Source: Roridomyces roridus (Eukaryota > Basidiomycota > Agaricomycetes > Agaricales > Mycenaceae). From it: a stretch of DNA of 64,000 nucleotides. The position numbers and the translations under genes are program-made. The notes beneath the pieces are model-generated. The model was not told the origin of the DNA, ran no database searches, and saw nothing but the letters and a program-made list of their open reading frames with translations. The stretch lies in the NCBI GenBank assembly GCA_029378245.1, contig JARKIF010000002.1, forward strand, positions 3,348,001-3,412,000, given 5' to 3'. This document shows, piece by piece, positions 1 through 64,000 of the stretch. Numbering within the stretch: position 1 is the stretch's first letter; every line of letters starts with the position of its first letter.

Positions 1-1136
1 TGTGGAGATCGGACGAGGACGCACAGCTCCCCTTCCTCAACCTTTTCCTTTCCCCAAATCTCGATAGTGCTGCCATCATGGTGTTTGGGGTGTCCCCTCC
101 CGTACCCCTCGACCTGAGCATTCTATCTCTGAAGAAGCTCGACTTTCAATTCCCGGGCAACTCTTCCCTCGTCTGTCGGAGCGCATCCAGCCTCGTCCTG
201 CGGCTAAACCGAGTCGAAGTGCTCTCTGTTACAAATCTTGATCGCACTGCACTACAACATCTCTCCCAACTCGAAACTTTGCGGTCGTTGGAGCTTTTCA
301 ATGTGGATGCCCAACATATAGGCCGTTTATCCTCGGTTGTGCCTCGTCGAGCTCCATTTCCTGCTCTTCGTACGCTCAAACTCGGAGATGTATCATATAG
401 CGGTGTCAACAAAATCCTCAGGATGCTTCCTCCCAGCTGTGAACTGGACAGTTTCACCGCTGGCATCCAATTCCATGACCCGGCAATGTTCAACGAGGTC
501 TATACATTGTTGGTTGAATCGCTTTCGCATGCCACTCTCCGGATGCTGGACATAGGTTTCTTTTCTCGGACCCAGGAGTTTCCGCCATCGTTCGAGAGAA
601 ATACAGACCTCACTACCCTCTTCGCCTTTCAAAATTTACAGTTTCTCCGCGTCTACTCTCCAGTTCTACTGGGAATAGACGACGCACTCGCTTGGGACAT
701 GGCCCGCGCGTGGCCGAACCTCACGAGTCTCTTGTTACACTCCCCGCTGGACGACAATCTCCAAGATACCCCCGTACTAACGCTCTCCGGCCTACGCGCC
801 TTTGCGGTGCACTGCCCTTGCCTCACCAACCTCAGAATCGACGTCGATGCCTCGCACGTCCCCGCCGACACAATAACGAGCTCAGAGTCATCCCTCTCCG
901 TCCTGGACGTCGCCTCGTCGCCAATCGGCGACCCGGACGCGGTGGGATCCTTTGTGAGACAACTCTTCCCGCATCTCGAGAAGATTGAGTGTCAGGATTG
1001 GCGGTGGGAGCACTTGGGGGATATGGCGCCAGATCGGTATTTGGGATGGAAGCAGGTCGAGGCTTCGTTACCACATGCGCGAGATGCGGAGGGAGAGCAG
1101 GAGGAGGAGGAGGACTGGGAGTTGGTTGATTTATGA
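1..1136 (+). CDS. F-box/LRR-type protein, 3' part (left-edge partial)
   Basis: The reading frame is open from base 3 and ends at TGA 1134-1136, so the start and F-box exon lie outside the window. The translated part is a leucine-rich, LRR-like fold with blocks such as LSQLETLRSLELFNVD and an acidic tail (EGEQEEEEDWELVDL). It is closely related to the inverted copy at 15.25-16.86 kb, and the homology continues past the stop into the 3' flank. Unlike that copy, its C-terminal block is in one frame (QLFPHLEKIECQDWRW), so this is probably the functional member. F-box/LRR proteins usually act as substrate adaptors of SCF ubiquitin ligases; that role is inferred from the family because the F-box itself is not in view. 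Confidence 0.75.
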   Translation, partial: WRSDEDAQLPFLNLFLSPNLDSAAIMVFGVSPPVPLDLSILSLKKLDFQFPGNSSLVCRSASSLVLRLNRVEVLSVTNLDRTALQHLSQLETLRSLELFNVDAQHIGRLSSVVPRRAPFPALRTLKLGDVSYSGVNKILRMLPPSCELDSFTAGIQFHDPAMFNEVYTLLVESLSHATLRMLDIGFFSRTQEFPPSFERNTDLTTLFAFQNLQFLRVYSPVLLGIDDALAWDMARAWPNLTSLLLHSPLDDNLQDTPVLTLSGLRAFAVHCPCLTNLRIDVDASHVPADTITSSESSLSVLDVASSPIGDPDAVGSFVRQLFPHLEKIECQDWRWEHLGDMAPDRYLGWKQVEASLPHARDAEGEQEEEEDWELVDL

Positions 1137-2644
1137 GGATAGGAGGAATATGTATTGGAGTTGAATGTTATGCTGAACATGCCAATTCGGCGACGATTCT
1201 GAATCGTTTTCAATTGTGCCAAAAAGCCCTCCATGGCCATACTTCATTATCGGCTCTTGTTCGATTCGAACGAACACCTTCTGCAACTGTAACGCCTGAG
1301 CGCATGTGTTCATCGCAGACGTGGGACCACCCACCGAGGCTGACAACAGACCTGGTCCGCACTGTATCACCCACCTTCCCGATGCAGTTCGATTGGAAAA
1401 AAAAGTCCTCTTTCGCCCAGGCCGCAGGCTCGGATCGAACGAGCACCAAAGCGTGCCACATCACTTGTCATGAGAACGTGCATATGTGCGAACCAAGTGA
1501 GGTCTATTTTGACCAGCGTATGTCCTGCTTCACACTTCGTACCGGGATCCTTCCTACCCTCAATTCCCACCCAACCAGCGGCCGATTCCTTCCTACCACA
1601 CAGAACCGCATACTCTACTAGGAAAGCATTCCTATAAAACGAGCGAGGGAAAGAAACACCAAGTTCAGTTTACTCTGGAACATCCATGACTCAACGTTCG
1701 ATGGACCTCGGCCGCCAGCCCTAGTCCAGAGCACTGCGAATCTGGAGAAACTTTAAAATTTATTAGCTGCCAAGAGTCGGCCTTGAAGGACAAAAACCTT
1801 CATTTTTGGTGAATCACGGCTCGCGCTCGATTCGAACGAACATCTTCTGCGAATCGTGCAGATGTTCGTTCGAATCGTGCGCAATAGTACCTCGCCCTGA
1901 TTGATTGCAGACGTGGTACCACCCACCGAGCCTTACTGACAACAAACCTGGTCCGCAGTGTATTACCGACCTTTTCTGGGACTGGCGGGGGAAAAACCTT
2001 CTGGCTAGTATCAGGCTGCAGGGCCGGAGCGAACGAGCACCGAAGTCACCATCGGATCACTGGTCAGTAGGCGAGTAGATCAATGCAGAACCCTCTCGGT
2101 ATTCCTCAGATGCAGGTAAACGTCCAAACACAGTGAGGTTCATTCGAACTAGCTACGTAAACATCGAATCTGCTTCAACCTCAACTCTCGTCCACCCAAC
2201 TCACGAACGGTTGAGAAAGGAACCAAATCCTTCCCTCCTCGCGTTCCAAAATACGAACCGACCCACAAAAACCGCGGATACTCTACAAAGACAATCAGCA
2301 TGGACATTCAAAACCAGCCAGAGCAGAGAAGAAACCACGTACATCAACAGCGCCCTCGAAAAAATTCAACAAGAAAGTCGAAGGGTTCGTTGCATAGTCC
2401 AAGAGATATGTGCATAATCCAACGCGGGTGAGTCGGTCGGTCGGCAGGATAGTTCGGTTGGGTGTGTGGCGGTATATAGTACGGCGCGCAGCGCGGATAG
2501 TCCTGGTCCTAAGCCTAATCGTTCATATGGCATAGAAGAATGTCGAATGTCCGGCGCCAGGACCGTCCAGCGGCGGCGCCTCCTCCCGATTCCATCCATC
2601 GGGTGGGGGTTGTGGGGGCCGCCCACAACAAAGTCGAATAAAAT
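1137..2644. repeat. Intergenic: degenerate tRNA-like repeat copies
   Basis: No convincing gene. At least two fairly complete tRNA-like repeats lie on the minus strand (about 1249-1341 and 1817-1940). Read on the minus strand, each has a D-like GGTGG..CCAC hairpin, a TCTGC/GCAGA stem and a T-arm with loop TTCGAAT. Two more fragments with the T-arm core lie near 1418-1455 and 2010-2060. The open frame at 2133-2417 has no recognisable content. Confidence 0.6.
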
Positions 2645-4893
2645 CTACACGGCGTCGAGGGCTTCTCGGGCTTTGCTGAGTTCGTAACCTGAGAGTCCGA
2701 CGTTCATATCACGGCCAAGTAGATGAAGGAGAGGAAAGACGACGTACGCATCAACAAACTCCCTTCTGCAAACATCCCGAGGGCGTGCATCCCATCACGG
2801 AGGTTCTCATGTGCCTCGAGCGCCTCTTTCTCGCTCGCAGCCGTCTGCCAACCCGTCGCGCTAGCTTCGTTGATGCGCTGGAGCTCACAGATGAAGATGC
2901 TGTAGGCTATCGTCCAAAGCGTCTGTAAACGCGTTAAAATTGAGAATAAGAAGCGGAGGAAGAAAAGACGCACCCCCATCATCGGGTTCAAATACCCCAG
3001 ACCTTGCAACTCCATTCCGATGCCACCAAACTTGAACATATCTTTGGCAGCATCAAGACACCGCTGCCTTGACACCGGATCGCTCGGCATGAACAACCCA
3101 TGAAGTTTGATTGTCGCGGCATTGAGCAGGGAATGAGTCAACAGCAACATCCTCGTCCAACTGCGCATCCGCGACGAGTCAATCTCATGTGCGGGCGGTG
3201 CAACTAAAGCCAACTGCGCACGCAACTCGCGGATCAACCCGTCAACAAAATTGAATGCGTTGAGGAGGGACTGCGCGTCGCGTTGAGAGACGGTGGGTTT
3301 CCACTGCGCCCGGATGTACACAGCTCGGTGAAGCAAGATGCACGCTTTCGTGTTTAGCGCGATCAAGCTAGAACCGTAGCCGTCTGGATATGGTGGGGCG
3401 CCCGGGGGTGTTTGGAGGTAGTTGAGGACAGTGGACGAGCTTTGAATGCCTGCTAGTAGGCCCTGAAGACATCGGTCAGCCACGGATGATTGAGAAATGG
3501 ATTCACATACCCTCTTGTACTCGTCCATCTCCATCGGCCAAGGCGTATCAATCTGCATCCCACCCGGACCCGTAGCCTCGAACACACTGCCGACGCCAAC
3601 ACCCGCAACAGTGGGCTCGAGCGCCATACTGATGTTCTTTTGAAGGACAAACACGGCCCAGAAGGCATTGATCCGCTCGCCCTCCTCGACGGCGTCTCTC
3701 GGTGGCGGTAACGACACGCCACCACCCGTCATAGCATCGACATGGGTCTGGATGCCCCCAGACTCGTGGGCAGAGCGAATCTGGTGCAACCCGGCCCCAA
3801 GAGCGAGTGCAAAAGCAGTCGCGGTGTGTGCACGTGCCTCGAGAAAGGCGCCAGTGCGGAAGAAGAAGTAGCTGAGGAGAACCTCGGCTTGGAGTGTATG
3901 GAGGAACGCTGACGAGGCGAGGTCAGTGGCAGCTGATTGAAGGGCCTTGAGTTTGAAGTGCTCTTCTCCCGAGGTGTCGGAGGAGAGATGCGCGCCCCAG
4001 AGGTACATGGTGTAGAGGAGGGCTGGGGAGGGCCTAGACCCGTCTGGGAGTCGCATCGACTGAACGAGTCGGTCCGCGTCGAGGAAGAAGCCGAATTCGG
4101 ACGCGTGGTCCAGAAACTTTCGTATTAATGTCAGGTCAATTTGTGGCTAGAGAGAAAAGTCAGAGGTCGAGTCATAAACGCAGAATGTAGCACACGCACC
4201 CCATAATCCAATCCCAACATATCCGGACTCCTCCTGGGTAGCTGAGAATCAAAGATCCCGAGCGGGCTGGACCCGTACGTCGTAGACGCCGGAGTCAGCG
4301 GGACGTAATTCTGCATTGAGTCTGGAGACGAGCCAGGCGACGAAGCGAGGAGCCTCGGGACGTGGCTGTACGGTGAATTCGGCATGGAGCCAAAGCTCGC
4401 CGGGACGAGTCGTGGCAGCGGCGGCGGCGAGATGGAGACGGTGAGTTGGGGCTGCGGTTGTTGCGGTGGCGAGTTGAATTGGCTGTACGGGTCGAATAGC
4501 TTGACCGAGGGGGTGTAGTCGTCTGGGTTCTCGAGCTCGTGGAGCCGTGCTTCCAAACGGGAGACGGTGTCCTCGAGCGCCTTGGTGCGAGACCGCGTCG
4601 GGCCGTCCGAGTACTCGCACTCGTCATCCTTGGGGCTCTTTCTGCATGGCCCACACACGGGTTTCATTCCGTCGCATTTCTGTTGGAGTTGGACGTCAGT
4701 GGTGAAAAGTGGTCATGACTCCAATGACGACGCACGATTTTCAAGAATCTTCACCTCAGAGTGAGTATACGTGTGGAAGGAAGAGTCGACGGCCAACGCA
4801 CCTGCAGTTCATGCATGCCCTTCCCCTCTTCAGTGGCTTGTTGACCATGCTCGAGCGGTAGGTGTTGTGGATGAAGCTCGAGTCTGTGATCAT
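2645..4893 (-). CDS. Zn2Cys6 fungal transcription factor (TF1), intact, 7 exons
   Basis: Spliced model on the minus strand: 4893-4802, 4748-4736, 4679-4200, 4146-3511, 3462-2974, 2922-2748, 2688-2645 (1,929 nt, 642 aa). Introns are 48-59 nt with GT..AG ends. The zinc cluster is CX2CX6CX6CX2CX8C (CMNC-RFLKIK-C-DGMKPV-CGPC-RKSPKDDE-C), followed by a coiled-coil linker (KALEDTVSRLEARLHELE) and a fungal-specific TF middle domain (FLDHASEFGFFLD, LYTMYLWGAHLSS, ERINAFWAVFVLQKN). The second exon is only 13 nt and sits inside the zinc cluster. The start at 4893 is a choice; in-frame ATGs also exist at 4962 and 4848. The frame is unbroken, unlike paralogues TF2 (20.9-24.1 kb) and TF3 (51.3-52.6 kb). 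It should bind DNA in the nucleus; target genes are unknown. Confidence 0.85.
4736..4748 (-). other. 13-nt microexon inside the TF1 zinc cluster
   Basis: Minus strand ATTCTTGAAAATC is flanked by a 53-nt intron upstream (4749-4801) and a 56-nt intron downstream (4680-4735). It supplies the last base of an Arg codon plus FLKI, giving CMNC-RFLKIK-C, the required six-residue spacing. Skipping it removes four residues and shifts the frame. Confidence 0.85.
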
Positions 4894-4974
4894 GTGGTGA
4901 GTTTCGGTGGTGGGGGTGGATGGAGAAGTAGTTGGGGGGACCCACCGAAGACTGGGAGTCATTATTTATACTGG

Positions 4975-5690
4975 GAGCTTACTAGTGTGTTCCAGAAGTG
5001 CCTCGGTAAAAATTTAGGCCATGCTCCGAGCTGGACGAGATCGAGATGCGATTTTGACAGGTGTGGCAGTGGCATCTTGTTTGTTTGCCCGTCATAGCAC
5101 TGCCCTTTCTCCCGATCCTTTCCTTTCGCCTGCTCTGACTAATTACAGCCCGACTCCTTTAACTTCGGCCAGTCGCAAGCCCGACCTGCCGCACGACAAC
5201 GTCGCACCGTCGGCCGACTCGACTCACACGACTTCTTGGCCTCGTTCCTGAATCCAGCCTGACATCACTCGTTGGAGCCCACATCTGCAGTGCGCTCCAA
5301 CTTGAACACCGCTGTTGTGCTTTCACAAGTTACCCACCCATTCGTCATCGGTATGTACTAAAAAAATTACCGGACGGCGGTGAATTTGTGAGACGCATTT
5401 ACGCTTATTAACACGAGGCCGCGACAGCGCGGCCTAAGCCGCCAGTTGGTCAGCCAGAATTTTTAATCCTCGGATGACTCAAACGCTTTTCCTGCGGATC
5501 CGTTCAAGCTACATACTCAACCTCATGTCTCGACTAAATGCACCGCCGTCGCGTGTAGCAAGGGGAGGCGAATATCTAACCTACTGCGCAACTGCGCTGC
5601 GTCGCACTACTGCGGTATTCGAGGCTGGCTCGTGTGCGCACAGGAAATCTCAACAAACATGCTCTTACTTCAATTTATTATGATTTCCTG
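4975..5690. repeat. Segmental duplication, copy 1 (upstream of TF1)
   Basis: About 715 bp matches 24.07-24.78 kb almost base for base. Shared landmarks are GGAGCTTACTAGTGTG / GGAGTTTACTAGTGTG, the block around CGACGTCG-poor GACGAGATCGAGATGCG, and the stretch ending GTGTAGCAAGGGGAG. Both copies start just upstream of a Zn2Cys6 gene on the minus strand, so gene and upstream region were duplicated as one unit. Confidence 0.8.
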
Positions 5691-8600
5691 CATCTATGCC
5701 AACGACAACTACAACTTCCGTTCCGCCCCGTCCGGTTGATTCGGTAAGATCGACGTCCGGGCCCAGAAGATAATGTGTCGGACTTTTTTAATTCCGCTGT
5801 CGTCGTCCAGTCCGAATCAGGATCGATATACTGCGCTGGGCGCTAATCACCAGGAACAGGTGCCAAGCCCAAGGTCCAAGTCGCCTTAATTGACGCTGGG
5901 ATGGCATTCATGATTTCGCGACGAGGCGAAGAGTGCGGATGAGTGGGATGGCCAAGGGAAGGGGCACATCGTTGTGCCTTCATTAACACAATACTAACCT
6001 GATTCATCATTCAAACATCGTTGGTTCAACTTTGCCTCCGATTCTAAATCTTTCGCCCGACCGTTCGCTAATTTCTTGCTCGATTCCTCCCGCAATCGCA
6101 CCGACCTGTACACACATGCTCCAAAACTCACAATGACTCTCAGGGCCATCTAGGTTCTCGGAGGATGAACTCCTCCAGTGCACACTGGTATGGCGACCGG
6201 CTTCTAATACCCATGCCACTAACCGGGCTATGTACTCGCTCAATAAAGCCACGCGATCCGCCGCGTGCTTCTTCGATACCGAATCGGGGGTGATTGGGTG
6301 GGGATCAAGAATAGTTTACATTTGTGGAAAGTTCCGCCGTTCAACTCAGTGAGCGATGTTCGTTCGTCGGGACTACAATGTAGCGCAAACCTAAACTAAC
6401 GAGAGTCACCGTCATGAAAACCTCATTGTCTTGGAGCCCACCCACCTTCTTTCACCTCCACAAAAAATGAACAAGGCTGTGTATTTCACTCCGGAAGCAA
6501 AAACAGTCCAAAAAAAGCCTCCGTGGATCCCCTGTCAGTGACAGGCCTGTCAAAAATACGGATCGTGGCAGACCTTGGCATGTGTTTCTGAAATGCCTCC
6601 GACAACTCGCCGTCGGAGGTTCCCGTTCCGAGTTCATTCCCCGGGCCACGGCTCATCGGCGAGATTCGGCCTCCGCCCTCAAATGACGTCTTTCGCCGAA
6701 ATTCGGTTACACGGATCGGATAAACGGTTTCCCGCCGGCATGTTTACTCAAAAACAACTATGTCATGACCGAGGAAAGTACTAAAGTTACCGGGAGGCGC
6801 ACATAATGACTCGGGCGTTGTATACGCCCGACCCCGTCGAGAGAGAAAAAAAGTTGAAACGCTTGCACGACATGTGCTTGCCCGAGATTTCCTTACTGTG
6901 CGGGTCAACCATAGCCCGCAGCGCTGCGAATCTGTCGGCGCCGTTCAACCGTTATATTCGAAGGTTCGTCAGCGAGAGCGACGGGCGGCGCGCGCATGAC
7001 TCAGGCTTCGGTCCACATCCCGAGTCACAGCACCTTGAAGGTGCCGACACGGTGTTCAACCGAAAAAAAAGGTTTCATACCGCATGCTATGACCTCGCGG
7101 CGCAGTAGTCTGGAGGGGCGCACAGCTTGACTCCACCTAGATCTCAGGGCGGGGGCAGGCGTGGCGAAACGTGGCTCGAAGTAGATCGATGGTTCCAGAA
7201 ACACTCGAGGGCTTGCCTATGACGTCATAGAAAGCAGGTGTAAATATGCTAACGCCCGTCCGCCGAAAAGGAAATAAATAGATTCGTGTGCGTTTCGACC
7301 TGAAATGATCGAGGAACGGTGAAGGGAATGACGTTTGGAATTTTTGCGCGTCATAGGAGGTTTATTTACTGCAGAGAAGTTCAAGATTGGGTGCTCGCAC
7401 TGGATTCTGGAACCAATTGGACAGATCGAATGAAGAACAAAGGCTAATTAATTTCTTACCACAAGGACTATCGTGTTGCCAGCCGGACACACCCTTCCCA
7501 CTTCCCACTCTTCAAGCCACAATGAATTTTCAACTTCAACATGCCGAGCGGCGAAAACCGGCTTACCGGCCACCTCTTAATCCAATGCACTGGCCTTTCC
7601 CCATTTCGATCACATCTGAGCACAGACAATGACTTTGTATGACTCCACAACAGTAGTCCCAGGCCCTCGAAAAGATCATCCCCCGCGATGGCAATTGCAC
7701 TATCTAATTTAGATGGCTTCGATTTCGCACAGAGATGATAAGATTTCATTAGTAGTTCCAAGTAAGAAAACAAAGCTCCCGCTCGCCGAATCTTCATCTC
7801 CATCTCCACCAGTGCACGTCTCGGCTGGGTTGATAGATTTGCAGCTCGAACGATGTACGAAGTTGAAGTTGCAATGAGCACGCCATTGTCATTGAGTTGG
7901 CCGCGATGAGAGCGGACTCGGAGAGCAACCTATTTCCTGCCCGACCTTGAAATTTTCAAATTGACAAAGATGAAGATTTCATTAGTGGCGTGAGCAAAAA
8001 CCATTCGGACCCGGCCTTGAAGAGGCGGTAAAACGGCAAGTACTGATAACACCGGGAATCGGGATGCCCTCAAATGGTTCGACTTCCTGCGAATTTTCTC
8101 ACTGCCCGACCAAAGAGGGAGGATTCGGGCCACGGTGAGGTCTAGATTTGCCCAGCCAGCTCCAGGTCCCACAATGGCTGTTTTGAGAGCGGGATTCGGG
8201 GGTAGTGCGCTCCGCATAGTCCCGGACTCGTCACTCGCTGCGGATGATATCTTGCTCACTGGAGTCACTGCTATGCCTTTGCGATCCCGATTCTTGACTC
8301 TTGATTCCCCAACCGCCCCCGCCTTCAGGGCTCGCATCATGAGAAGGGAGGATGCACATGCACATGGGAGGGCATCATCGTATTTACCCAGACTGAGATT
8401 TGTACTTACAAACTTGGAAAAGTGGATTGCATCGGAGTGATATTTCGAGATGCCGGAGCTCTCGGCCGAGGTTTCAACTGGGCCCAGAAATAATCACCAT
8501 GCAATCCGAGGATTGAGACCCGAGACTGCAACGCGGCAGGCCGCGCGTCCACATGGGAATCGTACGGCGTACGTAGAGCCTGAATCAGAAGAACTTGAAC

Positions 8601-8913
8601 ATATGGTTGAATACAATCCTGAATCTATGGGGGTATTTCACAGCAAAGAAGGGCGAGGCAGGCACGCGTATTTAAAGTACGAATTGGGAAGCAGCGGATC
8701 TGGACGGACATCGGCCTCGATTCGGACAAGCACGGAGTTCGAAAATTACTATGAGGCCTTCGTAAGATGCTGCCAGCGGGGGGATTCGGCATAGGAAGTG
8801 TATTATTATATAGCTTGTGAGTTCCAGTGCCAAACATCTTTTTCTGCACTCACTGAATTCATGGTACCGACGAGGAACTAAAAAAGAGACAAACAGTAAC
8901 CGGTTACCCCCCT

Positions 8914-9001
8914 AGGAGCTCGGCCCGAGTCGAACGGGCGCCTGTTGTCTTCAAGTATTCAACAGATGTGGACCAACCACCACCAAGCTCTTTGGCGCTC
9001 T
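8914..9001 (-). repeat. tRNA-like repeat, compact 75-nt form
   Basis: On the minus strand a 75-nt core has acceptor GAGCTTG/CGAGCTC (7 bp with one G-U), D-like hairpin GTGG..CCAC, third stem CTGTTG/CAACAG with a 12-nt loop, and T-arm GCCCG-TTCGACT-CGGGC. It is close to tRNA size, but the third loop is too large for a normal anticodon arm. Confidence 0.7.
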
Positions 9002-9187
9002 GCGGGACTTTCGAAATTTGATGAGAGGCCTACAACCAAATTTCGAAAATTGTAAATCCTTTGCAAGATGTTGGACAACGGAGGAGTTCGGAATAAGGTG
9101 TGTTATTATATGGCTCACGAATCCGACGATAGACGTCGTGCGACTCTGTTACCGGCGAGGAACTGAAAAAGGAACCAGGCCATCCTC

Positions 9188-9277
9188 AGGAGCTTGGGCC
9201 GAGTCGAACGGGCGCCTGCTGTCTTCAAGTATTCAACATATGTGGACCAACCACCACCAAGCTCTTTGGCGCTCTGC
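9188..9277 (-). repeat. tRNA-like repeat, second compact copy
   Basis: Sister of the 8914 copy. The acceptor is a perfect GAGCTTG/CAAGCTC, the third stem is TGTTG/CAGCA with one wobble, and the T-loop is TTCGACT. The flanking segment ending in GCTCTTTGGCGCTCTGCGG is also shared, so a block of about 100 bp is duplicated. Confidence 0.65.
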
Positions 9278-9473
9278 GGGACTTTCAAAATTTGACTAGG
9301 GCCTACTCAGAAGGGTCCTCTGGAGGTCGAAAATCGCAAATTCCAAGATCCAAGATGATAGACGACGGAAGAACTTGGAAGAAGAATATGGCTCGTGGAT
9401 TCCAGCGACAGGCGTCGTGTTTCTCCCCCGCCGCGTGACTCCAAAAAAAAGAGACTTGAACCCGCTTCACCAC

Positions 9474-9550
9474 ACGAGCTTGGGCCCGGGTCGAACGGGT
9501 ATCCTCTGGCCTTGCCAGATGTAGAACAACCCCACCCGAGCTCTTTGGGC
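9474..9550 (-). repeat. tRNA-like repeat, shortest form (about 68 nt)
   Basis: Minus-strand elements: GAGCTCGG..CCAAGCTC acceptor with one mismatch, third stem TCTGG/CCAGA with a small loop, and T-arm loop TTCGACC. It overlaps the 3' side of the intergenic region before the F-box gene at 9.68 kb. Confidence 0.55.
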
Positions 9551-9676
9551 ATTCTTGTCATTTTGAACACTTGATTAAAGTAGCAACAATCCCGAGTCCA
9601 CCCGAAACTCATCCGTCGAACATTCCCGCCAGACGCCTCCCAGTTTCCTCCATGCCGTATCATCTACTCCTCGGCA

Positions 9677-10788
9677 TCAGCGCAGAGACAAGTTGAACAT
9701 CGGCAAGCACGTACACAAATAACACGCTTGCAGACTCGGAAAAGCATCCGCCCACGCCTGAATCTCACTTCGCTCGGACCCTTTGTGTGTTGGAAACTCC
9801 TGAAGGTAGCCAACAGCGAGGTATTCGAGCCGTTCGAATGGCGGTAGGCGTCCCTTGATGTAGTCCATACTTTCCTGCGTCGAAGCTCAACCAAAAATCC
9901 AACGCAAACGTGGAGAACGTACCTGATTAGTAACTCGAATCTGCAGACTCCCCGTATGAGGTATATATTTCGCCAGGTACGACAAAACAGCAAGCGCATC
10001 TTCCGGTGTGGAATAAAACTCATTCGAAGAGATGAAAGGGGCGTGCGGGTCACTGAGTACGCTTAACGCCGCCACGGTATCCTCGATCATCGCTCTGTGC
10101 ACGTTCAAGAAAAGCCATCGGAGGTGGGCTGCGCGGAGAGTCTGCGTCGAACGTAATCCCCGGATGAGCCGAGCCGGACCGTCGTAGTATACGAGGTTGG
10201 GAAGTGGGATCAATGCATCACGGGGGATGCTAGTCGACCATGGGATGCGGAGGTGCGTTATGGTTGGATGATTGGCTAGGAATTGAATGACTGGGTGTGC
10301 GTCGAGTGGGAAGGCGATGAGACAGTCCGTGAGGTGAGGGAAGAATAGCGAGGGGAGCTTGGGTGCCATGGGATCTATGCTGCAGTGGATTTCCAGGCGC
10401 TCGAGTCGCCTCATAAGTTTCATTGACTCGATCAATTGTTCAACTAGGAGAGAGGGCGGAGCGCCTCGGGCGTGTCTGCGATGAAATCTTGGTCAATCAA
10501 CGCGGCAGAAAAAATAGCCACATACCGGATCGTCAACGAACGAATGGCAGCCGCCCGCGCCGGATACGCAACAAGTGCCGAACAAAAGGCGCCCAGCGTA
10601 GCGCTGGTCGAGGCACCCACTCGAAGCGTAACGGCGCGGTTCAAAACGGATAGCGATAGACTTTGGAATAATCTCGACACCTGACAAAGAGTGGCCTGGT
10701 CCGACTTGGGTAGATTCTGGATGGCCTCCGTGATCAACTCGTCTGGGAGCGCGCGGGTAATAACCAGGGGGATTGTGTCGATAGCCAT
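9677..10788 (-). CDS. F-box protein, divergent family
   Basis: Spliced model on the minus strand: 10788-10526, 10475-9923, 9874-9677 (1,014 nt, 337 aa). The introns are 50 and 48 nt with GTATGT and GTACGT donors, and the frame is continuous across both (SLTIR-HARGAPP, QIRVTNQ-ESMDYIK). The N-terminus has an F-box-like helix set (ALPDELITEAIQNLPKSD, then ATLCQVSRLFQSLSL), followed by LRR-like strands (RRLERLEIHCSID, TITHLRIPW). It does not resemble the F-box/LRR clan that dominates this window. The likely role is an SCF adaptor, inferred from the fold. The model shows no damage. Confidence 0.75.
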
Positions 10789-11746
10789 GGTTGAGAAGTG
10801 CTGGAGTGGGGGAAGAAGGGACGAGGTGGAGGCAGGCAGGCACTGGCGTATTATAGATCTGTGGGCCGGAATGTCAAGAGTGTGTTGAACCCCTGTGCTA
10901 AGCTGTAAATGCTAAGGCTTGACAGGAATCCGTTCCCGGTGGCGTATGTTTGAATAGATTTTCTGAGGCCTCAGCGGTCCTTACCAGATTCGTCTGACCT
11001 CCGTGACGCTGGATGGCCGCGAGGCCCGTAAGCGATCCGTGAGAGGCGGGTGTGTGTAGAGAAACGGGGACGTACTGGGCGAAAGAAAATTACTGGCGGT
11101 GAAGACCATCATGGAAATCAAGAATAGAAAGGCACGAGGAGGTTGAGGTGGGCTGCAGAACTGTGAGACTCCCGTTGGTAAAGATGATGTGTGAACCTTG
11201 AGATCAGCGCGGCGCTGATCGGGGATTCAGACAATTGAGACGGCAGCGCTAGCATTGTTCAAAATGACTGGTCTACACCAATTTCGGTGCCGGGTCTGTC
11301 GGATGGCATTTTCCTTGGCCCGAACTGCCAATGGGCGCCGCCAGAACGGAAGTGAACGTTGAATGATATGAACGAGGATCAAACGGCAATCAAAATGATA
11401 CATTCCTTTCTGATGTAACTAGGGTTAGGGTTAGCGCCGCGTCCCGGCATAAAAAAAGGCCCACCCAGCCGAGTGGCCGTGGTGAGCAGGAAAATATTTG
11501 GACGGTGCATGAGCCGAAGCCCATACAAACCGCAAGCCCACTCTGTATGGACAGGGTCGCCGTGCTATGGAGTGTTCCTACGGCCCATACACCCAGGGAT
11601 GTGAAGGGGCGTATGCCATCAAGGTAAGTATGAGTTGCTTCGATGTTGGCAAGCTGCTTTTATATGGCAGGAGCGCGCACGGACCATCTTGGCGTACGCG
11701 ATGTGTCACGTGTAAATTCGGGCCTGATCTTGACCACCATCTGGCC
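10789..11746. other. Intergenic, with a short interstitial telomere-like motif
   Basis: No gene seen. At 11420-11434 the sequence reads TAGGGTTAGGGTTAG, just over two units of the TTAGGG telomere repeat used by many fungi. The last ~100 bp before the F-box gene at 11747 matches the upstream flank of the relic at 25.68 kb, so promoter sequence was copied with the gene. Confidence 0.45.
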
Positions 11747-13489
11747 ATGCACCATTGCCTCACGATCCCTGAAGTTTTGGGACTCATATTCGAAAAGGTC
11801 AAAAAACACGGGGGAGAGTACCCACCATGGTCCGACGACGAGGCACTCGAGACGTTCGCGTCACTGGCATTAACTTGCCGAGCCTTCCAGGACCCAGCTC
11901 TGGATATGCTGTGGAGCGAGCAGGACACAATCCGAAACGTTTTGAAGACGTTGCCATCGTGTCTCTGGGTAGAAAGGAAAGAGAGCGGCCCGAGTGGGTG
12001 GGATGTCGGTTTCTACTTTGTGAGTGCGGTTCTCTGTCGGAGTCTGTCCTCGCTAGTACGCGTCCGGTTGAAACTGACATACTCGCTGCAGCGGATAATA
12101 AACACCATTGAACCAGAGGACTGGGCCGTGCCTCTTTCCTATGCTCGTCGCATCAGGAAATTATCCCTCAGATACGAGCACGAGGAGGAATTTCCCGATG
12201 CCGCCATGTTCAAAGCCATCGCCTCCGCCCCCGCCGAGCACTTCTGCCCAAACCTTCGAAGCCTGGTCTGGGCATCGCAAGAAGAGGCTCATCTACCGTT
12301 CCTCAATATTTTCCTCGGTCCCAACCTTGAATCAGCCCGCATCATACTGGACCACTTCGAGTCTTCGTTACCAGACAATCTATCCTTCCGAAATCTCAAG
12401 AATCTGGAGTTTCATTGCAAAATGCCCTCATCTGCCACGTGCCGCGCCGCATCTGACCTTTTGACGCGTCTCGAGAGGGTCGAGAATCTCGTCGTCCCCT
12501 GCCTCGATAGAAACGCCGTTAAATACCTCTCCCATCTTCCCTCTCTTCGCTCACTGGAACTCTCCAGCGCGGCGATTCTGCCTAACGGTGATACCGCCGC
12601 GACTTCGAGCTCGGAAGCCACTCCGGCTCATTCTCCTCCATTTCCTGCGCTGCGCAACGTGAAATTCGACGACCGCCCACTGCCCGGCTCCATCGTGGAA
12701 TGCCTCCAGATGCTTCCCGTGGGCTGTCCCATCGAGTGCTTTGTCACTTTTGTCAACGAGGACGCCGCCGAGGAAAGCTTCGCCAGCTTGTTCACTGAAG
12801 TGGGCACTCGTTTTTCGTCCGCGTCTTTGCGGACATTGGAAATCAAGTCCCGCGCGCAGTGGGTGTTCAACATTGACCGGCTGGAAAATCCCGGCGCACT
12901 CATACCGCTCCTTTCCTTCCACAATCTCACCAAGCTCCTGCTCATCCTTCCCATTGCAATCGGGATCGATGACGCGATGGCATGGGATTGTGCCACCTCG
13001 TGGCCGAGCTTGGTTCGCCTGGAAATGAGGGAGCCCGGTGCGGGTCTCTCTCGGAGCCCTCCCTGCATGACGATGAACGCGCTCCGCGCCTTTGCAACAC
13101 ATTGCCGGCGACTCAAACACCTCTCCTTGAACGTTGACGGCAGCACCATCCCTTCATTGGACGACGACGACAGCTCGGAAAGTGTCGCAAGCCCCCGGTG
13201 CACCCTCTCCTTCCTGGACGTCGGCTCGTCGCCAATACACGACGCCGAGACTGTGGCTAAGTTTCTGGCTGACTTGTTTCCCCACCTCAGGAACATTTAT
13301 TGCCAAGATTGGCGGTGGGGCGGGTATACGGCACGTCAGGATGAGGATGGGGTTCGGGCGCGGCTGCACTATACACGGTGGAAAGCCGTGGAGGTGGCCT
13401 TGGAATCCGAGGATGAGGAAGACGAAGACGAAGATGACGAGGATGGATCTGGTGGTTCACTTACGGGTGAGGAGGATGGCGAGGATTAG
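11747..13489 (+). CDS. F-box/LRR-type protein, intact (556 aa)
   Basis: Exons 11747-12019 and 12092-13489. The 72-nt intron has a GTGAGT donor and a GCTGCAG acceptor, and its length is a multiple of three, so an unspliced frame also stays open. Exon 1 is the F-box-like unit (LTIPEVLGLIFEKV, LALTCRAFQDPALDMLWSEQ). Exon 2 carries LRR-like repeats (LTRLERVENLVVPCLD, LPSLRSLELSS) and an acidic Asp/Glu tail. The start at 11747 is used because all paralogues begin with MH[x]xLTxxE at this point. It is the reference copy against which the damaged members at 17.1 and 25.7 kb can be read. The presumed role is substrate recognition in an SCF ubiquitin ligase. Confidence 0.85.
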   Translation: MHHCLTIPEVLGLIFEKVKKHGGEYPPWSDDEALETFASLALTCRAFQDPALDMLWSEQDTIRNVLKTLPSCLWVERKESGPSGWDVGFYFVSAVLCRSLSSLVRVRLKLTYSLQRIINTIEPEDWAVPLSYARRIRKLSLRYEHEEEFPDAAMFKAIASAPAEHFCPNLRSLVWASQEEAHLPFLNIFLGPNLESARIILDHFESSLPDNLSFRNLKNLEFHCKMPSSATCRAASDLLTRLERVENLVVPCLDRNAVKYLSHLPSLRSLELSSAAILPNGDTAATSSSEATPAHSPPFPALRNVKFDDRPLPGSIVECLQMLPVGCPIECFVTFVNEDAAEESFASLFTEVGTRFSSASLRTLEIKSRAQWVFNIDRLENPGALIPLLSFHNLTKLLLILPIAIGIDDAMAWDCATSWPSLVRLEMREPGAGLSRSPPCMTMNALRAFATHCRRLKHLSLNVDGSTIPSLDDDDSSESVASPRCTLSFLDVGSSPIHDAETVAKFLADLFPHLRNIYCQDWRWGGYTARQDEDGVRARLHYTRWKAVEVALESEDEEDEDEDDEDGSGGSLTGEEDGED

Positions 13490-13605
13490 GTCGTTGCGCG
13501 TGCCAAACATCCGACGATGATGAGGAGGAGTAGGTAAGTACGCCTTTACGAATGGAATTTAACTGAATGTCTTCCAGTTGTTATAAATTGGTTCCAGATT
13601 GAATG

Positions 13606-13982
13606 TCAGACCCTGGCAGTGGGTGTCTCCCATGGATTTGGGCAGATCTTGTAAACACCAAGGGGGGACTTGTTCGATTCGCGCCCAGGCTTTACATCTG
13701 CAATCTTTTTCTGCCCACCGTTTGCTGCCATGGCAGTGTCCAACAAGCTGGGACGCTATTGGGAAATCTCAATCGGGAATTTTGTATTGGATGAAATGCA
13801 ATTTAGCGCTCGAATGAGCGCCTACAACTGGTTTATAATTTGTATTGAGCAAAGTAATCATTTATCTGCGCGTCAAGGCTGTCGACCAGATCTACCAGAT
13901 GTTGATAATTCAATTCATCTCTAGTACATTGTCAGGACTCGAAGCGGCTGGGGTGCTCGTTCGATCCGAGGCTGCGGCCTGG
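13606..13982 (+). repeat. Two plus-strand tRNA-like repeats
   Basis: Copy 1 (13606-13692) has a GCAGTGGGTG start and a T-loop TTCGATT with following GCCCAGG. Copy 2 (about 13925-13982) keeps GGTGCTCG-TTCGATC-CGAGGC and a degraded 5' half. The hAT-type insertion begins 8 bp after copy 2. Confidence 0.5.
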
Positions 13983-13990
13983 GGTGAAAG

Positions 13991-14912
13991 TAGTGTTCAC
14001 CACGGGTTTGGCAACCCGGTCCGGGTCGCGGGTACGGGTTGCCCGGGTACGGGCTCGGGTCGCTGTTGAACAACCCGTAACCCGTGCGGGTCAGACTCCA
14101 GCCATCAATCCGCGTCGGAACTCAATGGAGAGGTTACTGTGCAGTGTTTTGAGGGCATAAGACCTTGCTTGCCACTTAAAAGAATTTAACGCGGCGGGCG
14201 TTAACTTGTGGCGCGGATACGTTCTGCCTCTCCGACTAAATGCGGGGAGGAATGTTGAAGAACACTTATAGCAAGATATAACGGTTCCCCTAAGTGCGGC
14301 TCTTGAGAATACACACGTACCTCGTGCGTAGCCCATTAGACGGGTTTTTTCCGTCGTAAAACCTGAGATCCTTGCTCAAGTTGTGGTTTGGGCCACACAT
14401 TACACCTTTTCTTCTTCGGCGCCTCAAGATTGACTAGACAATATTTCGATTCGAATGCAGACCATCATCTTGCTAGCGTGACTACCTGCTTGCTGTTCAC
14501 CGATTTTCTGGCATATCTCATTAGCATATGGGGCTGTCGAACAACGCTCAGATTAGTGTTCACCACGGGTTTGGCAACCCGGTCCGGGTCGCGGGTACGG
14601 GTTGCCCGGGTACGGGCTCGGGTCGCTGTTGAACAACCCGTAACCCGTGTGGGTCAGACTCCAGCCATCAATCCGCGTCGGAACTCAATGGAGAGGTTAC
14701 TGTGCAGTGTTTTGAGGGCATAAGACCTTGCTTGCCACTTAAAAGAGCACTACAGAGCCTCTTCCAGGCACCAGCATCGCAGAATACGCCCCAAAACCCG
14801 TCAAATTACGGGTCGGGTCATGACCCGTACCCGGTGGCACGGGTCGGGTTTGTCGCGGGTACGGGTGCGGGTCGTCGTCTGACTACCCGCGGGTGACCCG
14901 TGGTGAACACTA
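13991..14912. mobile_element. Non-autonomous hAT-type DNA transposon, 922 bp
   Basis: Perfect 17-bp terminal inverted repeats TAGTGTTCACCACGGGT (13991-14007) and its complement (14896-14912) are flanked by an 8-bp target duplication GGTGAAAG (13983-13990 and 14913-14920), as expected of the hAT superfamily. The sub-terminal sequence is rich in ACCCG/CGGGT palindromes. The left 193 bp (13991-14183) recurs at 14554-14746 with one base change, so the element carries two left ends; only the outer one has the target duplication. No transposase frame is present. Confidence 0.85.
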
Positions 14913-15251
14913 GGTGAAAGCCAGTAATGTTTCTCGCCAATCCCAGAACTGCATCGGAAAAAAGGGGGTAATACAATGCGGACCAGTTTTGTAGTGTGTA
15001 AGGCTTGGTGGGTGGTCCAGAGAAGTACCCAGTTGAAGAGGATGTTCGTTCGTTCAACTTCGAATCGGGCACCCGATAGATTTTTTGGGTCCTTTGCGAC
15101 TGCGAATTTCTCAGTAGCATCCAATTCCGAATCGTCGTGTGATCAGCCCCCATTCGACGTGTTCAGCATAAAATTCAACTTCAATACATATTCCTCCTAG
15201 ACTCGCAAATCAACCAACTCCCAGCCCTCCTTTTCCTCCTCCTCCGCATTT

Positions 15252-16855
15252 TGTCAGGCATGCGGCAACGAAGCCTCAACTTGTTTCCATCCCGAAAAAT
15301 ACCGATTCGGCGCCATCTGCCCCCAGGTGATCCCACCGCCAATCCTGACACTCAATCTTCTCAAGGCGGGGGGAAGAGTTGCCTCACAAAGGAGGCCACC
15401 GTGTCCGGGTCGCCGATTGGGGACGAGGCGACGTCCAGGACGGAGAGGGGCGACTCTAAACTCGTTGTTGTGGCATCTGTGGCCAGAGGGTCGGCGGGGA
15501 CGTGCGAGGCGTCGACGTCGATTCTGAGGTTGGTGAGACAAGGGCATTGTATTGCGAAAGCGCGTAGCCCGGAGAACGTCAGTACGGGAGCATCCTGGAG
15601 ATCACTAGCATTGCCCATCGGTGAGCTTAGCGAGAGAATCGTGAGGTCTGGCCACGCGCGGGCCATGTCCCAAGCGAGTGCGTCGTCTAGTCCCAGTAGA
15701 ACTGGAGAGCAGACACGGAGGAACTGTAAATTTTGAAAGGTGAAGAGGGTAACGAGAGATCTATTGCTGTCGAACGATAGCGGAAACCCCGCGGTAGGAG
15801 AACGGAGCCCGATGTCCAGCATCCGGAGAGTGGCATGCGAAAGCGAATCAACCAACAATGTATAGACCTCGCTGAACATTGTTGGGTCATGTAATTGGAT
15901 GCCAGCAGTGAAACTGTCCAGTTCACAGCTGGGAGGAAGCATCCTGAGGATTTTGTTGACACCGCTATATGATACATCTCCGAGTTTGAGCGTACGCAGA
16001 GCAGGAAATAGAGCTCGACGGGGCGCGACCGAGGATGAACAGCCTATATGTTCGGCATCCACATTGAAAAGCTCCAACGACCGCAGGGTCTCGAGTTGGG
16101 AGAGATGTTGGAGCGCAGTGCGATCGAGATTTGCCACAGAGAGCACTTCGATTCGGTTTAGCCGCAAGACGAGGCTGGATGTGCTGCGGCACTCAAAGGA
16201 AGAGTTTCCCGGGATGTGAAAGTTGAGCTTCTGCACGGATAGAATGCTCAGGTCGAGGGGTACGGGAGGGGACACCCCAAACACGATGATGGCAGCACTC
16301 TCGAGATTTGGGGAGAGGAAAAGGTTGAGAAAGGGGAGCTGTGCGTCCTCGTCCGATCTCCACAATAAAGTGCGGAGGTTTGGGCACAGGTATCTGTGGG
16401 GAAGACCGGCACGAATGGCTTCAAGCACGCTGGCATCGGGGAATGCGTCGTGCCGAGTATCTGAGCAGTTCAGCGTTAATGTTTGGATGCGGCTGGCATA
16501 GAACAGTGGCCTGATCCAGTACTCTGGAGTTACTGGGCCAAGTAAGCGCGGAAGCAAAAAACTATTTATTACGCGGCGACGGTCATTGACTGAGAATGCT
16601 CACCAGATAGAACTGTCCCTCATCCCGAGGTGATGACCCCACAGATTGCTCCCAAAGATGAGAGGGAAGACACTTCACGACGTGGCGGAGTGTCGTCTGC
16701 TCGCTCCACAGCGTGTCCAAAGCGGGATTCAGAAAGTCGCGGCACGTCACTGCGAGAGCAGCCAGAGTCTTGTCACGGGCCGGTTTGGGAAAGAGGTTGC
16801 GCAGCTCCGAGAAGATGAGGTACACGATCTCGGGAATGCAGAGACCTCGATGCAT
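15252..16855 (-). pseudogene. F-box/LRR-type gene, inverted copy with a lost acceptor and 3' frameshifts
   Basis: The F-box exon starts at ATG 16855 (MHRGLCIPEIVYLIFSEL, LAVTCRDFLNPALDTLWSEQ) and ends at a GTGAGC donor. The expected acceptor before RLLGPVTPEYW reads CCG instead of an AG, and the next AG leads to TAA. The LRR part (16.56-15.36 kb) closely matches the left-edge gene. At about 15368 a run of six C adds one base relative to that gene (QLFPPP-stop instead of QLFPHLEK), with a second +1 change near 15330; the C-terminal MAPNRY..GWKQVEASLPHA is recoverable only in other frames. A sequencing error could explain one lesion, but not all three. Confidence 0.7.
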
Positions 16856-17145
16856 CGTCGCAGAAAGAGAGAGAGGGAGGGAGGGAAACCAGTCACAAGT
16901 CGAGATGTCAAGATCCGGGCGGATTGCGATGCGTGTTACCATGCACAGCCCACAGCGGGCTACTTATTCCACGGCTGTTGTTGAGTACTACTCTTCGTCG
17001 TTTTGCAGTTTACTTGCTTGTAAATTGAGCAGCCCAGAGCCCAGAAAATGATGATGAGTCAAAAAGGTGTCGGCCGTCCGCATCAGTTGATCGCCAGTCG
17101 GCAGACTTCCGGCCGTCACTCTTTGCTTCTGACCACCATCTCCCC

Positions 17146-18873
17146 ATGCATTCTTGCCTTACCATCTCTGAGGTCGTCCAGCTCATATTCGAGCAATGCA
17201 AAGAACCACGGCCGCAGTACTTTCCACGACCCAAACAGGATCTCAAAGCCTTTGCTTCGCTGGCAGAGACTTGCCGAGCATTCCGCAATCCAGCTCTGGA
17301 TATTCTATGGAGCGAGCAGGAGACGGTTCGGAATGTTTTGAAAACATTGCCACCGCACCTGTGGGTGGAAAGGAAAGAGAGCAATGGCCCAGATGTGTGG
17401 GATATCGGCCTCTATTTTGTGAGCGTTGTTCTCTGCGCTTCCCAACGTTTCCTCATGATGAGCATCTGGTGAATAGCGGATAGTAGGCTCCATCAAACCG
17501 GAGGATTGGACTGTGCCTCTGTCCTACGCTCGTCGCATCAAAAAGTTATCCTTGAGAGACGATATGGGGGACAAGGCCCACTTTCCGGATGTCGACATCT
17601 TCAAAGCCATTGCCTCCGCCCCTGCCGAGCATTTTTTCCCCAATGTTCGACAGCTGGATTGGACATCGCAGGAATCGGTTCATTTACCGTTCCTCAATCT
17701 TTTCCTTGGGCCGAATCTTCAATCAGCCCGCATCGTACTCAGCCGCTTCGATTCCTCGCTGCCGGACAATCTGGCTATCCTGCATCTTAAGAAGCTGAAC
17801 TTCCACTGCCAAAGGTCCTCACCGCCGTGCTTCGTGCCGCATCCGACCTTGTGATGCGTCTGGAGAGAATCGAGGAGCTTGTTGTTCCTTGCCTCGATCA
17901 AGACGCCGTCGAATATCTCTCCCGTCTTCCCTCCCTTCGCTCCCTGGAGTTTTCGAGAGTTGATATGGCGTCGGGGCTTGATCCGTCTCCGAATTCAAGC
18001 CCGGAAGCCACCCCGGCTCATTCTCCTCCATTCCCTGCGCTGCGCAGCGTCAAATTTGAGTCCGCACTGCCTGCATCCATCATCGAATGCCTCGCGATGC
18101 TCCCCGTAGACTCTCAAGTCGGGAGTTTCGATACGTTCGTCGACGAGGACGCCGCAGAGAAAAGCCTCGCCAGCTTGTTTACCGAGTTGAGTACTCGTTT
18201 CTCGCCGGCGTCTCTACGGACTCTCAAAGTCAAGTCCAACGCAGAAAAAGTCAATGACATCCAACAGCTGGGACATCGCAGCGAGCTCACCCCACTCTTT
18301 TCCTTCCACAATCTCACCAAGCTCTCGCTCATCCTCCCTATCACAATCGAGATCGACGACGCCATGGCGTGGGATTGTGCCACCTCGTGGCCGAACTTGG
18401 TAGACCTCGAGATGAGGGAACCAGGTGCAGGCCTCGCTCGCAATCCTCCACCGTTGACGATGGGCGCGCTTCGAGCGTTCGCTACCCACTGCCGTCAGCT
18501 TAAACACCTCACACTCACCGTCGACGGTAGCAGTATCCCGCCCGAACCCGTGAACGACAACGAAGAGCTTCCCAGCCTCACCTTCCTCAACGTCGGCCCC
18601 TCGCCAATCCGCGACGCAGGATCGGTGTCCATATTCTTGGATGACCTGTTTCCCAACCTCAGGAGCATCCATTGCCAAGATTGGCGGTGGGATGGGTATA
18701 CGGTGGGGGGTTATGCGTATGATGAGGAGCCAACGGAGCATGTGCGCCGGGCGCGGCTTCACTTTAAGCTATGGAAGGCCGTGCAGACGACCTTGCGAGC
18801 TTGGCAGGATGAGGACGATGGATCTAGTGGTACGGGTGAAGAGGGTGACGAGCAGGAGGATGGTGGGGAGTAG
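17146..18873 (+). pseudogene. F-box/LRR-type gene with a single frameshift
   Basis: Exon 1 is 17146-17418, the same length as in the 11747 gene (LTISEVVQLIFEQC, ETCRAFRNPALDILWSEQ). A 58-nt intron (17419-17476) leads to exon 2 from 17477 (RIVGSIKPEDWTVPLSYARR). Near 17820 one base is missing relative to the intact paralogue: one frame runs into FHCQRSSPPC.. and stops at 17854, while the homologous frame resumes at ..LRAASDLVMRLERIEELV and runs to the stop at 18873 with the usual acidic tail. Everything else is intact, so this is either a very recent pseudogene or an assembly error. Confidence 0.7.
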
Positions 18874-20862
18874 GTCGTTGCACGTGAAACATATTTTATA
18901 TATCTAGTCTGGGCTCAAGTTCCAGTTTTCGAATACAGGATGTTGGACAGGTGACCTCAAGCTGTGCGCGAAGCATTCCCAATGTGAATGCGCAGCTCGC
19001 AGTGGACGCCTCCCACTAGAGTTAGGATTGCTTCCCCCAGTCGTTAGATTCACCACGGATTGTTGCAGAAGATCCGTGAGTCAGAAAGTTCACGGCGATC
19101 GGTGGACTCGTGAACCCGGTGGACTTTCACAACAGTAGTACACACCCTCTCTCCTGTACATGTACGTAGCTACCCAATGTCTTATTAGACCCTCGCGCTC
19201 CATGCGTCCTTCCCCAATAATATTGTGTCGCCGTTGTTTCATTGTCACCGCCTCGAGCGTTCGGTGAAGGCAAGGAGAATGGATGGTGTTACTATATTAC
19301 GGTGCGTCAGATACAAATATCGCAGCGCTCGCCATGAACCAATCGACTCCTCCAGCGCTCTGGAGCTTCAGGCGCATCGGGGCCGTGACCGCCAGGCCGC
19401 TGAGCTGACGCCAAGCTGACGCTCGCACTCCTGTATACTACCGCCCTTCTCCCTCGCTCTCTGGACCCTGTAGACGCCGAGTACTCGCTCCACGAGGGCC
19501 TTCATCCTCCTCTTCTTCAACGTCGCCCACACGCTCTGCGGCATCGCCCAGGTGCAGTCTCGCGCGCGACCACAGCCCTTTGTGGCGGGAGAAGCGTTGA
19601 TGGCGGCTCGGACGCGTTAGCACCACGCTGAGGTACAGTCTGGACGTGCTGGGTGGCGAGAGGCGTGGATAGGAAGGTGGCCTCATGAGCCTGAGACGAC
19701 GGAGGTGGGGACCGAAACCAAGGAGTGGGCGGCTGCGGTGGTTGCGACGGTGGTGACCCGTTGGTAGCGTAATTGGCGGCGGCGACAACCTCGAGCTCAG
19801 GTTTGGCTCATTGGGCGGGCACACAGCAGAAGCTGGAGAGTCGTGGCGGGAGGGGAGGAAGGGTGTCACACATGGCGGTGATGACGGTGTGACCCGACGT
19901 GATCGAGGCTGTGTCGGATCAAATCGGAGTTCACCGTGAACCCGTGAACTGAGTTCACGGCCGTCAACTTTCTGATACATGTACTTATGTTCTCGATTGT
20001 TGACCGTTATTTCCCACGGTTGAAAGTTGATAAGCGAGGTTCGAGGACCCATTTTAGCACCAGTAACGAGCACGATTCTGGTGTCCTCACTGGAGCATTT
20101 AGGTCGAGCACGACACCTTCGACTCCTCTAAGTACAGTTGACTTCGAGGCCGTTTGTTCTTCGCGCCGGAGAAAAAGGATTTGCCGCCCAGTATAACGAG
20201 CACCCTCCGCGGCCAAGCAAAGTCAACCGAAAACATACCGCTGCTGCCGAGTGTCGATGCGGGTGTGTGAAATTGAACAAGCCAATTTTCTTTGGGCGTC
20301 AAACGGTTGGCCACCGTGGCTAAAAGGGAAGGAAGGAATTGACAAAGGCTGGCCTCTGAATCGAACACGCACCAGTCTCGGCTGGGTTTTAAATTTTCCA
20401 CGGCCACAATCTGACGGGGAGGGGAGGACCGACCGATATCGGCCCGAACAGTGTATGGAAGCGCGAAAGCGCTAGACAGCACTGAGGGATACACCAAGAC
20501 CCATAAAAGTGTATTCGTCCCCGCCTACCTAACGTCCCACAAAAGAAAAGAAAAAGAACACGCACCAGCCAGTGGCCAACAACTTTCTCAATCCGCAACT
20601 TCGTGGCGACTAGAATCTGCTCTGCATTGAACAAGGATGCATTCCAACTTCCAGAACGATTGGGCACTACGCAGACGTTGAAAAACAGGTATATTCAAGC
20701 CGCTCTTTTTCTTTCGGAAAACTAAAGCTCTTGAACGCAATAGTACAGATTTAAATACATAATGCTTGCACGCATCAGTCTAGTTCACTGTTCCGTGCCA
20801 GCTGAACAGACCTTTTCAACACAGGAATTCAGATGAATCATTCGACCGAATTCACCTTATAA
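18874..20862. other. Intergenic: possible inverted-repeat element
   Basis: No convincing gene. The 211-codon open frame at 19438-20073 (minus) is Pro/Arg/Ser-rich with no motif and is probably chance. Sequences at 19081 (TCAGAAAGTTCACGGC) and 19960-19975 (complement of TCAGAAAGTTGACGGC) form an imperfect inverted pair with GTGAAC-rich sub-terminal palindromes. A degenerate T-arm-like motif (CTGAATCGAACACGCACC) lies near 20357. Confidence 0.35.
19081..19975. repeat. Candidate inverted-repeat element, about 895 bp
   Basis: Ends TCAGAAAGTTCACGGC and, inverted, TCAGAAAGTTGACGGC (15 of 16 identical), with GTGAAC/GTTCAC palindromes just inside both ends, as in many fungal non-autonomous DNA transposons. 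I could not find a target-site duplication and there is no transposase, so the call is tentative. Confidence 0.35.
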
Positions 20863-22539
20863 TTAGTTGAACAACGACAAATCAAGCTTGAGGATATCCA
20901 AGTTCGCAAGCGTATCGAGCTTGACCCTCGCGTCCCCGAGAGTTGCGTGCGCCTCGTGGGCCTCTTGGCTCGAGGGTCGGGTTGTCTGGGAAATTCGGTA
21001 GTGCTCAGCGACGAGTACGTGATATGCCATCGTCAGGAGCGTCTGAAAACAAAATGAGATTAAAAAGGCTACCAGAAGAGGGCGACGCACCCCCATCATC
21101 GGGTTCAAATATCCGAGCGAATGCAAGCCCATTCCCTCAAACCGGAACATGGCCCGGGCGGCATCAAGACAGATTCGTCTCGACTCGACGTTGTTGGCTG
21201 TGAACAAGTCGTGTAGCTTGATGGTCGCAGCATAGAGGAGCGAGTGCGTCAAGAGTCGAATATGCGCGACGTTTTGTGCCGGGATGGACGCGACGGAAGA
21301 CATCTGGCCTCGCAGTTCCTGGATCAGGTCGTTTACCAGTTGAAACACGTTGTAAAGGGACTGCACGTCGCCCGCGACATTGGAAGTCCACTGGTTGCGA
21401 AGCCACAGAGCCTGGTTTAGTAATATACAGGCCTTGGCATTCAGCGCGAGGAGTGAGGACCCGTGGTCCGAATACTCGGGGGTTGCGGGCATGATTCGCA
21501 GGTATTTGAGAACAGTCGCCTGGCTTCCCCGAGAGAATACGCCCTACGCAAAAATATTCTTCATTTTATGTTGAAAAGGGATATAAACTACGCACCTGCT
21601 TATACTCGTCCATATCCAAGGGCCAGGGCGCGTCAATCTGTATCCCACCCACAGCCGTTACGTTGAGGAAATGGCCCTTGGTCGCGTCCAGATTCTTCTG
21701 CAGCGCGAACACAGCCTAGAACGCGTTGATTCGTTCGCCTTGTTCGACGACATCCGCAGTTTGTGTGGAGACACAGATCTGATGCAAGCCGCCGCTGAGA
21801 GCAAGCTCAAGGGCAGTGGCGGTATGCACACGCGCCTCGAGATACGCTCCAATGCGAAAGAAGTAGTAGCCGAGTAGGACCTCCGCTTGTAGAGTATACA
21901 GGAAGGGGTGTGCATCGACAGCTGCTGCAGCGTGCTGCAGTGCAAGCGATTTGAACTGCACTTCGTGGCGGGCGTCCGAGGATAGGTGGGCGCCCCAGAG
22001 GAGAATTGAATGCAGGAGCGATGGGGAAGGACAGAAAATGTGGCCGTCGATCAAGCTCACACACTGCATGAATCGCTCCAGGTCGAGAAAGAAACCGAAC
22101 TCGGATGCGTAGCCCAGGAATTGGTCCAGTCTAGACAATCTCAGTAGGTTTGCCAGTGTTGACTCGGAGATTTTGGTCTGAACTCACAGTCGAGATTCAA
22201 CTTGAGACTGGAAACGGAAAAAGCGACGGTGGGCATCAAGTAGCACGATGTGGTATAGTTACATACTCTTTCTGCACTCAAAGAAGTGTAACGCGCGCTT
22301 CCCACAACGGAGCCGTGCAAGTCGTGCTGGGTGGAGGCGGGTGGTAGATTGCTGGTTTGCAGACAAGCGTGCATGTGTGGATCGTACAATCGGATGGAGC
22401 CCGTGGAGTGTCCACAGCTTTCAAGTTGATTGAGCCTAGCTTCGAGGGAGGCAATAGTGTCCTCGAGGTCCTTTGTCCGTGTCCGACTCCGGTGTGGTTT
22501 TATGGACGTATAGTGACACTGGTCCTCCCGAGGCCGTTT

Positions 22540-23829
22540 CACTGTGAGACCCGGGGCACATGAAAATCATGTCCCTCGGTACCCCCCAATTCATGTCTGG
22601 ATTGCATGAATATCAAAGCGACGCGCATTAAAATCGGCTCCCTTTCGGTGAAGTACGCAATTTCGATTCATGTCCGTTTTCGACGTTTTCATGTGCCTTT
22701 TTCATGTCCTCTTGACATGAAAATGACTGGGAAGCCAGTGAGTCCAATTTGAGTCAGGCCGTATGATAATGAATACTATTCCCTGGGACCCCGAATTTCA
22801 GATGGAAGGGATGTGAATTTCAAACTAAATGTACGTGATACAACGATGTGCTACTTGCACCCGCCCACTCTCGCCTCCGCCATCCGCATCATTGTAGTCG
22901 ATAACTTCACTGTCGGCTGAGACTCATCCTGATTAGAAGGTGTCCGGCCCGAGAAGATCAACAGTACATACCTCGAGTTGCGTGAAGCGGAGCGGGAAGG
23001 TCTCGTAGCATCAAGAGCAATGGATGGGGTACGCACTGGAGATCGGAGCGAGAGTCACCGCCGCCGGCGTTCCAATTCTGACCGCCGCTGACTTGAGGAC
23101 TTCTCGAGTTCGTGTTGGGTCAGAACAGAGTGAATAAAGCGGAATCAGCGACGCACCGGATACCCTTTGGCCTCAGCGGTGAGTCGGAATCGAGTTCTAC
23201 ACCTAATTGTGACTGCCACGGCGGCTTGGGCATGCCGCCAGACGTGTGGTCGCTGGGAGGTCCCACAAGCGCCGTGAGGGTGTGAGAATGGCCTGGAGGT
23301 GTATATTGGCATGTAGTTGAGTGGATGGGGGGCTTCTGTGGCGAACGAGTGGAAGAGGAGGACGGGGGCAGAAGGGAGGTGACGGTTGGGAGGAAGGAGT
23401 GGAGCGCCGTGACAGACGTGACACCACTGACCTCATCCACAGCAGCCGCTCCACACAACGAATTTCCGCCCTGCTCAAGTCCGTCTCCATTCAAAAATCC
23501 CACCGTGGAACAGCGTGGTCGTCGAGGGATGTCCGGACCGGGTACAGATCGATCGAAGAACACCCTAGCTTGATCAATATTCTTTTCCATCTTTCTCGTT
23601 GATTTTCATGCATTTCTCCCATGATTTGGGCTTCGCAAATTCAGCGGAACTGTTCCTGAAATTCACCAAAGAGACCATGATTTTGTACTTGGTGCGGAGT
23701 GAGTCAAAATCACTCAATAATGCCTGAATGACCCCAGGTGCATGATATGTTCATTTCAGCCCACGGCCCCTGATTCTGCTTGTTCATGGCACGGCGACAT
23801 GAAATTCATGCGCCGATGTTTTCACAGTG
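22540..23829. mobile_element. CACTA-like non-autonomous DNA transposon inside the TF2 zinc cluster, 1,290 bp
   Basis: The ends read CACTGTGAGACC.. and ..GTTTTCACAGTG, flanked by TTT on both sides (22537-22539 and 23830-23832). CACTG termini plus a 3-bp duplication fit the CACTA/EnSpm superfamily. The inverted ends extend about 43 bp imperfectly (shared CATGAA-WW-TCATGTC block), and TTTCATG/CATGAA motifs recur just inside both ends. Because the flanks share GTTTC, the exact edge can slide by a base. The open frame at 23120-23590 (minus, 156 codons) has no recognisable domain. No transposase is present, so it would need help in trans. Confidence 0.8.
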
Positions 23830-23928
23830 TTTCTGACACGAGCCGCACACGGGCTGCACTCTGTCACATTTCTAGCATGGGCACAGTCAGGGCGGTCATG
23901 GATTTGCCACGCCTTTGAGTTGACGCAC

Positions 23929-23941
23929 GATTTTGAGTGAT
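23929..23941 (-). other. 13-nt microexon in TF2
   Basis: Minus strand ATCACTCAAAATC, preceded by a TCCAG acceptor and followed by a GTGCGT donor, gives R-SLKI-K between the second and third zinc-cluster cysteines. The length and phase are the same as in TF1 and TF3. Confidence 0.8.
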
Positions 23942-24071
23942 CTGGATTGTCATGGAAAGAAAAAATCAGGAGACTATCGAAGCTGGCAGTGGCCACGCAC
24001 CTGCAGTTCATGCAAGCTCCCATCTTGGAATGTAAGGAAATGGCCCATGACGGCTTCAGTATCCATAGCAT

Positions 24072-25675
24072 TTATATCGGGAGTTTACTAGTGTGCTCCA
24101 GAATTGCTTCGGTAAAATTTTGGGTCATGCGCCGAGCTGGACGAGATCGAGATCGAGATGCGATTTTGACAGGCGTGGCAGTGATTGCGTGTTTGTTTGC
24201 CCGTCATGTGCCCTTTCTCCCGATCCTTTCCTTTCGCCTGCTCTGACTAATTACAGCCCGACTCCTTTAACTTCGGCCAGCGAAAGGCCCAACCTACCGC
24301 ACGACAACGTCGCACCGTCGGCCGAATCGACTCACACGACTTCTTGGCCTCGTTCCTGAATCTAGCCGTTGGAGCACAGATCTGTACATAGTGCGCTCCA
24401 ACTTGAACACCGCTGTGTGCCTTCTCAAGTTACCCACCCCATTCGTCATCGTATGTACCAAAAAAATTACCGGACAACGGTGAATCTGTGAGACGCGCTA
24501 CGCTTACTAACACGAGGTCGCGACAGCGCGGCATAAGCCGCCAGTTGGTCGCCAAAATTTTTAATCCTCGGATGACTCAAACGCTTTCCCTGCGGATCCG
24601 TTCAAGCTACATACTCAACCTCATGTCTCGACTAAATGCACCGCCGTCGCGTGTAGCAAGGGGAGCCGAAAATAACCTACTGCGCAAACTGCGCTGCGTC
24701 GCACCCTACTGCGGTATTCGAGGCTGGCTCGTGTGCGCACAGGAAATCTCAACAAATCTTGCTTCAATTTATTATGATCGAATCAGCTCGATGACGCCTT
24801 GAAGGATTATGGGATCCCCGACAATATCCATGTTGATCTTCACCTTGCCGAATCCTCTTTTTCGACCTCAGGCTGGCACTGAATCACATACTTCAAGTCC
24901 TGGAACCTCATTGTCCGTGCTTCATTTCACAACGTGTTAACTTGGGGCTCCAGTTCCGATTCAAACAACCATGATACATATATATTATTGCAGCTGCGTT
25001 CATGAGCAGTGGTGCGGGGATACACCTGAGGCTGCTGCTGCCGGCTGCGAAGGTGAGTGGCCAGTAACTCATGAACAGTGAGAGCTCAAGCGCTAATCAT
25101 AGGTTCCCGCCGTTCCCGAAATCTGCCAAATGCAGACAACAGCCGCATAAATTTGTCGCACAGACTTCTCACAGTAACCCGAACCCGGCGACCAGAACAA
25201 TACTCCACCGCCACACGGAACATTCATGCCCGTCATGGGCGCTTCTCCTAGCTTGGAACGCTGCCGACCTGGGAGTTGAGACACTGAGAGTCTGAGACTT
25301 GAGTAAAAGGTGACCTCCGATTCTTCCCTCTCTCTCCTTTCCTTTTTCCCCCTTTTTTGGGAATTTATTTATTTTCCCTCCCCCACTCACAGCACCAGTA
25401 ACTAGCCAATGCTTGAAATGCTCACAAGCCCATGGCTGGGCTCCGAATCTAACGGGCACCAGCCGGTGTCTGACTTTGGAATCGTAATTTCATAACCACA
25501 ATCTGCTGGGGCATTTATTCAGTCTGGAGTGTTTGAATCAAATCTAGACCACTGGTAACAGATTGAACATGGAAGGCTCAAGCGCTGCGTGCGCACGGAC
25601 CATCTTGGCGTACGCGATGTCGTGATCAGACGCACGTGCTCACTATCATTCCCTTCTTCCGACCACCATCTGGCC
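24072..25675. repeat. Segmental duplication copy 2 upstream of TF2, then spacer
   Basis: About 24075-24785 is the partner of 4975-5690. From 24.8 to 25.67 kb no gene is seen; there is a weak T-arm-like relic near 25437 (GCTCCGAATCTAACGGGC). The last ~100 bp matches the upstream flank of the F-box gene at 11747. Confidence 0.6.
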
Positions 25676-26316
25676 ATGCACCATTGCCTCACGATCCTTG
25701 AAGTGTTGCGGCTCATATTTGAAAAGGCGAAGGAACCCGGCAAGTAATACTCCCTATGGTCTAGCGACCAGGAACTCGGGACGTTCGCGTCGCTGGCAGT
25801 GACTTGCCGAGCATTCCAAGATCCAGCTCTGAATATTCTATGGAGCGAGCAGGATACAATCCGAAACGTTTTGAAGACGCTACCTTCGCATCTGTGGGTA
25901 GAAAGGGCATCACTCGAAACCCTCCCCGCATGACGATGGAGGCGCTTCGCGCATTTGCTACCCATTGCCGCCAACTCGAACGTATCACGCTCAACATTGA
26001 CGGCGGCACCGTTGTTCTGTTGGACGAGGACGCCGACTGGGACGAAAATGGCCCAAACGTTCAAGTCACCCTTTCCTTCCTCGACGTCGGCGTGTCCCCC
26101 ATTCACGACGTCGAACAGGTCGCGCTTTTCTTGGCGCCCCTCTTTCCCAACCTGAGGGGCATTTATTGTCAAGAACGGCGGTGGGAGTGGTATGAGCAGG
26201 ATGAGGTTGTGGCTCGGGCGCAACTTCATTCTAGGCTGTGGCAGACCGTTGAGGCGGTTCTGCGGTATCAGGAAGGGGAAGACGAAGATGATGAACATGG
26301 ATCGACTCCGATCTAG
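25676..26316 (+). pseudogene. F-box/LRR-type relic with an internal deletion
   Basis: Starts at ATG 25676 (MHHCLTILEVLRLIFEKAKEPGK) and meets an in-frame TAA at about 25746. The F-box homology continues (FASLAVTCRAFQDPAL, LKTLPSHLWVER), then at about 25906 jumps straight to the C-terminal LRR part (ITRNPPRMTMEALRAFATHC), in a different frame. About 1 kb of exon 2 and the intron are missing relative to the 11747 gene. The acidic tail and stop (26316) are retained. Confidence 0.8.
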
Positions 26317-26830
26317 TGGTTCATATACGGCTGAGCAGGATGCTGAGGAGTAGGTCGTTGCGCGTGCCAAATACTGTCTCTCCGTCAGTTCTTGGAACTA
26401 ACCAGCGCTCCAGATTCTGGGCGATTCTATTCTTCGTACTCTACCAAGCCGAATCCGAATTCCAATACATCGTAATCGAAGCTGTCCCCGAGGTGGTTGG
26501 GTTCGTCAATACACTCATTCATACGAGGGTCGGACTTGGATGGACGAGTGAGCAGATGCAGATGACCGGTATTCCTGGTGGGTTCTCAGCCAAGGCCAAG
26601 TCGCTTGCAGGCTCGGAGGTCTAGTGGACTCTGAAGAGTAATGTAATAAAGTAGAATACGAGGTTTATGTAATGGACAAGTAGATAGACCAAATGGATAG
26701 ATCTCTGCCTGCCATGGCCCTCAATTGCGGCGCTCAAGACAATTGAGTACTATGGATGCGGAGTGCGGTAATCCCTGTAACAAATTGAAAGTTCGATTCT
26801 ACTTGATACATTCCAGAAAACAGACCCGGC
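26317..26830. other. Intergenic; unassigned open stretch
   Basis: An open frame at 26392-26624 ends YIVIEAVPEVVGFVNTLIHTRVGLGW..LAGSEV-stop. It reads like an orphan C-terminal exon, but I recognise no family and see no upstream exon. No other feature is visible. Confidence 0.3.
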
Positions 26831-28556
26831 CTAGATTTGTTGCTCGATCGCATCCATTTGACTCTTCCGCCTCGAGTGCGTCGTTGTGGTCGTATTGCCA
26901 GCCTCCACAGGCACTGACGGAACCTCCTCTCCCTCAACATCCTGCCCACCCTGCGAATCATCCAATGCCCCAGGTTGCACTTCCACCATTTCACTCTCCC
27001 CACTCTCATCCGACACCCTCTCCGGCCCCGCCATCACCCCACTCTCAGCATCAACAACACGCTCCAAATCAATGCGCACCAACGCCTGTGTCCCGACTGA
27101 AAAACGTTTGCGGCGCGAGCTACTAGTGCCGCTGCTGACTGTCGAGCGCCTTGGTCGTGTGGTGGTGGCAGTACCGCTACCGAATCCGACGGACGTCAGC
27201 GTGCCGCTGCTTTGGTTCGAGGATCCTTTGAGCAAGGCCTGGACGCCGCGGATGAACGACTATGAGTGCGATATGTGAGTGGTTTTATTTGAGCGGAAGG
27301 AAACAAGAAAAGAAAACAGACCGGATCGGTGGCTGCAAGACAGGTGTACAAGAAGGGACGCAGCCCGTATATGAAACCATCTGTTGGGTGGTTGGTCGAG
27401 AATTGTAGCGTCGTATGAAGGGGCGAGGCCCATACCGACAACATTCAAACGTCTGATCTATTAACTGAGTTAGTTATCACCTTCAGTGACATAGCACTTG
27501 AGCGCACCAACGAAGTGTTCTCGGGATGCTTTGCAAGATAGAGGTCCAATATCGTGGCCGAAAAATTGAGGGTGCACGATAGAAGTGGATAGAGACCAAT
27601 CCGCAGAATTATGGGGCGATACTGAAGAATTGGCGCGGACCTGTGCGACGCGGTAGACGTGTTGGAAAGTAATTGAGCGTTGCGCCGCTAGTAATGTATT
27701 CAGCTTGAGCCAAGACAGCAAAAGGCTGAACGGTACCTGATGCCTACACATGAAACCAACGAGAATGACGAACATGACGACCTCCCCGACGGCCATGGCG
27801 AGGACCCAAAAAGCTTGTGCGCCAATGATCCACCCGAATTGCTCGTCGGGCGTGCTCCCAGTAAACCAACATCCATCTCCCGGGGCATAGTACCCAAAGT
27901 GACCTGCGGCGAGCGTCGTTATGCTGCATACACTGGTGAGCAGCACTGCGCCGATGAGGTAGTACTTTTCCATCTTTTGACCGTTGATACCGTGGATCAA
28001 TACGAGTCTAGAATCAGTTAGACCTGGACACGGAGGAGTATAGGGGAGCCTTTTTACTGGAGATTGAGAGCCATGCTAAAGAACATGGCGGTGGAAAACA
28101 CAAGCGCGATCTAATTCAACTCAGCGTGACTCCGCATTCGCATGTATCGAGTACGCACGTTGTTGAGGAACGCAACACAGGTACACCCCGCCTCGGACGA
28201 CGGCAGGAGCTCGGGCGACCAATCCGAGAGGAATACCGCACCGAAGAGGAGACTGAGACAATTTGTGAGACAGGACTGCGACGACGCTGAAAGCCGCGCA
28301 ATACATGCGCCACGTACTTGGCTATCAAGGCGTATACTAGCAAGCGAAAGCTAACGCGATTCATATAAGGCCGCGACTTGGGGTGCCAGGCGGTGTAGGC
28401 AAAAGCGAGAAGGACAAGCACCGTGGCGCTCAACGAGGGGACGGTGAGAGCGATGAGGAGCGCGCTGAGGTCTGTTAACGGGGGGCTTTGAAGGGCGATA
28501 GATACGCACTTGAGATCCTGGGGATCGTCGAAGGAAAAGTCGCGGGATAAGAGCAT
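26831..28556 (-). CDS. Seven-TM G-protein-coupled receptor, cAMP-receptor-like family, 8 exons
   Basis: Spliced model on the minus strand: 28556-28318, 28252-28159, 28110-28058, 28007-27737, 27687-27508, 27457-27436, 27380-27322, 27259-26831 (1,347 nt, 448 aa; all phases agree). TM1 is LSALLIALTVPSLSATVLVLL; then VSFRLLVYALIANLLFGAVF (TM2), IALVFSTAMFFSMALNLQ (TM3), the loop LVLIHGINGQKMEKYYLIGA (TM4), FGWIIGAQAFWVLAMAVGEV (TM5), IILRIGLYPLLSC (TM6) and VDGFIYGLRPFLYTCLAATDP (TM7), then SFIRGVQALL and a Ser/Thr-rich 140-residue tail. The HGxNGxKME and VSFRLL motifs are typical of the basidiomycete cAMP-receptor-like class. It should sit in the plasma membrane and signal through a heterotrimeric G protein; the ligand is unknown. 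Exon 6 is only 22 nt. Confidence 0.85.
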
Positions 28557-28942
28557 GGTGGTGGCGAGAAGGAAAGGAGAGATCTGATTCCGTTCCGCCA
28601 ATCCCCTAAACACGATCGAGCCGATCTTTTTCTACAAATACAAACAGTTGCACACCCAGAACTAGACCATCTCCGTCGGTGTGTGACTCCCTGACCAGCT
28701 CATCGAGCGTGGCCGGGAACATGACGTCTTAACCTGCGGTGTCTGCGAGTCCGACATGGCCTCATTCCCCGCCTGTTGCGCCGTCAGGAAACTCTGCGTT
28801 AAAACGAGGGGGATCGTAGGCCCGCGGCCGCCGGACGCTGCGCCTTGAACGCCGGTCAAAGGCACGCTCAATTTACGAACGAAATCTAACTTGATGTCTT
28901 CGAATCGCAGTTGTTATCGTTCGGTTCCAGATTCATTGTCAT

Positions 28943-29037
28943 CCGGGCTCGGCAGTGGGTGGACCCACATCGCCAATGATTGTAGTGGAAAATCTGGACT
29001 ATCAGGAGAAGGTGCTCGTTCGATTCGAGCCCGGGCC
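28943..29037 (+). repeat. tRNA-like repeat, plus cluster copy 1
   Basis: The 92-nt core is GGCTCGG..CCGGGCC (acceptor, one G-U), GTGGG-TGGA-CCCAC (D-like) and GCTCG-TTCGATT-CGAGC (T-arm). The third stem is weaker here (TCGCC/GGAGA, one mismatch). Confidence 0.7.
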
Positions 29038-29268
29038 TTTCTTCGCCGAGGATAGACTTTTTCTATCAGCCATTCAGTGGCTGGAACAAAGCTGGGACAC
29101 AATTTTGAATTCTCCACCAGGAATTTGCTGCTGGTTCAAGCACACTTTAGCGCCGCAATGAGCGCCTACAACTCGTGTGAACTTTGCATCGAGCGAAGCT
29201 ACCAATTATCTGCGCTTAAAGACTGTCGACCAGATCTGCCACAATTCATCTCTAGGTTTGCATTATCA

Positions 29269-29364
29269 GGGCTCGGCAGTGGGTGGACCCACATCTCCAA
29301 TCAATGATTTGACCAGTTTCAAAATGCCAGGAGAAGGTGCTCGTTCGATCCGAGCCTGGGCCTT
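29269..29364 (+). repeat. tRNA-like repeat, plus cluster copy 2
   Basis: Same core as copy 1, with third stem TCTCC/GGAGA (5 bp) and T-arm GCTCG-TTCGATC-CGAGC. Confidence 0.7.
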
Positions 29365-29720
29365 ATAGCTGCGGGTACGTGCTTTTTAGCACTGTTTCGT
29401 TGTCCACAAAACTGGGAACGCAACTTTGAATGGCTTGCTGTTGATCGAATTGCAAAAGTTGAAACAAGTTGGTATAGGCTCTTGATTCGAGCCATAATAA
29501 TCTTTACCTGCGCGGACCACTTAGCAGGTGCCAGGCAGTACGCGACCAAGGGTCTGTTGAACTCCAATCTACGGCAGATTGAATTATAGGTTGAATTTTA
29601 TTCATTTTATTTAATCCTGTTACAGTCTCCTCACTGCTCAAAGTGCGCAGGATGAATGATGGGAGAAGAGCAGCATGTATGTCACTCAGCCCTATATGAT
29701 CCATCTCCAGGTACAGACTG

Positions 29721-29814
29721 TCAGGGCCTGGCAGTGGGTGGACCCACATCTCCAATGGCTGTATGTACTGCGTGTATCAGGAGAAAGCGCTCGTTCAATT
29801 CGAGCCTAGGCCCT
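29721..29814 (+). repeat. tRNA-like repeat, plus cluster copy 3
   Basis: Same core: GCAGTGGGTGGACCCAC, third stem TCTCC/GGAGA, T-arm GCTCG-TTCAATT-CGAGC followed by CTAGGCC. Confidence 0.7.
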
Positions 29815-30050
29815 TCTTGAAAGAGGATGCCAGGTCAACACTTTTTTTCCAGTCGTTCGCTGTCCAAAAGGCTGAGACGCAAGTTCGAATTGTCACCCAG
29901 GAACCCCAGGAATTTGTGCGACTGGTTTGAACATTGCGTCCAGCAAGTCATCAATTACCTGGGGGTTAAGCCGGTCTACCGGATGTGTATTGTCCAATCC
30001 AGCTTGATATCTTCCAGCTCATATAATTCATTCTCAAGTGTGCTTACTGT

Positions 30051-30142
30051 CAGGGCTCGGCAGTGGGTGGACCCACGTCTCCATCAATTGTGGTGCGCGT
30101 AGCGATCAGGAGAAGATGCTCGTTCGATTCGAGCCCGGGCCT
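30051..30142 (+). repeat. tRNA-like repeat, plus cluster copy 4
   Basis: Same core: GGCTCGG..CCGGGCC acceptor, GTGGG-TGGA-CCCAC, third stem TCTCC/GGAGA around a different ~30-nt loop, and T-arm GCTCG-TTCGATT-CGAGC. Confidence 0.75.
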
Positions 30143-30246
30143 TACTTGTGTATTAATTTCCTCCCTTTTTTCCAACCGTTTTAAAACGCAAGCTTCAATT
30201 GTCGTCAACCCATACCATTTCTCCCCAGGCACAAGAGGGTATTTAG

Positions 30247-31035
30247 CTAACTCCCACCCCCGTCGTTACTCGTCGACTGCAAATCGGAGCTCTTCCTCCG
30301 CGGTTGCGCCATATCAACATCGACAACTCCAAATTCCAAATGCGGCAACCCCTCGTCGACGCCCTCTTGCGACGGCATCGAGACAAACGCAGCCACTCGG
30401 ACTTGCGAATCAACCTCCGCGGGAGTGGCAAGTTGTTCCTCGTATGCAGACGTCGGTGGCGGGTGGAAGGGACTATACAATCGCCAGGTATGTCGTATTT
30501 CTTGGTACAAGGCGCGGCGGATGGAAGGCGTCGTGGCGTGGACGTCGGGAGGTGTAGGGATACTCGGGATCGGCGCGGCCGACAACGGCTGTTCCACTCA
30601 GTTAGATTTGTCTGCGGACGAAGATCGTCTTTAGCCACGCACCTTGAAGGAACCCCACGGCTCTGCGCCCCGAATGCTATGCTTCCCATTGATATAAATC
30701 TCATACATTTCCGGGCGGGGAGCGTCTTGCAGTCGACCAGGAGGCACCCACGTTCCATTGGCGATGGCGAGGAATTGCCGGCGCCTGAGGACATATCCTC
30801 GCAGCAAGAGGCCGCCGGCGACCAGGAAGAGGATGATGATGGTCGATAGGAAGGTGAACACTGCGTGCGGGATTCAATTGCCCGATCGAGTGCATCGGAA
30901 GGACGTACGGTAAAGGGTGGCTGGCGGTGGTGCGCATGGGCCTGCACTGCATTTTGAGGACGATGAAGCGCTCGGAGATGAAGATCCGGCCGAGGCAGAT
31001 AGCGTTGAAGGAGACGCGAGAGAGGTGGAGGACAT
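30247..31035 (-). CDS. Single-pass membrane protein, function unknown
   Basis: Spliced model on the minus strand: 31035-30909, 30860-30643, 30588-30247 (687 nt, 228 aa; introns 48 and 54 nt, phases agree). The N-terminus is a Ser-rich stretch (MSSTSLASPSTLSASAG), then one TM helix (FLSTIIILFLVAGGLLL) with basic residues after it (RGYVLRRRQ), then a cytosolic part with IANGTWVPPGR, PEMYEIYI and, near the end, VAAFVSMPSQ..LPHLEFGVVDVD. Similar Ser/Thr-rich, single-TM, RRR-containing proteins are common in Agaricomycetes, but I know of no assigned function. A signal-peptide exon further upstream (hydrophobic AAVALSLAALFTAA near 31.13 kb) is possible but unproven. It lies head-to-tail with the GPCR gene across the repeat cluster. 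Confidence 0.6.
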
Positions 31036-33263
31036 CCGAGTCGTTAGTAGGCGAGATGCACGTAGAGCGCAGAGCAAGGTGTCGACTCTCTCGGCAACGT
31101 GTAGTCGGTGGGGCAGCAGTGAATAAAGCCGCTAAAGACAGAGCAACAGCTGCCTGATTAATGCGGCCCTGTGAAAAGCAGTCCCAAAAGAGGCTCAGGC
31201 GTGAGACTGGGGAAGAATTCGTGGTCTTGCGGATCCCATTCAAGCTGAAATCTGTTTTTGATTCAGCCGAGGCTGGAGGCTATTTTCTGTGCGTTATAAT
31301 CAGAGGCTCGAGGAAGAGAGGACAGAGTGTGAGGTGAGAAGACAAGTCACACGGCCGCGGCTATCACGAGCGGCACGTTGATCCCACGATGCAGGTAAGT
31401 AATTAGTGCAACAAATTGAAGCGCAGTTGTGGCAACGGTACGACAGAAAGCGGCTCAGAAAGCGGCTTCAGTGCATGGAGTAGGAGGAAGATATTCCCGA
31501 AGTGTTCAAACTTCAAGGGAGTCAGGTTGAAGAAGACCCAAAGACGCTCGTTCGAATCGAGCAATTCCTTATCACTCCCGATTCTGTCTTTTTTTTCCTG
31601 TGCGACAGGCGACGTACGTTTGTCAGTCTGTTGGGTCCGGCCCGCCAGGCACCACTGCCCACAGAATCAACATGGCCGCCATCATCGCAACTACCCTGGG
31701 CAAAAATCAACACAAGTATCCGAATTTCCTCAACTCTCTGCGCCACACCCCAATTGAACGGAAAGATTGCTGCCCCCGCAATCCAGCCTATAGCGGTGAG
31801 TTTATGAAGCATCCGACGAGTGAGAAGAAGATGGCGCCGGCCAGAAGCGAAGGTAGGAGCCAGATTATTAGTTCGAGGCTGCGTCGAGTTGGTCGGTTGA
31901 AGCCGATCGCCAGTAATAATGCAACAAATAGAACCGCAATTGTACTATGTAGCAATGATACGCCAACGTGGCTTCAGTGCGTCGAGGAAGATAATCCTGA
32001 AGTGTTACAAGGGATTGATCAAGTCGCTCGTTCGAATCGAGCAATTCCATGAAGGGAGACCTCGTTTTTTTTTTTTTTTCTTTTCGTCATGCATTTGGGA
32101 GTCTGTGAGATCTCAGATCCCTTCATCGAACTGCCAGTGGTTGGCCAGGTACCACCGCCCACAAAGTAAGTAACATGGCCTCGCAACAAAGCAAAACTGG
32201 TCGCCCCTCAACGTTCGAGGAAGACACAAGGCAATACGCACACAGGCCCCAAATTCCGATTCGTGAGTTCACCTCAGAGCTATTCGAGTAGAATACATAC
32301 TCACCTCTCGCGCTCCTCGCGAGTGTCAACTTGACCGATCCTCTAAAAGTCCAACGTTTACCTCGAAGATGCAGAAACGGAGTGAGACGCACCGCACCGT
32401 CTAAACTCCCCGCCCGAAACACCAGCGCCAATACGAGGGCATTCAACCTAGAAACACCAGCGAAACGGGATACTGGAACGCCCAGTGCTGCATTTGTGCG
32501 AACAGATGAGTGGGCCGACGCGACAAGTATATGTCTTTGCAAGCAACGGAAGAGACAGACGTACCATAAGTAGCCTACACGAACCGCATCTTCGTCTCGC
32601 TTCCCCACCCATCGTCGAGACGTACCCACTCGACATTGAGCACGCTCCCAATCACAAAAGGAAAACAGGGAACGTGGACGATGTATTCCACGAATTCCGA
32701 GAGCCGATGCTGGGATGGCGACAGTCATAATTCCGATATCAACCCAGAGGGAAGTTCAGGACTGACCTAGGAGGAGGCACACAAGCAGTTGATTATTCAG
32801 CGGTTATATTACCGTCATCGAAGCCTTCAATACGCTGCATTGCAAGACGAAAATCAAGGAAAGGATCGTAAATCGTATCTGTGCCCGCGGGTGCTAGCGA
32901 ACTCGAGCTACTAGCGAGGTTGTGAGAAAGAGGAAGCAGGGAAAGCGTGGAAGACGGTAAAAGATGGGGATGAAATCGACGGCCAGGTGAATTGGGCGAG
33001 AACGCGCGCGCTCAGAGTCACAGAAGCAGCAAGCAAGCCTGTCTTTTGTTCCAAAGATCCAATACAAAAGTGGTACATTGACGAAATTCGAATTGATTGA
33101 AATGACAAAGGAGAGTGGACGTGGAGGGAAGGATGGACGTGTGGTACGTGTGCTCGTTGTTGGTTCATGGCATGGATTTTTCGGACGGAATGGCTCTGGG
33201 CGAGATGCTGGGATGAGCTCGAGAACAGTGTAGGATGGGCGAGATAACGCACCTTTCTCTCCT
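31036..33263 (-). pseudogene. Decayed multi-pass membrane-protein gene, with two copies of its 3' end
   Basis: Minus-strand fragments look like membrane-protein exons: LAPAGTDTIYDPFLDFRLAM (near 32.88 kb), FVEYIVHVPCFPFVIGSVLN (32.68 kb), LLLAIGFNRP and LIIWLLPSLLAGAIFFSLVG (31.93-31.81 kb) and GWIAGAAIFPFNWGVAQ (31.77 kb). Two separate C-terminal ends exist: MLLTLWAVVPGQPLAVR-stop (about 32.12 kb) and MLILWAVVPGGPDPTD-stop (about 31.64 kb). The surrounding ~250 bp, including a T-arm-like motif, is also duplicated (31.40-31.70 and 31.91-32.19 kb). I could not assemble one continuous spliced frame. The family is not recognised. Confidence 0.4.
31480..32050 (+). repeat. Two copies of a related tRNA-like repeat in duplicated segments
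   Basis: Both copies (T-arms near 31546-31562 and 32022-32038) carry CGCTCG-TTCGAAT-CGAGCAATTCC and an upstream GGCTTCAGTGC block. The second is followed by a 15-nt T run at about 32066. The 5' half differs from the main family, so this may be a sub-family. Confidence 0.45.
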
Positions 33264-33656
33264 CTAGTACCAGTCGGCGCAGACACCGGGATGGACAGGA
33301 ACGTGCTTCTTCGGCTTCTTTGCCAAAGCCAAAGCCCTCTTGACGCGCTCAGCGAGGCCCATGCCCTCCTTATCCTGCGGCGGGTCGTGCTTGGCTGCTC
33401 TGATCTTGGCCAGGTCGACGGGCGGTGCACCGCGTTTGGGGCGCGGGAGGATGGCGTTGGAGCCGAGCGAGGGTGCAGGGTACGTCAGGGCGTCGACCGG
33501 GAAGGGCGTTGGGAGGATGGACGAGGCGGCCGAGGGTGCTGCTGAGGTGGCAGACTCGGCGGCAGAGGTGCTGCTGCCAGTGCGTCGGCGGCTTGGCTTG
33601 GTGTCGCTGGACGAGCGGCCAGAACGCAGACTGACGGATGCGAGAGACATGGGCAT
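33264..33656 (-). CDS. Small hypothetical protein (130 aa)
   Basis: A single uninterrupted frame, MPMSLASVSLRSG... to a stop at 33264. Ser/Ala-rich N-terminal half (SSSDTKPSRRRTGSS, SAAPSAASS), then a Pro-rich linker, and a basic, helical C-terminus (AERVKRALALAKKPKKH) ending PGVCADWY. The composition change and the conserved-looking end suggest a real small gene, but I recognise no domain. Starts at 33656 or 33650 are both possible. The region upstream (33.66-34.20 kb) has no gene. Confidence 0.5.
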   Translation of the reverse strand: MPMSLASVSLRSGRSSSDTKPSRRRTGSSTSAAESATSAAPSAASSILPTPFPVDALTYPAPSLGSNAILPRPKRGAPPVDLAKIRAAKHDPPQDKEGMGLAERVKRALALAKKPKKHVPVHPGVCADWY

Positions 33657-34303
33657 GAAGTAGGCGCTTGTCGTTATAAGAGGAGGAGGAGGTCGTGAAC
33701 AAGATCGTGGATGCTAGGAGGCTGGCACAACAAAGCCTCACATTCATTCCCATCAACATTCACTTCCGCGGTCGTCTTCTCGCATTCATTCAGTGGGGCT
33801 TTGAAGAAGGCAGCAGAGGAAAAGAAGCAATCCATCTGCTCGGCAACGTGGATCGGTGTTTTCGGCGCCGACCTCCAGACTCCACATGATGCATGCCTCG
33901 TTCATCAGACGCCCTTGTTCACGACAATACTGAGATCGAACCCTATGTTAAAGGGGACGAATACAAGTCTGGTCCTCGTCGACGGTCAGGCATATCCTGG
34001 GACATTTTTTACAGTCTTGCGCCGGGTCAACGTTGAATATTGATGTCAATTTGAATATGGTTGAATGGCCTTTACGGGTTCCGAGTCTTAAAAATTTATT
34101 TTTAAGCTCGGTATTGAAGTCAAGATCTTCCAGCCTTCAGTGCTCAAGAATTTGGACAGCTGGAAAGTGGTAATGGCGGGCACCCAAACAAAAGGATGGG
34201 AGTGCCTTATACCTCGGGCTCGAGTCGAACGAGCGACTTCTGCTTGAGAATGGTGGTGATTAACATCAACAGCCCGCAGATGTGGGTGCGCCCACCACCA
34301 AGA
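33657..34303. other. Intergenic, ending in a split tRNA-like repeat
   Basis: No gene seen from 33.66 to 34.20 kb. At 34211-34303 a minus-strand tRNA-like repeat (T-arm GCTCG-TTCGACT-CGAGC, third stem TCTGC/GCAGA, D-like GGTGGG..CCCACC) is cut in its 5' part by the copia element; its continuation starts at 39413. Confidence 0.6.
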
Positions 34304-34563
34304 TGTAGAAATTTGGGGGATGTAATTCTATATTCAAGCTAACTACGTCAAGGCTTTTATACCTTTACAGAGAACAATAGAACAAATAATCTACAAAGTA
34401 GGAGTCATATAGAAAGTAGTAGAACAATAGAGAATAGCAACAAGTGGAGCGACGAAGTGGAGTGTTGCCATAGTTCAGCTATGGCTATGTTCGGGCATGC
34501 CTCGGGCATGTTCGACAACGGGCTGTGCGCAGCCTCGTGCTCGGTTTGCTCCAACTTCCAACA
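34304..34563 (-). repeat. Copia 3' LTR
   Basis: 260 bp; with respect to the minus-strand element this is the downstream LTR. Matches 39153-39412. Confidence 0.9.
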
Positions 34564-34570
34564 CTCCCCC

Positions 34571-37500
34571 TCAAACCGAAGTCAGTCCCAGCAATTGGAC
34601 CAGTGGTTTGAACTTGAAAGCGGCCAGCGCCTTCGTGAAAATATCCGCCGTCATCTCTGCGGTCGGACGGTAGACAACCTCCAGTTTCCCAGTTTCGATC
34701 TGCTCGCGAATAAAGTGGTAACGAATGTCAATGTGCTTCGTTCGAGCGTGAAATTGACCGAGTTCGGCATGTGCGAGAGCAATGGCCGATTGGTTGTCGT
34801 TGTAAATGATGAAGGGGAAATTTATGGTTCCAAAGAGTTCGGCCAGAAAATATCTGAACCAGATAGCCTCCTTGGCAGTGTACGTGATTGCAATGTATTC
34901 AGCTTCCGTCGTGGAAAGTGAAACGATCTCTTGTTGTTTGGATGACCAAGATACGGCAGCGCCGTTCAAAATAAATGTGTATCCTGAGATTGCCTTTCTG
35001 TTCTCCAGTGACATCCCGTCGGCATCCGCAAAAATATCCAACCCAAGTGTTGTGTCAGATGAACTGTATCTGAGTGCAAGGGTTCGAGTGCCCTTCAAAT
35101 ATTGGAGTACGCGCTTGGCGGCGTTCCAATGCGGTAAGCCGGGATTGTCCACAAATTTGGATAAGATGCAGACTGTAAAAGCTAAGTCTGGTCGAGTAGC
35201 TGTTGATAGCCAGACTAGTCCTCCAACGAGCTCGCGGTACGGAATATTGCGCATGTCCGCGGCGGTGGTTGAGTCGGTAGGACATTGGTCTCGGCTCAGT
35301 TGAACAGTAGGGTCTAGAGGAACGGATACTGTCTTGCAGTCCGTCATGTTGAATTTCGCCAGCAACGAGTCAATGTACGTTGTCTGCGATAATTCCAATG
35401 TTCCCTTCTCGCGATCGCGTTTGACTTCCATCCCGAGTAACCAGCTGATCGGTCCGAGCATGGTAATCTTGAACATCTCGGCGATCTGTTGTTGAATTTC
35501 GTCGATGAATGCTGGTGAGTTCCCAGTAATGGTGCTGTCGTCGATATGAATGGAAAGAAGCGCGATGTCGTTCCCACGAACAACGCGATAGACAGCGTGA
35601 TCAGAATGGAAAGGGTGGATGCCAAGGGTTCCGAGAGAACTCGTAAGTTTCTCATACCACTTGCGGCTCGATTGTTTCAATCCGTAGATTGTACGTTGCA
35701 GTCGGATCACTTCGTCCGAATTGCCGTTTGAATAATGTGGAGCTTGCTCCATATAAATTTCTTCGTCAGGTGAAAATTCGCCGTTGAGGAATGCCGCCGA
35801 GAAATCAAACACTTTGATATCCCAGTCGTAACGTGCGGCTATTGCGAGGATGGTGCGTAGAGATGCCATTTTGGCCGTAGGAGAGAAGGTTTCAAAGTAA
35901 TCCACGCCAGGGACTTGAGTGAACCCTCGAGCGACGAGTCGAGCCTTGTACTTGTCAATTTCGCCGTTGGCTTTGCGTTTGATCCGTAAAGCCCATTTAG
36001 ATCCGACGACGTTCCGGCCAGCCGGACGTCTGACTAATCCATTACCAAATGTGCCCGTTCTCTTCATCGCTTCCATCTCTGCATCCATCGCGGCCTTGAA
36101 CTCTGGCCAGTCGTCTCGCGTCTTTGCCTCTTCGACCGTGGGCGAGTCCGACATGCTCCCCATACCAAGATATGCGAATTCCGGCCCTATCTCGTCCAGT
36201 AACGAGTCATCCGTGGCTGCCAGGTGTGCGGCTGCGCGCCTTGTTCTGGTACCTTCCACGATGTTCTTCGGGTCAATATCGCCACAAATGTTGCGTGGAG
36301 CGACCGTCTTCTGCCGTTGGGGTGTATCTGGGGGTGTCGAGAGCGGTGATTCGCTCGGAGGAATGGGATCGGGGTCTACAGGCTCAAGTGCGTGCTGGAT
36401 GCTCTGTGACTCCATCTTCTGCTGACTATTTCCATTCTCCCCCTCATTCAGCACTCTGTACAACTCGCCTCCACTCCGTTTGACGTCGGGAAACCTCACG
36501 CTACGCTCTACGCGTATGGCGCGCGTGTCGGGGTAGTAGATCCGGTGGCCTTCGATGCTGTCAGGGTCAAACCCTAGCCACCGTCCTTCCCTCGATCGTC
36601 CGTCGAGCTTGCCGTTGTCGTCTACGTGTACGGTGACGTGGCAGCCCCATTCGTGAATGTGTCGGAGGTCGGGCATAGTCTTGTGGAATACCTCGTAAGG
36701 TGTCCGTCCGCCAAGAACTCGTGTCGAGGTACGGTTCTTCAGCCAGACTGCGTGTTTGAGTGCTTCTCCCCATAGGTTCCTCGGCAATTCTGCTGCGTGC
36801 AGCATCGCTCGCACCTTCTCAAGAAGCGTGCGATTCACTCGTTCGGCTACTCCATTGTGCTCGGGAGTGTCGTGTACCGAGTATCGTCTTTGTATGCCCT
36901 TCTTCGCGAGATAGTCATCAAATTCCCCATTCTTGTACTCGCCACCGTTGTCGGAATGCAGAATTTTAATCTTGATTCCGTGCTCCGTGCCCCATCGTGC
37001 GTCAACATTCTGGAAGGCTTCGAGCGTCTCGTCCTTGCTGTGCATGAGGACAACGACGGTGTAGCGAGAGGCGTCGTCCGTGAACGACGAGTAGTAATGC
37101 TTCTTCTGGGGTGTTGCGAGCGTCGACGGTCCCCACACGTCGGTGTGAACTTCGTTGCCAACCTCGCTCGATATCTCACGAGCCGTAGCTCTTGAAATGG
37201 GCTTCCTAGTCATCTTGCCGTGCAAGCATGACTTACAATCCTCCGTAGAGGTGCGCCCCGTCTCCTCCAATTCAATCCCAGTGACGTTCTTGGCGAGATT
37301 CTTCGCCACTTCAACAGGAACATGTCCCATGAGCTTATGTAGCTCTTCCGCCGTCGTAACGAGCGGACCAACGTCGGCGAGTTTCGCGTGAACTCCGGAT
37401 GGTGGTGCGCGGACAGTGTACAAGCCACGCGTGAGTGGAATGGTGCCGATGCGTCGATGAGTTGGATCGAATATTCGGCATTCCGCGTCCCTAAATTGAA

Positions 37501-38923
37501 CAGCATAGCCGGCTCTTGTGATGCGTCCGATGGAGATTAGGGTGACGCCTAGGTCGGGTACGTACAATACGTCCCGCAATAAGACTCTGGTCGTTTTGTT
37601 CCGTCCGTCCGGAACTTCAACATGCATATCCCCCGTCCCAAGTGCGTGTAGCATCCTGTTGCCCGCGGCGACAATATCGCGTGGCTGGACTGAGCGGAAA
37701 TTTTGCAGTCTTTCTCTTGACGCCGTCATGTGTTGGCTGGCGCCGGAGTCGTATATTTCGAGTTCTGAGGTCGGGTTGGTGGTGACGGTTGCGGCGATGA
37801 GGTCGTTCGAGGTAAGTGACGCAGTTCTAGTTGACTCGTCCTGTGGTTGTTCGCTACCTCGCGGCTCGGCATCTGCACTCGACGTCGTGGTCTCCGGCAG
37901 AGCCAAACTGTCGTAACAGCCGCCCTCCATCTCCGACGCGTCGTTCTCATGTCCATCAAATTCGTCAAAGTTCAAGTCCACCTCCAATTCCCGCCGGAAC
38001 GCAACCCAGGCCGCCTCCAATTCGTCGGTCCTGGCAACGTTCGCTCGATGTCTGTTTTTCTGATGAGGGCTCTGTCCCTCTCTTCCACCTCCCTTCGCCC
38101 AGCATTCTTTGGAGACGTGTCCCCTCTTGTGGCAGTTGAAACATTCGACCATCGGCTTCTTGAACTTGGACGCAAATTTGTGGTTGTTGCCGCCTCCGTA
38201 GAACGCGGCTTCTTTCTCGCCCTTCGATGTAGGTCTCGCAGCTTTGCGATCGGCCTCATCACTGATCCCTTGTAGAACAGTGTCGGGATCGAGAGTCTTG
38301 CCAAGAAGCGTGGCGGCGCCCGTGAGCGCCGATAGATATGTTTCGTATGATGCGGGTAGGGAGCCCAGGACGATAGCGACAAAATTATCGTCTCCGGGAT
38401 CGGCGGCCATAGCGATGAGGTCCGCCCGAATCGTTTGCAGTTTGTTGAGGTGAGCTTTGACGTCTCCCCCTTCTGCACAACGTTCGTCTTGAAGTTTACG
38501 GCGTAAGTCGACCGTAACCATCTTCGACTTCTTCTCAAATTCGTCCTTCACCCTCATCCACATTGCCCTAGCATTTGCTGCATCCTTCACCTTCAAGAAT
38601 AGCAAGTCAGGAAGAACAGAGGCAAGACCTTGTTTGATGATGGCCTGCTCAGATTTCCAGACACGCCGACGTGCGAAGTAGGCATTCATAGCTGACGTTT
38701 CCGCCGTCGTTGGTGCTGCAGCGTCAGCAACGGTCGGGGCTGATGGTTCCGCCGCCGTGCCCAAGGGTGTATCCTCGAAGTGGTCGCTGAGTCCCGCCGC
38801 GTCCAGCGCGAAGAGAAAACGATCACGGAAGAAGACCCAATTTGTTCCGTCGGCCTTGCAACCAGGGAGCTTCGTGAAGTATTCGCCTAGTTTCGCCGTC
38901 GAGGACAGTGTGTTGGTAGACAT
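34571..38923 (-). CDS. Copia Gag-Pol polyprotein, intact (1,450 aa)
   Basis: One open frame with the Ty1/copia order. Gag-like helical region from about residue 10 to 240; CCHC zinc knuckle (CFNCHKRGHVSKEC) near 260; protease active site DSGAS near 393; integrase zinc site (H-H-C-C, ending CKSCLHGK) near 530-575, with catalytic residues in VHTDVWG, HSDNGGEY and HNGVAERVNR; reverse transcriptase (IKVFDFSAAFLNGE, then IHIDDS in place of the usual YVDD) near 1040-1150; and RNase H (DADGMSLENRKAISGY, STTEAEYIA) near 1310-1380. The Asp-Asp pair of the RT is kept; only the first two residues of the box differ. No frameshift between gag and pol, as is usual for copia elements. Confidence 0.95.
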   Translation of the reverse strand: MSTNTLSSTAKLGEYFTKLPGCKADGTNWVFFRDRFLFALDAAGLSDHFEDTPLGTAAEPSAPTVADAAAPTTAETSAMNAYFARRRVWKSEQAIIKQGLASVLPDLLFLKVKDAANARAMWMRVKDEFEKKSKMVTVDLRRKLQDERCAEGGDVKAHLNKLQTIRADLIAMAADPGDDNFVAIVLGSLPASYETYLSALTGAATLLGKTLDPDTVLQGISDEADRKAARPTSKGEKEAAFYGGGNNHKFASKFKKPMVECFNCHKRGHVSKECWAKGGGREGQSPHQKNRHRANVARTDELEAAWVAFRRELEVDLNFDEFDGHENDASEMEGGCYDSLALPETTTSSADAEPRGSEQPQDESTRTASLTSNDLIAATVTTNPTSELEIYDSGASQHMTASRERLQNFRSVQPRDIVAAGNRMLHALGTGDMHVEVPDGRNKTTRVLLRDVLYVPDLGVTLISIGRITRAGYAVQFRDAECRIFDPTHRRIGTIPLTRGLYTVRAPPSGVHAKLADVGPLVTTAEELHKLMGHVPVEVAKNLAKNVTGIELEETGRTSTEDCKSCLHGKMTRKPISRATAREISSEVGNEVHTDVWGPSTLATPQKKHYYSSFTDDASRYTVVVLMHSKDETLEAFQNVDARWGTEHGIKIKILHSDNGGEYKNGEFDDYLAKKGIQRRYSVHDTPEHNGVAERVNRTLLEKVRAMLHAAELPRNLWGEALKHAVWLKNRTSTRVLGGRTPYEVFHKTMPDLRHIHEWGCHVTVHVDDNGKLDGRSREGRWLGFDPDSIEGHRIYYPDTRAIRVERSVRFPDVKRSGGELYRVLNEGENGNSQQKMESQSIQHALEPVDPDPIPPSESPLSTPPDTPQRQKTVAPRNICGDIDPKNIVEGTRTRRAAAHLAATDDSLLDEIGPEFAYLGMGSMSDSPTVEEAKTRDDWPEFKAAMDAEMEAMKRTGTFGNGLVRRPAGRNVVGSKWALRIKRKANGEIDKYKARLVARGFTQVPGVDYFETFSPTAKMASLRTILAIAARYDWDIKVFDFSAAFLNGEFSPDEEIYMEQAPHYSNGNSDEVIRLQRTIYGLKQSSRKWYEKLTSSLGTLGIHPFHSDHAVYRVVRGNDIALLSIHIDDSTITGNSPAFIDEIQQQIAEMFKITMLGPISWLLGMEVKRDREKGTLELSQTTYIDSLLAKFNMTDCKTVSVPLDPTVQLSRDQCPTDSTTAADMRNIPYRELVGGLVWLSTATRPDLAFTVCILSKFVDNPGLPHWNAAKRVLQYLKGTRTLALRYSSSDTTLGLDIFADADGMSLENRKAISGYTFILNGAAVSWSSKQQEIVSLSTTEAEYIAITYTAKEAIWFRYFLAELFGTINFPFIIYNDNQSAIALAHAELGQFHARTKHIDIRYHFIREQIETGKLEVVYRPTAEMTADIFTKALAAFKFKPLVQLLGLTSV

Positions 38924-39152
38924 GATGAGGTCAGGTCACAGAGAGTCAAGATTCAAGTAAGCACAGATACGTATATCTGTAAAACAAATGTGAGTGATTT
39001 AAAATCGGTTCGTAAACCCTATAAGCTTGATGTCGTCGAGTCCAGCTCGAGTCAATATGCGCTAGATCCTGAAAGTCAGTAGTTAGCCTTGAACGGTTCA
39101 GGCTGATGAGGATGGTTCAGGCACGAGGTATCAGCGTCGGGGGCCAATAACC

Positions 39153-39412
39153 TGTAGAAATTTGGGGGATGTAATTCTATATTCAAGCTAACTACGTCAA
39201 GGCTTTTATACCTTTACAGAGAACAATAGAACAAATAATCTACAAAGTAGGAGTCATATAGAAAGTAGTAGAACAATAGAGAATAGCAACAAGTGGAGCG
39301 ACGAAGTGGAGTGTTGCCATAGTTCAGCTATGGCTATGTTCGGGCATGCCTCGGGCATGTTCGACAACGGGCTGTGCGCAGCCTCGTGCTCGGTTTGCTC
39401 CAACTTCCAACA
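39153..39412 (-). repeat. Copia 5' LTR
   Basis: 260 bp, upstream LTR of the minus-strand element; it should carry the promoter. The adjoining internal sequence (minus strand GGTTATTGGCCC, 39141-39152) is where a primer-binding site is expected. Confidence 0.9.
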
Positions 39413-41031
39413 CAAGATATACTTGTTTCTGCATGAGTCTGTTATATCCATCACGGAATTGACGTCGAAGTCGGACGTCGAGTTGGCGAGGGTCGGGGAC
39501 TCACTGTCCTGGGCATGGGTAGCAAAGGTTCCTGCTGCTTCATTTGAATCCGAAAGATGCTAGGATTCAGTGTCGAAAGCCCGGTTCGCAACACACTGTC
39601 AAGGTGAAGGCTACATGGCTTTGAACCATCTCCAAAGGCTCTTCTTCGCGGAAAAAAATGTACTTTAACATCATCACGCCATGAGTCAGGCTCGAATCGT
39701 ACGAGCGCCGTCCGCTCCATACCCCACACCTGACTGAAGAATGTGCCGAGGGACGCGACCCACCGCTGAGTCTCAATTTGGGCATGCGAAATCGAGCAAG
39801 GTGAATCTCTTCCATGAATATATTATACGCCCGGCAAAGAAAGGCTCGGAGGGGTCTTATGGTTCGCATCTGAATTGAGCCAAGAAGCCGGGGATGGTCC
39901 AGGCACCAACGCGAGTGCCGTCCATTTTCCACAGTCTTGCACTGTCGAAAAGATTGACCAACCTCCGATTGTTATCCAAAACAAATTCGAGGCGTCTGAA
40001 ATCAACTACAGTCCAGTCAAGTTTCTACCGTTGTGAACGATTATCCAACTTGAGTTGATCTTTGGGCCCGGTCGCGAATGTGAAGTCAAGACCTCCCTTT
40101 GAGCAAACTTCCGGATCCTCAGGCTTCTCATAAAGTGGAAAATCCAGGAACTCAACATTGTTGAAAGTCGTCCGGTATCAAGTGTCGAGTGGCTCCCGAG
40201 CAAAGAGAAAAAAGTTTGGGACCGGCTGTCCAATAGCTCGGGCTCGAGTCGAACGAGTGACTTCTGCTTGAAGTTTACCTCAGCTATCAGCAACAGCTCG
40301 CAGATGTGGGTGGCACCCACCACCGAGTTATACTTGTGTCCGCAGAGTCTGTTATACTCAACACGGAATTCGGTCGAAATTCCCACGGTTGAAAGTATTC
40401 AGTCGGCAAGAGCCGAGGAGCTCTACCATGAGCAACGGGTATCATCTTAGTGCTTCATTTCACAGGAGAGGCCAAGGTTCTCGAGCCCAAAACAACTTTC
40501 AAGGTGCCGGCTCTAGCGCTGGAGTCAAGCAGAAACCTGGAAATTCGTCTCAAATTTTCAAATTTTCTCCCTTCGTTGGCTTTGAAATCAAGCCCACAGG
40601 CTCTTCTTCGCGGAAAAAGAATAACAAGAAATACACATGACTCGGGCTCGAATCGAACGAGCGCCGTCCGCTCCCAGTGAGACACTAGACCACCATGAAT
40701 CTGCTGAAGGACGCGACCCACCGCCGAGTCTCGATGTAGGTCTGAACTTTAGAATTCACTCTTTTTTGTCCAACGGGTGAACAAAAAATCTGAAACCGTT
40801 TGCAGAAATCCCCATGGCTGGCTCCGAATCGAACGAATACCAACTCTGAGCAAATTGACACCCAGATTCAGCGTCTGCAGTTAGTCTCACCAGGTTTGAG
40901 AATGGCCAGATCTCGGCAACAGGTTCAAGAAACTAATGCACACATTATACTACGAATGATTATCCACTACGCCGTCCATTTTCCACTGTTCCAAGAAAGC
41001 AAGTCAGTAGTCCGCACATCTACACCTCATC
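39413..41031 (-). repeat. Intergenic with three tRNA-like repeats
   Basis: After the end of the split repeat, minus-strand copies lie at about 39684-39774, 40235-40328 and 40636-40734. The 40636 copy folds best: acceptor GACTCGG/CCGAGTC (7 of 7), third stem CGTCC/GGACG and T-arm GCTCG-TTCGATT-CGAGC, 92 nt in all. The 39684 copy has the same third stem and GACTCAG/CTGACTC (6 of 7). The 40235 copy uses TCTGC/GCAGA. A T-arm remnant lies near 40822. No gene seen. Confidence 0.65.
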
Positions 41032-42668
41032 TCAATCCAAACCCGCCAACCCACCCGGTCTCACATCAACAATCATCGCCCCCTTCTCCAACTTGGTCTT
41101 GACAAACTCCCTCATCTCACACGGCACCCAAGGCCTCCAACTCCCCGCCCCCTCCGTATGTGCATCCCACCTCTCCCACACAATCCACTTGGCAAAGCTC
41201 ACACGCGTGAGCAGCGGTGCGCGGCTGGGCGTCGCAAGTGCGGATACAATGAGCGAGCGTTGGAAGGGGAGGTCCCAGAGGAAGGGATGCATCTCGATGA
41301 CGGACCCCGAGCCTATATGGATCCGAAATTCACAGAGCTGCAGAGGCGCGGGGGCAGCACCCCATCGCGCTCCTATGCGTTCCACCTCTGCTCGAAAGGA
41401 CTCTGCAGTATAAAGCGGTGGTCCCTCGGAGGACGAAAAGTTCACATGCGTATAATCCAGTAGGAGTACCCGCAGCTGGGGGAATCGTTTGTGGAATTCG
41501 GGCAGCGCGGAGTACATGTGGTCGTGGATGTTGAGCTCCGTGAGCGTGCTCCTCGCAAGGAGGAGCGGCGCCAGCTCCTTGGCCGTGAACAGCGGGAGGA
41601 CAGGGTTGTGGTAGACGTCCCCGTTCCATTGTCGCATTTCGCGTCCGGAGAGGGAGACGGTGCGCAACGTCGGCCGTCCAAAGTGCTTCAGTAGGGTGGG
41701 CGGGATCGTTAGCGTGGTTAATTTCGGTAGACTGTTGGGTCGGAGTGCGTCTGCGGGAATCGGGAACTGCGGATTGATGGAGATGCAGTGTATAATGAGG
41801 TCGGTGATGGAAGGAGACTGGGAGAGGAATTTGAAGAGGACCGAGTCGCAGGTGGACTCGACATTGTGCAGCTCAAGAACGCGCAGATCGGGATGCTTCT
41901 TTCTCAAGAAGTGGTCGCTGAACGGCCAGCTGTCGGTGCGGAACGTCTCGACGTTTTGGAGGAACATGATTTTGGGAGGGAGGTCGCCGGAGCAGGAGAT
42001 GTACTCGAGATGGCTTAAGCGTAGGGAATTGAGTTGTCTCTCCTCCTTTGCGGAAATGTCGGCGTGAATCGCGCAGGAGCGGATGGACAAGGCGCCGCCC
42101 GTCGAAGAATCTTTGTCGGGAAGCGGAATCTTTTTGAAAGATTTCGTTACCGCAAGAATGAGAGTCTTCGAGATGGGGGTTGATTCCAAATGGATGGACT
42201 CTACGCTGGGCAACTTGCGCACCGCGTTGAGATACAAGCTGAGGAAAGCGCCCCACACACCCTCGTCGCGTCCGATCCAGTCCTTGAACACGACCTCTCG
42301 GACGAATTCAGCGACATCCCTCGAGAGCCGCGAGCTTGGGCCCGAATCGTCGTTGACGAGCCCTCGACAAAAAGGCACCAATCCGGGACTTCTGTCGTGT
42401 CCGGAAAATACGACGGTGTGGTAGATGTGCGAGATGGCGAAAGCGCCAAAGAAGCGGCACACGAGCGCGAGATTAGATAGGACCTTTTTGCAATCTTCGC
42501 GACTGCCGGCCTCGGTCGGCTCAAAGTAGCTGAAAATTTCGAGATAGACCTCGTTGGGGATGGGGGAGAGCTCTCTGCGGCCGATCCTCCGAGTCGGAGC
42601 TACGAGAACAGGTCAAAGGAAGTCACGCAAGACGCAGGATACGCACAGGTCCACTCGAAGCTGCCCAT
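41032..42668 (-). CDS. F-box-like protein, 529 aa
   Basis: Exons 42668-42647 and 42599-41032 (intron of 47 nt; 1,590 nt in total). The N-terminus MGSFEWTSPTRRIGRRELSPIPNEVYLEIFSYFEP then VLSNLALVCRFFGAFA is an F-box-like helix set (Pro, then a Leu/Val-rich helix, then LALVCR). The rest has irregular LRR-like strands (LRLSHLEYISC, HPDLRVLELHN, FPQLRVLLLDYTHV). This is the widespread agaricomycete F-box type, different from both other F-box kinds in this window. The open frame shows no damage. Presumed SCF adaptor; the substrate is unknown. Confidence 0.75.
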
Positions 42669-43452
42669 CCGCGGAAGAAGATGGTGGCTGATGAAAGAGC
42701 GCGAAACGTCACGTCAGTTGTGCTTGTTTGGTCGTTGCTTAGTCAGTGTCACGTCTTTGTCTCTGACCACCACAAACTTCAAAGGCTTGACAACATGAAT
42801 CTTCGGCGCTTCAACGCTGCGTCGTTCGGTATTCTGCTGCTGCGGCCACAAATGATTCCCTCGATTTCATCCGCAGACCGCTCTCTGCTGCGATTCCGCT
42901 GTTTGCTCACTGCTCAGTTGTCGTGACTCGTGGACCAACTACCGGGCCTGCACTTATCTCCAGACCAATGCGTCGAATACACTTCAACAGCACTCTAACA
43001 GCAACTAGCGCATACAATTATGGCTGTTCTACTGCTTGGTCTCGGGTCCGGGGACCAGCAGGCTAGTGCTCCAGTGCCACTAGACCAGTCAATTTATTCC
43101 CCTCCAACAGGACCATCTCGGCCGCTTGTTAATCATCCTACAGCCTCGATATTTGACTTTCCTCGCCCTGCCTTCCGCCAGCACGTTGATTCCTCCGCTC
43201 TTCCCGCCTTGTCTGATCATTGATGGCTATCGCTACACAAACTTGCCCAACCGAGATGCCCTACGTGTTCGAGCAAATTCTAGAGTCAAGATACTGCTTT
43301 CGACGCTGATGCCCTGCGGCGGGGTCAGCTGCAGTCGGGATGACTGCAAGTCGCGTCACCCTGATTGGGTTTCCTTATTTGGATTTCCGTGGACCATAAA
43401 GACGGCGTCCGGGAGTACCAGGTACTCAATACGACAACCAAAGCCCACTACC
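42669..43452. promoter_or_regulatory. Divergent intergenic region between the F-box and GST genes
   Basis: About 780 bp between two divergent starts, so it should hold both promoters. I see no clear TATA box or known site. The GST frame is open upstream to 43126, but the GST-like sequence begins at 43453. Confidence 0.35.
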
Positions 43453-44250
43453 ATGTCACGACACTCTTCACGACCCGCAGCACCCATCATCACGCTTTAC
43501 GATCTGAAATCCGCAGGCCCGATCCCCCAACCATGGGCTCCCAACATCTGGCGAATTCGATTCATCCTCAACTATAAACGCCTTCGCTATCGTACCGCCT
43601 GGGTCGAGTTCCCCGACGTCGAAGCCACGCTCCGCGCCATCGGCGCCCCGCCCAGCGCCTCCCGTAGCGACGGCCGCCCAATCTACACCCTCCCTGTCAT
43701 CGTCGACCCAACGCGCAACCCCCGCGCACCGCAAATCCTCTCCAACCCCAACAACATCGCCGAGTACCTCGAAGCCTCATACCCCGCACGCCCCGTGTTC
43801 CCCGAAGGCACGCGTGCCATGCAGACACTCTTCGTGCATTACATCCAGGAAGTGTTCGTCAAGCCTCTACTTCCCATCATGGTGCCCCTCAGCCATCAGG
43901 GCCTCCCGGCTCGTAGTCAGTCGCACTTCCGCCCTGGCGCGCCGGGCTATGCGAGCCCGCATTCGGGGTCAGGCCTATCCCTGCCTGGCCCGCAACGCGA
44001 GCAGGCGTGGCGTTCCGTGAAGGAGCAGTTTGATTTCATGGCGATGATTTTGGACAAGAACGTGGGCGATGGAGATGGTGTCGTCGTCTGCGGCAATGAA
44101 GTCAGCTATGCAGACTTTGCGTTGTGTTCTGTGTTGATTTGGATTCAACGCGTTGCGGCGCATGATGGGTGGATGAGGATCAGGGAGTGGAATGGTGGGA
44201 GGTGGGTTCGGTTGTGGGAGCGTTGCAAGGCGTATATGGATGAGTATTGA
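43453..44250 (+). CDS. Glutathione S-transferase, etherase-like (265 aa)
   Basis: Starts at ATG 43453 (ACCATGTC context). The N-terminal thioredoxin-fold half has ITLYDLKSAG, WAPNIWRIRFILNYKRLRY, YTLPVIVDP (the cis-Pro turn) and the Ser-containing SNPNNIAEYLEASYP; the C-terminal helical half ends DFALCSVLIWIQRV and WERCKAYMDEY. The spacing and the PW[x]PN[x]W[x]xRFxLNYK block resemble fungal etherase-like GSTs, cytosolic enzymes that conjugate glutathione or cleave ether bonds in aromatic compounds. Substrate and subclass cannot be fixed from the sequence alone. No intron is needed, although an in-frame one in the Pro/Ser-rich stretch near 43.92 kb cannot be excluded. Confidence 0.8.
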   Translation: MSRHSSRPAAPIITLYDLKSAGPIPQPWAPNIWRIRFILNYKRLRYRTAWVEFPDVEATLRAIGAPPSASRSDGRPIYTLPVIVDPTRNPRAPQILSNPNNIAEYLEASYPARPVFPEGTRAMQTLFVHYIQEVFVKPLLPIMVPLSHQGLPARSQSHFRPGAPGYASPHSGSGLSLPGPQREQAWRSVKEQFDFMAMILDKNVGDGDGVVVCGNEVSYADFALCSVLIWIQRVAAHDGWMRIREWNGGRWVRLWERCKAYMDEY

Positions 44251-45290
44251 GTATTGAATTTCCGTGGACTTTGATAACTGTAGTGATAGTCTGTTCTGTA
44301 TCCTGTATCACAATTCTATTTGACTTGAATTCTGTTCAAAAATCTTTGCGACAACGAGACCATGGCTCGGGATCGAATCGAACGAACAGTTTTTGCGGCA
44401 TGGATCGACAAATTACACGGATGACTCGCAAATGTGGGACCACCCAACCGAACCTTTCCAGTCATTTTGAAAAGTGGTCCAATACCAGCGCTCACCAGGA
44501 TGCTGGGAAACAAAAATATATACTGGGTGAGCCACAATATGGCTCAGGCTCGAATCGAACGAACAGTTTCTGCGTGAGGCTGGAGGCAATCTGCTCTTAT
44601 TCGCAGATCTGGGACCACGCAACCGAACCTTTCCAGTCGCAGTTGAGAAGTGATCCAATACCTGCAGCGTTTTGGTTTGACGAGTCACGAAAAGAAAAGG
44701 TGATATAGATCACCCCATAACCCCTCATGGCCCGAACACTCTCTGCGTGAAGTTTTGAAAATGTGGGACCACCAAACCGAACCTGTCCAACCCGAATTGG
44801 TAAGTGATCCAATAGCAGTGTGTGTCCTCACGACGCCGGCAAGAAAAATTATTTTATGACACCCGTATGCAACCACATGGCCCGGGCTCGAATCGAACGA
44901 ACTCTTCCCGCGTAAGGCAATGTAACGCCATCGTACTGTTGGCAAATGTGGGACCACCCAACCGAACCTCTCCAGTGTTGCTCGGAACGTGATTCAACGG
45001 AAGACTTGTACCCGAGAGGGAAAAATCGAAATCGAACCGGTACCAAGATGTCCATGGCCTGGGTTCAAATTGAACGAGTCCCAGCCCCCGAGAGGTCCTG
45101 GACGTGTACGTATCCTTTTGACCGATTCTGTCCAAAAACTTGTTCACCCCGCCCAACGGCTCGGGCTCGGGCTCGAATCGAACGAACGTTTCTGCGTGGA
45201 GGTATTGAACGGTTTCTTCCCACTTATTCGCAGATCTGGGGCCACCCACCGAGCCTCTCTAATCCGAGTTGCAAAGTGATTCAATACCTG
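44251..45290 (-). repeat. Head-to-tail array of tRNA-like repeats (left part)
   Basis: Six minus-strand copies: 44361-44457, 44539-44630, 44726-44785 (T-arm lost), 44876-44970, 45054-45110 (partial) and 45157-45255, at 105-190 bp spacing. Shared parts on the minus strand are GGTTCGG..CCGAGCC-type acceptor halves, TGGG-TGGT-CCCA, a TCTGCG/CGCAGA-type stem, and T-loop TTCGATT. Each copy is preceded by a conserved leader (minus strand TTGGATCACTT..). The array is split by the Mutator-like element and resumes at 49.88 kb. Confidence 0.75.
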
Positions 45291-45627
45291 TAGACCGGAG
45301 CCGGTCTGTCTATGAACAAGTGTCGATAGACAGACCGGTCGATCTGAGTTTAAATTCGGGGTGCTCCCGATCAATGATTAATTAATCCATATAAGGCTAT
45401 TCGGCACCTCGCCGAAGCGCACGTGTAAACACCTTGCAAAGTCTTCCCCTTGTCTTCCCCCATCCTCTAAAATCCCCTTGGCCTCCCCCACCTCTGACAT
45501 TCCCAAAAAGGAAATCCGGAGAACAAAGGCAGCCGCCATGGTTACGAGTCGGTTACGAGTAAATAGATTCTTAGACTATACACCACATTTTCTGTCTGCG
45601 AATAAAGCAAGAATAAAGACTTTCATT

Positions 45628-48600
45628 TCACTCCGCCGCGCGCCCGCCTTCACCGCCGTCTGCCATTTCTTCGCGCCTCGGAGGTCGGGGCCGATAGAAC
45701 ATCGCCGATCCGATTGATTTATCCCACGTCGAAGGTGTCGTGCCTCGTGTCGATCTCTTCTCCTTCGACAAGCACGCCTTCGCCAGGCGCAGGAACGACG
45801 CGCCCTCGCGTTGCAGCGCCTGGAGCATACGCTGGTCCCGGAACTGCCGCTGGTACTTCAGGCCCTCCGCAAACTGGATCAACGTGTCAATGCCATCATC
45901 CATCGCTTCCACGAATGTCTGCCCGTCTTCCTCCAGCTTCTGCGTGTCCACCACATCGTCGTCGTCATCGTCATCTTCAAAGTCCGACATGCCCCCGCCC
46001 CCGTGTCCTGCGCGTCGTGGAGGCTCATCTTCATCACTGTCCGTTCCAGCCATTGCCGTCGTGTCGGCGTCAGTGGAGCCAGTTCCGTCAGCCGCGGGTC
46101 GCAGTGACGGATGCGCCCAGAACGGCACGGTTCGTTGTCTCTTCACCTCGAGGAAGAACACCGGAGGCACGCGCCGGTAACCCTGTACAACGTGTTTGCA
46201 GATGAGAAAGCGCGAGATGGCAAAGGCCGGACAGGTACACAGCCCTTTCTTCATGTCTGTCTTGTACGCAGGATTGACGGGTAGCGTGATAGGTCTCTTC
46301 TCAAGCTTCCGCCACTCGCGCTTGAAGTCCTTCCGCCAACAAGGAAGCTCGCGGTACCTCCCTGTCTCGACCAGTAGTCGTTCAAGTTTCCGATAATACG
46401 TCGGCGCCATCTTGGCAACGAGGACCCAGGTTACCAGATCGCAGCGTGGCATATGGAAATGGTGCAGAAAATCGTGTTTGATACGGCGCCAGCTGGGATA
46501 ACAGTGAGTCAATGTCAAGACGAGTGGCATGTGGTACTTACTGGCTTTCCAGCATCATGGTCGTCTTGAGCACCGGAATTTCTTCATGCACACTTCGCGC
46601 CCAGAGCTCCCATCTGGTTGCGCGGTACCAATTCTCCCAAAGGTACGCCCACACCTCAGGGAGATCGTTCTCAACGCAAAATTTATACATTTGCGACACC
46701 GCCCATCGCTTGATGCCCTCTCGACTCGGATGGGCGTAACCGGGGAGCAAGGGATGAGCACAGTAGTGCCGCTCCATCATGTTGATGATAGCGTCTCGGT
46801 ATTCGGCTGGGCAGAAGCGTCTGGGCTTTTTCTCGGGCTCCTGCTCAGCGGGCGGCGATGCAGTAGTACCGGTGTTTTTCGATCCGGCTTTTCCTGCGGC
46901 TGCGCGGGCCCTAATCGCGCGCGTCACTGCCTCGGGGGAGGCTGCATCAGCGAAGCGCGCAGGCACCTTTCTCGCACGGCCTGACCTCGTCCTGGACGTG
47001 CCACCGTCTGTCTCCGTGCCACCTTCCGTCTCCGTGCCATCGACCGGGTCGCTGTCAGGGTCGACGTCACTTCCAGAACCCGCGTCGCTGTCGTCGTCGC
47101 TCTCACTCCCCGGGCGTTGGGTGCCGAGATCGCGTGCTGGGATTCTGATTTGCGTCCCAGAGGGTGCTATTGTTGGCGGACCTGGACCCTGCGATGCGGC
47201 AGCGACGGGAGTGACATTCTCGTGAGTACCCCCCTCATACTCGCCCCGATCTTCCTGACCCCGAGGAATGAAGTCCAGGTCGATGAAGGAGAACTCCGCC
47301 CTGGCACGCGCCGCATCATAGGGTGTTGTTGCGAGCTTCCCGCTCGATAGACGCGTACGTACAGCCCGCCGCAGATGCCACCAACACAAACTGATCTTGG
47401 CATTCCAGGTTTCCAGCAACGTGCCGATTTCCGCCATGTCCTTGTCGACGTGGGTGAATTTAGGGAAGACGCCGTACGTATCGCGAACACATTTGGCCCA
47501 TGCTGTAAGTGCTTTCTTGCGCTTGCCTTGACTGATTGACGTCGCAGTCGACAAGTAGAGATATGAGATCGGGAAACCAGCGCCCTCGTGCTCAGCCATT
47601 ATGCTGTACAGCTCAAGGTGCTTCGAGTTCGTATCGTCTGCCTCGTTGTCAGTTTGGGCTCATCGGGCATATAGGAAAACAACGTACATGTGGCATCGAC
47701 ACCGATCTCAACAACCTTTCCCCGAAGTGGGCCGGCGATCTTCTTCATACCCCAGCAAAGCATCTCGACACCCTCCGGGATGTCCGTCGGCGTGAACAGA
47801 TCAACATCGTCGCCGTACTCCCGCAGCAGCTTCTCCGCCGATAGAAGCTGAGCCTCGTCACGACGCCAGTAGATCTCACTCATTTGGGTCCAAGCGCGGT
47901 GGACTTGAGCGGAGGAAACCTCCGGAAAGCTCGCTTGAACCTTCGTGACCATCGCGACCGGAGTAAGCCATTCGACATTCTCGCGAATCATGTCGATGGC
48001 AGCGGGTGGCATGGACACATCGAAGTAGCAGGTGTGCTTGGTGGCATGAAAGAGAGTGACGGCCACCGTGAGCTCTTCGTCGCAGTTCTTCTTCGGGCGG
48101 CAGCTAATGGAGAGCTTGCTTTTGCAGGGGTACCGTTTCATGCCCACGTTATCTCGGTTGCGGACATCTGGATTCGTCGAGGCCTTGGATTTCTTCTTCC
48201 GTGCTTCGTCTTGACTGCACCAATACCGCGTCCGGTGCCCGGATTTCAGCACTTTGTTGTCCTTGACACTGTGCAGGTAAATAAACCTCGAGCTCGTTCG
48301 AAACGATGGGAGGTACTCACGTAAAACGATAGCCACCTATCTTCCATATCTCAGTAGCCACCATCTGAACACGCTCCTTCGGAGACACCAACGGATCGAC
48401 GGCAATAGTGTATGACCCGGAGAAAGCCACTGGACCACGTTTAAAATGGCCTCGGAAGGCATCGAAGAAGCCCTCAGCGTCCGCAAAGGTCTCCCCTCCG
48501 TCACGCTCTCCTGCGCCGGCGTCGTCTTCCGAGTCTGAGTCCACTGTGGTCCGTGGACGTGTCGAGGGTCGCTCATCGGCATCGTCATCCGCTGGCCGCC

Positions 48601-48841
48601 CTCGTTTCCCACTGTCGGACGCCTGGGTATCGAGAGAAGTATTCGGCTGGGATTTACTAGCGCGTTTCTTGCGTTGCGCGTTGCGATCCTTTTCGCGGCA
48701 AGCGTCGCAGGTCTTTACAGTAGAGTCCAAGGGTAGCTTGTTGTGGCACCACCTCTTGCCGCACTCTTTCGGCGTGCCATTCGTGTCGGCGGGTGATGCT
48801 GGGGGCGGCGCACTATCCATGGACACAAATGTGTAGTTCAT
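45628..48841 (-). CDS. MULE transposase with SWIM zinc finger, intact (1,020 aa)
   Basis: Spliced model: 48841-48321, 48268-47688, 47637-46542, 46492-45628 (3,063 nt; introns 52, 50 and 49 nt; phases agree). Order: an N-terminal Cys pair region (CGKRWC..CDACREK) and a long Asp/Ser/Arg-rich linker; a WRKY-GCM1-like zinc region (YWCSQD, CKSKLSISC, HATKHTC); the catalytic core starting GVDATYDTN (first Asp), AEHEGAGFPISYL, FTHVDKDMAEI (second Asp) and LCWWHLRRAV; an acidic insertion; ESHWRRIKHDFLHHFH; and a SWIM finger CTCPAF..LICKHV. This order is typical of MULE transposases. The third acidic residue could not be placed with confidence because of the insertion. Splicing across DAT|Y and ESH|WRR restores family motifs, supporting the exon edges. 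Confidence 0.9.
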
Positions 48842-48956
48842 GGTCAGAGAGAAGAGATTGGTGGCACGCAGCGCGACGTTGTTTACATAAGACGCGTACA
48901 ATACGAGAAATAATGCTCTAACTCGGGTATGTAGAACAATACAATCATATTCTGAT

Positions 48957-49790
48957 TTGATTTCCTTTTTTGGATGTCAGAGGTGGGGGAGGCGTTGGCT
49001 GGCTCATCCTCTACGCTCTACCGTCTCTTTCTTGCCGCAACGGACTCCCAGATTGCGCTCAAGACCTTCCAGTTCTGCCCGTCCACTGGACCCTCACATC
49101 TGCATATCCGGCCTGGTCCGCAAGACAAAGATGCGGCACACCAACACACCTCAAGAGTCGACGGAGCGGTCTACCGAGAGCTGACGCACGAGCTGGGAGA
49201 GGATGAAGGGGTTGGGCTCAAGGTGTGTCGCAGTCTTCTCCCGCTTCCAAGAGGGTCTCACTGTATACATAGTCGTCGCCACCGTGACCGACACGTCGGT
49301 CGACGGTGACCGCATCCACCCATACGATTCTATGCCAACGACTACCACCGTTGTTTCCTGCTCGTTACACCCTTCGCTCATCACCAGGCCATGTGCCAAG
49401 GCCCTCGGGTGGTCCCTGGACGAGGATGTGTCGGACTTTGGCGCGTCCCTCGTTAGTGCATCGTTGGCCGCTCATCCTCTCCGCGACGCGAGTAGACCTC
49501 AACTTGTGCAACGCTCGGGTTTGGTGCGACTCTTGATCAGTGCTCAGCGCTCGTCGGAAGGTCAAGGCGACCCGAGTGGACTCCGATGGAAGCAGCACGC
49601 TCAGCGCTGTACCTGTACTCGCATTTCTTTCAATGTACGCAGTAGTATGGACCTAACGGTAATAGATTATAATCGTATGTCGACAACGGGGCTGTATTGC
49701 GGGGCTAGCTCGTCGAAGGCCCCAGAGACGAGCAACACTTACACCTGTGCCGAAGTGCCGAATAGCCTTATATGGATTATTAATCATTGA
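48957..49790 (+). other. Possible second ORF region inside the MULE
   Basis: On the strand opposite the transposase, two overlapping frames read like protein: MSEVGEALAGSSSTLYRLFL..RVDGAVYRELTHEL (from 48974) and VFSRFQEGLTVYIVVATVTD (from about 49230). They join only with a frame change near 49200-49230, and no good intron is visible. It may be a captured gene fragment or a decayed accessory gene. I recognise no domain. Confidence 0.3.
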
Positions 49791-49877
49791 TCGGAAGCAC
49801 CCCCAATTCAAACTCAGATCGACCAGCCTGTCTATCGACAGTGAAGCTTTCGATACAACAGGCTGGATTCGAGCCTA

Positions 49878-51274
49878 CAATACCTGCAGCGTTTTGGTTT
49901 GACGAGTCACGGAAGAAAAAGTGATATAGATAACTCTTATGGCTCAGGCTCGAGTCGAAAGAACACTCTCTGCGTGACGCCTCACAACACTTTCACATCA
50001 AATGGGACCACCCAACGGACCCTCGAGTCCAGTGCTGGTTGAAAAGTGAACCAACGGCAGCGTCTCACCCTCACGATTCTGGGAAAAGGAAAACATATGT
50101 CCCCTCCTAGACTCGAGGACCAGTCTGTCTATGAGATGTCTATCGACAACTCATAGACAGACCAGCTCTGGTCTAGTCCCCTCCGGAAAACGCAATATGG
50201 CTCGGAAAAGTGATACAATAGCCGTATTTTGCTCTCTCCGCGGGGAAAAAAATATCCTGAGCCTGCATCATGGCTCGGGCTCGAATCAAACGAACAGTTT
50301 CTGCGTGGAGGTATTGGACCATCTCTTCGAATTATTCGCAGAACTGGGACCATCCAACCGAACCTCTTCAGCTTCAGCTGAAAAGTGATCCAGTAGCGGT
50401 TTTTTTTTTTGCTCTCCCCGCGCGGCAAAGAAAAGGCAGAAATACACGCCCTAAGCGCCATGACTCAGGCTCGAATCGAACGAACACTCCCTGCGTGGAG
50501 GTATTAGACGGTTTCTTCGAATTATTCGCAAATCTGGGACCACCCAACCGAACCTTTCCATCCGAGTTGAGAAATGATCCAATCGCAGCGTTTTGCCCTC
50601 AAGAATTCGAGACAAGAAGCAATGAAAAATCGGTGAGCACCTTTTGATGCGCTGGGCTAGAATACGGAGGTTCATCCAAGGCTAGTAGGTAATCCAACCT
50701 TCTTTCCGAAAACCAAAAGAAAACTCTGCTGCCGGCCTCCCGACGACCAGCAAGGTCCCGCGTCCTTGATCAAGTGAATGACCCCTGTGATTTTTTTTCG
50801 GTGATTTTATGTTTTACTAATCATGCGAATCACCTCTTTACATGGTCCCCAGTCGGACGAGACAGCAGAGCGATGAATGGAGCGGCCCGGGTGAGGTCAT
50901 GAGGTCGATCATGTACCTCGTCCGACTCACCGGTCGATCGACGCTACAGAATAGGATCTCCTGTGCCTTCCTTCCTGTTCACCACGGCGCACTCGAGTAC
51001 CAGGGTCCCAGGACAATATCCTTTTCGATGCATACTCACAGAGAAAAGATGATCATCTTGCAAGTAAGGAGCAGTAGGTCGACCAAAAAGAGACGACTAA
51101 GCGCCGCAAGGCTGGGACTCGAGTCGAACGAAGACCTGCCGAAGGACATGTTCGAATGTTCGAAAGAAGGCGTAGTGCATTGCCAACTTCTGGATAATGT
51201 TCACACATTTACAGGCATCCAATCTTCCCACTCCTGCTACGCCTTCTCGCTCAACTCGTTCCCTGAAAGATACT
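49878..51274 (-). repeat. tRNA-like array (right part) and spacer
   Basis: Minus-strand copies at 49938-50022, 50269-50366 and 50458-50557. The 50269 copy shows acceptor GGTTCGG/CCGAGCC (7 bp with one wobble), TGG..CCA hairpin, third stem TTCTGCG/CGCAGAA (7 bp) and T-arm GTTCG-TTTGATT-CGAGC. A T-arm fragment lies near 51118-51134. The 68-bp MITE at 50108 separates the first two copies. From 50.66 to 51.27 kb no gene is seen. Confidence 0.7.
50108..50175. mobile_element. 68-bp MITE related to the MULE ends
   Basis: The 68-bp foldback TAGACTCGAGGACC..CTCTGGTCTA contains GTCTGTCTATGA and its inverse TCATAGACAGAC, the same palindrome as the MULE terminus. It is flanked by an exact 9-bp duplication GTCCCCTCC (50099-50107 and 50176-50184). 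The matching end motif, TAGAC start and 9-bp duplication make the nearby MULE the likely source of its transposase. Confidence 0.85.
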
Positions 51275-52385
51275 TCAGCACCACACACCACCGACGTAGA
51301 AAAAAGGACGCACGAATACAGCAGCATCGAGCGCCATGCCCAAGTTCTTCTGCAACACAAAAACGGCCCAAAACGCATTTATCCGTTCACCCTCCTCCAC
51401 AGCGTCTCTAGGCAGCGGAAGTGACATGCCCTTTCCCGTCCCAGGGTCTACGTGGGTGTGCGTCTGCGAGTCCGGAGAAGAGCGAATTCGATGTAGGCCT
51501 GCGCCAATGGCAAGTGCAAAGGCTGCCGCTGTGTGTGCGCGCGCCGCGAGAAGGGATCCTGTTCGGAAGAAGAAGTAGCCGAGGAGGACCTTGGCTTGAA
51601 ACGTGTGCAGGAATAGTGAGGGGATGTGCAGGTCGGTGGCGGCGGATTGGAGAGCTTTGCGTTTGAAGTAGTCTCCTCTGCGGATATCGGATGAGAGGCG
51701 TGCTCCCCACAGGTGCATGGCGTAGAGGAGGCCTGCAGAGGGTTTGGATTGGTCTGGAAGACGTATCGAGTGCATGAGTCGCTCCTTGTCGAGGAAGAAG
51801 CCAAATTCAGGGGCGTGGTCGAGAAACTTTTGTATCCTGGGAAAGCAATGAATGCAAGAAAATAAGACAAGATAAAACGAACAAGATGAAGTCAATTGGA
51901 GGCTAGAATGGATGTCAGAATGGGAGTCGTGCACTCGAGCGGTAAACGCACCCCATAATCCACGCTATGGCTCCTCCTTGGTGAATGCGAGTCAAAGAGC
52001 TCGAGGGGACTCGTGTACACATTTAGCGGCACATAGTTGTGCATGGAGTCGGGGGAAGATTGCGGCGAACTCGGCAATGAGGTAAAATCAGCCGGAGCGA
52101 GTGGCGCCGGGGAGAGGCTGAGCTCGGTCTGCGTGTGCAACGGGGAATAAGGATCGAACAGCGTGACAGAGGGTGTGTAGTCGTTGGGATGCTCGAGCTC
52201 GTGGAGCCGTGCCTCGAGACGAGATACAGTGTCTTCAAGTAACTTTGTGCGTGACCGCGTGGATGCGTCGGAGTACTCGCATTGGTCGTCTTTAGGGTTC
52301 GTTCTGCAGGGCCCGCAGATGGGCTTGCAATTGCCTCCGTCACATCTCTGTTAGCGCTGGTCAAGTGACTTTCGACTTCACGCAC

Positions 52386-52398
52386 GATTTTCAGGAAT
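52386..52398 (-). other. 13-nt microexon in TF3
   Basis: Minus strand ATTCCTGAAAATC between a CTTAG acceptor and a GTGCGT donor gives R-FLKI-R inside the zinc cluster, the same as in TF1 apart from one silent T-to-C change. Confidence 0.85.
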
Positions 52399-52514
52399 CT
52401 AAGCGAGGGGTCAATACAAGCCAAAGGGAGTCTAGTCCTGACGCACCTGCAGTTCAAGCATGCTCTGCCTCGCTTCAGTGGTTTGCTCTGGGTCCTAAAG
52501 TGGTTGGTCACACT

Positions 52515-52620
52515 GCGGGCAAAAGCCAGCGAACCCGCACTCAAAGAACCCACTTTTTCCTTCGTCCGGACTAAGGAACTCCAGGGAACCCAAATAAAGG
52601 GTTCGCTGGCTTTTGCCCGC
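52515..52620. repeat. 106-bp foldback (MITE-like) at the TF3 5' end
   Basis: The first 22 bp (from GCGGGCAAAAGCCAGCG) and the last 22 bp (to GCTGGCTTTTGCCCGC) are perfect inverse complements, and the middle is also partly self-complementary. No target duplication is evident. It lies just upstream of the zinc-cluster exon and is open in the TF3 frame. Confidence 0.6.
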
Positions 52621-53085
52621 CGTGTCATCACAGCGGTGGGTGGAAATTGGAAACCAGCTACGGTCAGCACCTGGAATTTATACGCCGCGTACTCGATGGA
52701 TTGCCACGAGCGGCGAATTATGGCTGGCTGACGCCGCACGGGTGGCCACAAGTGGCCACTTCATGGTGGCGGAAATCAAGATTGTTTTTGACGGGTGGCA
52801 GTACATCGCTTCCTGATCCTTTCCTCTCGCTGCGACGCTACCATCGCCGAACCTTGTAACCTCGGGAGGAGAAGGGGCCGACACCGCGTGACGGCGTAAA
52901 CTCGTTTCTCAGTCCAACTTGCGGGCCAACGACGCCGCTGAAAAAGCCTCAAGAACTCGGTGGAGCCTGGAGGAGTCAGGACGTCGTCGACTTCCTGACC
53001 CGGCCTGTGGACAGGCTGCGAATCTACAGTTAGAAGTCGGGCCTACTTCTATGTGTGACTTGCTGCCTCGGCCCTCGGCCGCGCC

Positions 53086-53840
53086 CAGGACTGTGCCATT
53101 GTCCTACGCTCGCCGGATCAAGACCTTGTACAAAGACCCGTTTGTCAAAATGCCGGATACCACTGTATTCGAAACGATCACCTCGACCCTGCCTTCCCAA
53201 ATCCTTTGCCCCAACCTTCGAACCCTTCATTGGGGAATGGACCATCACGACCATTTACCGTACATTCATTTGTTTCTTAGCCCCCGGATCCAGTTTGTCA
53301 ACCTTGACATTCTCACTCCTAACCTCGAGATTCCCGTTCAATCGGGTCTCGCACTTCAATCCCTCAAAAGGCTCCACGTACACTGTGCCTGCAGCCTGGG
53401 CTCGGCTTCGGAAACCCTCCGCCATGCCCCCAGGCCTGCGATATCATAAAGCAACTCGATCAACTTGAGAGCCTCTGGGTTCTTCCTTCCCTCAAGGTTT
53501 TAAACCTTGAATATGCCCTCCTCGCTTTCGCCACATATTGCCGGGATCTCGAAAGCCTCACCCTGTACATTGACGCAGCTGCTGCCATCCCCTCTCCGTC
53601 CGACGGCCATTTTCCTGAAGCGCAACTTGCGCTCCGTCTGTTGAACGTAGATATGTCTCGCATTGGGAGTGAGTTTGAGTCCGTGGGCAAGTTCTTGGTG
53701 CGGCTGTTCCCGCGCCTCGGAAAGATCCAGACGAATAACAGGCTCGGATTGGGTTCGATAGCAGCACGGAAGCGGTGACGACGGAGATGCGGAAGACACG
53801 GTTCAAAAGCTGCTGGGCGAGGGGAAAGGATTTGTGGCAT
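53086..53840 (+). pseudogene. F-box/LRR-type relic: no F-box exon, internal deletion
   Basis: Starts within exon 2 homology (TVPLSYARRIKTLYKDP) and runs to SLKRLHVHCACSLGSASE, then frameshifts at about 53.40 kb. Near 53.50 kb LPSLKVLNLEYA is joined directly to LLAFATYCRDLESLTLYIDAA, skipping about 200 residues present in the 57277 gene, its closest relative here. It ends with RLGKIQT and a degraded tail. There is no F-box exon; the sequence upstream is unrelated. Confidence 0.75.
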
Positions 53841-54679
53841 GATTATGTAGGTTTTTTTTCACTCGTCTGCTTGCTTGCTATTTTAATTTCTGACTGAAGA
53901 CGATAAAAATGAATTTTCAACCTTGGAGCCGCACGGCTCGCATTCGAGTCGAACGAACACCAAGCAGTAGTGGATTCCATGGAGGGAGACATTCGTTGCA
54001 AAGCTCTGGGTTGTGGGCTTGCAAGTACTCTGCTTCAAAGTCAGTAAACCAATATTCAACTCAGATGAAACTTAGATGGCGGTGACGCGCTCACTCCTGA
54101 CCGCGTCACGGATCAACAGGCTACCTCCGGCGATCATTTGTGCACACCGAACAAACGGCCTTCTTGTCTTCTACCCTGATCATCCGAGTTCCCTTCGACA
54201 CAAAATCGCACGTTTTTGGGCTCAGATATGTACGGCACCCCATCCACTTCCGTCAAAACTACTATGGCTTGGTCTTGCCGGTGCTCGAGCATCACCGACG
54301 GTCGACCCGGCGTATTCAATCAGCACTGTCGAGTACACGTCGCTGCCGTGTGTTGTCTGGTTGTTTCTCTGCATGATACTAATTACACACTTTCCTGTAA
54401 ATTACAACGGGCCGTCCGTTGCAGCAAGAATGATTTATTGGCGAGACTCCAGGACTCGTCCGAGTCGAAGCCGTGGTGACAATCGAAGAACTGAGAAGTG
54501 ATCCCGGGCCGGTACGTCGTTGATACAACACATCTGACTTCCTCGACTCACGAGACGGTGACAAGAATTTATTATCTTTGTCTTATCCAGCTGAATCGCC
54601 GAGATTCAATGCAATTCTCGCCCCTTGTCAATAGGCCGGGACGTGTCTCTTCTCTCTTCCCTTGCTCTTCTACCGTCTC
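53841..54679. other. Intergenic with a T-arm relic
   Basis: No gene seen. A degenerate tRNA-like T-arm (GCATTCGAGTCGAACGAAC) lies near 53939-53957. The last ~60 bp before 54680 is C/T-rich, as in the other F-box copies. Confidence 0.35.
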
Positions 54680-56325
54680 ATGCATCCTGCCCTCGCTGTC
54701 GCAGAACTCGTGGAACTCGTCTGCGAGAACCTAAAGGAACCCGAAGGCGATAACCTTTTCGGTTGCCTCGGGACCTTGGCGTCTCTCGCCGTTACTTCTC
54801 GGGCCTTCCAAGAGCCGGCCTTGGATGCTCTTTGGAGCTCACACTCCGGTATCCACAATATCATCAAGTGCCTTCCATCCCATCTTTGGGAGGTTCGAGC
54901 CGACACCCCTATATTGGCCTCCTTCACGCGTTTCACCGTGGTGCGTGGTTCGCTTACTTCGAAGTTCTCTTGTGAATGAGTCCTCAGCACATAATCGGGC
55001 CCATCGAGGCAGATGACTGGAATATAGCATTGTCCTACTCCCGCCGAATCAAGCGCTTGTTCGTGGGCATTCCCGACGGGGTGAGATTTCCGGACGTCAC
55101 CGTATTCGGAACCACGATCGCGACACTCCCCTCCTCCCAACGCCTTTGCCCCAACCTCCGATTCCTGGACTGGGGAGTCGAAGCAGAGACTCATCTACCG
55201 TACATGAATCTCTTCCTCAGTCCAAGAATCAAGGACATCAGCATTACGATTAGCCGCTTCGATATCCCGATTCCATCGGACCTCGCCCTTCAATCGGTCG
55301 AAAAACTGCGCGTACTCTGCCCGAACGCCGAGGGTTCCGAGGCGTATATCCTTTGTCGCTCGGCATGCGATATTATAGAGCAACTCGATCGAATCGAGCG
55401 CCTCTGTGTCCCCAATTTGGACGGAGAAGCACTCCAACATCTCTCGAGCCTTCAATCCCTGAAGGTGTTAAACCTCGACTACGGCAAGGTGCCATTTTTA
55501 TCGAATGGCGAGACGCCTCTCTGCCCCGGCTTTTCCGCCCTTCGCCGGGTGCACTTCAGCCGCGCGCTGCCTGACTTTGTCGTCAACTTCCTCAAATTGC
55601 AGTCATCTGGCTGTGTCATCACCGAGTTCATCACTTCGCTTGTGCCTGGCCACACCGAGGAAGAAGAGAGGATGTGGACCGTATTTGCCGCCATGAACAC
55701 CCACCTCCCTTCCACATCTCTCAAGAAAGTCGTGGTGTCTATGGCCACGGAGAGGTTGCCGGGGTCTTCCTACGTATATATGCCGCTCCACGTTGGAAAC
55801 ATCAACGACCTCATCCCACTCTTTTCTTTCCACAACCTCACCACGGCTCACCTCACCCTCCCAGTTGTATCACAGATCGACGATGCCATGGCCATAGACA
55901 TGGCCGTTTCATGGCCAAAACTCAAAGAACTCGTGCTGATGGAGCCCAGCGTCCCCCGCAACATGATCCGCCGACAGCCTCCGCCTCCTCGGATGACGCT
56001 GAACGCCCTGCTCGCCTTTGCGACGCATTGTCGGGATCTTGAACGTCTCGCCCTCCAGGTCGATGGGGCCGCACCCATTTCGGCTCCTATCGACAACCAT
56101 TTCCCCGAACCGCAACTCGCTCTTCGCAAGTTCCATGTAGGTTTGTCGCGGATCGGTAGCGATGTAGATTCGGTGGCCCAGCTCTTGGGGCGGCTGTTTT
56201 CGAAGCTAAGCAGCATCCAATTCACCGGAGATGGGTTCGGTTTGGGAGCCAGCGAGGATGCGTGGATGAGTCGTGCTGGTTGGAAGACGGTTCAAAAGTT
56301 GTTGTGGGAGAGAAAGCATGTGTGA
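54680..56325 (+). CDS. F-box/LRR-type protein, intact (532 aa)
   Basis: Exons 54680-54940 and 54988-56325 (intron 47 nt, GTGCGT..CCTCAG). Exon 1 has MHPALAVAELVELVCENL and LAVTSRAFQEPALDALW (F-box-like). Exon 2 begins HIIGPIEADDWNIALSYSRRIK and has LRR-like strands (IEQLDRIERLCVPNLDG, LQSLKVLNLDYG, LKELVLMEPS). The intron position is shared by the whole clan. It forms a sub-group with the genes at 57.3 and 59.5 kb. Presumed SCF adaptor, by family. Confidence 0.85.
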
Positions 56326-57276
56326 GCATCATCCCGGAGCAGACCGCGTTGTACTCTGTATGTACTTGAATTCGTCTTTCTTTCGGATGTTGGTTGAACA
56401 TTGAACATTGAACATCGAGTCCCTTTTTACGAGCAGCTCATTCCCTGATGTTGAATTCGACAACTGATCAAATACAGGAAGCTGGGGGGCTTGAGCTCGC
56501 AAGCCCCCGTATATATACTAAATCTAATGCTGCGCCGCAGTGCTGCGCAGACTCCGGCGCAGCCGTAGAAGAAGAATCCGCGGTGTCCCAAATATTCCCC
56601 ATCCCGTGGTTTCTCCGTGCACACAGCGGGCCTATTCCCAACACCTGATGTGCTGTGTTCAACCAATAATTTTTACCAGTTGATGAGATCAGCTTGCACC
56701 CGCTAATTGTCTTTCAAGGCCGACACCGGTGTAGAAAGGAGGAGAGAAATGAATCTCGAACACCAGACCGACACCGCTCGAGTTCGATTTGAACGAACGC
56801 GACCCAATTGGAACAAGGCTCAACGGGGCCATACAGTATGCCGAGCTCTTGGTGCTACTACCAGCTCCTCCGCTTGAACTCGGAGGCGTGCGTACGGTTC
56901 TCCAAAAATCAACCTCAGAGCAAACCCCTGCGGACCCGAGGGCGGAATCTCAAATTCAGAGAGTGGATCCAAATGGGGGGTTGCGATTTCAAAACTTAGC
57001 GCCATCCAATCTTGCACGAGATCTTTTCACATTCCGTTTGTTCGCTGAAAATCGGATTCAAGGTTTCGAAAAAACGACTTGAATGCGAAGTTCGGGTTTG
57101 ATCTGATCATGAGGATCACCATCAGTTTGATTTCCACTTCTTCTTCCTTCCATCGTGCATCTCAAAGGACTCACGTCGCCATAGGAGGCCTTTCTGAGCC
57201 ACGTGACGGACTGGCCTTTCGATCGCACGATCACCGATCTTGATTCTTGTCTTGTCTTGCCTTGTCTTTCTCCTCC
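56326..57276. other. Intergenic with one tRNA-like relic
   Basis: No gene seen. A T-arm relic (CGAGTTCGATTTGAACGAACG) lies near 56778. Short self-complementary stretches occur near 56.52-56.58 kb (GCGCCGCAGTGCTGCGC). Confidence 0.35.
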
Positions 57277-58993
57277 ATGCATCCCGTCCTCACCACTGCA
57301 GAACTCGTGGAACTCGTCTGCGAGAAGCTCAATGAACCCGACCCCCGTCCTAGATTCGTTGGTACCAGCGCCTCGGAGGGGACCTTGGCCTCTCTCGCCG
57401 TTACTTGTCGGGCCTTCCGAGAGCCTGCCTTGGATGCTCTTTGGAAGATGCAGCGGGGGATTCAGAATGTCATCAAGTGCCTTCCATCTCATCTTTGGGA
57501 GCTCCGGGAGGATGCCTTGAATATGGACGCTGACCAGGAATTCGAATGGACTGGTGAGAACCCCCACCGGCGGCCATTGGTTCGTCGTACCTTCCCCGAA
57601 GTCTTCTGACACTGAATTATTATTTTTGCAGCATATAATCGGTACCATACAGCCAGGGGACTGGGCTGTGCCGCTGTCCTACTCCCGCCGAATCAAGACC
57701 TTGTTCCTCTGCAGTCCATTGCCTGCCGAGATGCACGTTTTGGATACCACCCTGTTCGAAGCCATCGCCTCGACCCTCCCCTCCCCGCTCTTTTGCCCCA
57801 ATCTTCGATCCTTGCATTGGGGAATGGACGATGAAGAGGACCTTCTACCGTACTTGAATCTATTTCTTGGTCCCCGGATCGAGTTTGTCAATTTTAACAT
57901 TGGCACTCCTACTTTCAACGATATCCCCATTCCATCGGGTCTCGCCCTTCAATCGCTCAAGAGGCTCCACGCACCCTGTAATTTCAAGTTGGCCGGATCT
58001 GCGGCCGAGGATGCTGTTCTGCTATGCCGCCCAGCCTGCGAGCTCATCAAGCAGCTTGACCAAATCGAGGTCCTGTCGCTCCCCAATGTGAATCGAGAAG
58101 CGCTGGAACGCCTCTCGCGTTTTCCTTCCCTCAAGGCTCTGAACCTTGCATATGCGAGACCGGAAGTCCTGGGTCCTGCTTCCGATGGCGGCACGCATCC
58201 ATCTCCTGGATTTCCCGCCCTGCGCAGTGTGCGTTTGGAAGCTGCACTGCCCGATTTTATCCTCGAATTCCTCCAATTACAGTCCTCGGACTGCGGCATC
58301 GCCGACCTTTACGTGGAATTTGCAGGCGGCATACCACAAGGAAGAAATGTGTCGGTCGTGTCCGACGCGATCAACGCACGACTGTCGTCCACCTCCCTCA
58401 AACGCCTGTCGCTGTCCATGACCGTGCACGGGAGACCCCGGCCGTCAATCCACGATCTGGGTGGGGATATCAACGACCTCATCCCCCTCTTCTCCTTCCA
58501 CGCCCTGGTCAAGGTTCATCTCAGCCTCCCAGTCGTGGCGCATATGGACGATGCCATGATAGCGGACGTTGCAAGGTCGTGGCCGAAGCTCACAGAGCTT
58601 GAACTGGCGGATCCCGACCATAACATATGTCTCCGCCCAATTCCGAGGCAACCTCCCCGGATGACACTGAAAGCCCTCGTCGCTTTCGCGGCGCATTGTC
58701 GAGATCTCGAAAGCCTGACCCTTTACATTGACGCTGCCGCCGACATCCCGCTTGCGTCCGACGGCGAGTTCCCCAAAGCGCAGCTAGCGCTCCGCACGTT
58801 GGATGTAGGTATGTCGCCAATTGGGAAGGAGTTCGAGTCGGTGGCCAAGTTCTTGGGGCGGTTGTTCCCGCGCCTCGAAAAGATCGAGCCGGATGTACGG
58901 GTGAAGATCGGTTGGGATAAGAGCGTGGCAGGGCGGACGACGGAGGCGCGGTGGAAGTCGATTCAGAGGTTGCTGCAGGAGGGAAGTGAGTAA
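57277..58993 (+). CDS. F-box/LRR-type protein, intact (554 aa)
   Basis: Exons 57277-57579 and 57632-58993. The donor nearest the family position (GGTGAG at about 57553) gives the wrong phase, while GTTCGT at 57580 joins PHRRPL to HIIGTIQPGDWAVPLSYSRR in frame with a 52-nt intron. Exon 1 has MHPVLTTAELVELVCEKL and LAVTCRAFREPALDALW. Exon 2 carries LRR-like strands (LDQIEVLSLPNVNREA, LVKVHLSLPVVAHMDDAM). The exon junction should be confirmed by RNA because the donor has shifted. Confidence 0.8.
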
Positions 58994-59460
58994 GTGCGCA
59001 GTTCCTCGCGTGGATTTGCTTCTTGTTTTACATAAATGGGGTATCTGTGAGTTTATTTTCCACCCTGGCGCTGGCGTAGAAACAAGAAAAAAAATGACGC
59101 TGCTCCTTTCGCATGGGGGTTCGAGTTGAACGAACAACATCGGATAGTCGTACATTCCAAGGAGCGAGACGACTGGCAACGAAGCTGGCTTCTGTGCTTT
59201 GCGAGTCTTCCGCTTCAACCTGAGCGCCAACCAGAGCTCAGTTCATCATCATTAAAGTCAGATCAAACCCAGATGGCGGAATCCAAACTTCGGAGTCTCG
59301 GTCCAAATCGGATTTCAAAACCAGGTACTGACCACTTTATCTCTCTATCTATCGCCGAAGATTCAATTCAATTCTTGTCCGAGTCGTCGCTACACAGGTT
59401 TCTCTTGATGGGATCTATCAGGTTTGATTCTCCTTTCTTCTCTTGTTCTTCTCCCCCATC
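58994..59460. other. Intergenic with one tRNA-like relic
   Basis: No gene seen. A T-arm relic (GGGTTCGAGTTGAACGAAC) lies near 59116. C/T-rich sequence precedes the next F-box copy. Confidence 0.35.
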
Positions 59461-60964
59461 ATGCATCCCGCCCTCACCGTTACAGAGCTCGTAGACCTCG
59501 TTTTCGAGAAGCTAAATGAGCCCAAGATCGGCGAGTTTGCCGGTAGTAACGAGGGACATTTGCCTCTCTCGCCGTGACTTGTCAGGCCTTCCGAGAGCCG
59601 GCCTTCGATACTCTGTGGCGCATCCAGCTCGGATCGACAATATTATAAAGTGCCTCCCATCTCATCTCTGGGAGATTCGGTCGGACGGCTATCCAATGAG
59701 AGGTGCCAAGTCGTCCTCATTGGTACGTATAAGTCTACTCCTCCATGTTGTCCTGGAACTGAGGTTCTCAGCACATAATCGGACCCTTCCAGCCAGCAGA
59801 CTGGACCATACCATTGTCATACTCCCGCCGAATCAAGCTTTTGTTCATGATGGAGTCTTTCACTGATCTCAGGTCCCCGGATCGCGCCATGTTCGAGGCC
59901 ATTGCTTCGAGCATCCCCTCCCAACTCCTTTGTCCTAACCTCCGACGCCTAGACTGGGGATCCCAAGCAGAGGTTCATCTACCGTACATGAATCTCTTCC
60001 TCAGCCCGAGAGTCAAGGACATCACCCTTGCCATTAGCGACTATGGCCTCATTCCATCCAATCTCAACCTCCAATCGCTCAAAGAACTCCGGCTGCTCGA
60101 GAAGCCCTCGAACACTTGTCGCGGCTTCCCTCCCTCCAGGGCATAACGGTGGAAAATGGCAGAGTGGAATTTCTCGAATCTGCGACGGCTAGCGAGGCGC
60201 ATCAATATAACCTGTTTCCCGCCCTTCAGCGGGTCCATTTGGAATATGCACACGCCGACTTTATTGTCGAATTCCTTAAATTTCAGTCGCCGGGCTGTCT
60301 CATCACGACCTTCAGGGCCACAGTCAAGAACGAGAGACAAGGAGGAAGAAATGTGTCGGCTGTAACAGCCGCGATGAGTGCCCGACTGTCTTCCTCCTCC
60401 CTCAAACACCTGTCGTTGTATACGGAGCCTCCATCATTCCACGATGAGGAATGTCAGCGACCTCATCCCCCTCTTATCCTTCTGCAACCTGGTCCGGGTT
60501 CATCTCACCCTCTCAATCTTCACGCGGATTGACGATGCAATGGTGGTGGACATTGCAACTTCGTGGCGGAGACTCCAAGAACTTTTATTGAAGGAGCCCA
60601 GCCGCGCCTTCGACATACGCCCTTCGCGGCCTCTACCTCCTCGGATGACGCTGAACGCTTTTCTCGCTTTTGCAACTTATTGTCGGGATCTTGAATGCCT
60701 CACCCTTCAGCTCAATGGGGCCGCGGCCGTTGTCAATCACGATTTCCCTGAACCGCAACTCGCGCTTCGCAAGGTTCATGTATGGTCGTCGCCGATTAGG
60801 AATGACTTGGATTCGGTAGCCGAATTCTTGGGGAGGCTGTTCCCGGCTAGGAGATTGAATTTGTCGGAGATAGGATCGGCTGGAAAATGTATCCGGCTGC
60901 GCGGGCGACTGAGGCGCGTTGGAACAAGGTTCAAGAAATGCTGCGGGAGGGGGAGCGTGTGTGA
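59461..60964 (+). pseudogene. F-box/LRR-type gene with several frameshifts
   Basis: ATG 59461 (MHPALTVTELVDLVFEKLNEP). Exon 1 shifts frame near 59545 (before TFASLAVTCQAFREPAF) and again near 59633 (LG-STIL-stop instead of GIDNIIKCLPSHLW). Exon 2 begins about 59773 (HIIGPFQPADWTIPLSYSRRIK), loses a block after LKELRLLEK near 60.10 kb, continues in another frame (LFPALQRVHLEYAHADFIVEF), and shifts again near 60.45 kb (NVSDLIPLLSFCNLVRVHL). The true C-terminus (..VQEMLREGERV-stop) is in yet another frame. At least four lesions, so clearly a pseudogene, although still well aligned to the 54680 gene. Confidence 0.85.
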
Positions 60965-63760
60965 GCATCGTTTGGCATCGTGTTGACTTCGTTGTATCTA
61001 TGTTGATTCAAATTCAATTTATGTACTTGGTCTTGCGTTATCTACGGCTGTATTCATTTTCAAGCAGCGGGAGTCTTCATCCACCGACGACAAACGGCGC
61101 TCGAGCTGAGGCGCCCTTGGACTTCCGTTTTTCCCGGATTCCCGGCGCTTGCATTCTACTGGCATTTGGCGCGCGTCTCGGGGATGCATGTCTATTCTGT
61201 CCTCCGGTGACCTCGCAAAATGGGCTCCATAATGATGCAAGCAGAGTTATTCCAACACTTTCGTTCAACTTGTCATGCTGCAGTCCGCGTCGGGAGATCT
61301 CAAGCCAGCGATCTGTTCTGAGAAAGGCGCCCAATCAAACTCCGAATTCTGCTCCGTTGTTTTCCGTTCCCGCTGCCAGTTGACTGCGTCCCGGAATATA
61401 CAGCCTTCAACTTGTTCGGATCTTCTTCCGCTGATCGTCGAGCGCTCCCGTTTGCGCCCTGAGAAATTTCAACAGCCTTTCATACCAAATACGTACAGAT
61501 CGCCCGCCGCAGCAGTCTGATCTTCAACTGAGTTCGAGGTTCAATCTCGGCGTGATATCTCTGGGACTTGGCCGGCGTTAGAGGGGTCTTGTCACTCTAG
61601 TCCAGCTGCGGACGAGAAATGGGGACCAGGCGGTCTTCCGAACGGACTGCCGAGTGTACGCACGTCGCACACTGCACACCGCCTTGTCCACTTAGTCTCG
61701 GGATCAGACTCATATACAACTGACGATGTAAACATGTACTAGTAGCTGTATTGTCCACTAGTAGTACCCGATCTCCGTTCCACCGGTCCACTACTAGGAC
61801 TGCGCGTCCGACGCGTCGTGGCTGCTCATCTCCACACAAGCTGTGTGCCTTTTGTTCGTGTTCAAAATTAACTATTTGTCCTAATTACTTTCCACCGCCA
61901 CCTATTACAGCTCTTTGCATAATTGATGACAGTGTGCAAAAAAAGAAAACAAATCACAACATTCAAGGAAATCAGTCCTTTTTGCCATTTCCCGCTCCCC
62001 ACATGCTTTCTGTACTCTACTGTAGTAATAGGTATTGCGTACTGGCCCCTATCTGTCATCCAGTGGGCTGAAACGGCCGAAATCGGCTTCGCACAGCCCA
62101 TGTCGGACCGATGTAGCGAGATCAGCACGGAAGCAAAAGCCATGCTTCTTTTCCCTTGCCACGTCTCAACTCCTCGCCCTTGCTCGCCCATCCCTCGCCC
62201 ATCCCGCGCCATCGACACGAGTCCTTCACTCGCCTACACGCCTCACTCTCCAATGGACCGTCGCTGTACTCGGGAGCTGCGGATCGGAACCGATCGACAG
62301 TCTGGCCAACACCACCGCATCTAATGGGTCGCGCGCTACCCCATATTGCCCGTCTTTCGCGACCTCCATCCTCCATCGACGCGCGCTGCACCCGACAAGG
62401 TCCGTCGATACCCTACGGCGTCACTCGCTGGGAGCGCTCGGCATGGCTCTTCGCTGTTCCGTCGGGATACAGAGCGGCTGCAAGCGGCAAGCGGAGGTTG
62501 GGAAGGACAGAGAACCGGGGAATCGGGATCTGGGAGCTAGCGTGTCGGGCGGGTCCGGAGGAGGGAGGTGGGAGGAACGATGAGAGGGCATTCAGCCATG
62601 CGGTCACAGGTGCTCAATCGAACTCGTTCTTTCTTGTTCTCGCGTACCCCTTTTATCTATGATTTGTCTTTCATTCCTGTGGTGGAGAATGCAGTCTTTG
62701 GAGTATTTGGGTAGGACATGTCTATTCACCAACGAGGGCGCCGCAACGATGAACAGAACCTGCGCGGCAAGTGTATACGATGGAAACTGAAGAAACTTTC
62801 CGTTGTGAGCCGTCTAAGCACAGATTGGCGTCGTTCAAGCCGCGTTTCCGAGGGCCTTCTACCAGTAATGGTGCCTGCTATTACTACAGTGGCTAAAGTC
62901 CGCGAGGAGGCTCGCAAAGGAGCAAAAGGACCGATTTCCTCAAATGTTGTGGAATGTTTTTTTTTTTGCTCACTGTCATCAATTTTGCAAACAGCTGTAA
63001 TACTTCCAAGCTCAACACCTGTAGCTCAACATCAAATTATATTACACTACGACCATCCCTTTTCCGACCTCGATTCCCAAGACGACCCTGTTGTTGGAAT
63101 CTATGCAACCAGACTAGAAGACGATGGATATTGCAAGTTCCCTCTGCTCTTAAGTATGGAGGCCTGGAGCACCGCGCTTTGAAACGCGATGATAATCCAT
63201 GATAGCCGCTGTCAACGAGCATTCCGAAGTAGGACCCCGTAACCACCGGCATATTCTGCCGTATTCGAACAGTGATTTGACAATAGGTCAGTTGATTTAC
63301 GGACGTGCCGACTCTCCAAACATGTTATGATGACATTTTCGGATTTCCACTCGGACTGCAAGCTTCAAGTTTTGGAACTCCATGCAATATGACTGGTGTG
63401 CGCGACTGCTTGAATAGTCCATGCCCTCATATTCTTCCTCAAGCTCGTTGGAGTGCATCCCAGGATCTCCTCGAGATATTGAACAAGCCATCCATCCGAC
63501 TACATGCTTGTGAGCATGTTGAATCCACGGTAGTCTCTTGCAACCAGACGCTATATAGTATTAACTCGTACCTCGTTACAGTCAAAGCCCTCAGGATGAA
63601 GTTGGTGCGTGTCTTCCCTCCCTTCAAGTTGTATCCTCCGTCTGACAGGCTGCGACGATCTCTAGCTGCACTCGCCCTTTGCAATCCCTCTGACTATCAC
63701 CGGCGTCATTACCTATCGTGCGTTGTTAGGCATTCCGGCGGCACAACTCTAACCTTCCCC
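60965..63760. other. Intergenic, unassigned; contains an inverted pair
   Basis: No gene recognised; the open frames are short, overlapping and compositionally biased (C/T-rich 62.13-62.55 kb). An inverted pair of about 80 bp (61904-61985 and 62922-63002) shares CACTGTCATCAATT, TTGCAAA and a poly-T/A run. Confidence 0.4.
61904..63002. repeat. Long-range inverted repeat, about 80-bp arms
   Basis: The left arm (61904-61985) read in reverse matches the right arm (62922-63002) at most positions: GGACTGATTTCCTTGAATG versus GGACCGATTTCCTCAAATG, a poly-T run, CACACTGTCATCAATT versus CTCACTGTCATCAATT, and AGCTGTAAT. It may be the ends of a decayed DNA element; no target duplication was found. Confidence 0.4.
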
Positions 63761-64000
63761 AGGCGCCGTTCCTCTCCCGTTTGCCATGCTTATCCAGCTC
63801 AAGGCTTTGGCGAGCTCAAGGACAACGCGGAGATTGTGTATTCTAGACAGTGCAGCCTTGGTGCGTTGCTGCGCCCTTTTTGACCTAGTAACTAATGATC
63901 CTGCCCCGCAGTGTCCGCCTTCCTCACCCAGTTCTTGACGGAGTTCCTCGGGGTGCGTGTCCCGCCCACCCCCCTTTCTCTCGCTCATTCCGCTCTAGGC
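63761..64000 (+). CDS. Possible 5' exons of a gene running off the right edge
   Basis: A GTGCGT..CCGCAG intron (about 63859-63911) joins GFGELKDNAEIVYSRQCSL to VSAFLTQFLTEFLG, after which another GTGCGT donor (about 63953) follows. Two good donors and a coherent joined peptide suggest a real gene. The start is not resolved; the open frame reaches back to 63305, but the sequence before about 63780 is less protein-like. Family not recognised. Confidence 0.35.

Follow-up and report, generated by a model that had tools for sequence, protein, structure and literature searches.

A locally amplified family of candidate non-decoding tRNA-like RNA genes in the mushroom Roridomyces roridus

Across a 64-kb stretch of Roridomyces roridus DNA, the whole of which was analysed and is called the window here, short clustered repeats combine fold-compatible sequence and retained pairing with downstream T-runs, and their old copies contrast a conserved shell with a diverged loop. 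They are probably a locally amplified, birth-and-death family of tRNA-derived Pol III-type genes for non-decoding tRNA-like RNAs, whose transcription, processing and function we infer from sequence; under this reading, which we prefer, the family consists neither of decoding tRNAs nor of ordinary SINEs. The initial annotation had likewise suggested that they may be tRNA-like RNAs whose loop can expand, and not just decayed SINEs. Null-beating pairing, the shell/loop contrast, T-runs at a fixed distance, clustering and the lack of target-site duplications and A-tails agree with that proposal, whereas the lack of significant covariation and the drift of young duplicates do not.

Copies in the window

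With a cut-off of E ≤ 0.00035, a covariance model recovers 22 family copies from the window, including the 16 on which it was trained. T-arm hairpins, taken as a TTCRANY loop closed by five standard pairs with G-U counted, number 20 in the window, some of them outside the family, compared with a mean of 0.5 and a maximum of 1 in 20 shuffles. Nine four-helix matches outscore the best match of six randomised windows (17.0). These three results establish that short cloverleaf-like repeats exist. They had been placed at 8914..50557, and copies do lie inside that range, but the set also reaches 1.25-1.93 kb of the window and 3.707 Mb of the contig.

Copies and one neighbouring element (window positions, strand, description)
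1252..1340, minus: tRNA-like copy, TCTGC/GCAGA third stem, T-run downstream
1818..1932, minus: tRNA-like copy, loop >50 nt containing an inverted piece of shell, fold z -3.71
8916..8990, minus: tRNA-like copy, CTGTTG/CAACAG third stem, 12-nt loop
9190..9264, minus: diverged sibling of the 8916 copy, one pair lost in the third stem and one in the T stem, acceptor intact
9477..9543, minus: tRNA-like copy, TCTGG/CCAGA third stem, 5-nt loop
13610..13691, plus: weak, decayed copy, model match E 0.00035
28946..29037, plus: tRNA-like copy of the TCTCC type, third stem with a single mismatch (TCGCC/GGAGA)
29270..29362, plus: tRNA-like copy, TCTCC/GGAGA, T-run
29725..29812, plus: tRNA-like copy, TCTCC/GGAGA, T-run
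30054..30141, plus: tRNA-like copy, TCTCC/GGAGA, T-run
34211..34304, minus: tRNA-like copy, begins with the TCTTG target-site duplication left by a copia element
34295..39413, minus: copia LTR retrotransposon, outside the family, LTRs at 34295-34564 and at 39144-39413, insertion point is the 5' end of the 34211 copy
39683..39772, minus: tRNA-like copy, CGTCC/GGACG version, without 3' side of D hairpin
40235..40329, minus: tRNA-like copy, TCTGC/GCAGA, T-run
40639..40730, minus: tRNA-like copy, CGTCC/GGACG version, without 3' side of D hairpin
44364..44454, minus: tRNA-like copy, TTTGCG/CGCAAA third stem
44541..44629, minus: tRNA-like copy, TCTGCG/CGCAGA, one D-stem pair broken
44729..44783, minus: degenerate copy without T-arm, model E 0.033
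44879..44968, minus: tRNA-like copy, TTTGC/GCGGG third stem, G-U rich
45164..45255, minus: tRNA-like copy, TCTGCG/CGCAGA
49941..50021, minus: degenerate copy, model match
50272..50364, minus: tRNA-like copy, TCTGCG/CGCAGA
50462..50554, minus: tRNA-like copy, TTTGCG/CGCAGG

Geometry of the shell

The copies have cloverleaf geometry, with an acceptor, a D arm, a stem at the anticodon-stem position, a 4-nt variable region and a TTCRANY T-loop. Since the third stem lies 1 nt after the D arm and about 4 nt before the T-arm, the place of the anticodon stem in tRNA, it is the anticodon loop and not the variable arm that has expanded; the "expandable variable loop" of the initial annotation is indeed expandable but was misplaced. 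All five third-stem versions reported at one place are present in the sequence, but CGTCC/GGACG is shifted outward by two pairs in the same register, and in the two copies carrying it (39.7 and 40.6 kb) the D hairpin has no 3' side, seen as a six-column alignment gap. Full complementarity of the third stems fails in the 28946 and 9190 copies, the latter also missing a T-stem pair, and the T-arm, described as an exact stem, has exceptions at 9197, 40242, 44371 and 49948. The aligned copies bear out both the reported acceptor changes and the C-G/T-A alternation at the second T-stem pair.

D-loop GG is found in 24 of 31 copies and TTCRA in 26 of 31. Only three of the 31 have U33, and the first loop bases vary from copy to copy, leaving no consistent anticodon among them. 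Usual decoding would be impossible because both U33 and a consistent anticodon are missing. This bears on the idea that the repeats are functional intron-containing decoding tRNA genes with a normal tRNA intron as the long loop. Such genes would suit the tRNA geometry and the three window copies that ARAGORN names tRNA-Ile; they would also suit one other locus, L001, which by eye may be an intron-bearing tRNA-Gly, and at which ARAGORN finds nothing. The scarcity of U33, the unsteady anticodon and the absence of any window match at the Rfam gathering score make this the least credible of the readings considered, and an extremely unlikely one.

Pairing is retained above a tree-aware null

Among 31 of 39 copies, gathered by a structure model (matches of at least 31.7 bits) and hence a sample favouring paired copies, acceptor pairing is 0.935 compared with 0.703 under a tree-aware null and third-stem pairing 0.916 compared with 0.647, and none of 300 simulations reaches either observed value. 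In the 19 of these 31 copies with the exact T-arm pattern, the values are 0.932 versus 0.697 for the acceptor and 0.915 versus 0.760 for the third stem (0 of 400 simulations). Covariation above the phylogenetic background, the absence of which the initial annotation had itself named as refuting its proposal, was not detected, and in its strict form the proposal fails this check: an R-scape-like test scores none of the 22 pairs below E 0.05, and 13 non-structural pairs outscore the best structural one, which is number 14 of 4095 column pairs. Thus, of the claim that both sides of a stem change together, the retention of pairing stands but significant covariation does not, and it is the former that supports the fold. 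Also against the fold, minimum-energy predictions recover only 143 of 216 acceptor pairs and 58 of 154 third-stem pairs, with a mean z of -0.84.

A second cluster, C290, holds 6 copies, in which the D and T stems are 100% paired, the acceptor 73% and the third stem 63%, and most covariation measures fail to exceed shuffles. As a second proof of the fold, C290 is weak.

Terminator-like T-runs and contrasting conservation of shell and loop

At +10..+32 past the acceptor, 30 of 31 copies carry a run of at least four T (shuffle mean 6.8) and 27 of 31 a run of at least five (shuffle mean 2.5). The run starts 14-30 nt beyond the acceptor in 30 of 31 copies, while the trailer sequence is unconserved. 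When 88 matches are picked by the T-arm only, 63 have at least five T at +17..+39, against a shuffle mean of 4.4. Judged by its sequence, the family has the feature of type 2 Pol III genes, a B box with a T-run close downstream.

Changes per column are highest in the third loop (10.6), followed by the acceptor (3.6), third stem (2.9), D stem (2.0) and T stem (0.7). Between older tandem units, shell identity is 0.82-0.93, compared with 0.41-0.49 in the loop and 0.19-0.51 in leader, trailer and flanks. Pooling 11 young duplicate pairs, which are not independent and were counted under a gap limit, gives 44/660 differences in the shell, 64/307 in the loop and 71/439 in the leader. Four of the 11 are without extra shell conservation (shell 15/240, loop 6/103, leader 12/159), and in some young duplicates the drift of the shell keeps pace with that of the other parts.

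The drift in these four pairs, together with the degenerate copies within the same arrays, would be expected of functionless, decaying tRNA pseudogene arrays, with the conservation of old shells due to ascertainment. We consider this quite improbable, as a shell identity of 82-93% is incompatible with neutrality given the widely diverged loop and flanks, and T-runs are retained in nearly all copies. A second alternative places the constraint at the DNA level, on Pol III/TFIIIC sites: the A box, B box and terminator alone would matter, as promoter or chromatin boundary, and the cloverleaf would be left over from tRNA ancestry. The T-arm (B box) and T-run are the recurring part across diverse matches, and full pairing in C290 is limited to the D and T stems, both in favour of this alternative. 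The loop, however, changes about 3-4 times more than the acceptor and third stem, which are not part of the boxes and still pair above the tree-aware null, so that a purely DNA-level role appears unlikely, if less so than pseudogene decay.

Genomic distribution

Shell patterns were found at 24 places, 23 of them on C112 (15, spanning 3.35-3.71 Mb), C441 (3) and C468 (5), and one on C390; this search of the genome found no wide dispersal of one consensus. Haplotype comparison yields no polymorphism data, because C441 and C468 hardly differ from C112 (13 mismatches plus 88 gap openings over 10 kb; 9 mismatches over 6.1 kb). The same genome also holds another kind of dispersed tRNA-like repeat, and clusters C61/C212 and C15/C43, whose alignments were judged by eye only.

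tRNA-derived SINEs have a tRNA-like head with A and B boxes. The many copies with such a head, and the dispersed repeat of another kind, would fit old, decayed SINEs of this type or another retroposon. Unlike SINEs, the family lacks wide dispersal, its main cluster being confined to one contig, and shows no target-site duplication signal (native 6.00, swapped 5.91, n=31), shared flank words of at least 9 occurring in 3 of 31 copies compared with 3.5% of swapped pairs. No A-tail is present either (A 0.24 in the 30 nt after the T-run), and the shell is kept while the loop is far less conserved. Tandem copies moreover have upstream leaders in common (identity 0.49-0.51 versus 0.25-0.26 when shuffled), which argues against an internal-promoter retroposon, as such retroposons leave upstream leaders uncopied. 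A retroposon origin is accordingly very improbable, slightly more so than pseudogene decay.

Model for the family

In the reading we prefer, that of genes for non-decoding tRNA-like RNAs, each unit would combine a D arm resembling an A box with a B-box T-arm and a terminator formed by the T-run, and Pol III may transcribe it to give a product of roughly 110-130 nt. This RNA would adopt a tRNA-like shell of acceptor, D hairpin, anticodon stem and T-arm around a freely changing loop at the anticodon position. The kept shell and terminator and the copy-specific loop in the anticodon's place make the copies look like non-translating small RNAs. Tandem and segmental duplication would supply new copies, some of which would drift freely while young, and persisting lineages would be those keeping shell and terminator. 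Features of tRNA-Val suggest that the family may have originated from that tRNA.

We raise tentatively, and with more doubt than belief, a broader view of a mushroom multigene family of non-decoding tRNA-like RNAs in which, where the anticodon would be, a conserved tRNA shell presents a loop that changes quickly and is mostly 12-50 nt long, a plan that other, unrelated local clusters of the genome may share. A guide role for the loop was considered but found no support: two 24-nt loops, the two searched genome-wide with up to 3 mismatches, match only themselves and, for one loop, a near-identical contig.

Comparison with known systems

Non-decoding tRNA-like Pol III transcripts are known in animals and viruses. 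The family resembles nuclear tRNA genes with anticodon-loop introns in its acceptor, D arm, anticodon-stem position, 4-nt variable region, TTCRANY T-loop, A/B-box-like arms and downstream T-run, but differs in mostly lacking U33 or a steady anticodon, in its very short D loop and in its clustered paralogues with differing third stems. Vertebrate vault RNAs, according to PMC9179338, have a Pol III type 2 promoter and a conserved paired handle around a centre variable in sequence and size. The family would share the promoter plan and has a comparable conserved paired part with a variable centre, but forms a cloverleaf rather than a panhandle; the likeness is one of plan, and no homology is claimed. 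The TMERs of MHV68 are described in PMC8223928 as viral tRNA-like structures made by Pol III and carrying miRNA hairpins. Both groups are tRNA-like, with a Pol III origin known for TMERs and predicted for the family, which is non-viral and has a 14-30 nt trailer instead of miRNA hairpins.

Helenus TRIMp3 elements of fungi, animals and plants, including Basidiomycota rusts, also contain a tRNA-like Pol III promoter sequence within a repeat; PMC10886601 places Helenus in LTRs with 5-bp target-site duplications in fungi and states that its structure does not support tRNA function. At the window copies no LTRs were noticed, and the flanks of the copies gave no shared-word signal. Among the matches listed from the open-access literature (titles and abstract openings), none describes a comparable fungal family. 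If true, a fungal family that is clustered and keeps its shell while its loop is free would be a new setting for asking how tRNA genes turn into other RNAs, and would caution that several things may be mixed together when tRNAs and SINEs are counted in mushroom genomes.

A copia insertion at one copy

The copia element at the 34211 copy raised the idea that copia targets Pol III genes, which was rejected as evidence: all eight other insertions examined are without a tRNA or T-arm-like hairpin in either flank (161-331 bases per side, including a few LTR bases, with one short partial match on C1 set aside). Targeting gave Pol III occupancy no support, although the insertion in the window carries its TCTTG duplication at the start of a copy.

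Geometry and pairing of the tRNA-like copies

The window (G000:C112:3348001-3412000; assembly 90.8 Mb, 501 contigs) contains 20 TTCRANY hairpins with five standard pairs, where 20 shuffled versions average 0.5, and nine window matches to a four-helix descriptor exceed the best of six randomised windows. Twelve unselected 4-kb blocks elsewhere in the genome yield just one such hairpin, which lacks a T-run, indicating that the window is a hot spot for T-arm hairpins. The initial annotation had reported more than 20 repeats, and a covariance model built on 16 copies recovers 22 window matches (E≤0.00035). A typical full copy comprises a 7-bp acceptor stem, 1-3 nt, a D hairpin (usually GTGGG-TGGN-CCCAC), 1 nt, a 5-6-bp third stem, its loop, ~4 nt, the T-arm and the closing acceptor strand (the paired parts hereinafter termed the shell). 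This spacing is that of a tRNA, which identifies the third stem as the anticodon stem and the variable part, between 5 and more than 50 nt long, as the anticodon loop. In the CGTCC/GGACG copies the register is unchanged, but the pairs lie two positions farther outward and the D hairpin is missing its 3' side. At 1818-1932 (minus strand), part of the copy's 3' shell recurs in inverted form within the loop, which results in a strong hairpin (z -3.71).

Of 31 copies, 3 have U33, 24 have D-loop GG, 26 have TTCRA and 21 have discriminator A. The loop starts differ (AATCAA, GAATAA, CAACAG and others), so the copies share no steady anticodon. We conclude that members of the C112 family, clustered in the window and farther along its contig, are not ordinary decoding tRNAs.

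Among the 16 window copies, 95.8% of cells are paired and both sides change at 10 of 22 pairs, a number as high in 0 of 500 shuffles. Because relatedness can mimic such changes, a tree-aware null was built. The model gave 47 matches of at least 31.7 bits (60 sources), of which 39 were kept for pairing tests, leaving out six near-duplicates on locus L053 and weak matches at L102:94-185 and L052:604-690. In the 31 copies used (eight dropped as short, inserted or divergent), a sample biased towards pairing by its collection with a covariance model, the third stem does stay paired as initially described (0.916 versus 0.647 under the null, 0/300 simulations), as does the acceptor (0.935 versus 0.703, 0/300); D and T pairing are 0.934 (2/300) and 0.981 (9/300). 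The subset with the exact T-arm pattern (n=19) behaves similarly (acceptor 0.932 versus 0.697 and third stem 0.915 versus 0.760, both 0/400; D 0.929, 2/400). Pairing is also better between the two arms of one copy than between arms exchanged among copies (third stem 0.916 versus 0.797, acceptor 0.935 versus 0.837). The significant covariation for which the initial annotation had proposed a check does not emerge: in an R-scape-like G-test, none of the 22 pairs reaches E<0.05, and the highest-scoring structural pair comes 14th among 4095. Minimum-energy folds regain the cloverleaf only partly (acceptor 143/216 pairs, third stem 58/154, mean z -0.84).

Divergence of shell, loop and flanks

Within the four-copy array at 28.9-30.1 kb, identity is 0.93 and 0.89 in the two shell halves, compared with 0.41 in the loop (shuffled 0.30), 0.49 in the leader and 0.38 in the trailer; farther flanks fall to 0.19-0.35 (shuffled 0.25-0.34). 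Six copies of the 44-50 kb set give 0.87 and 0.82 for the shell, 0.49 for the loop (shuffled 0.26), 0.51 for the leader and 0.32 for the trailer, loop identity somewhat exceeding shuffle in both sets. Neutral copies of such age could not share such shells, so the copy lineages were constrained. Young duplicates (11 non-independent pairs with leader divergence ≤0.30 and at most two leader gaps) are mixed. Four pairs, three from one segmental duplication plus 8.9/9.2 kb, differ at 15/240 shell, 6/103 loop and 12/159 leader positions, and the other seven at 29/420, 58/204 and 59/280, a pattern expected under birth and death in which some duplicates drift.

Downstream T-runs and proposed mechanism

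A run of at least four T begins +10 to +32 past the acceptor in 30 of 31 copies (observed 14-30; shuffle mean 6.8) and a run of at least five in 27 (shuffle mean 2.5), compared with A-runs of four in 2 of 31. AT directly follows the acceptor in 20 of 31 copies, often as ATG.

Across the genome there are 143 matches to the T-arm pattern GYTCGTTCGANTCGARC and none to its reverse. We examined 96 of the 100 matches listed (all but the four on C301 and C334) plus matches on C441 and C468; after removal of matches with fewer than 130 bases upstream, 102 were extracted, 88 of them non-redundant by exact comparison, a criterion that leaves a few near-duplicates. A run of at least four T lies within 80 nt in 79 of the 88, compared with 22 for the A-run control and 37 for the upstream control, and a run of at least five at +17 to +39 in 63 (shuffle mean 4.4). 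Upstream parts are highly diverse: 49 are without a relative at the chosen threshold, and the rest fall in 11 groups, six of them confined to one contig or its near-copies. Acceptor pairing of at least six is found in 22 of 88 (5.6% when shuffled), so the full shell is absent from most matches beyond the C112 family.

The units are most likely transcribed by Pol III from internal boxes, with transcripts ending at the T-run; the resulting tRNA-like RNAs would keep their stems and leave the loop free to change. The strongest rival is that the units are DNA-level TFIIIC sites, which would fit C290, a second cluster of six copies with 100% D and T pairing, 73% acceptor and 63% third-stem pairing; in the C112 family it is opposed by the conservation and pairing of the acceptor and anticodon stems, which lie outside the boxes. 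Transcribed tRNA-like RNAs might serve a scaffold or protein-binding function, by analogy with vault RNAs, whose conserved handle and variable central part (PMC9179338) parallel the kept shell and free loop, and with the viral TMERs (PMC8223928). The titles and abstract openings searched revealed no such fungal family; the nearest parallel there, Helenus, differs in being bound to LTRs (PMC10886601). The C112 family would belong with non-decoding tRNA-derived Pol III genes, a kind already known.

Distribution and genomic setting

The D-arm-to-T-arm pattern occurs at 10 places (C112 seven, 3.377-3.708 Mb; C441 two; C468 one), and the D-to-third-stem pattern, with at most one mismatch, at 24 (C112 15, C441 three, C468 five, C390 one). 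In the parts compared, C441 and C468 are near-identical to C112; related shells also lie on C68, C79 (two) and C15. The spread is mainly local amplification rather than SINE-like dispersal. Across 31 copies, words shared between leader and downstream sequence gave no target-site duplication (TSD) signal (native 6.00, swapped 5.91), and the sequence past the T-run has an A content of 0.24.

Ten window ORFs scanned against Pfam gave, above cut-off, two fungal-specific transcription factor fragments, a glutathione S-transferase, whose listed relatives come from agarics and other mushroom-forming fungi with Mycena first, and a copia polyprotein. The copia element (34295-39413, minus strand) has 99% identical LTRs, a single open 1450-aa frame and the TSD TCTTG; matching 5-bp TSDs flank 7 of 7 other copia insertions readable at both ends (8 examined). 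A region carrying LRR-like open frames is present as a large inverted duplication (1-1197 and 15142-16364, 83-90%).

Other tRNA-like sequences were also observed. L001 1491-1581 (minus strand) looks by eye like a tRNA-Gly(GCC) carrying an anticodon-loop intron of ~20 nt and a TTTTT terminator; ARAGORN run on L001 missed it. Further sequences of the GGYGATG..CATCTGCC type, with T-arm CCCGG or CCTGG, lie at L002-L004 on C1, two of them (L003/L004) ~760 bp apart. A 76-nt tRNA-Ile(TAT)-like sequence is dispersed over many contigs (L009, L016, L022-L024, L030-L035), often paired 243 nt apart. Where examined (L016, L010, L035), it lies within a unit that has GTTGAAGG before it and TTTTCCAACA after it and that resembles a Helenus-type LTR (PMC10886601).
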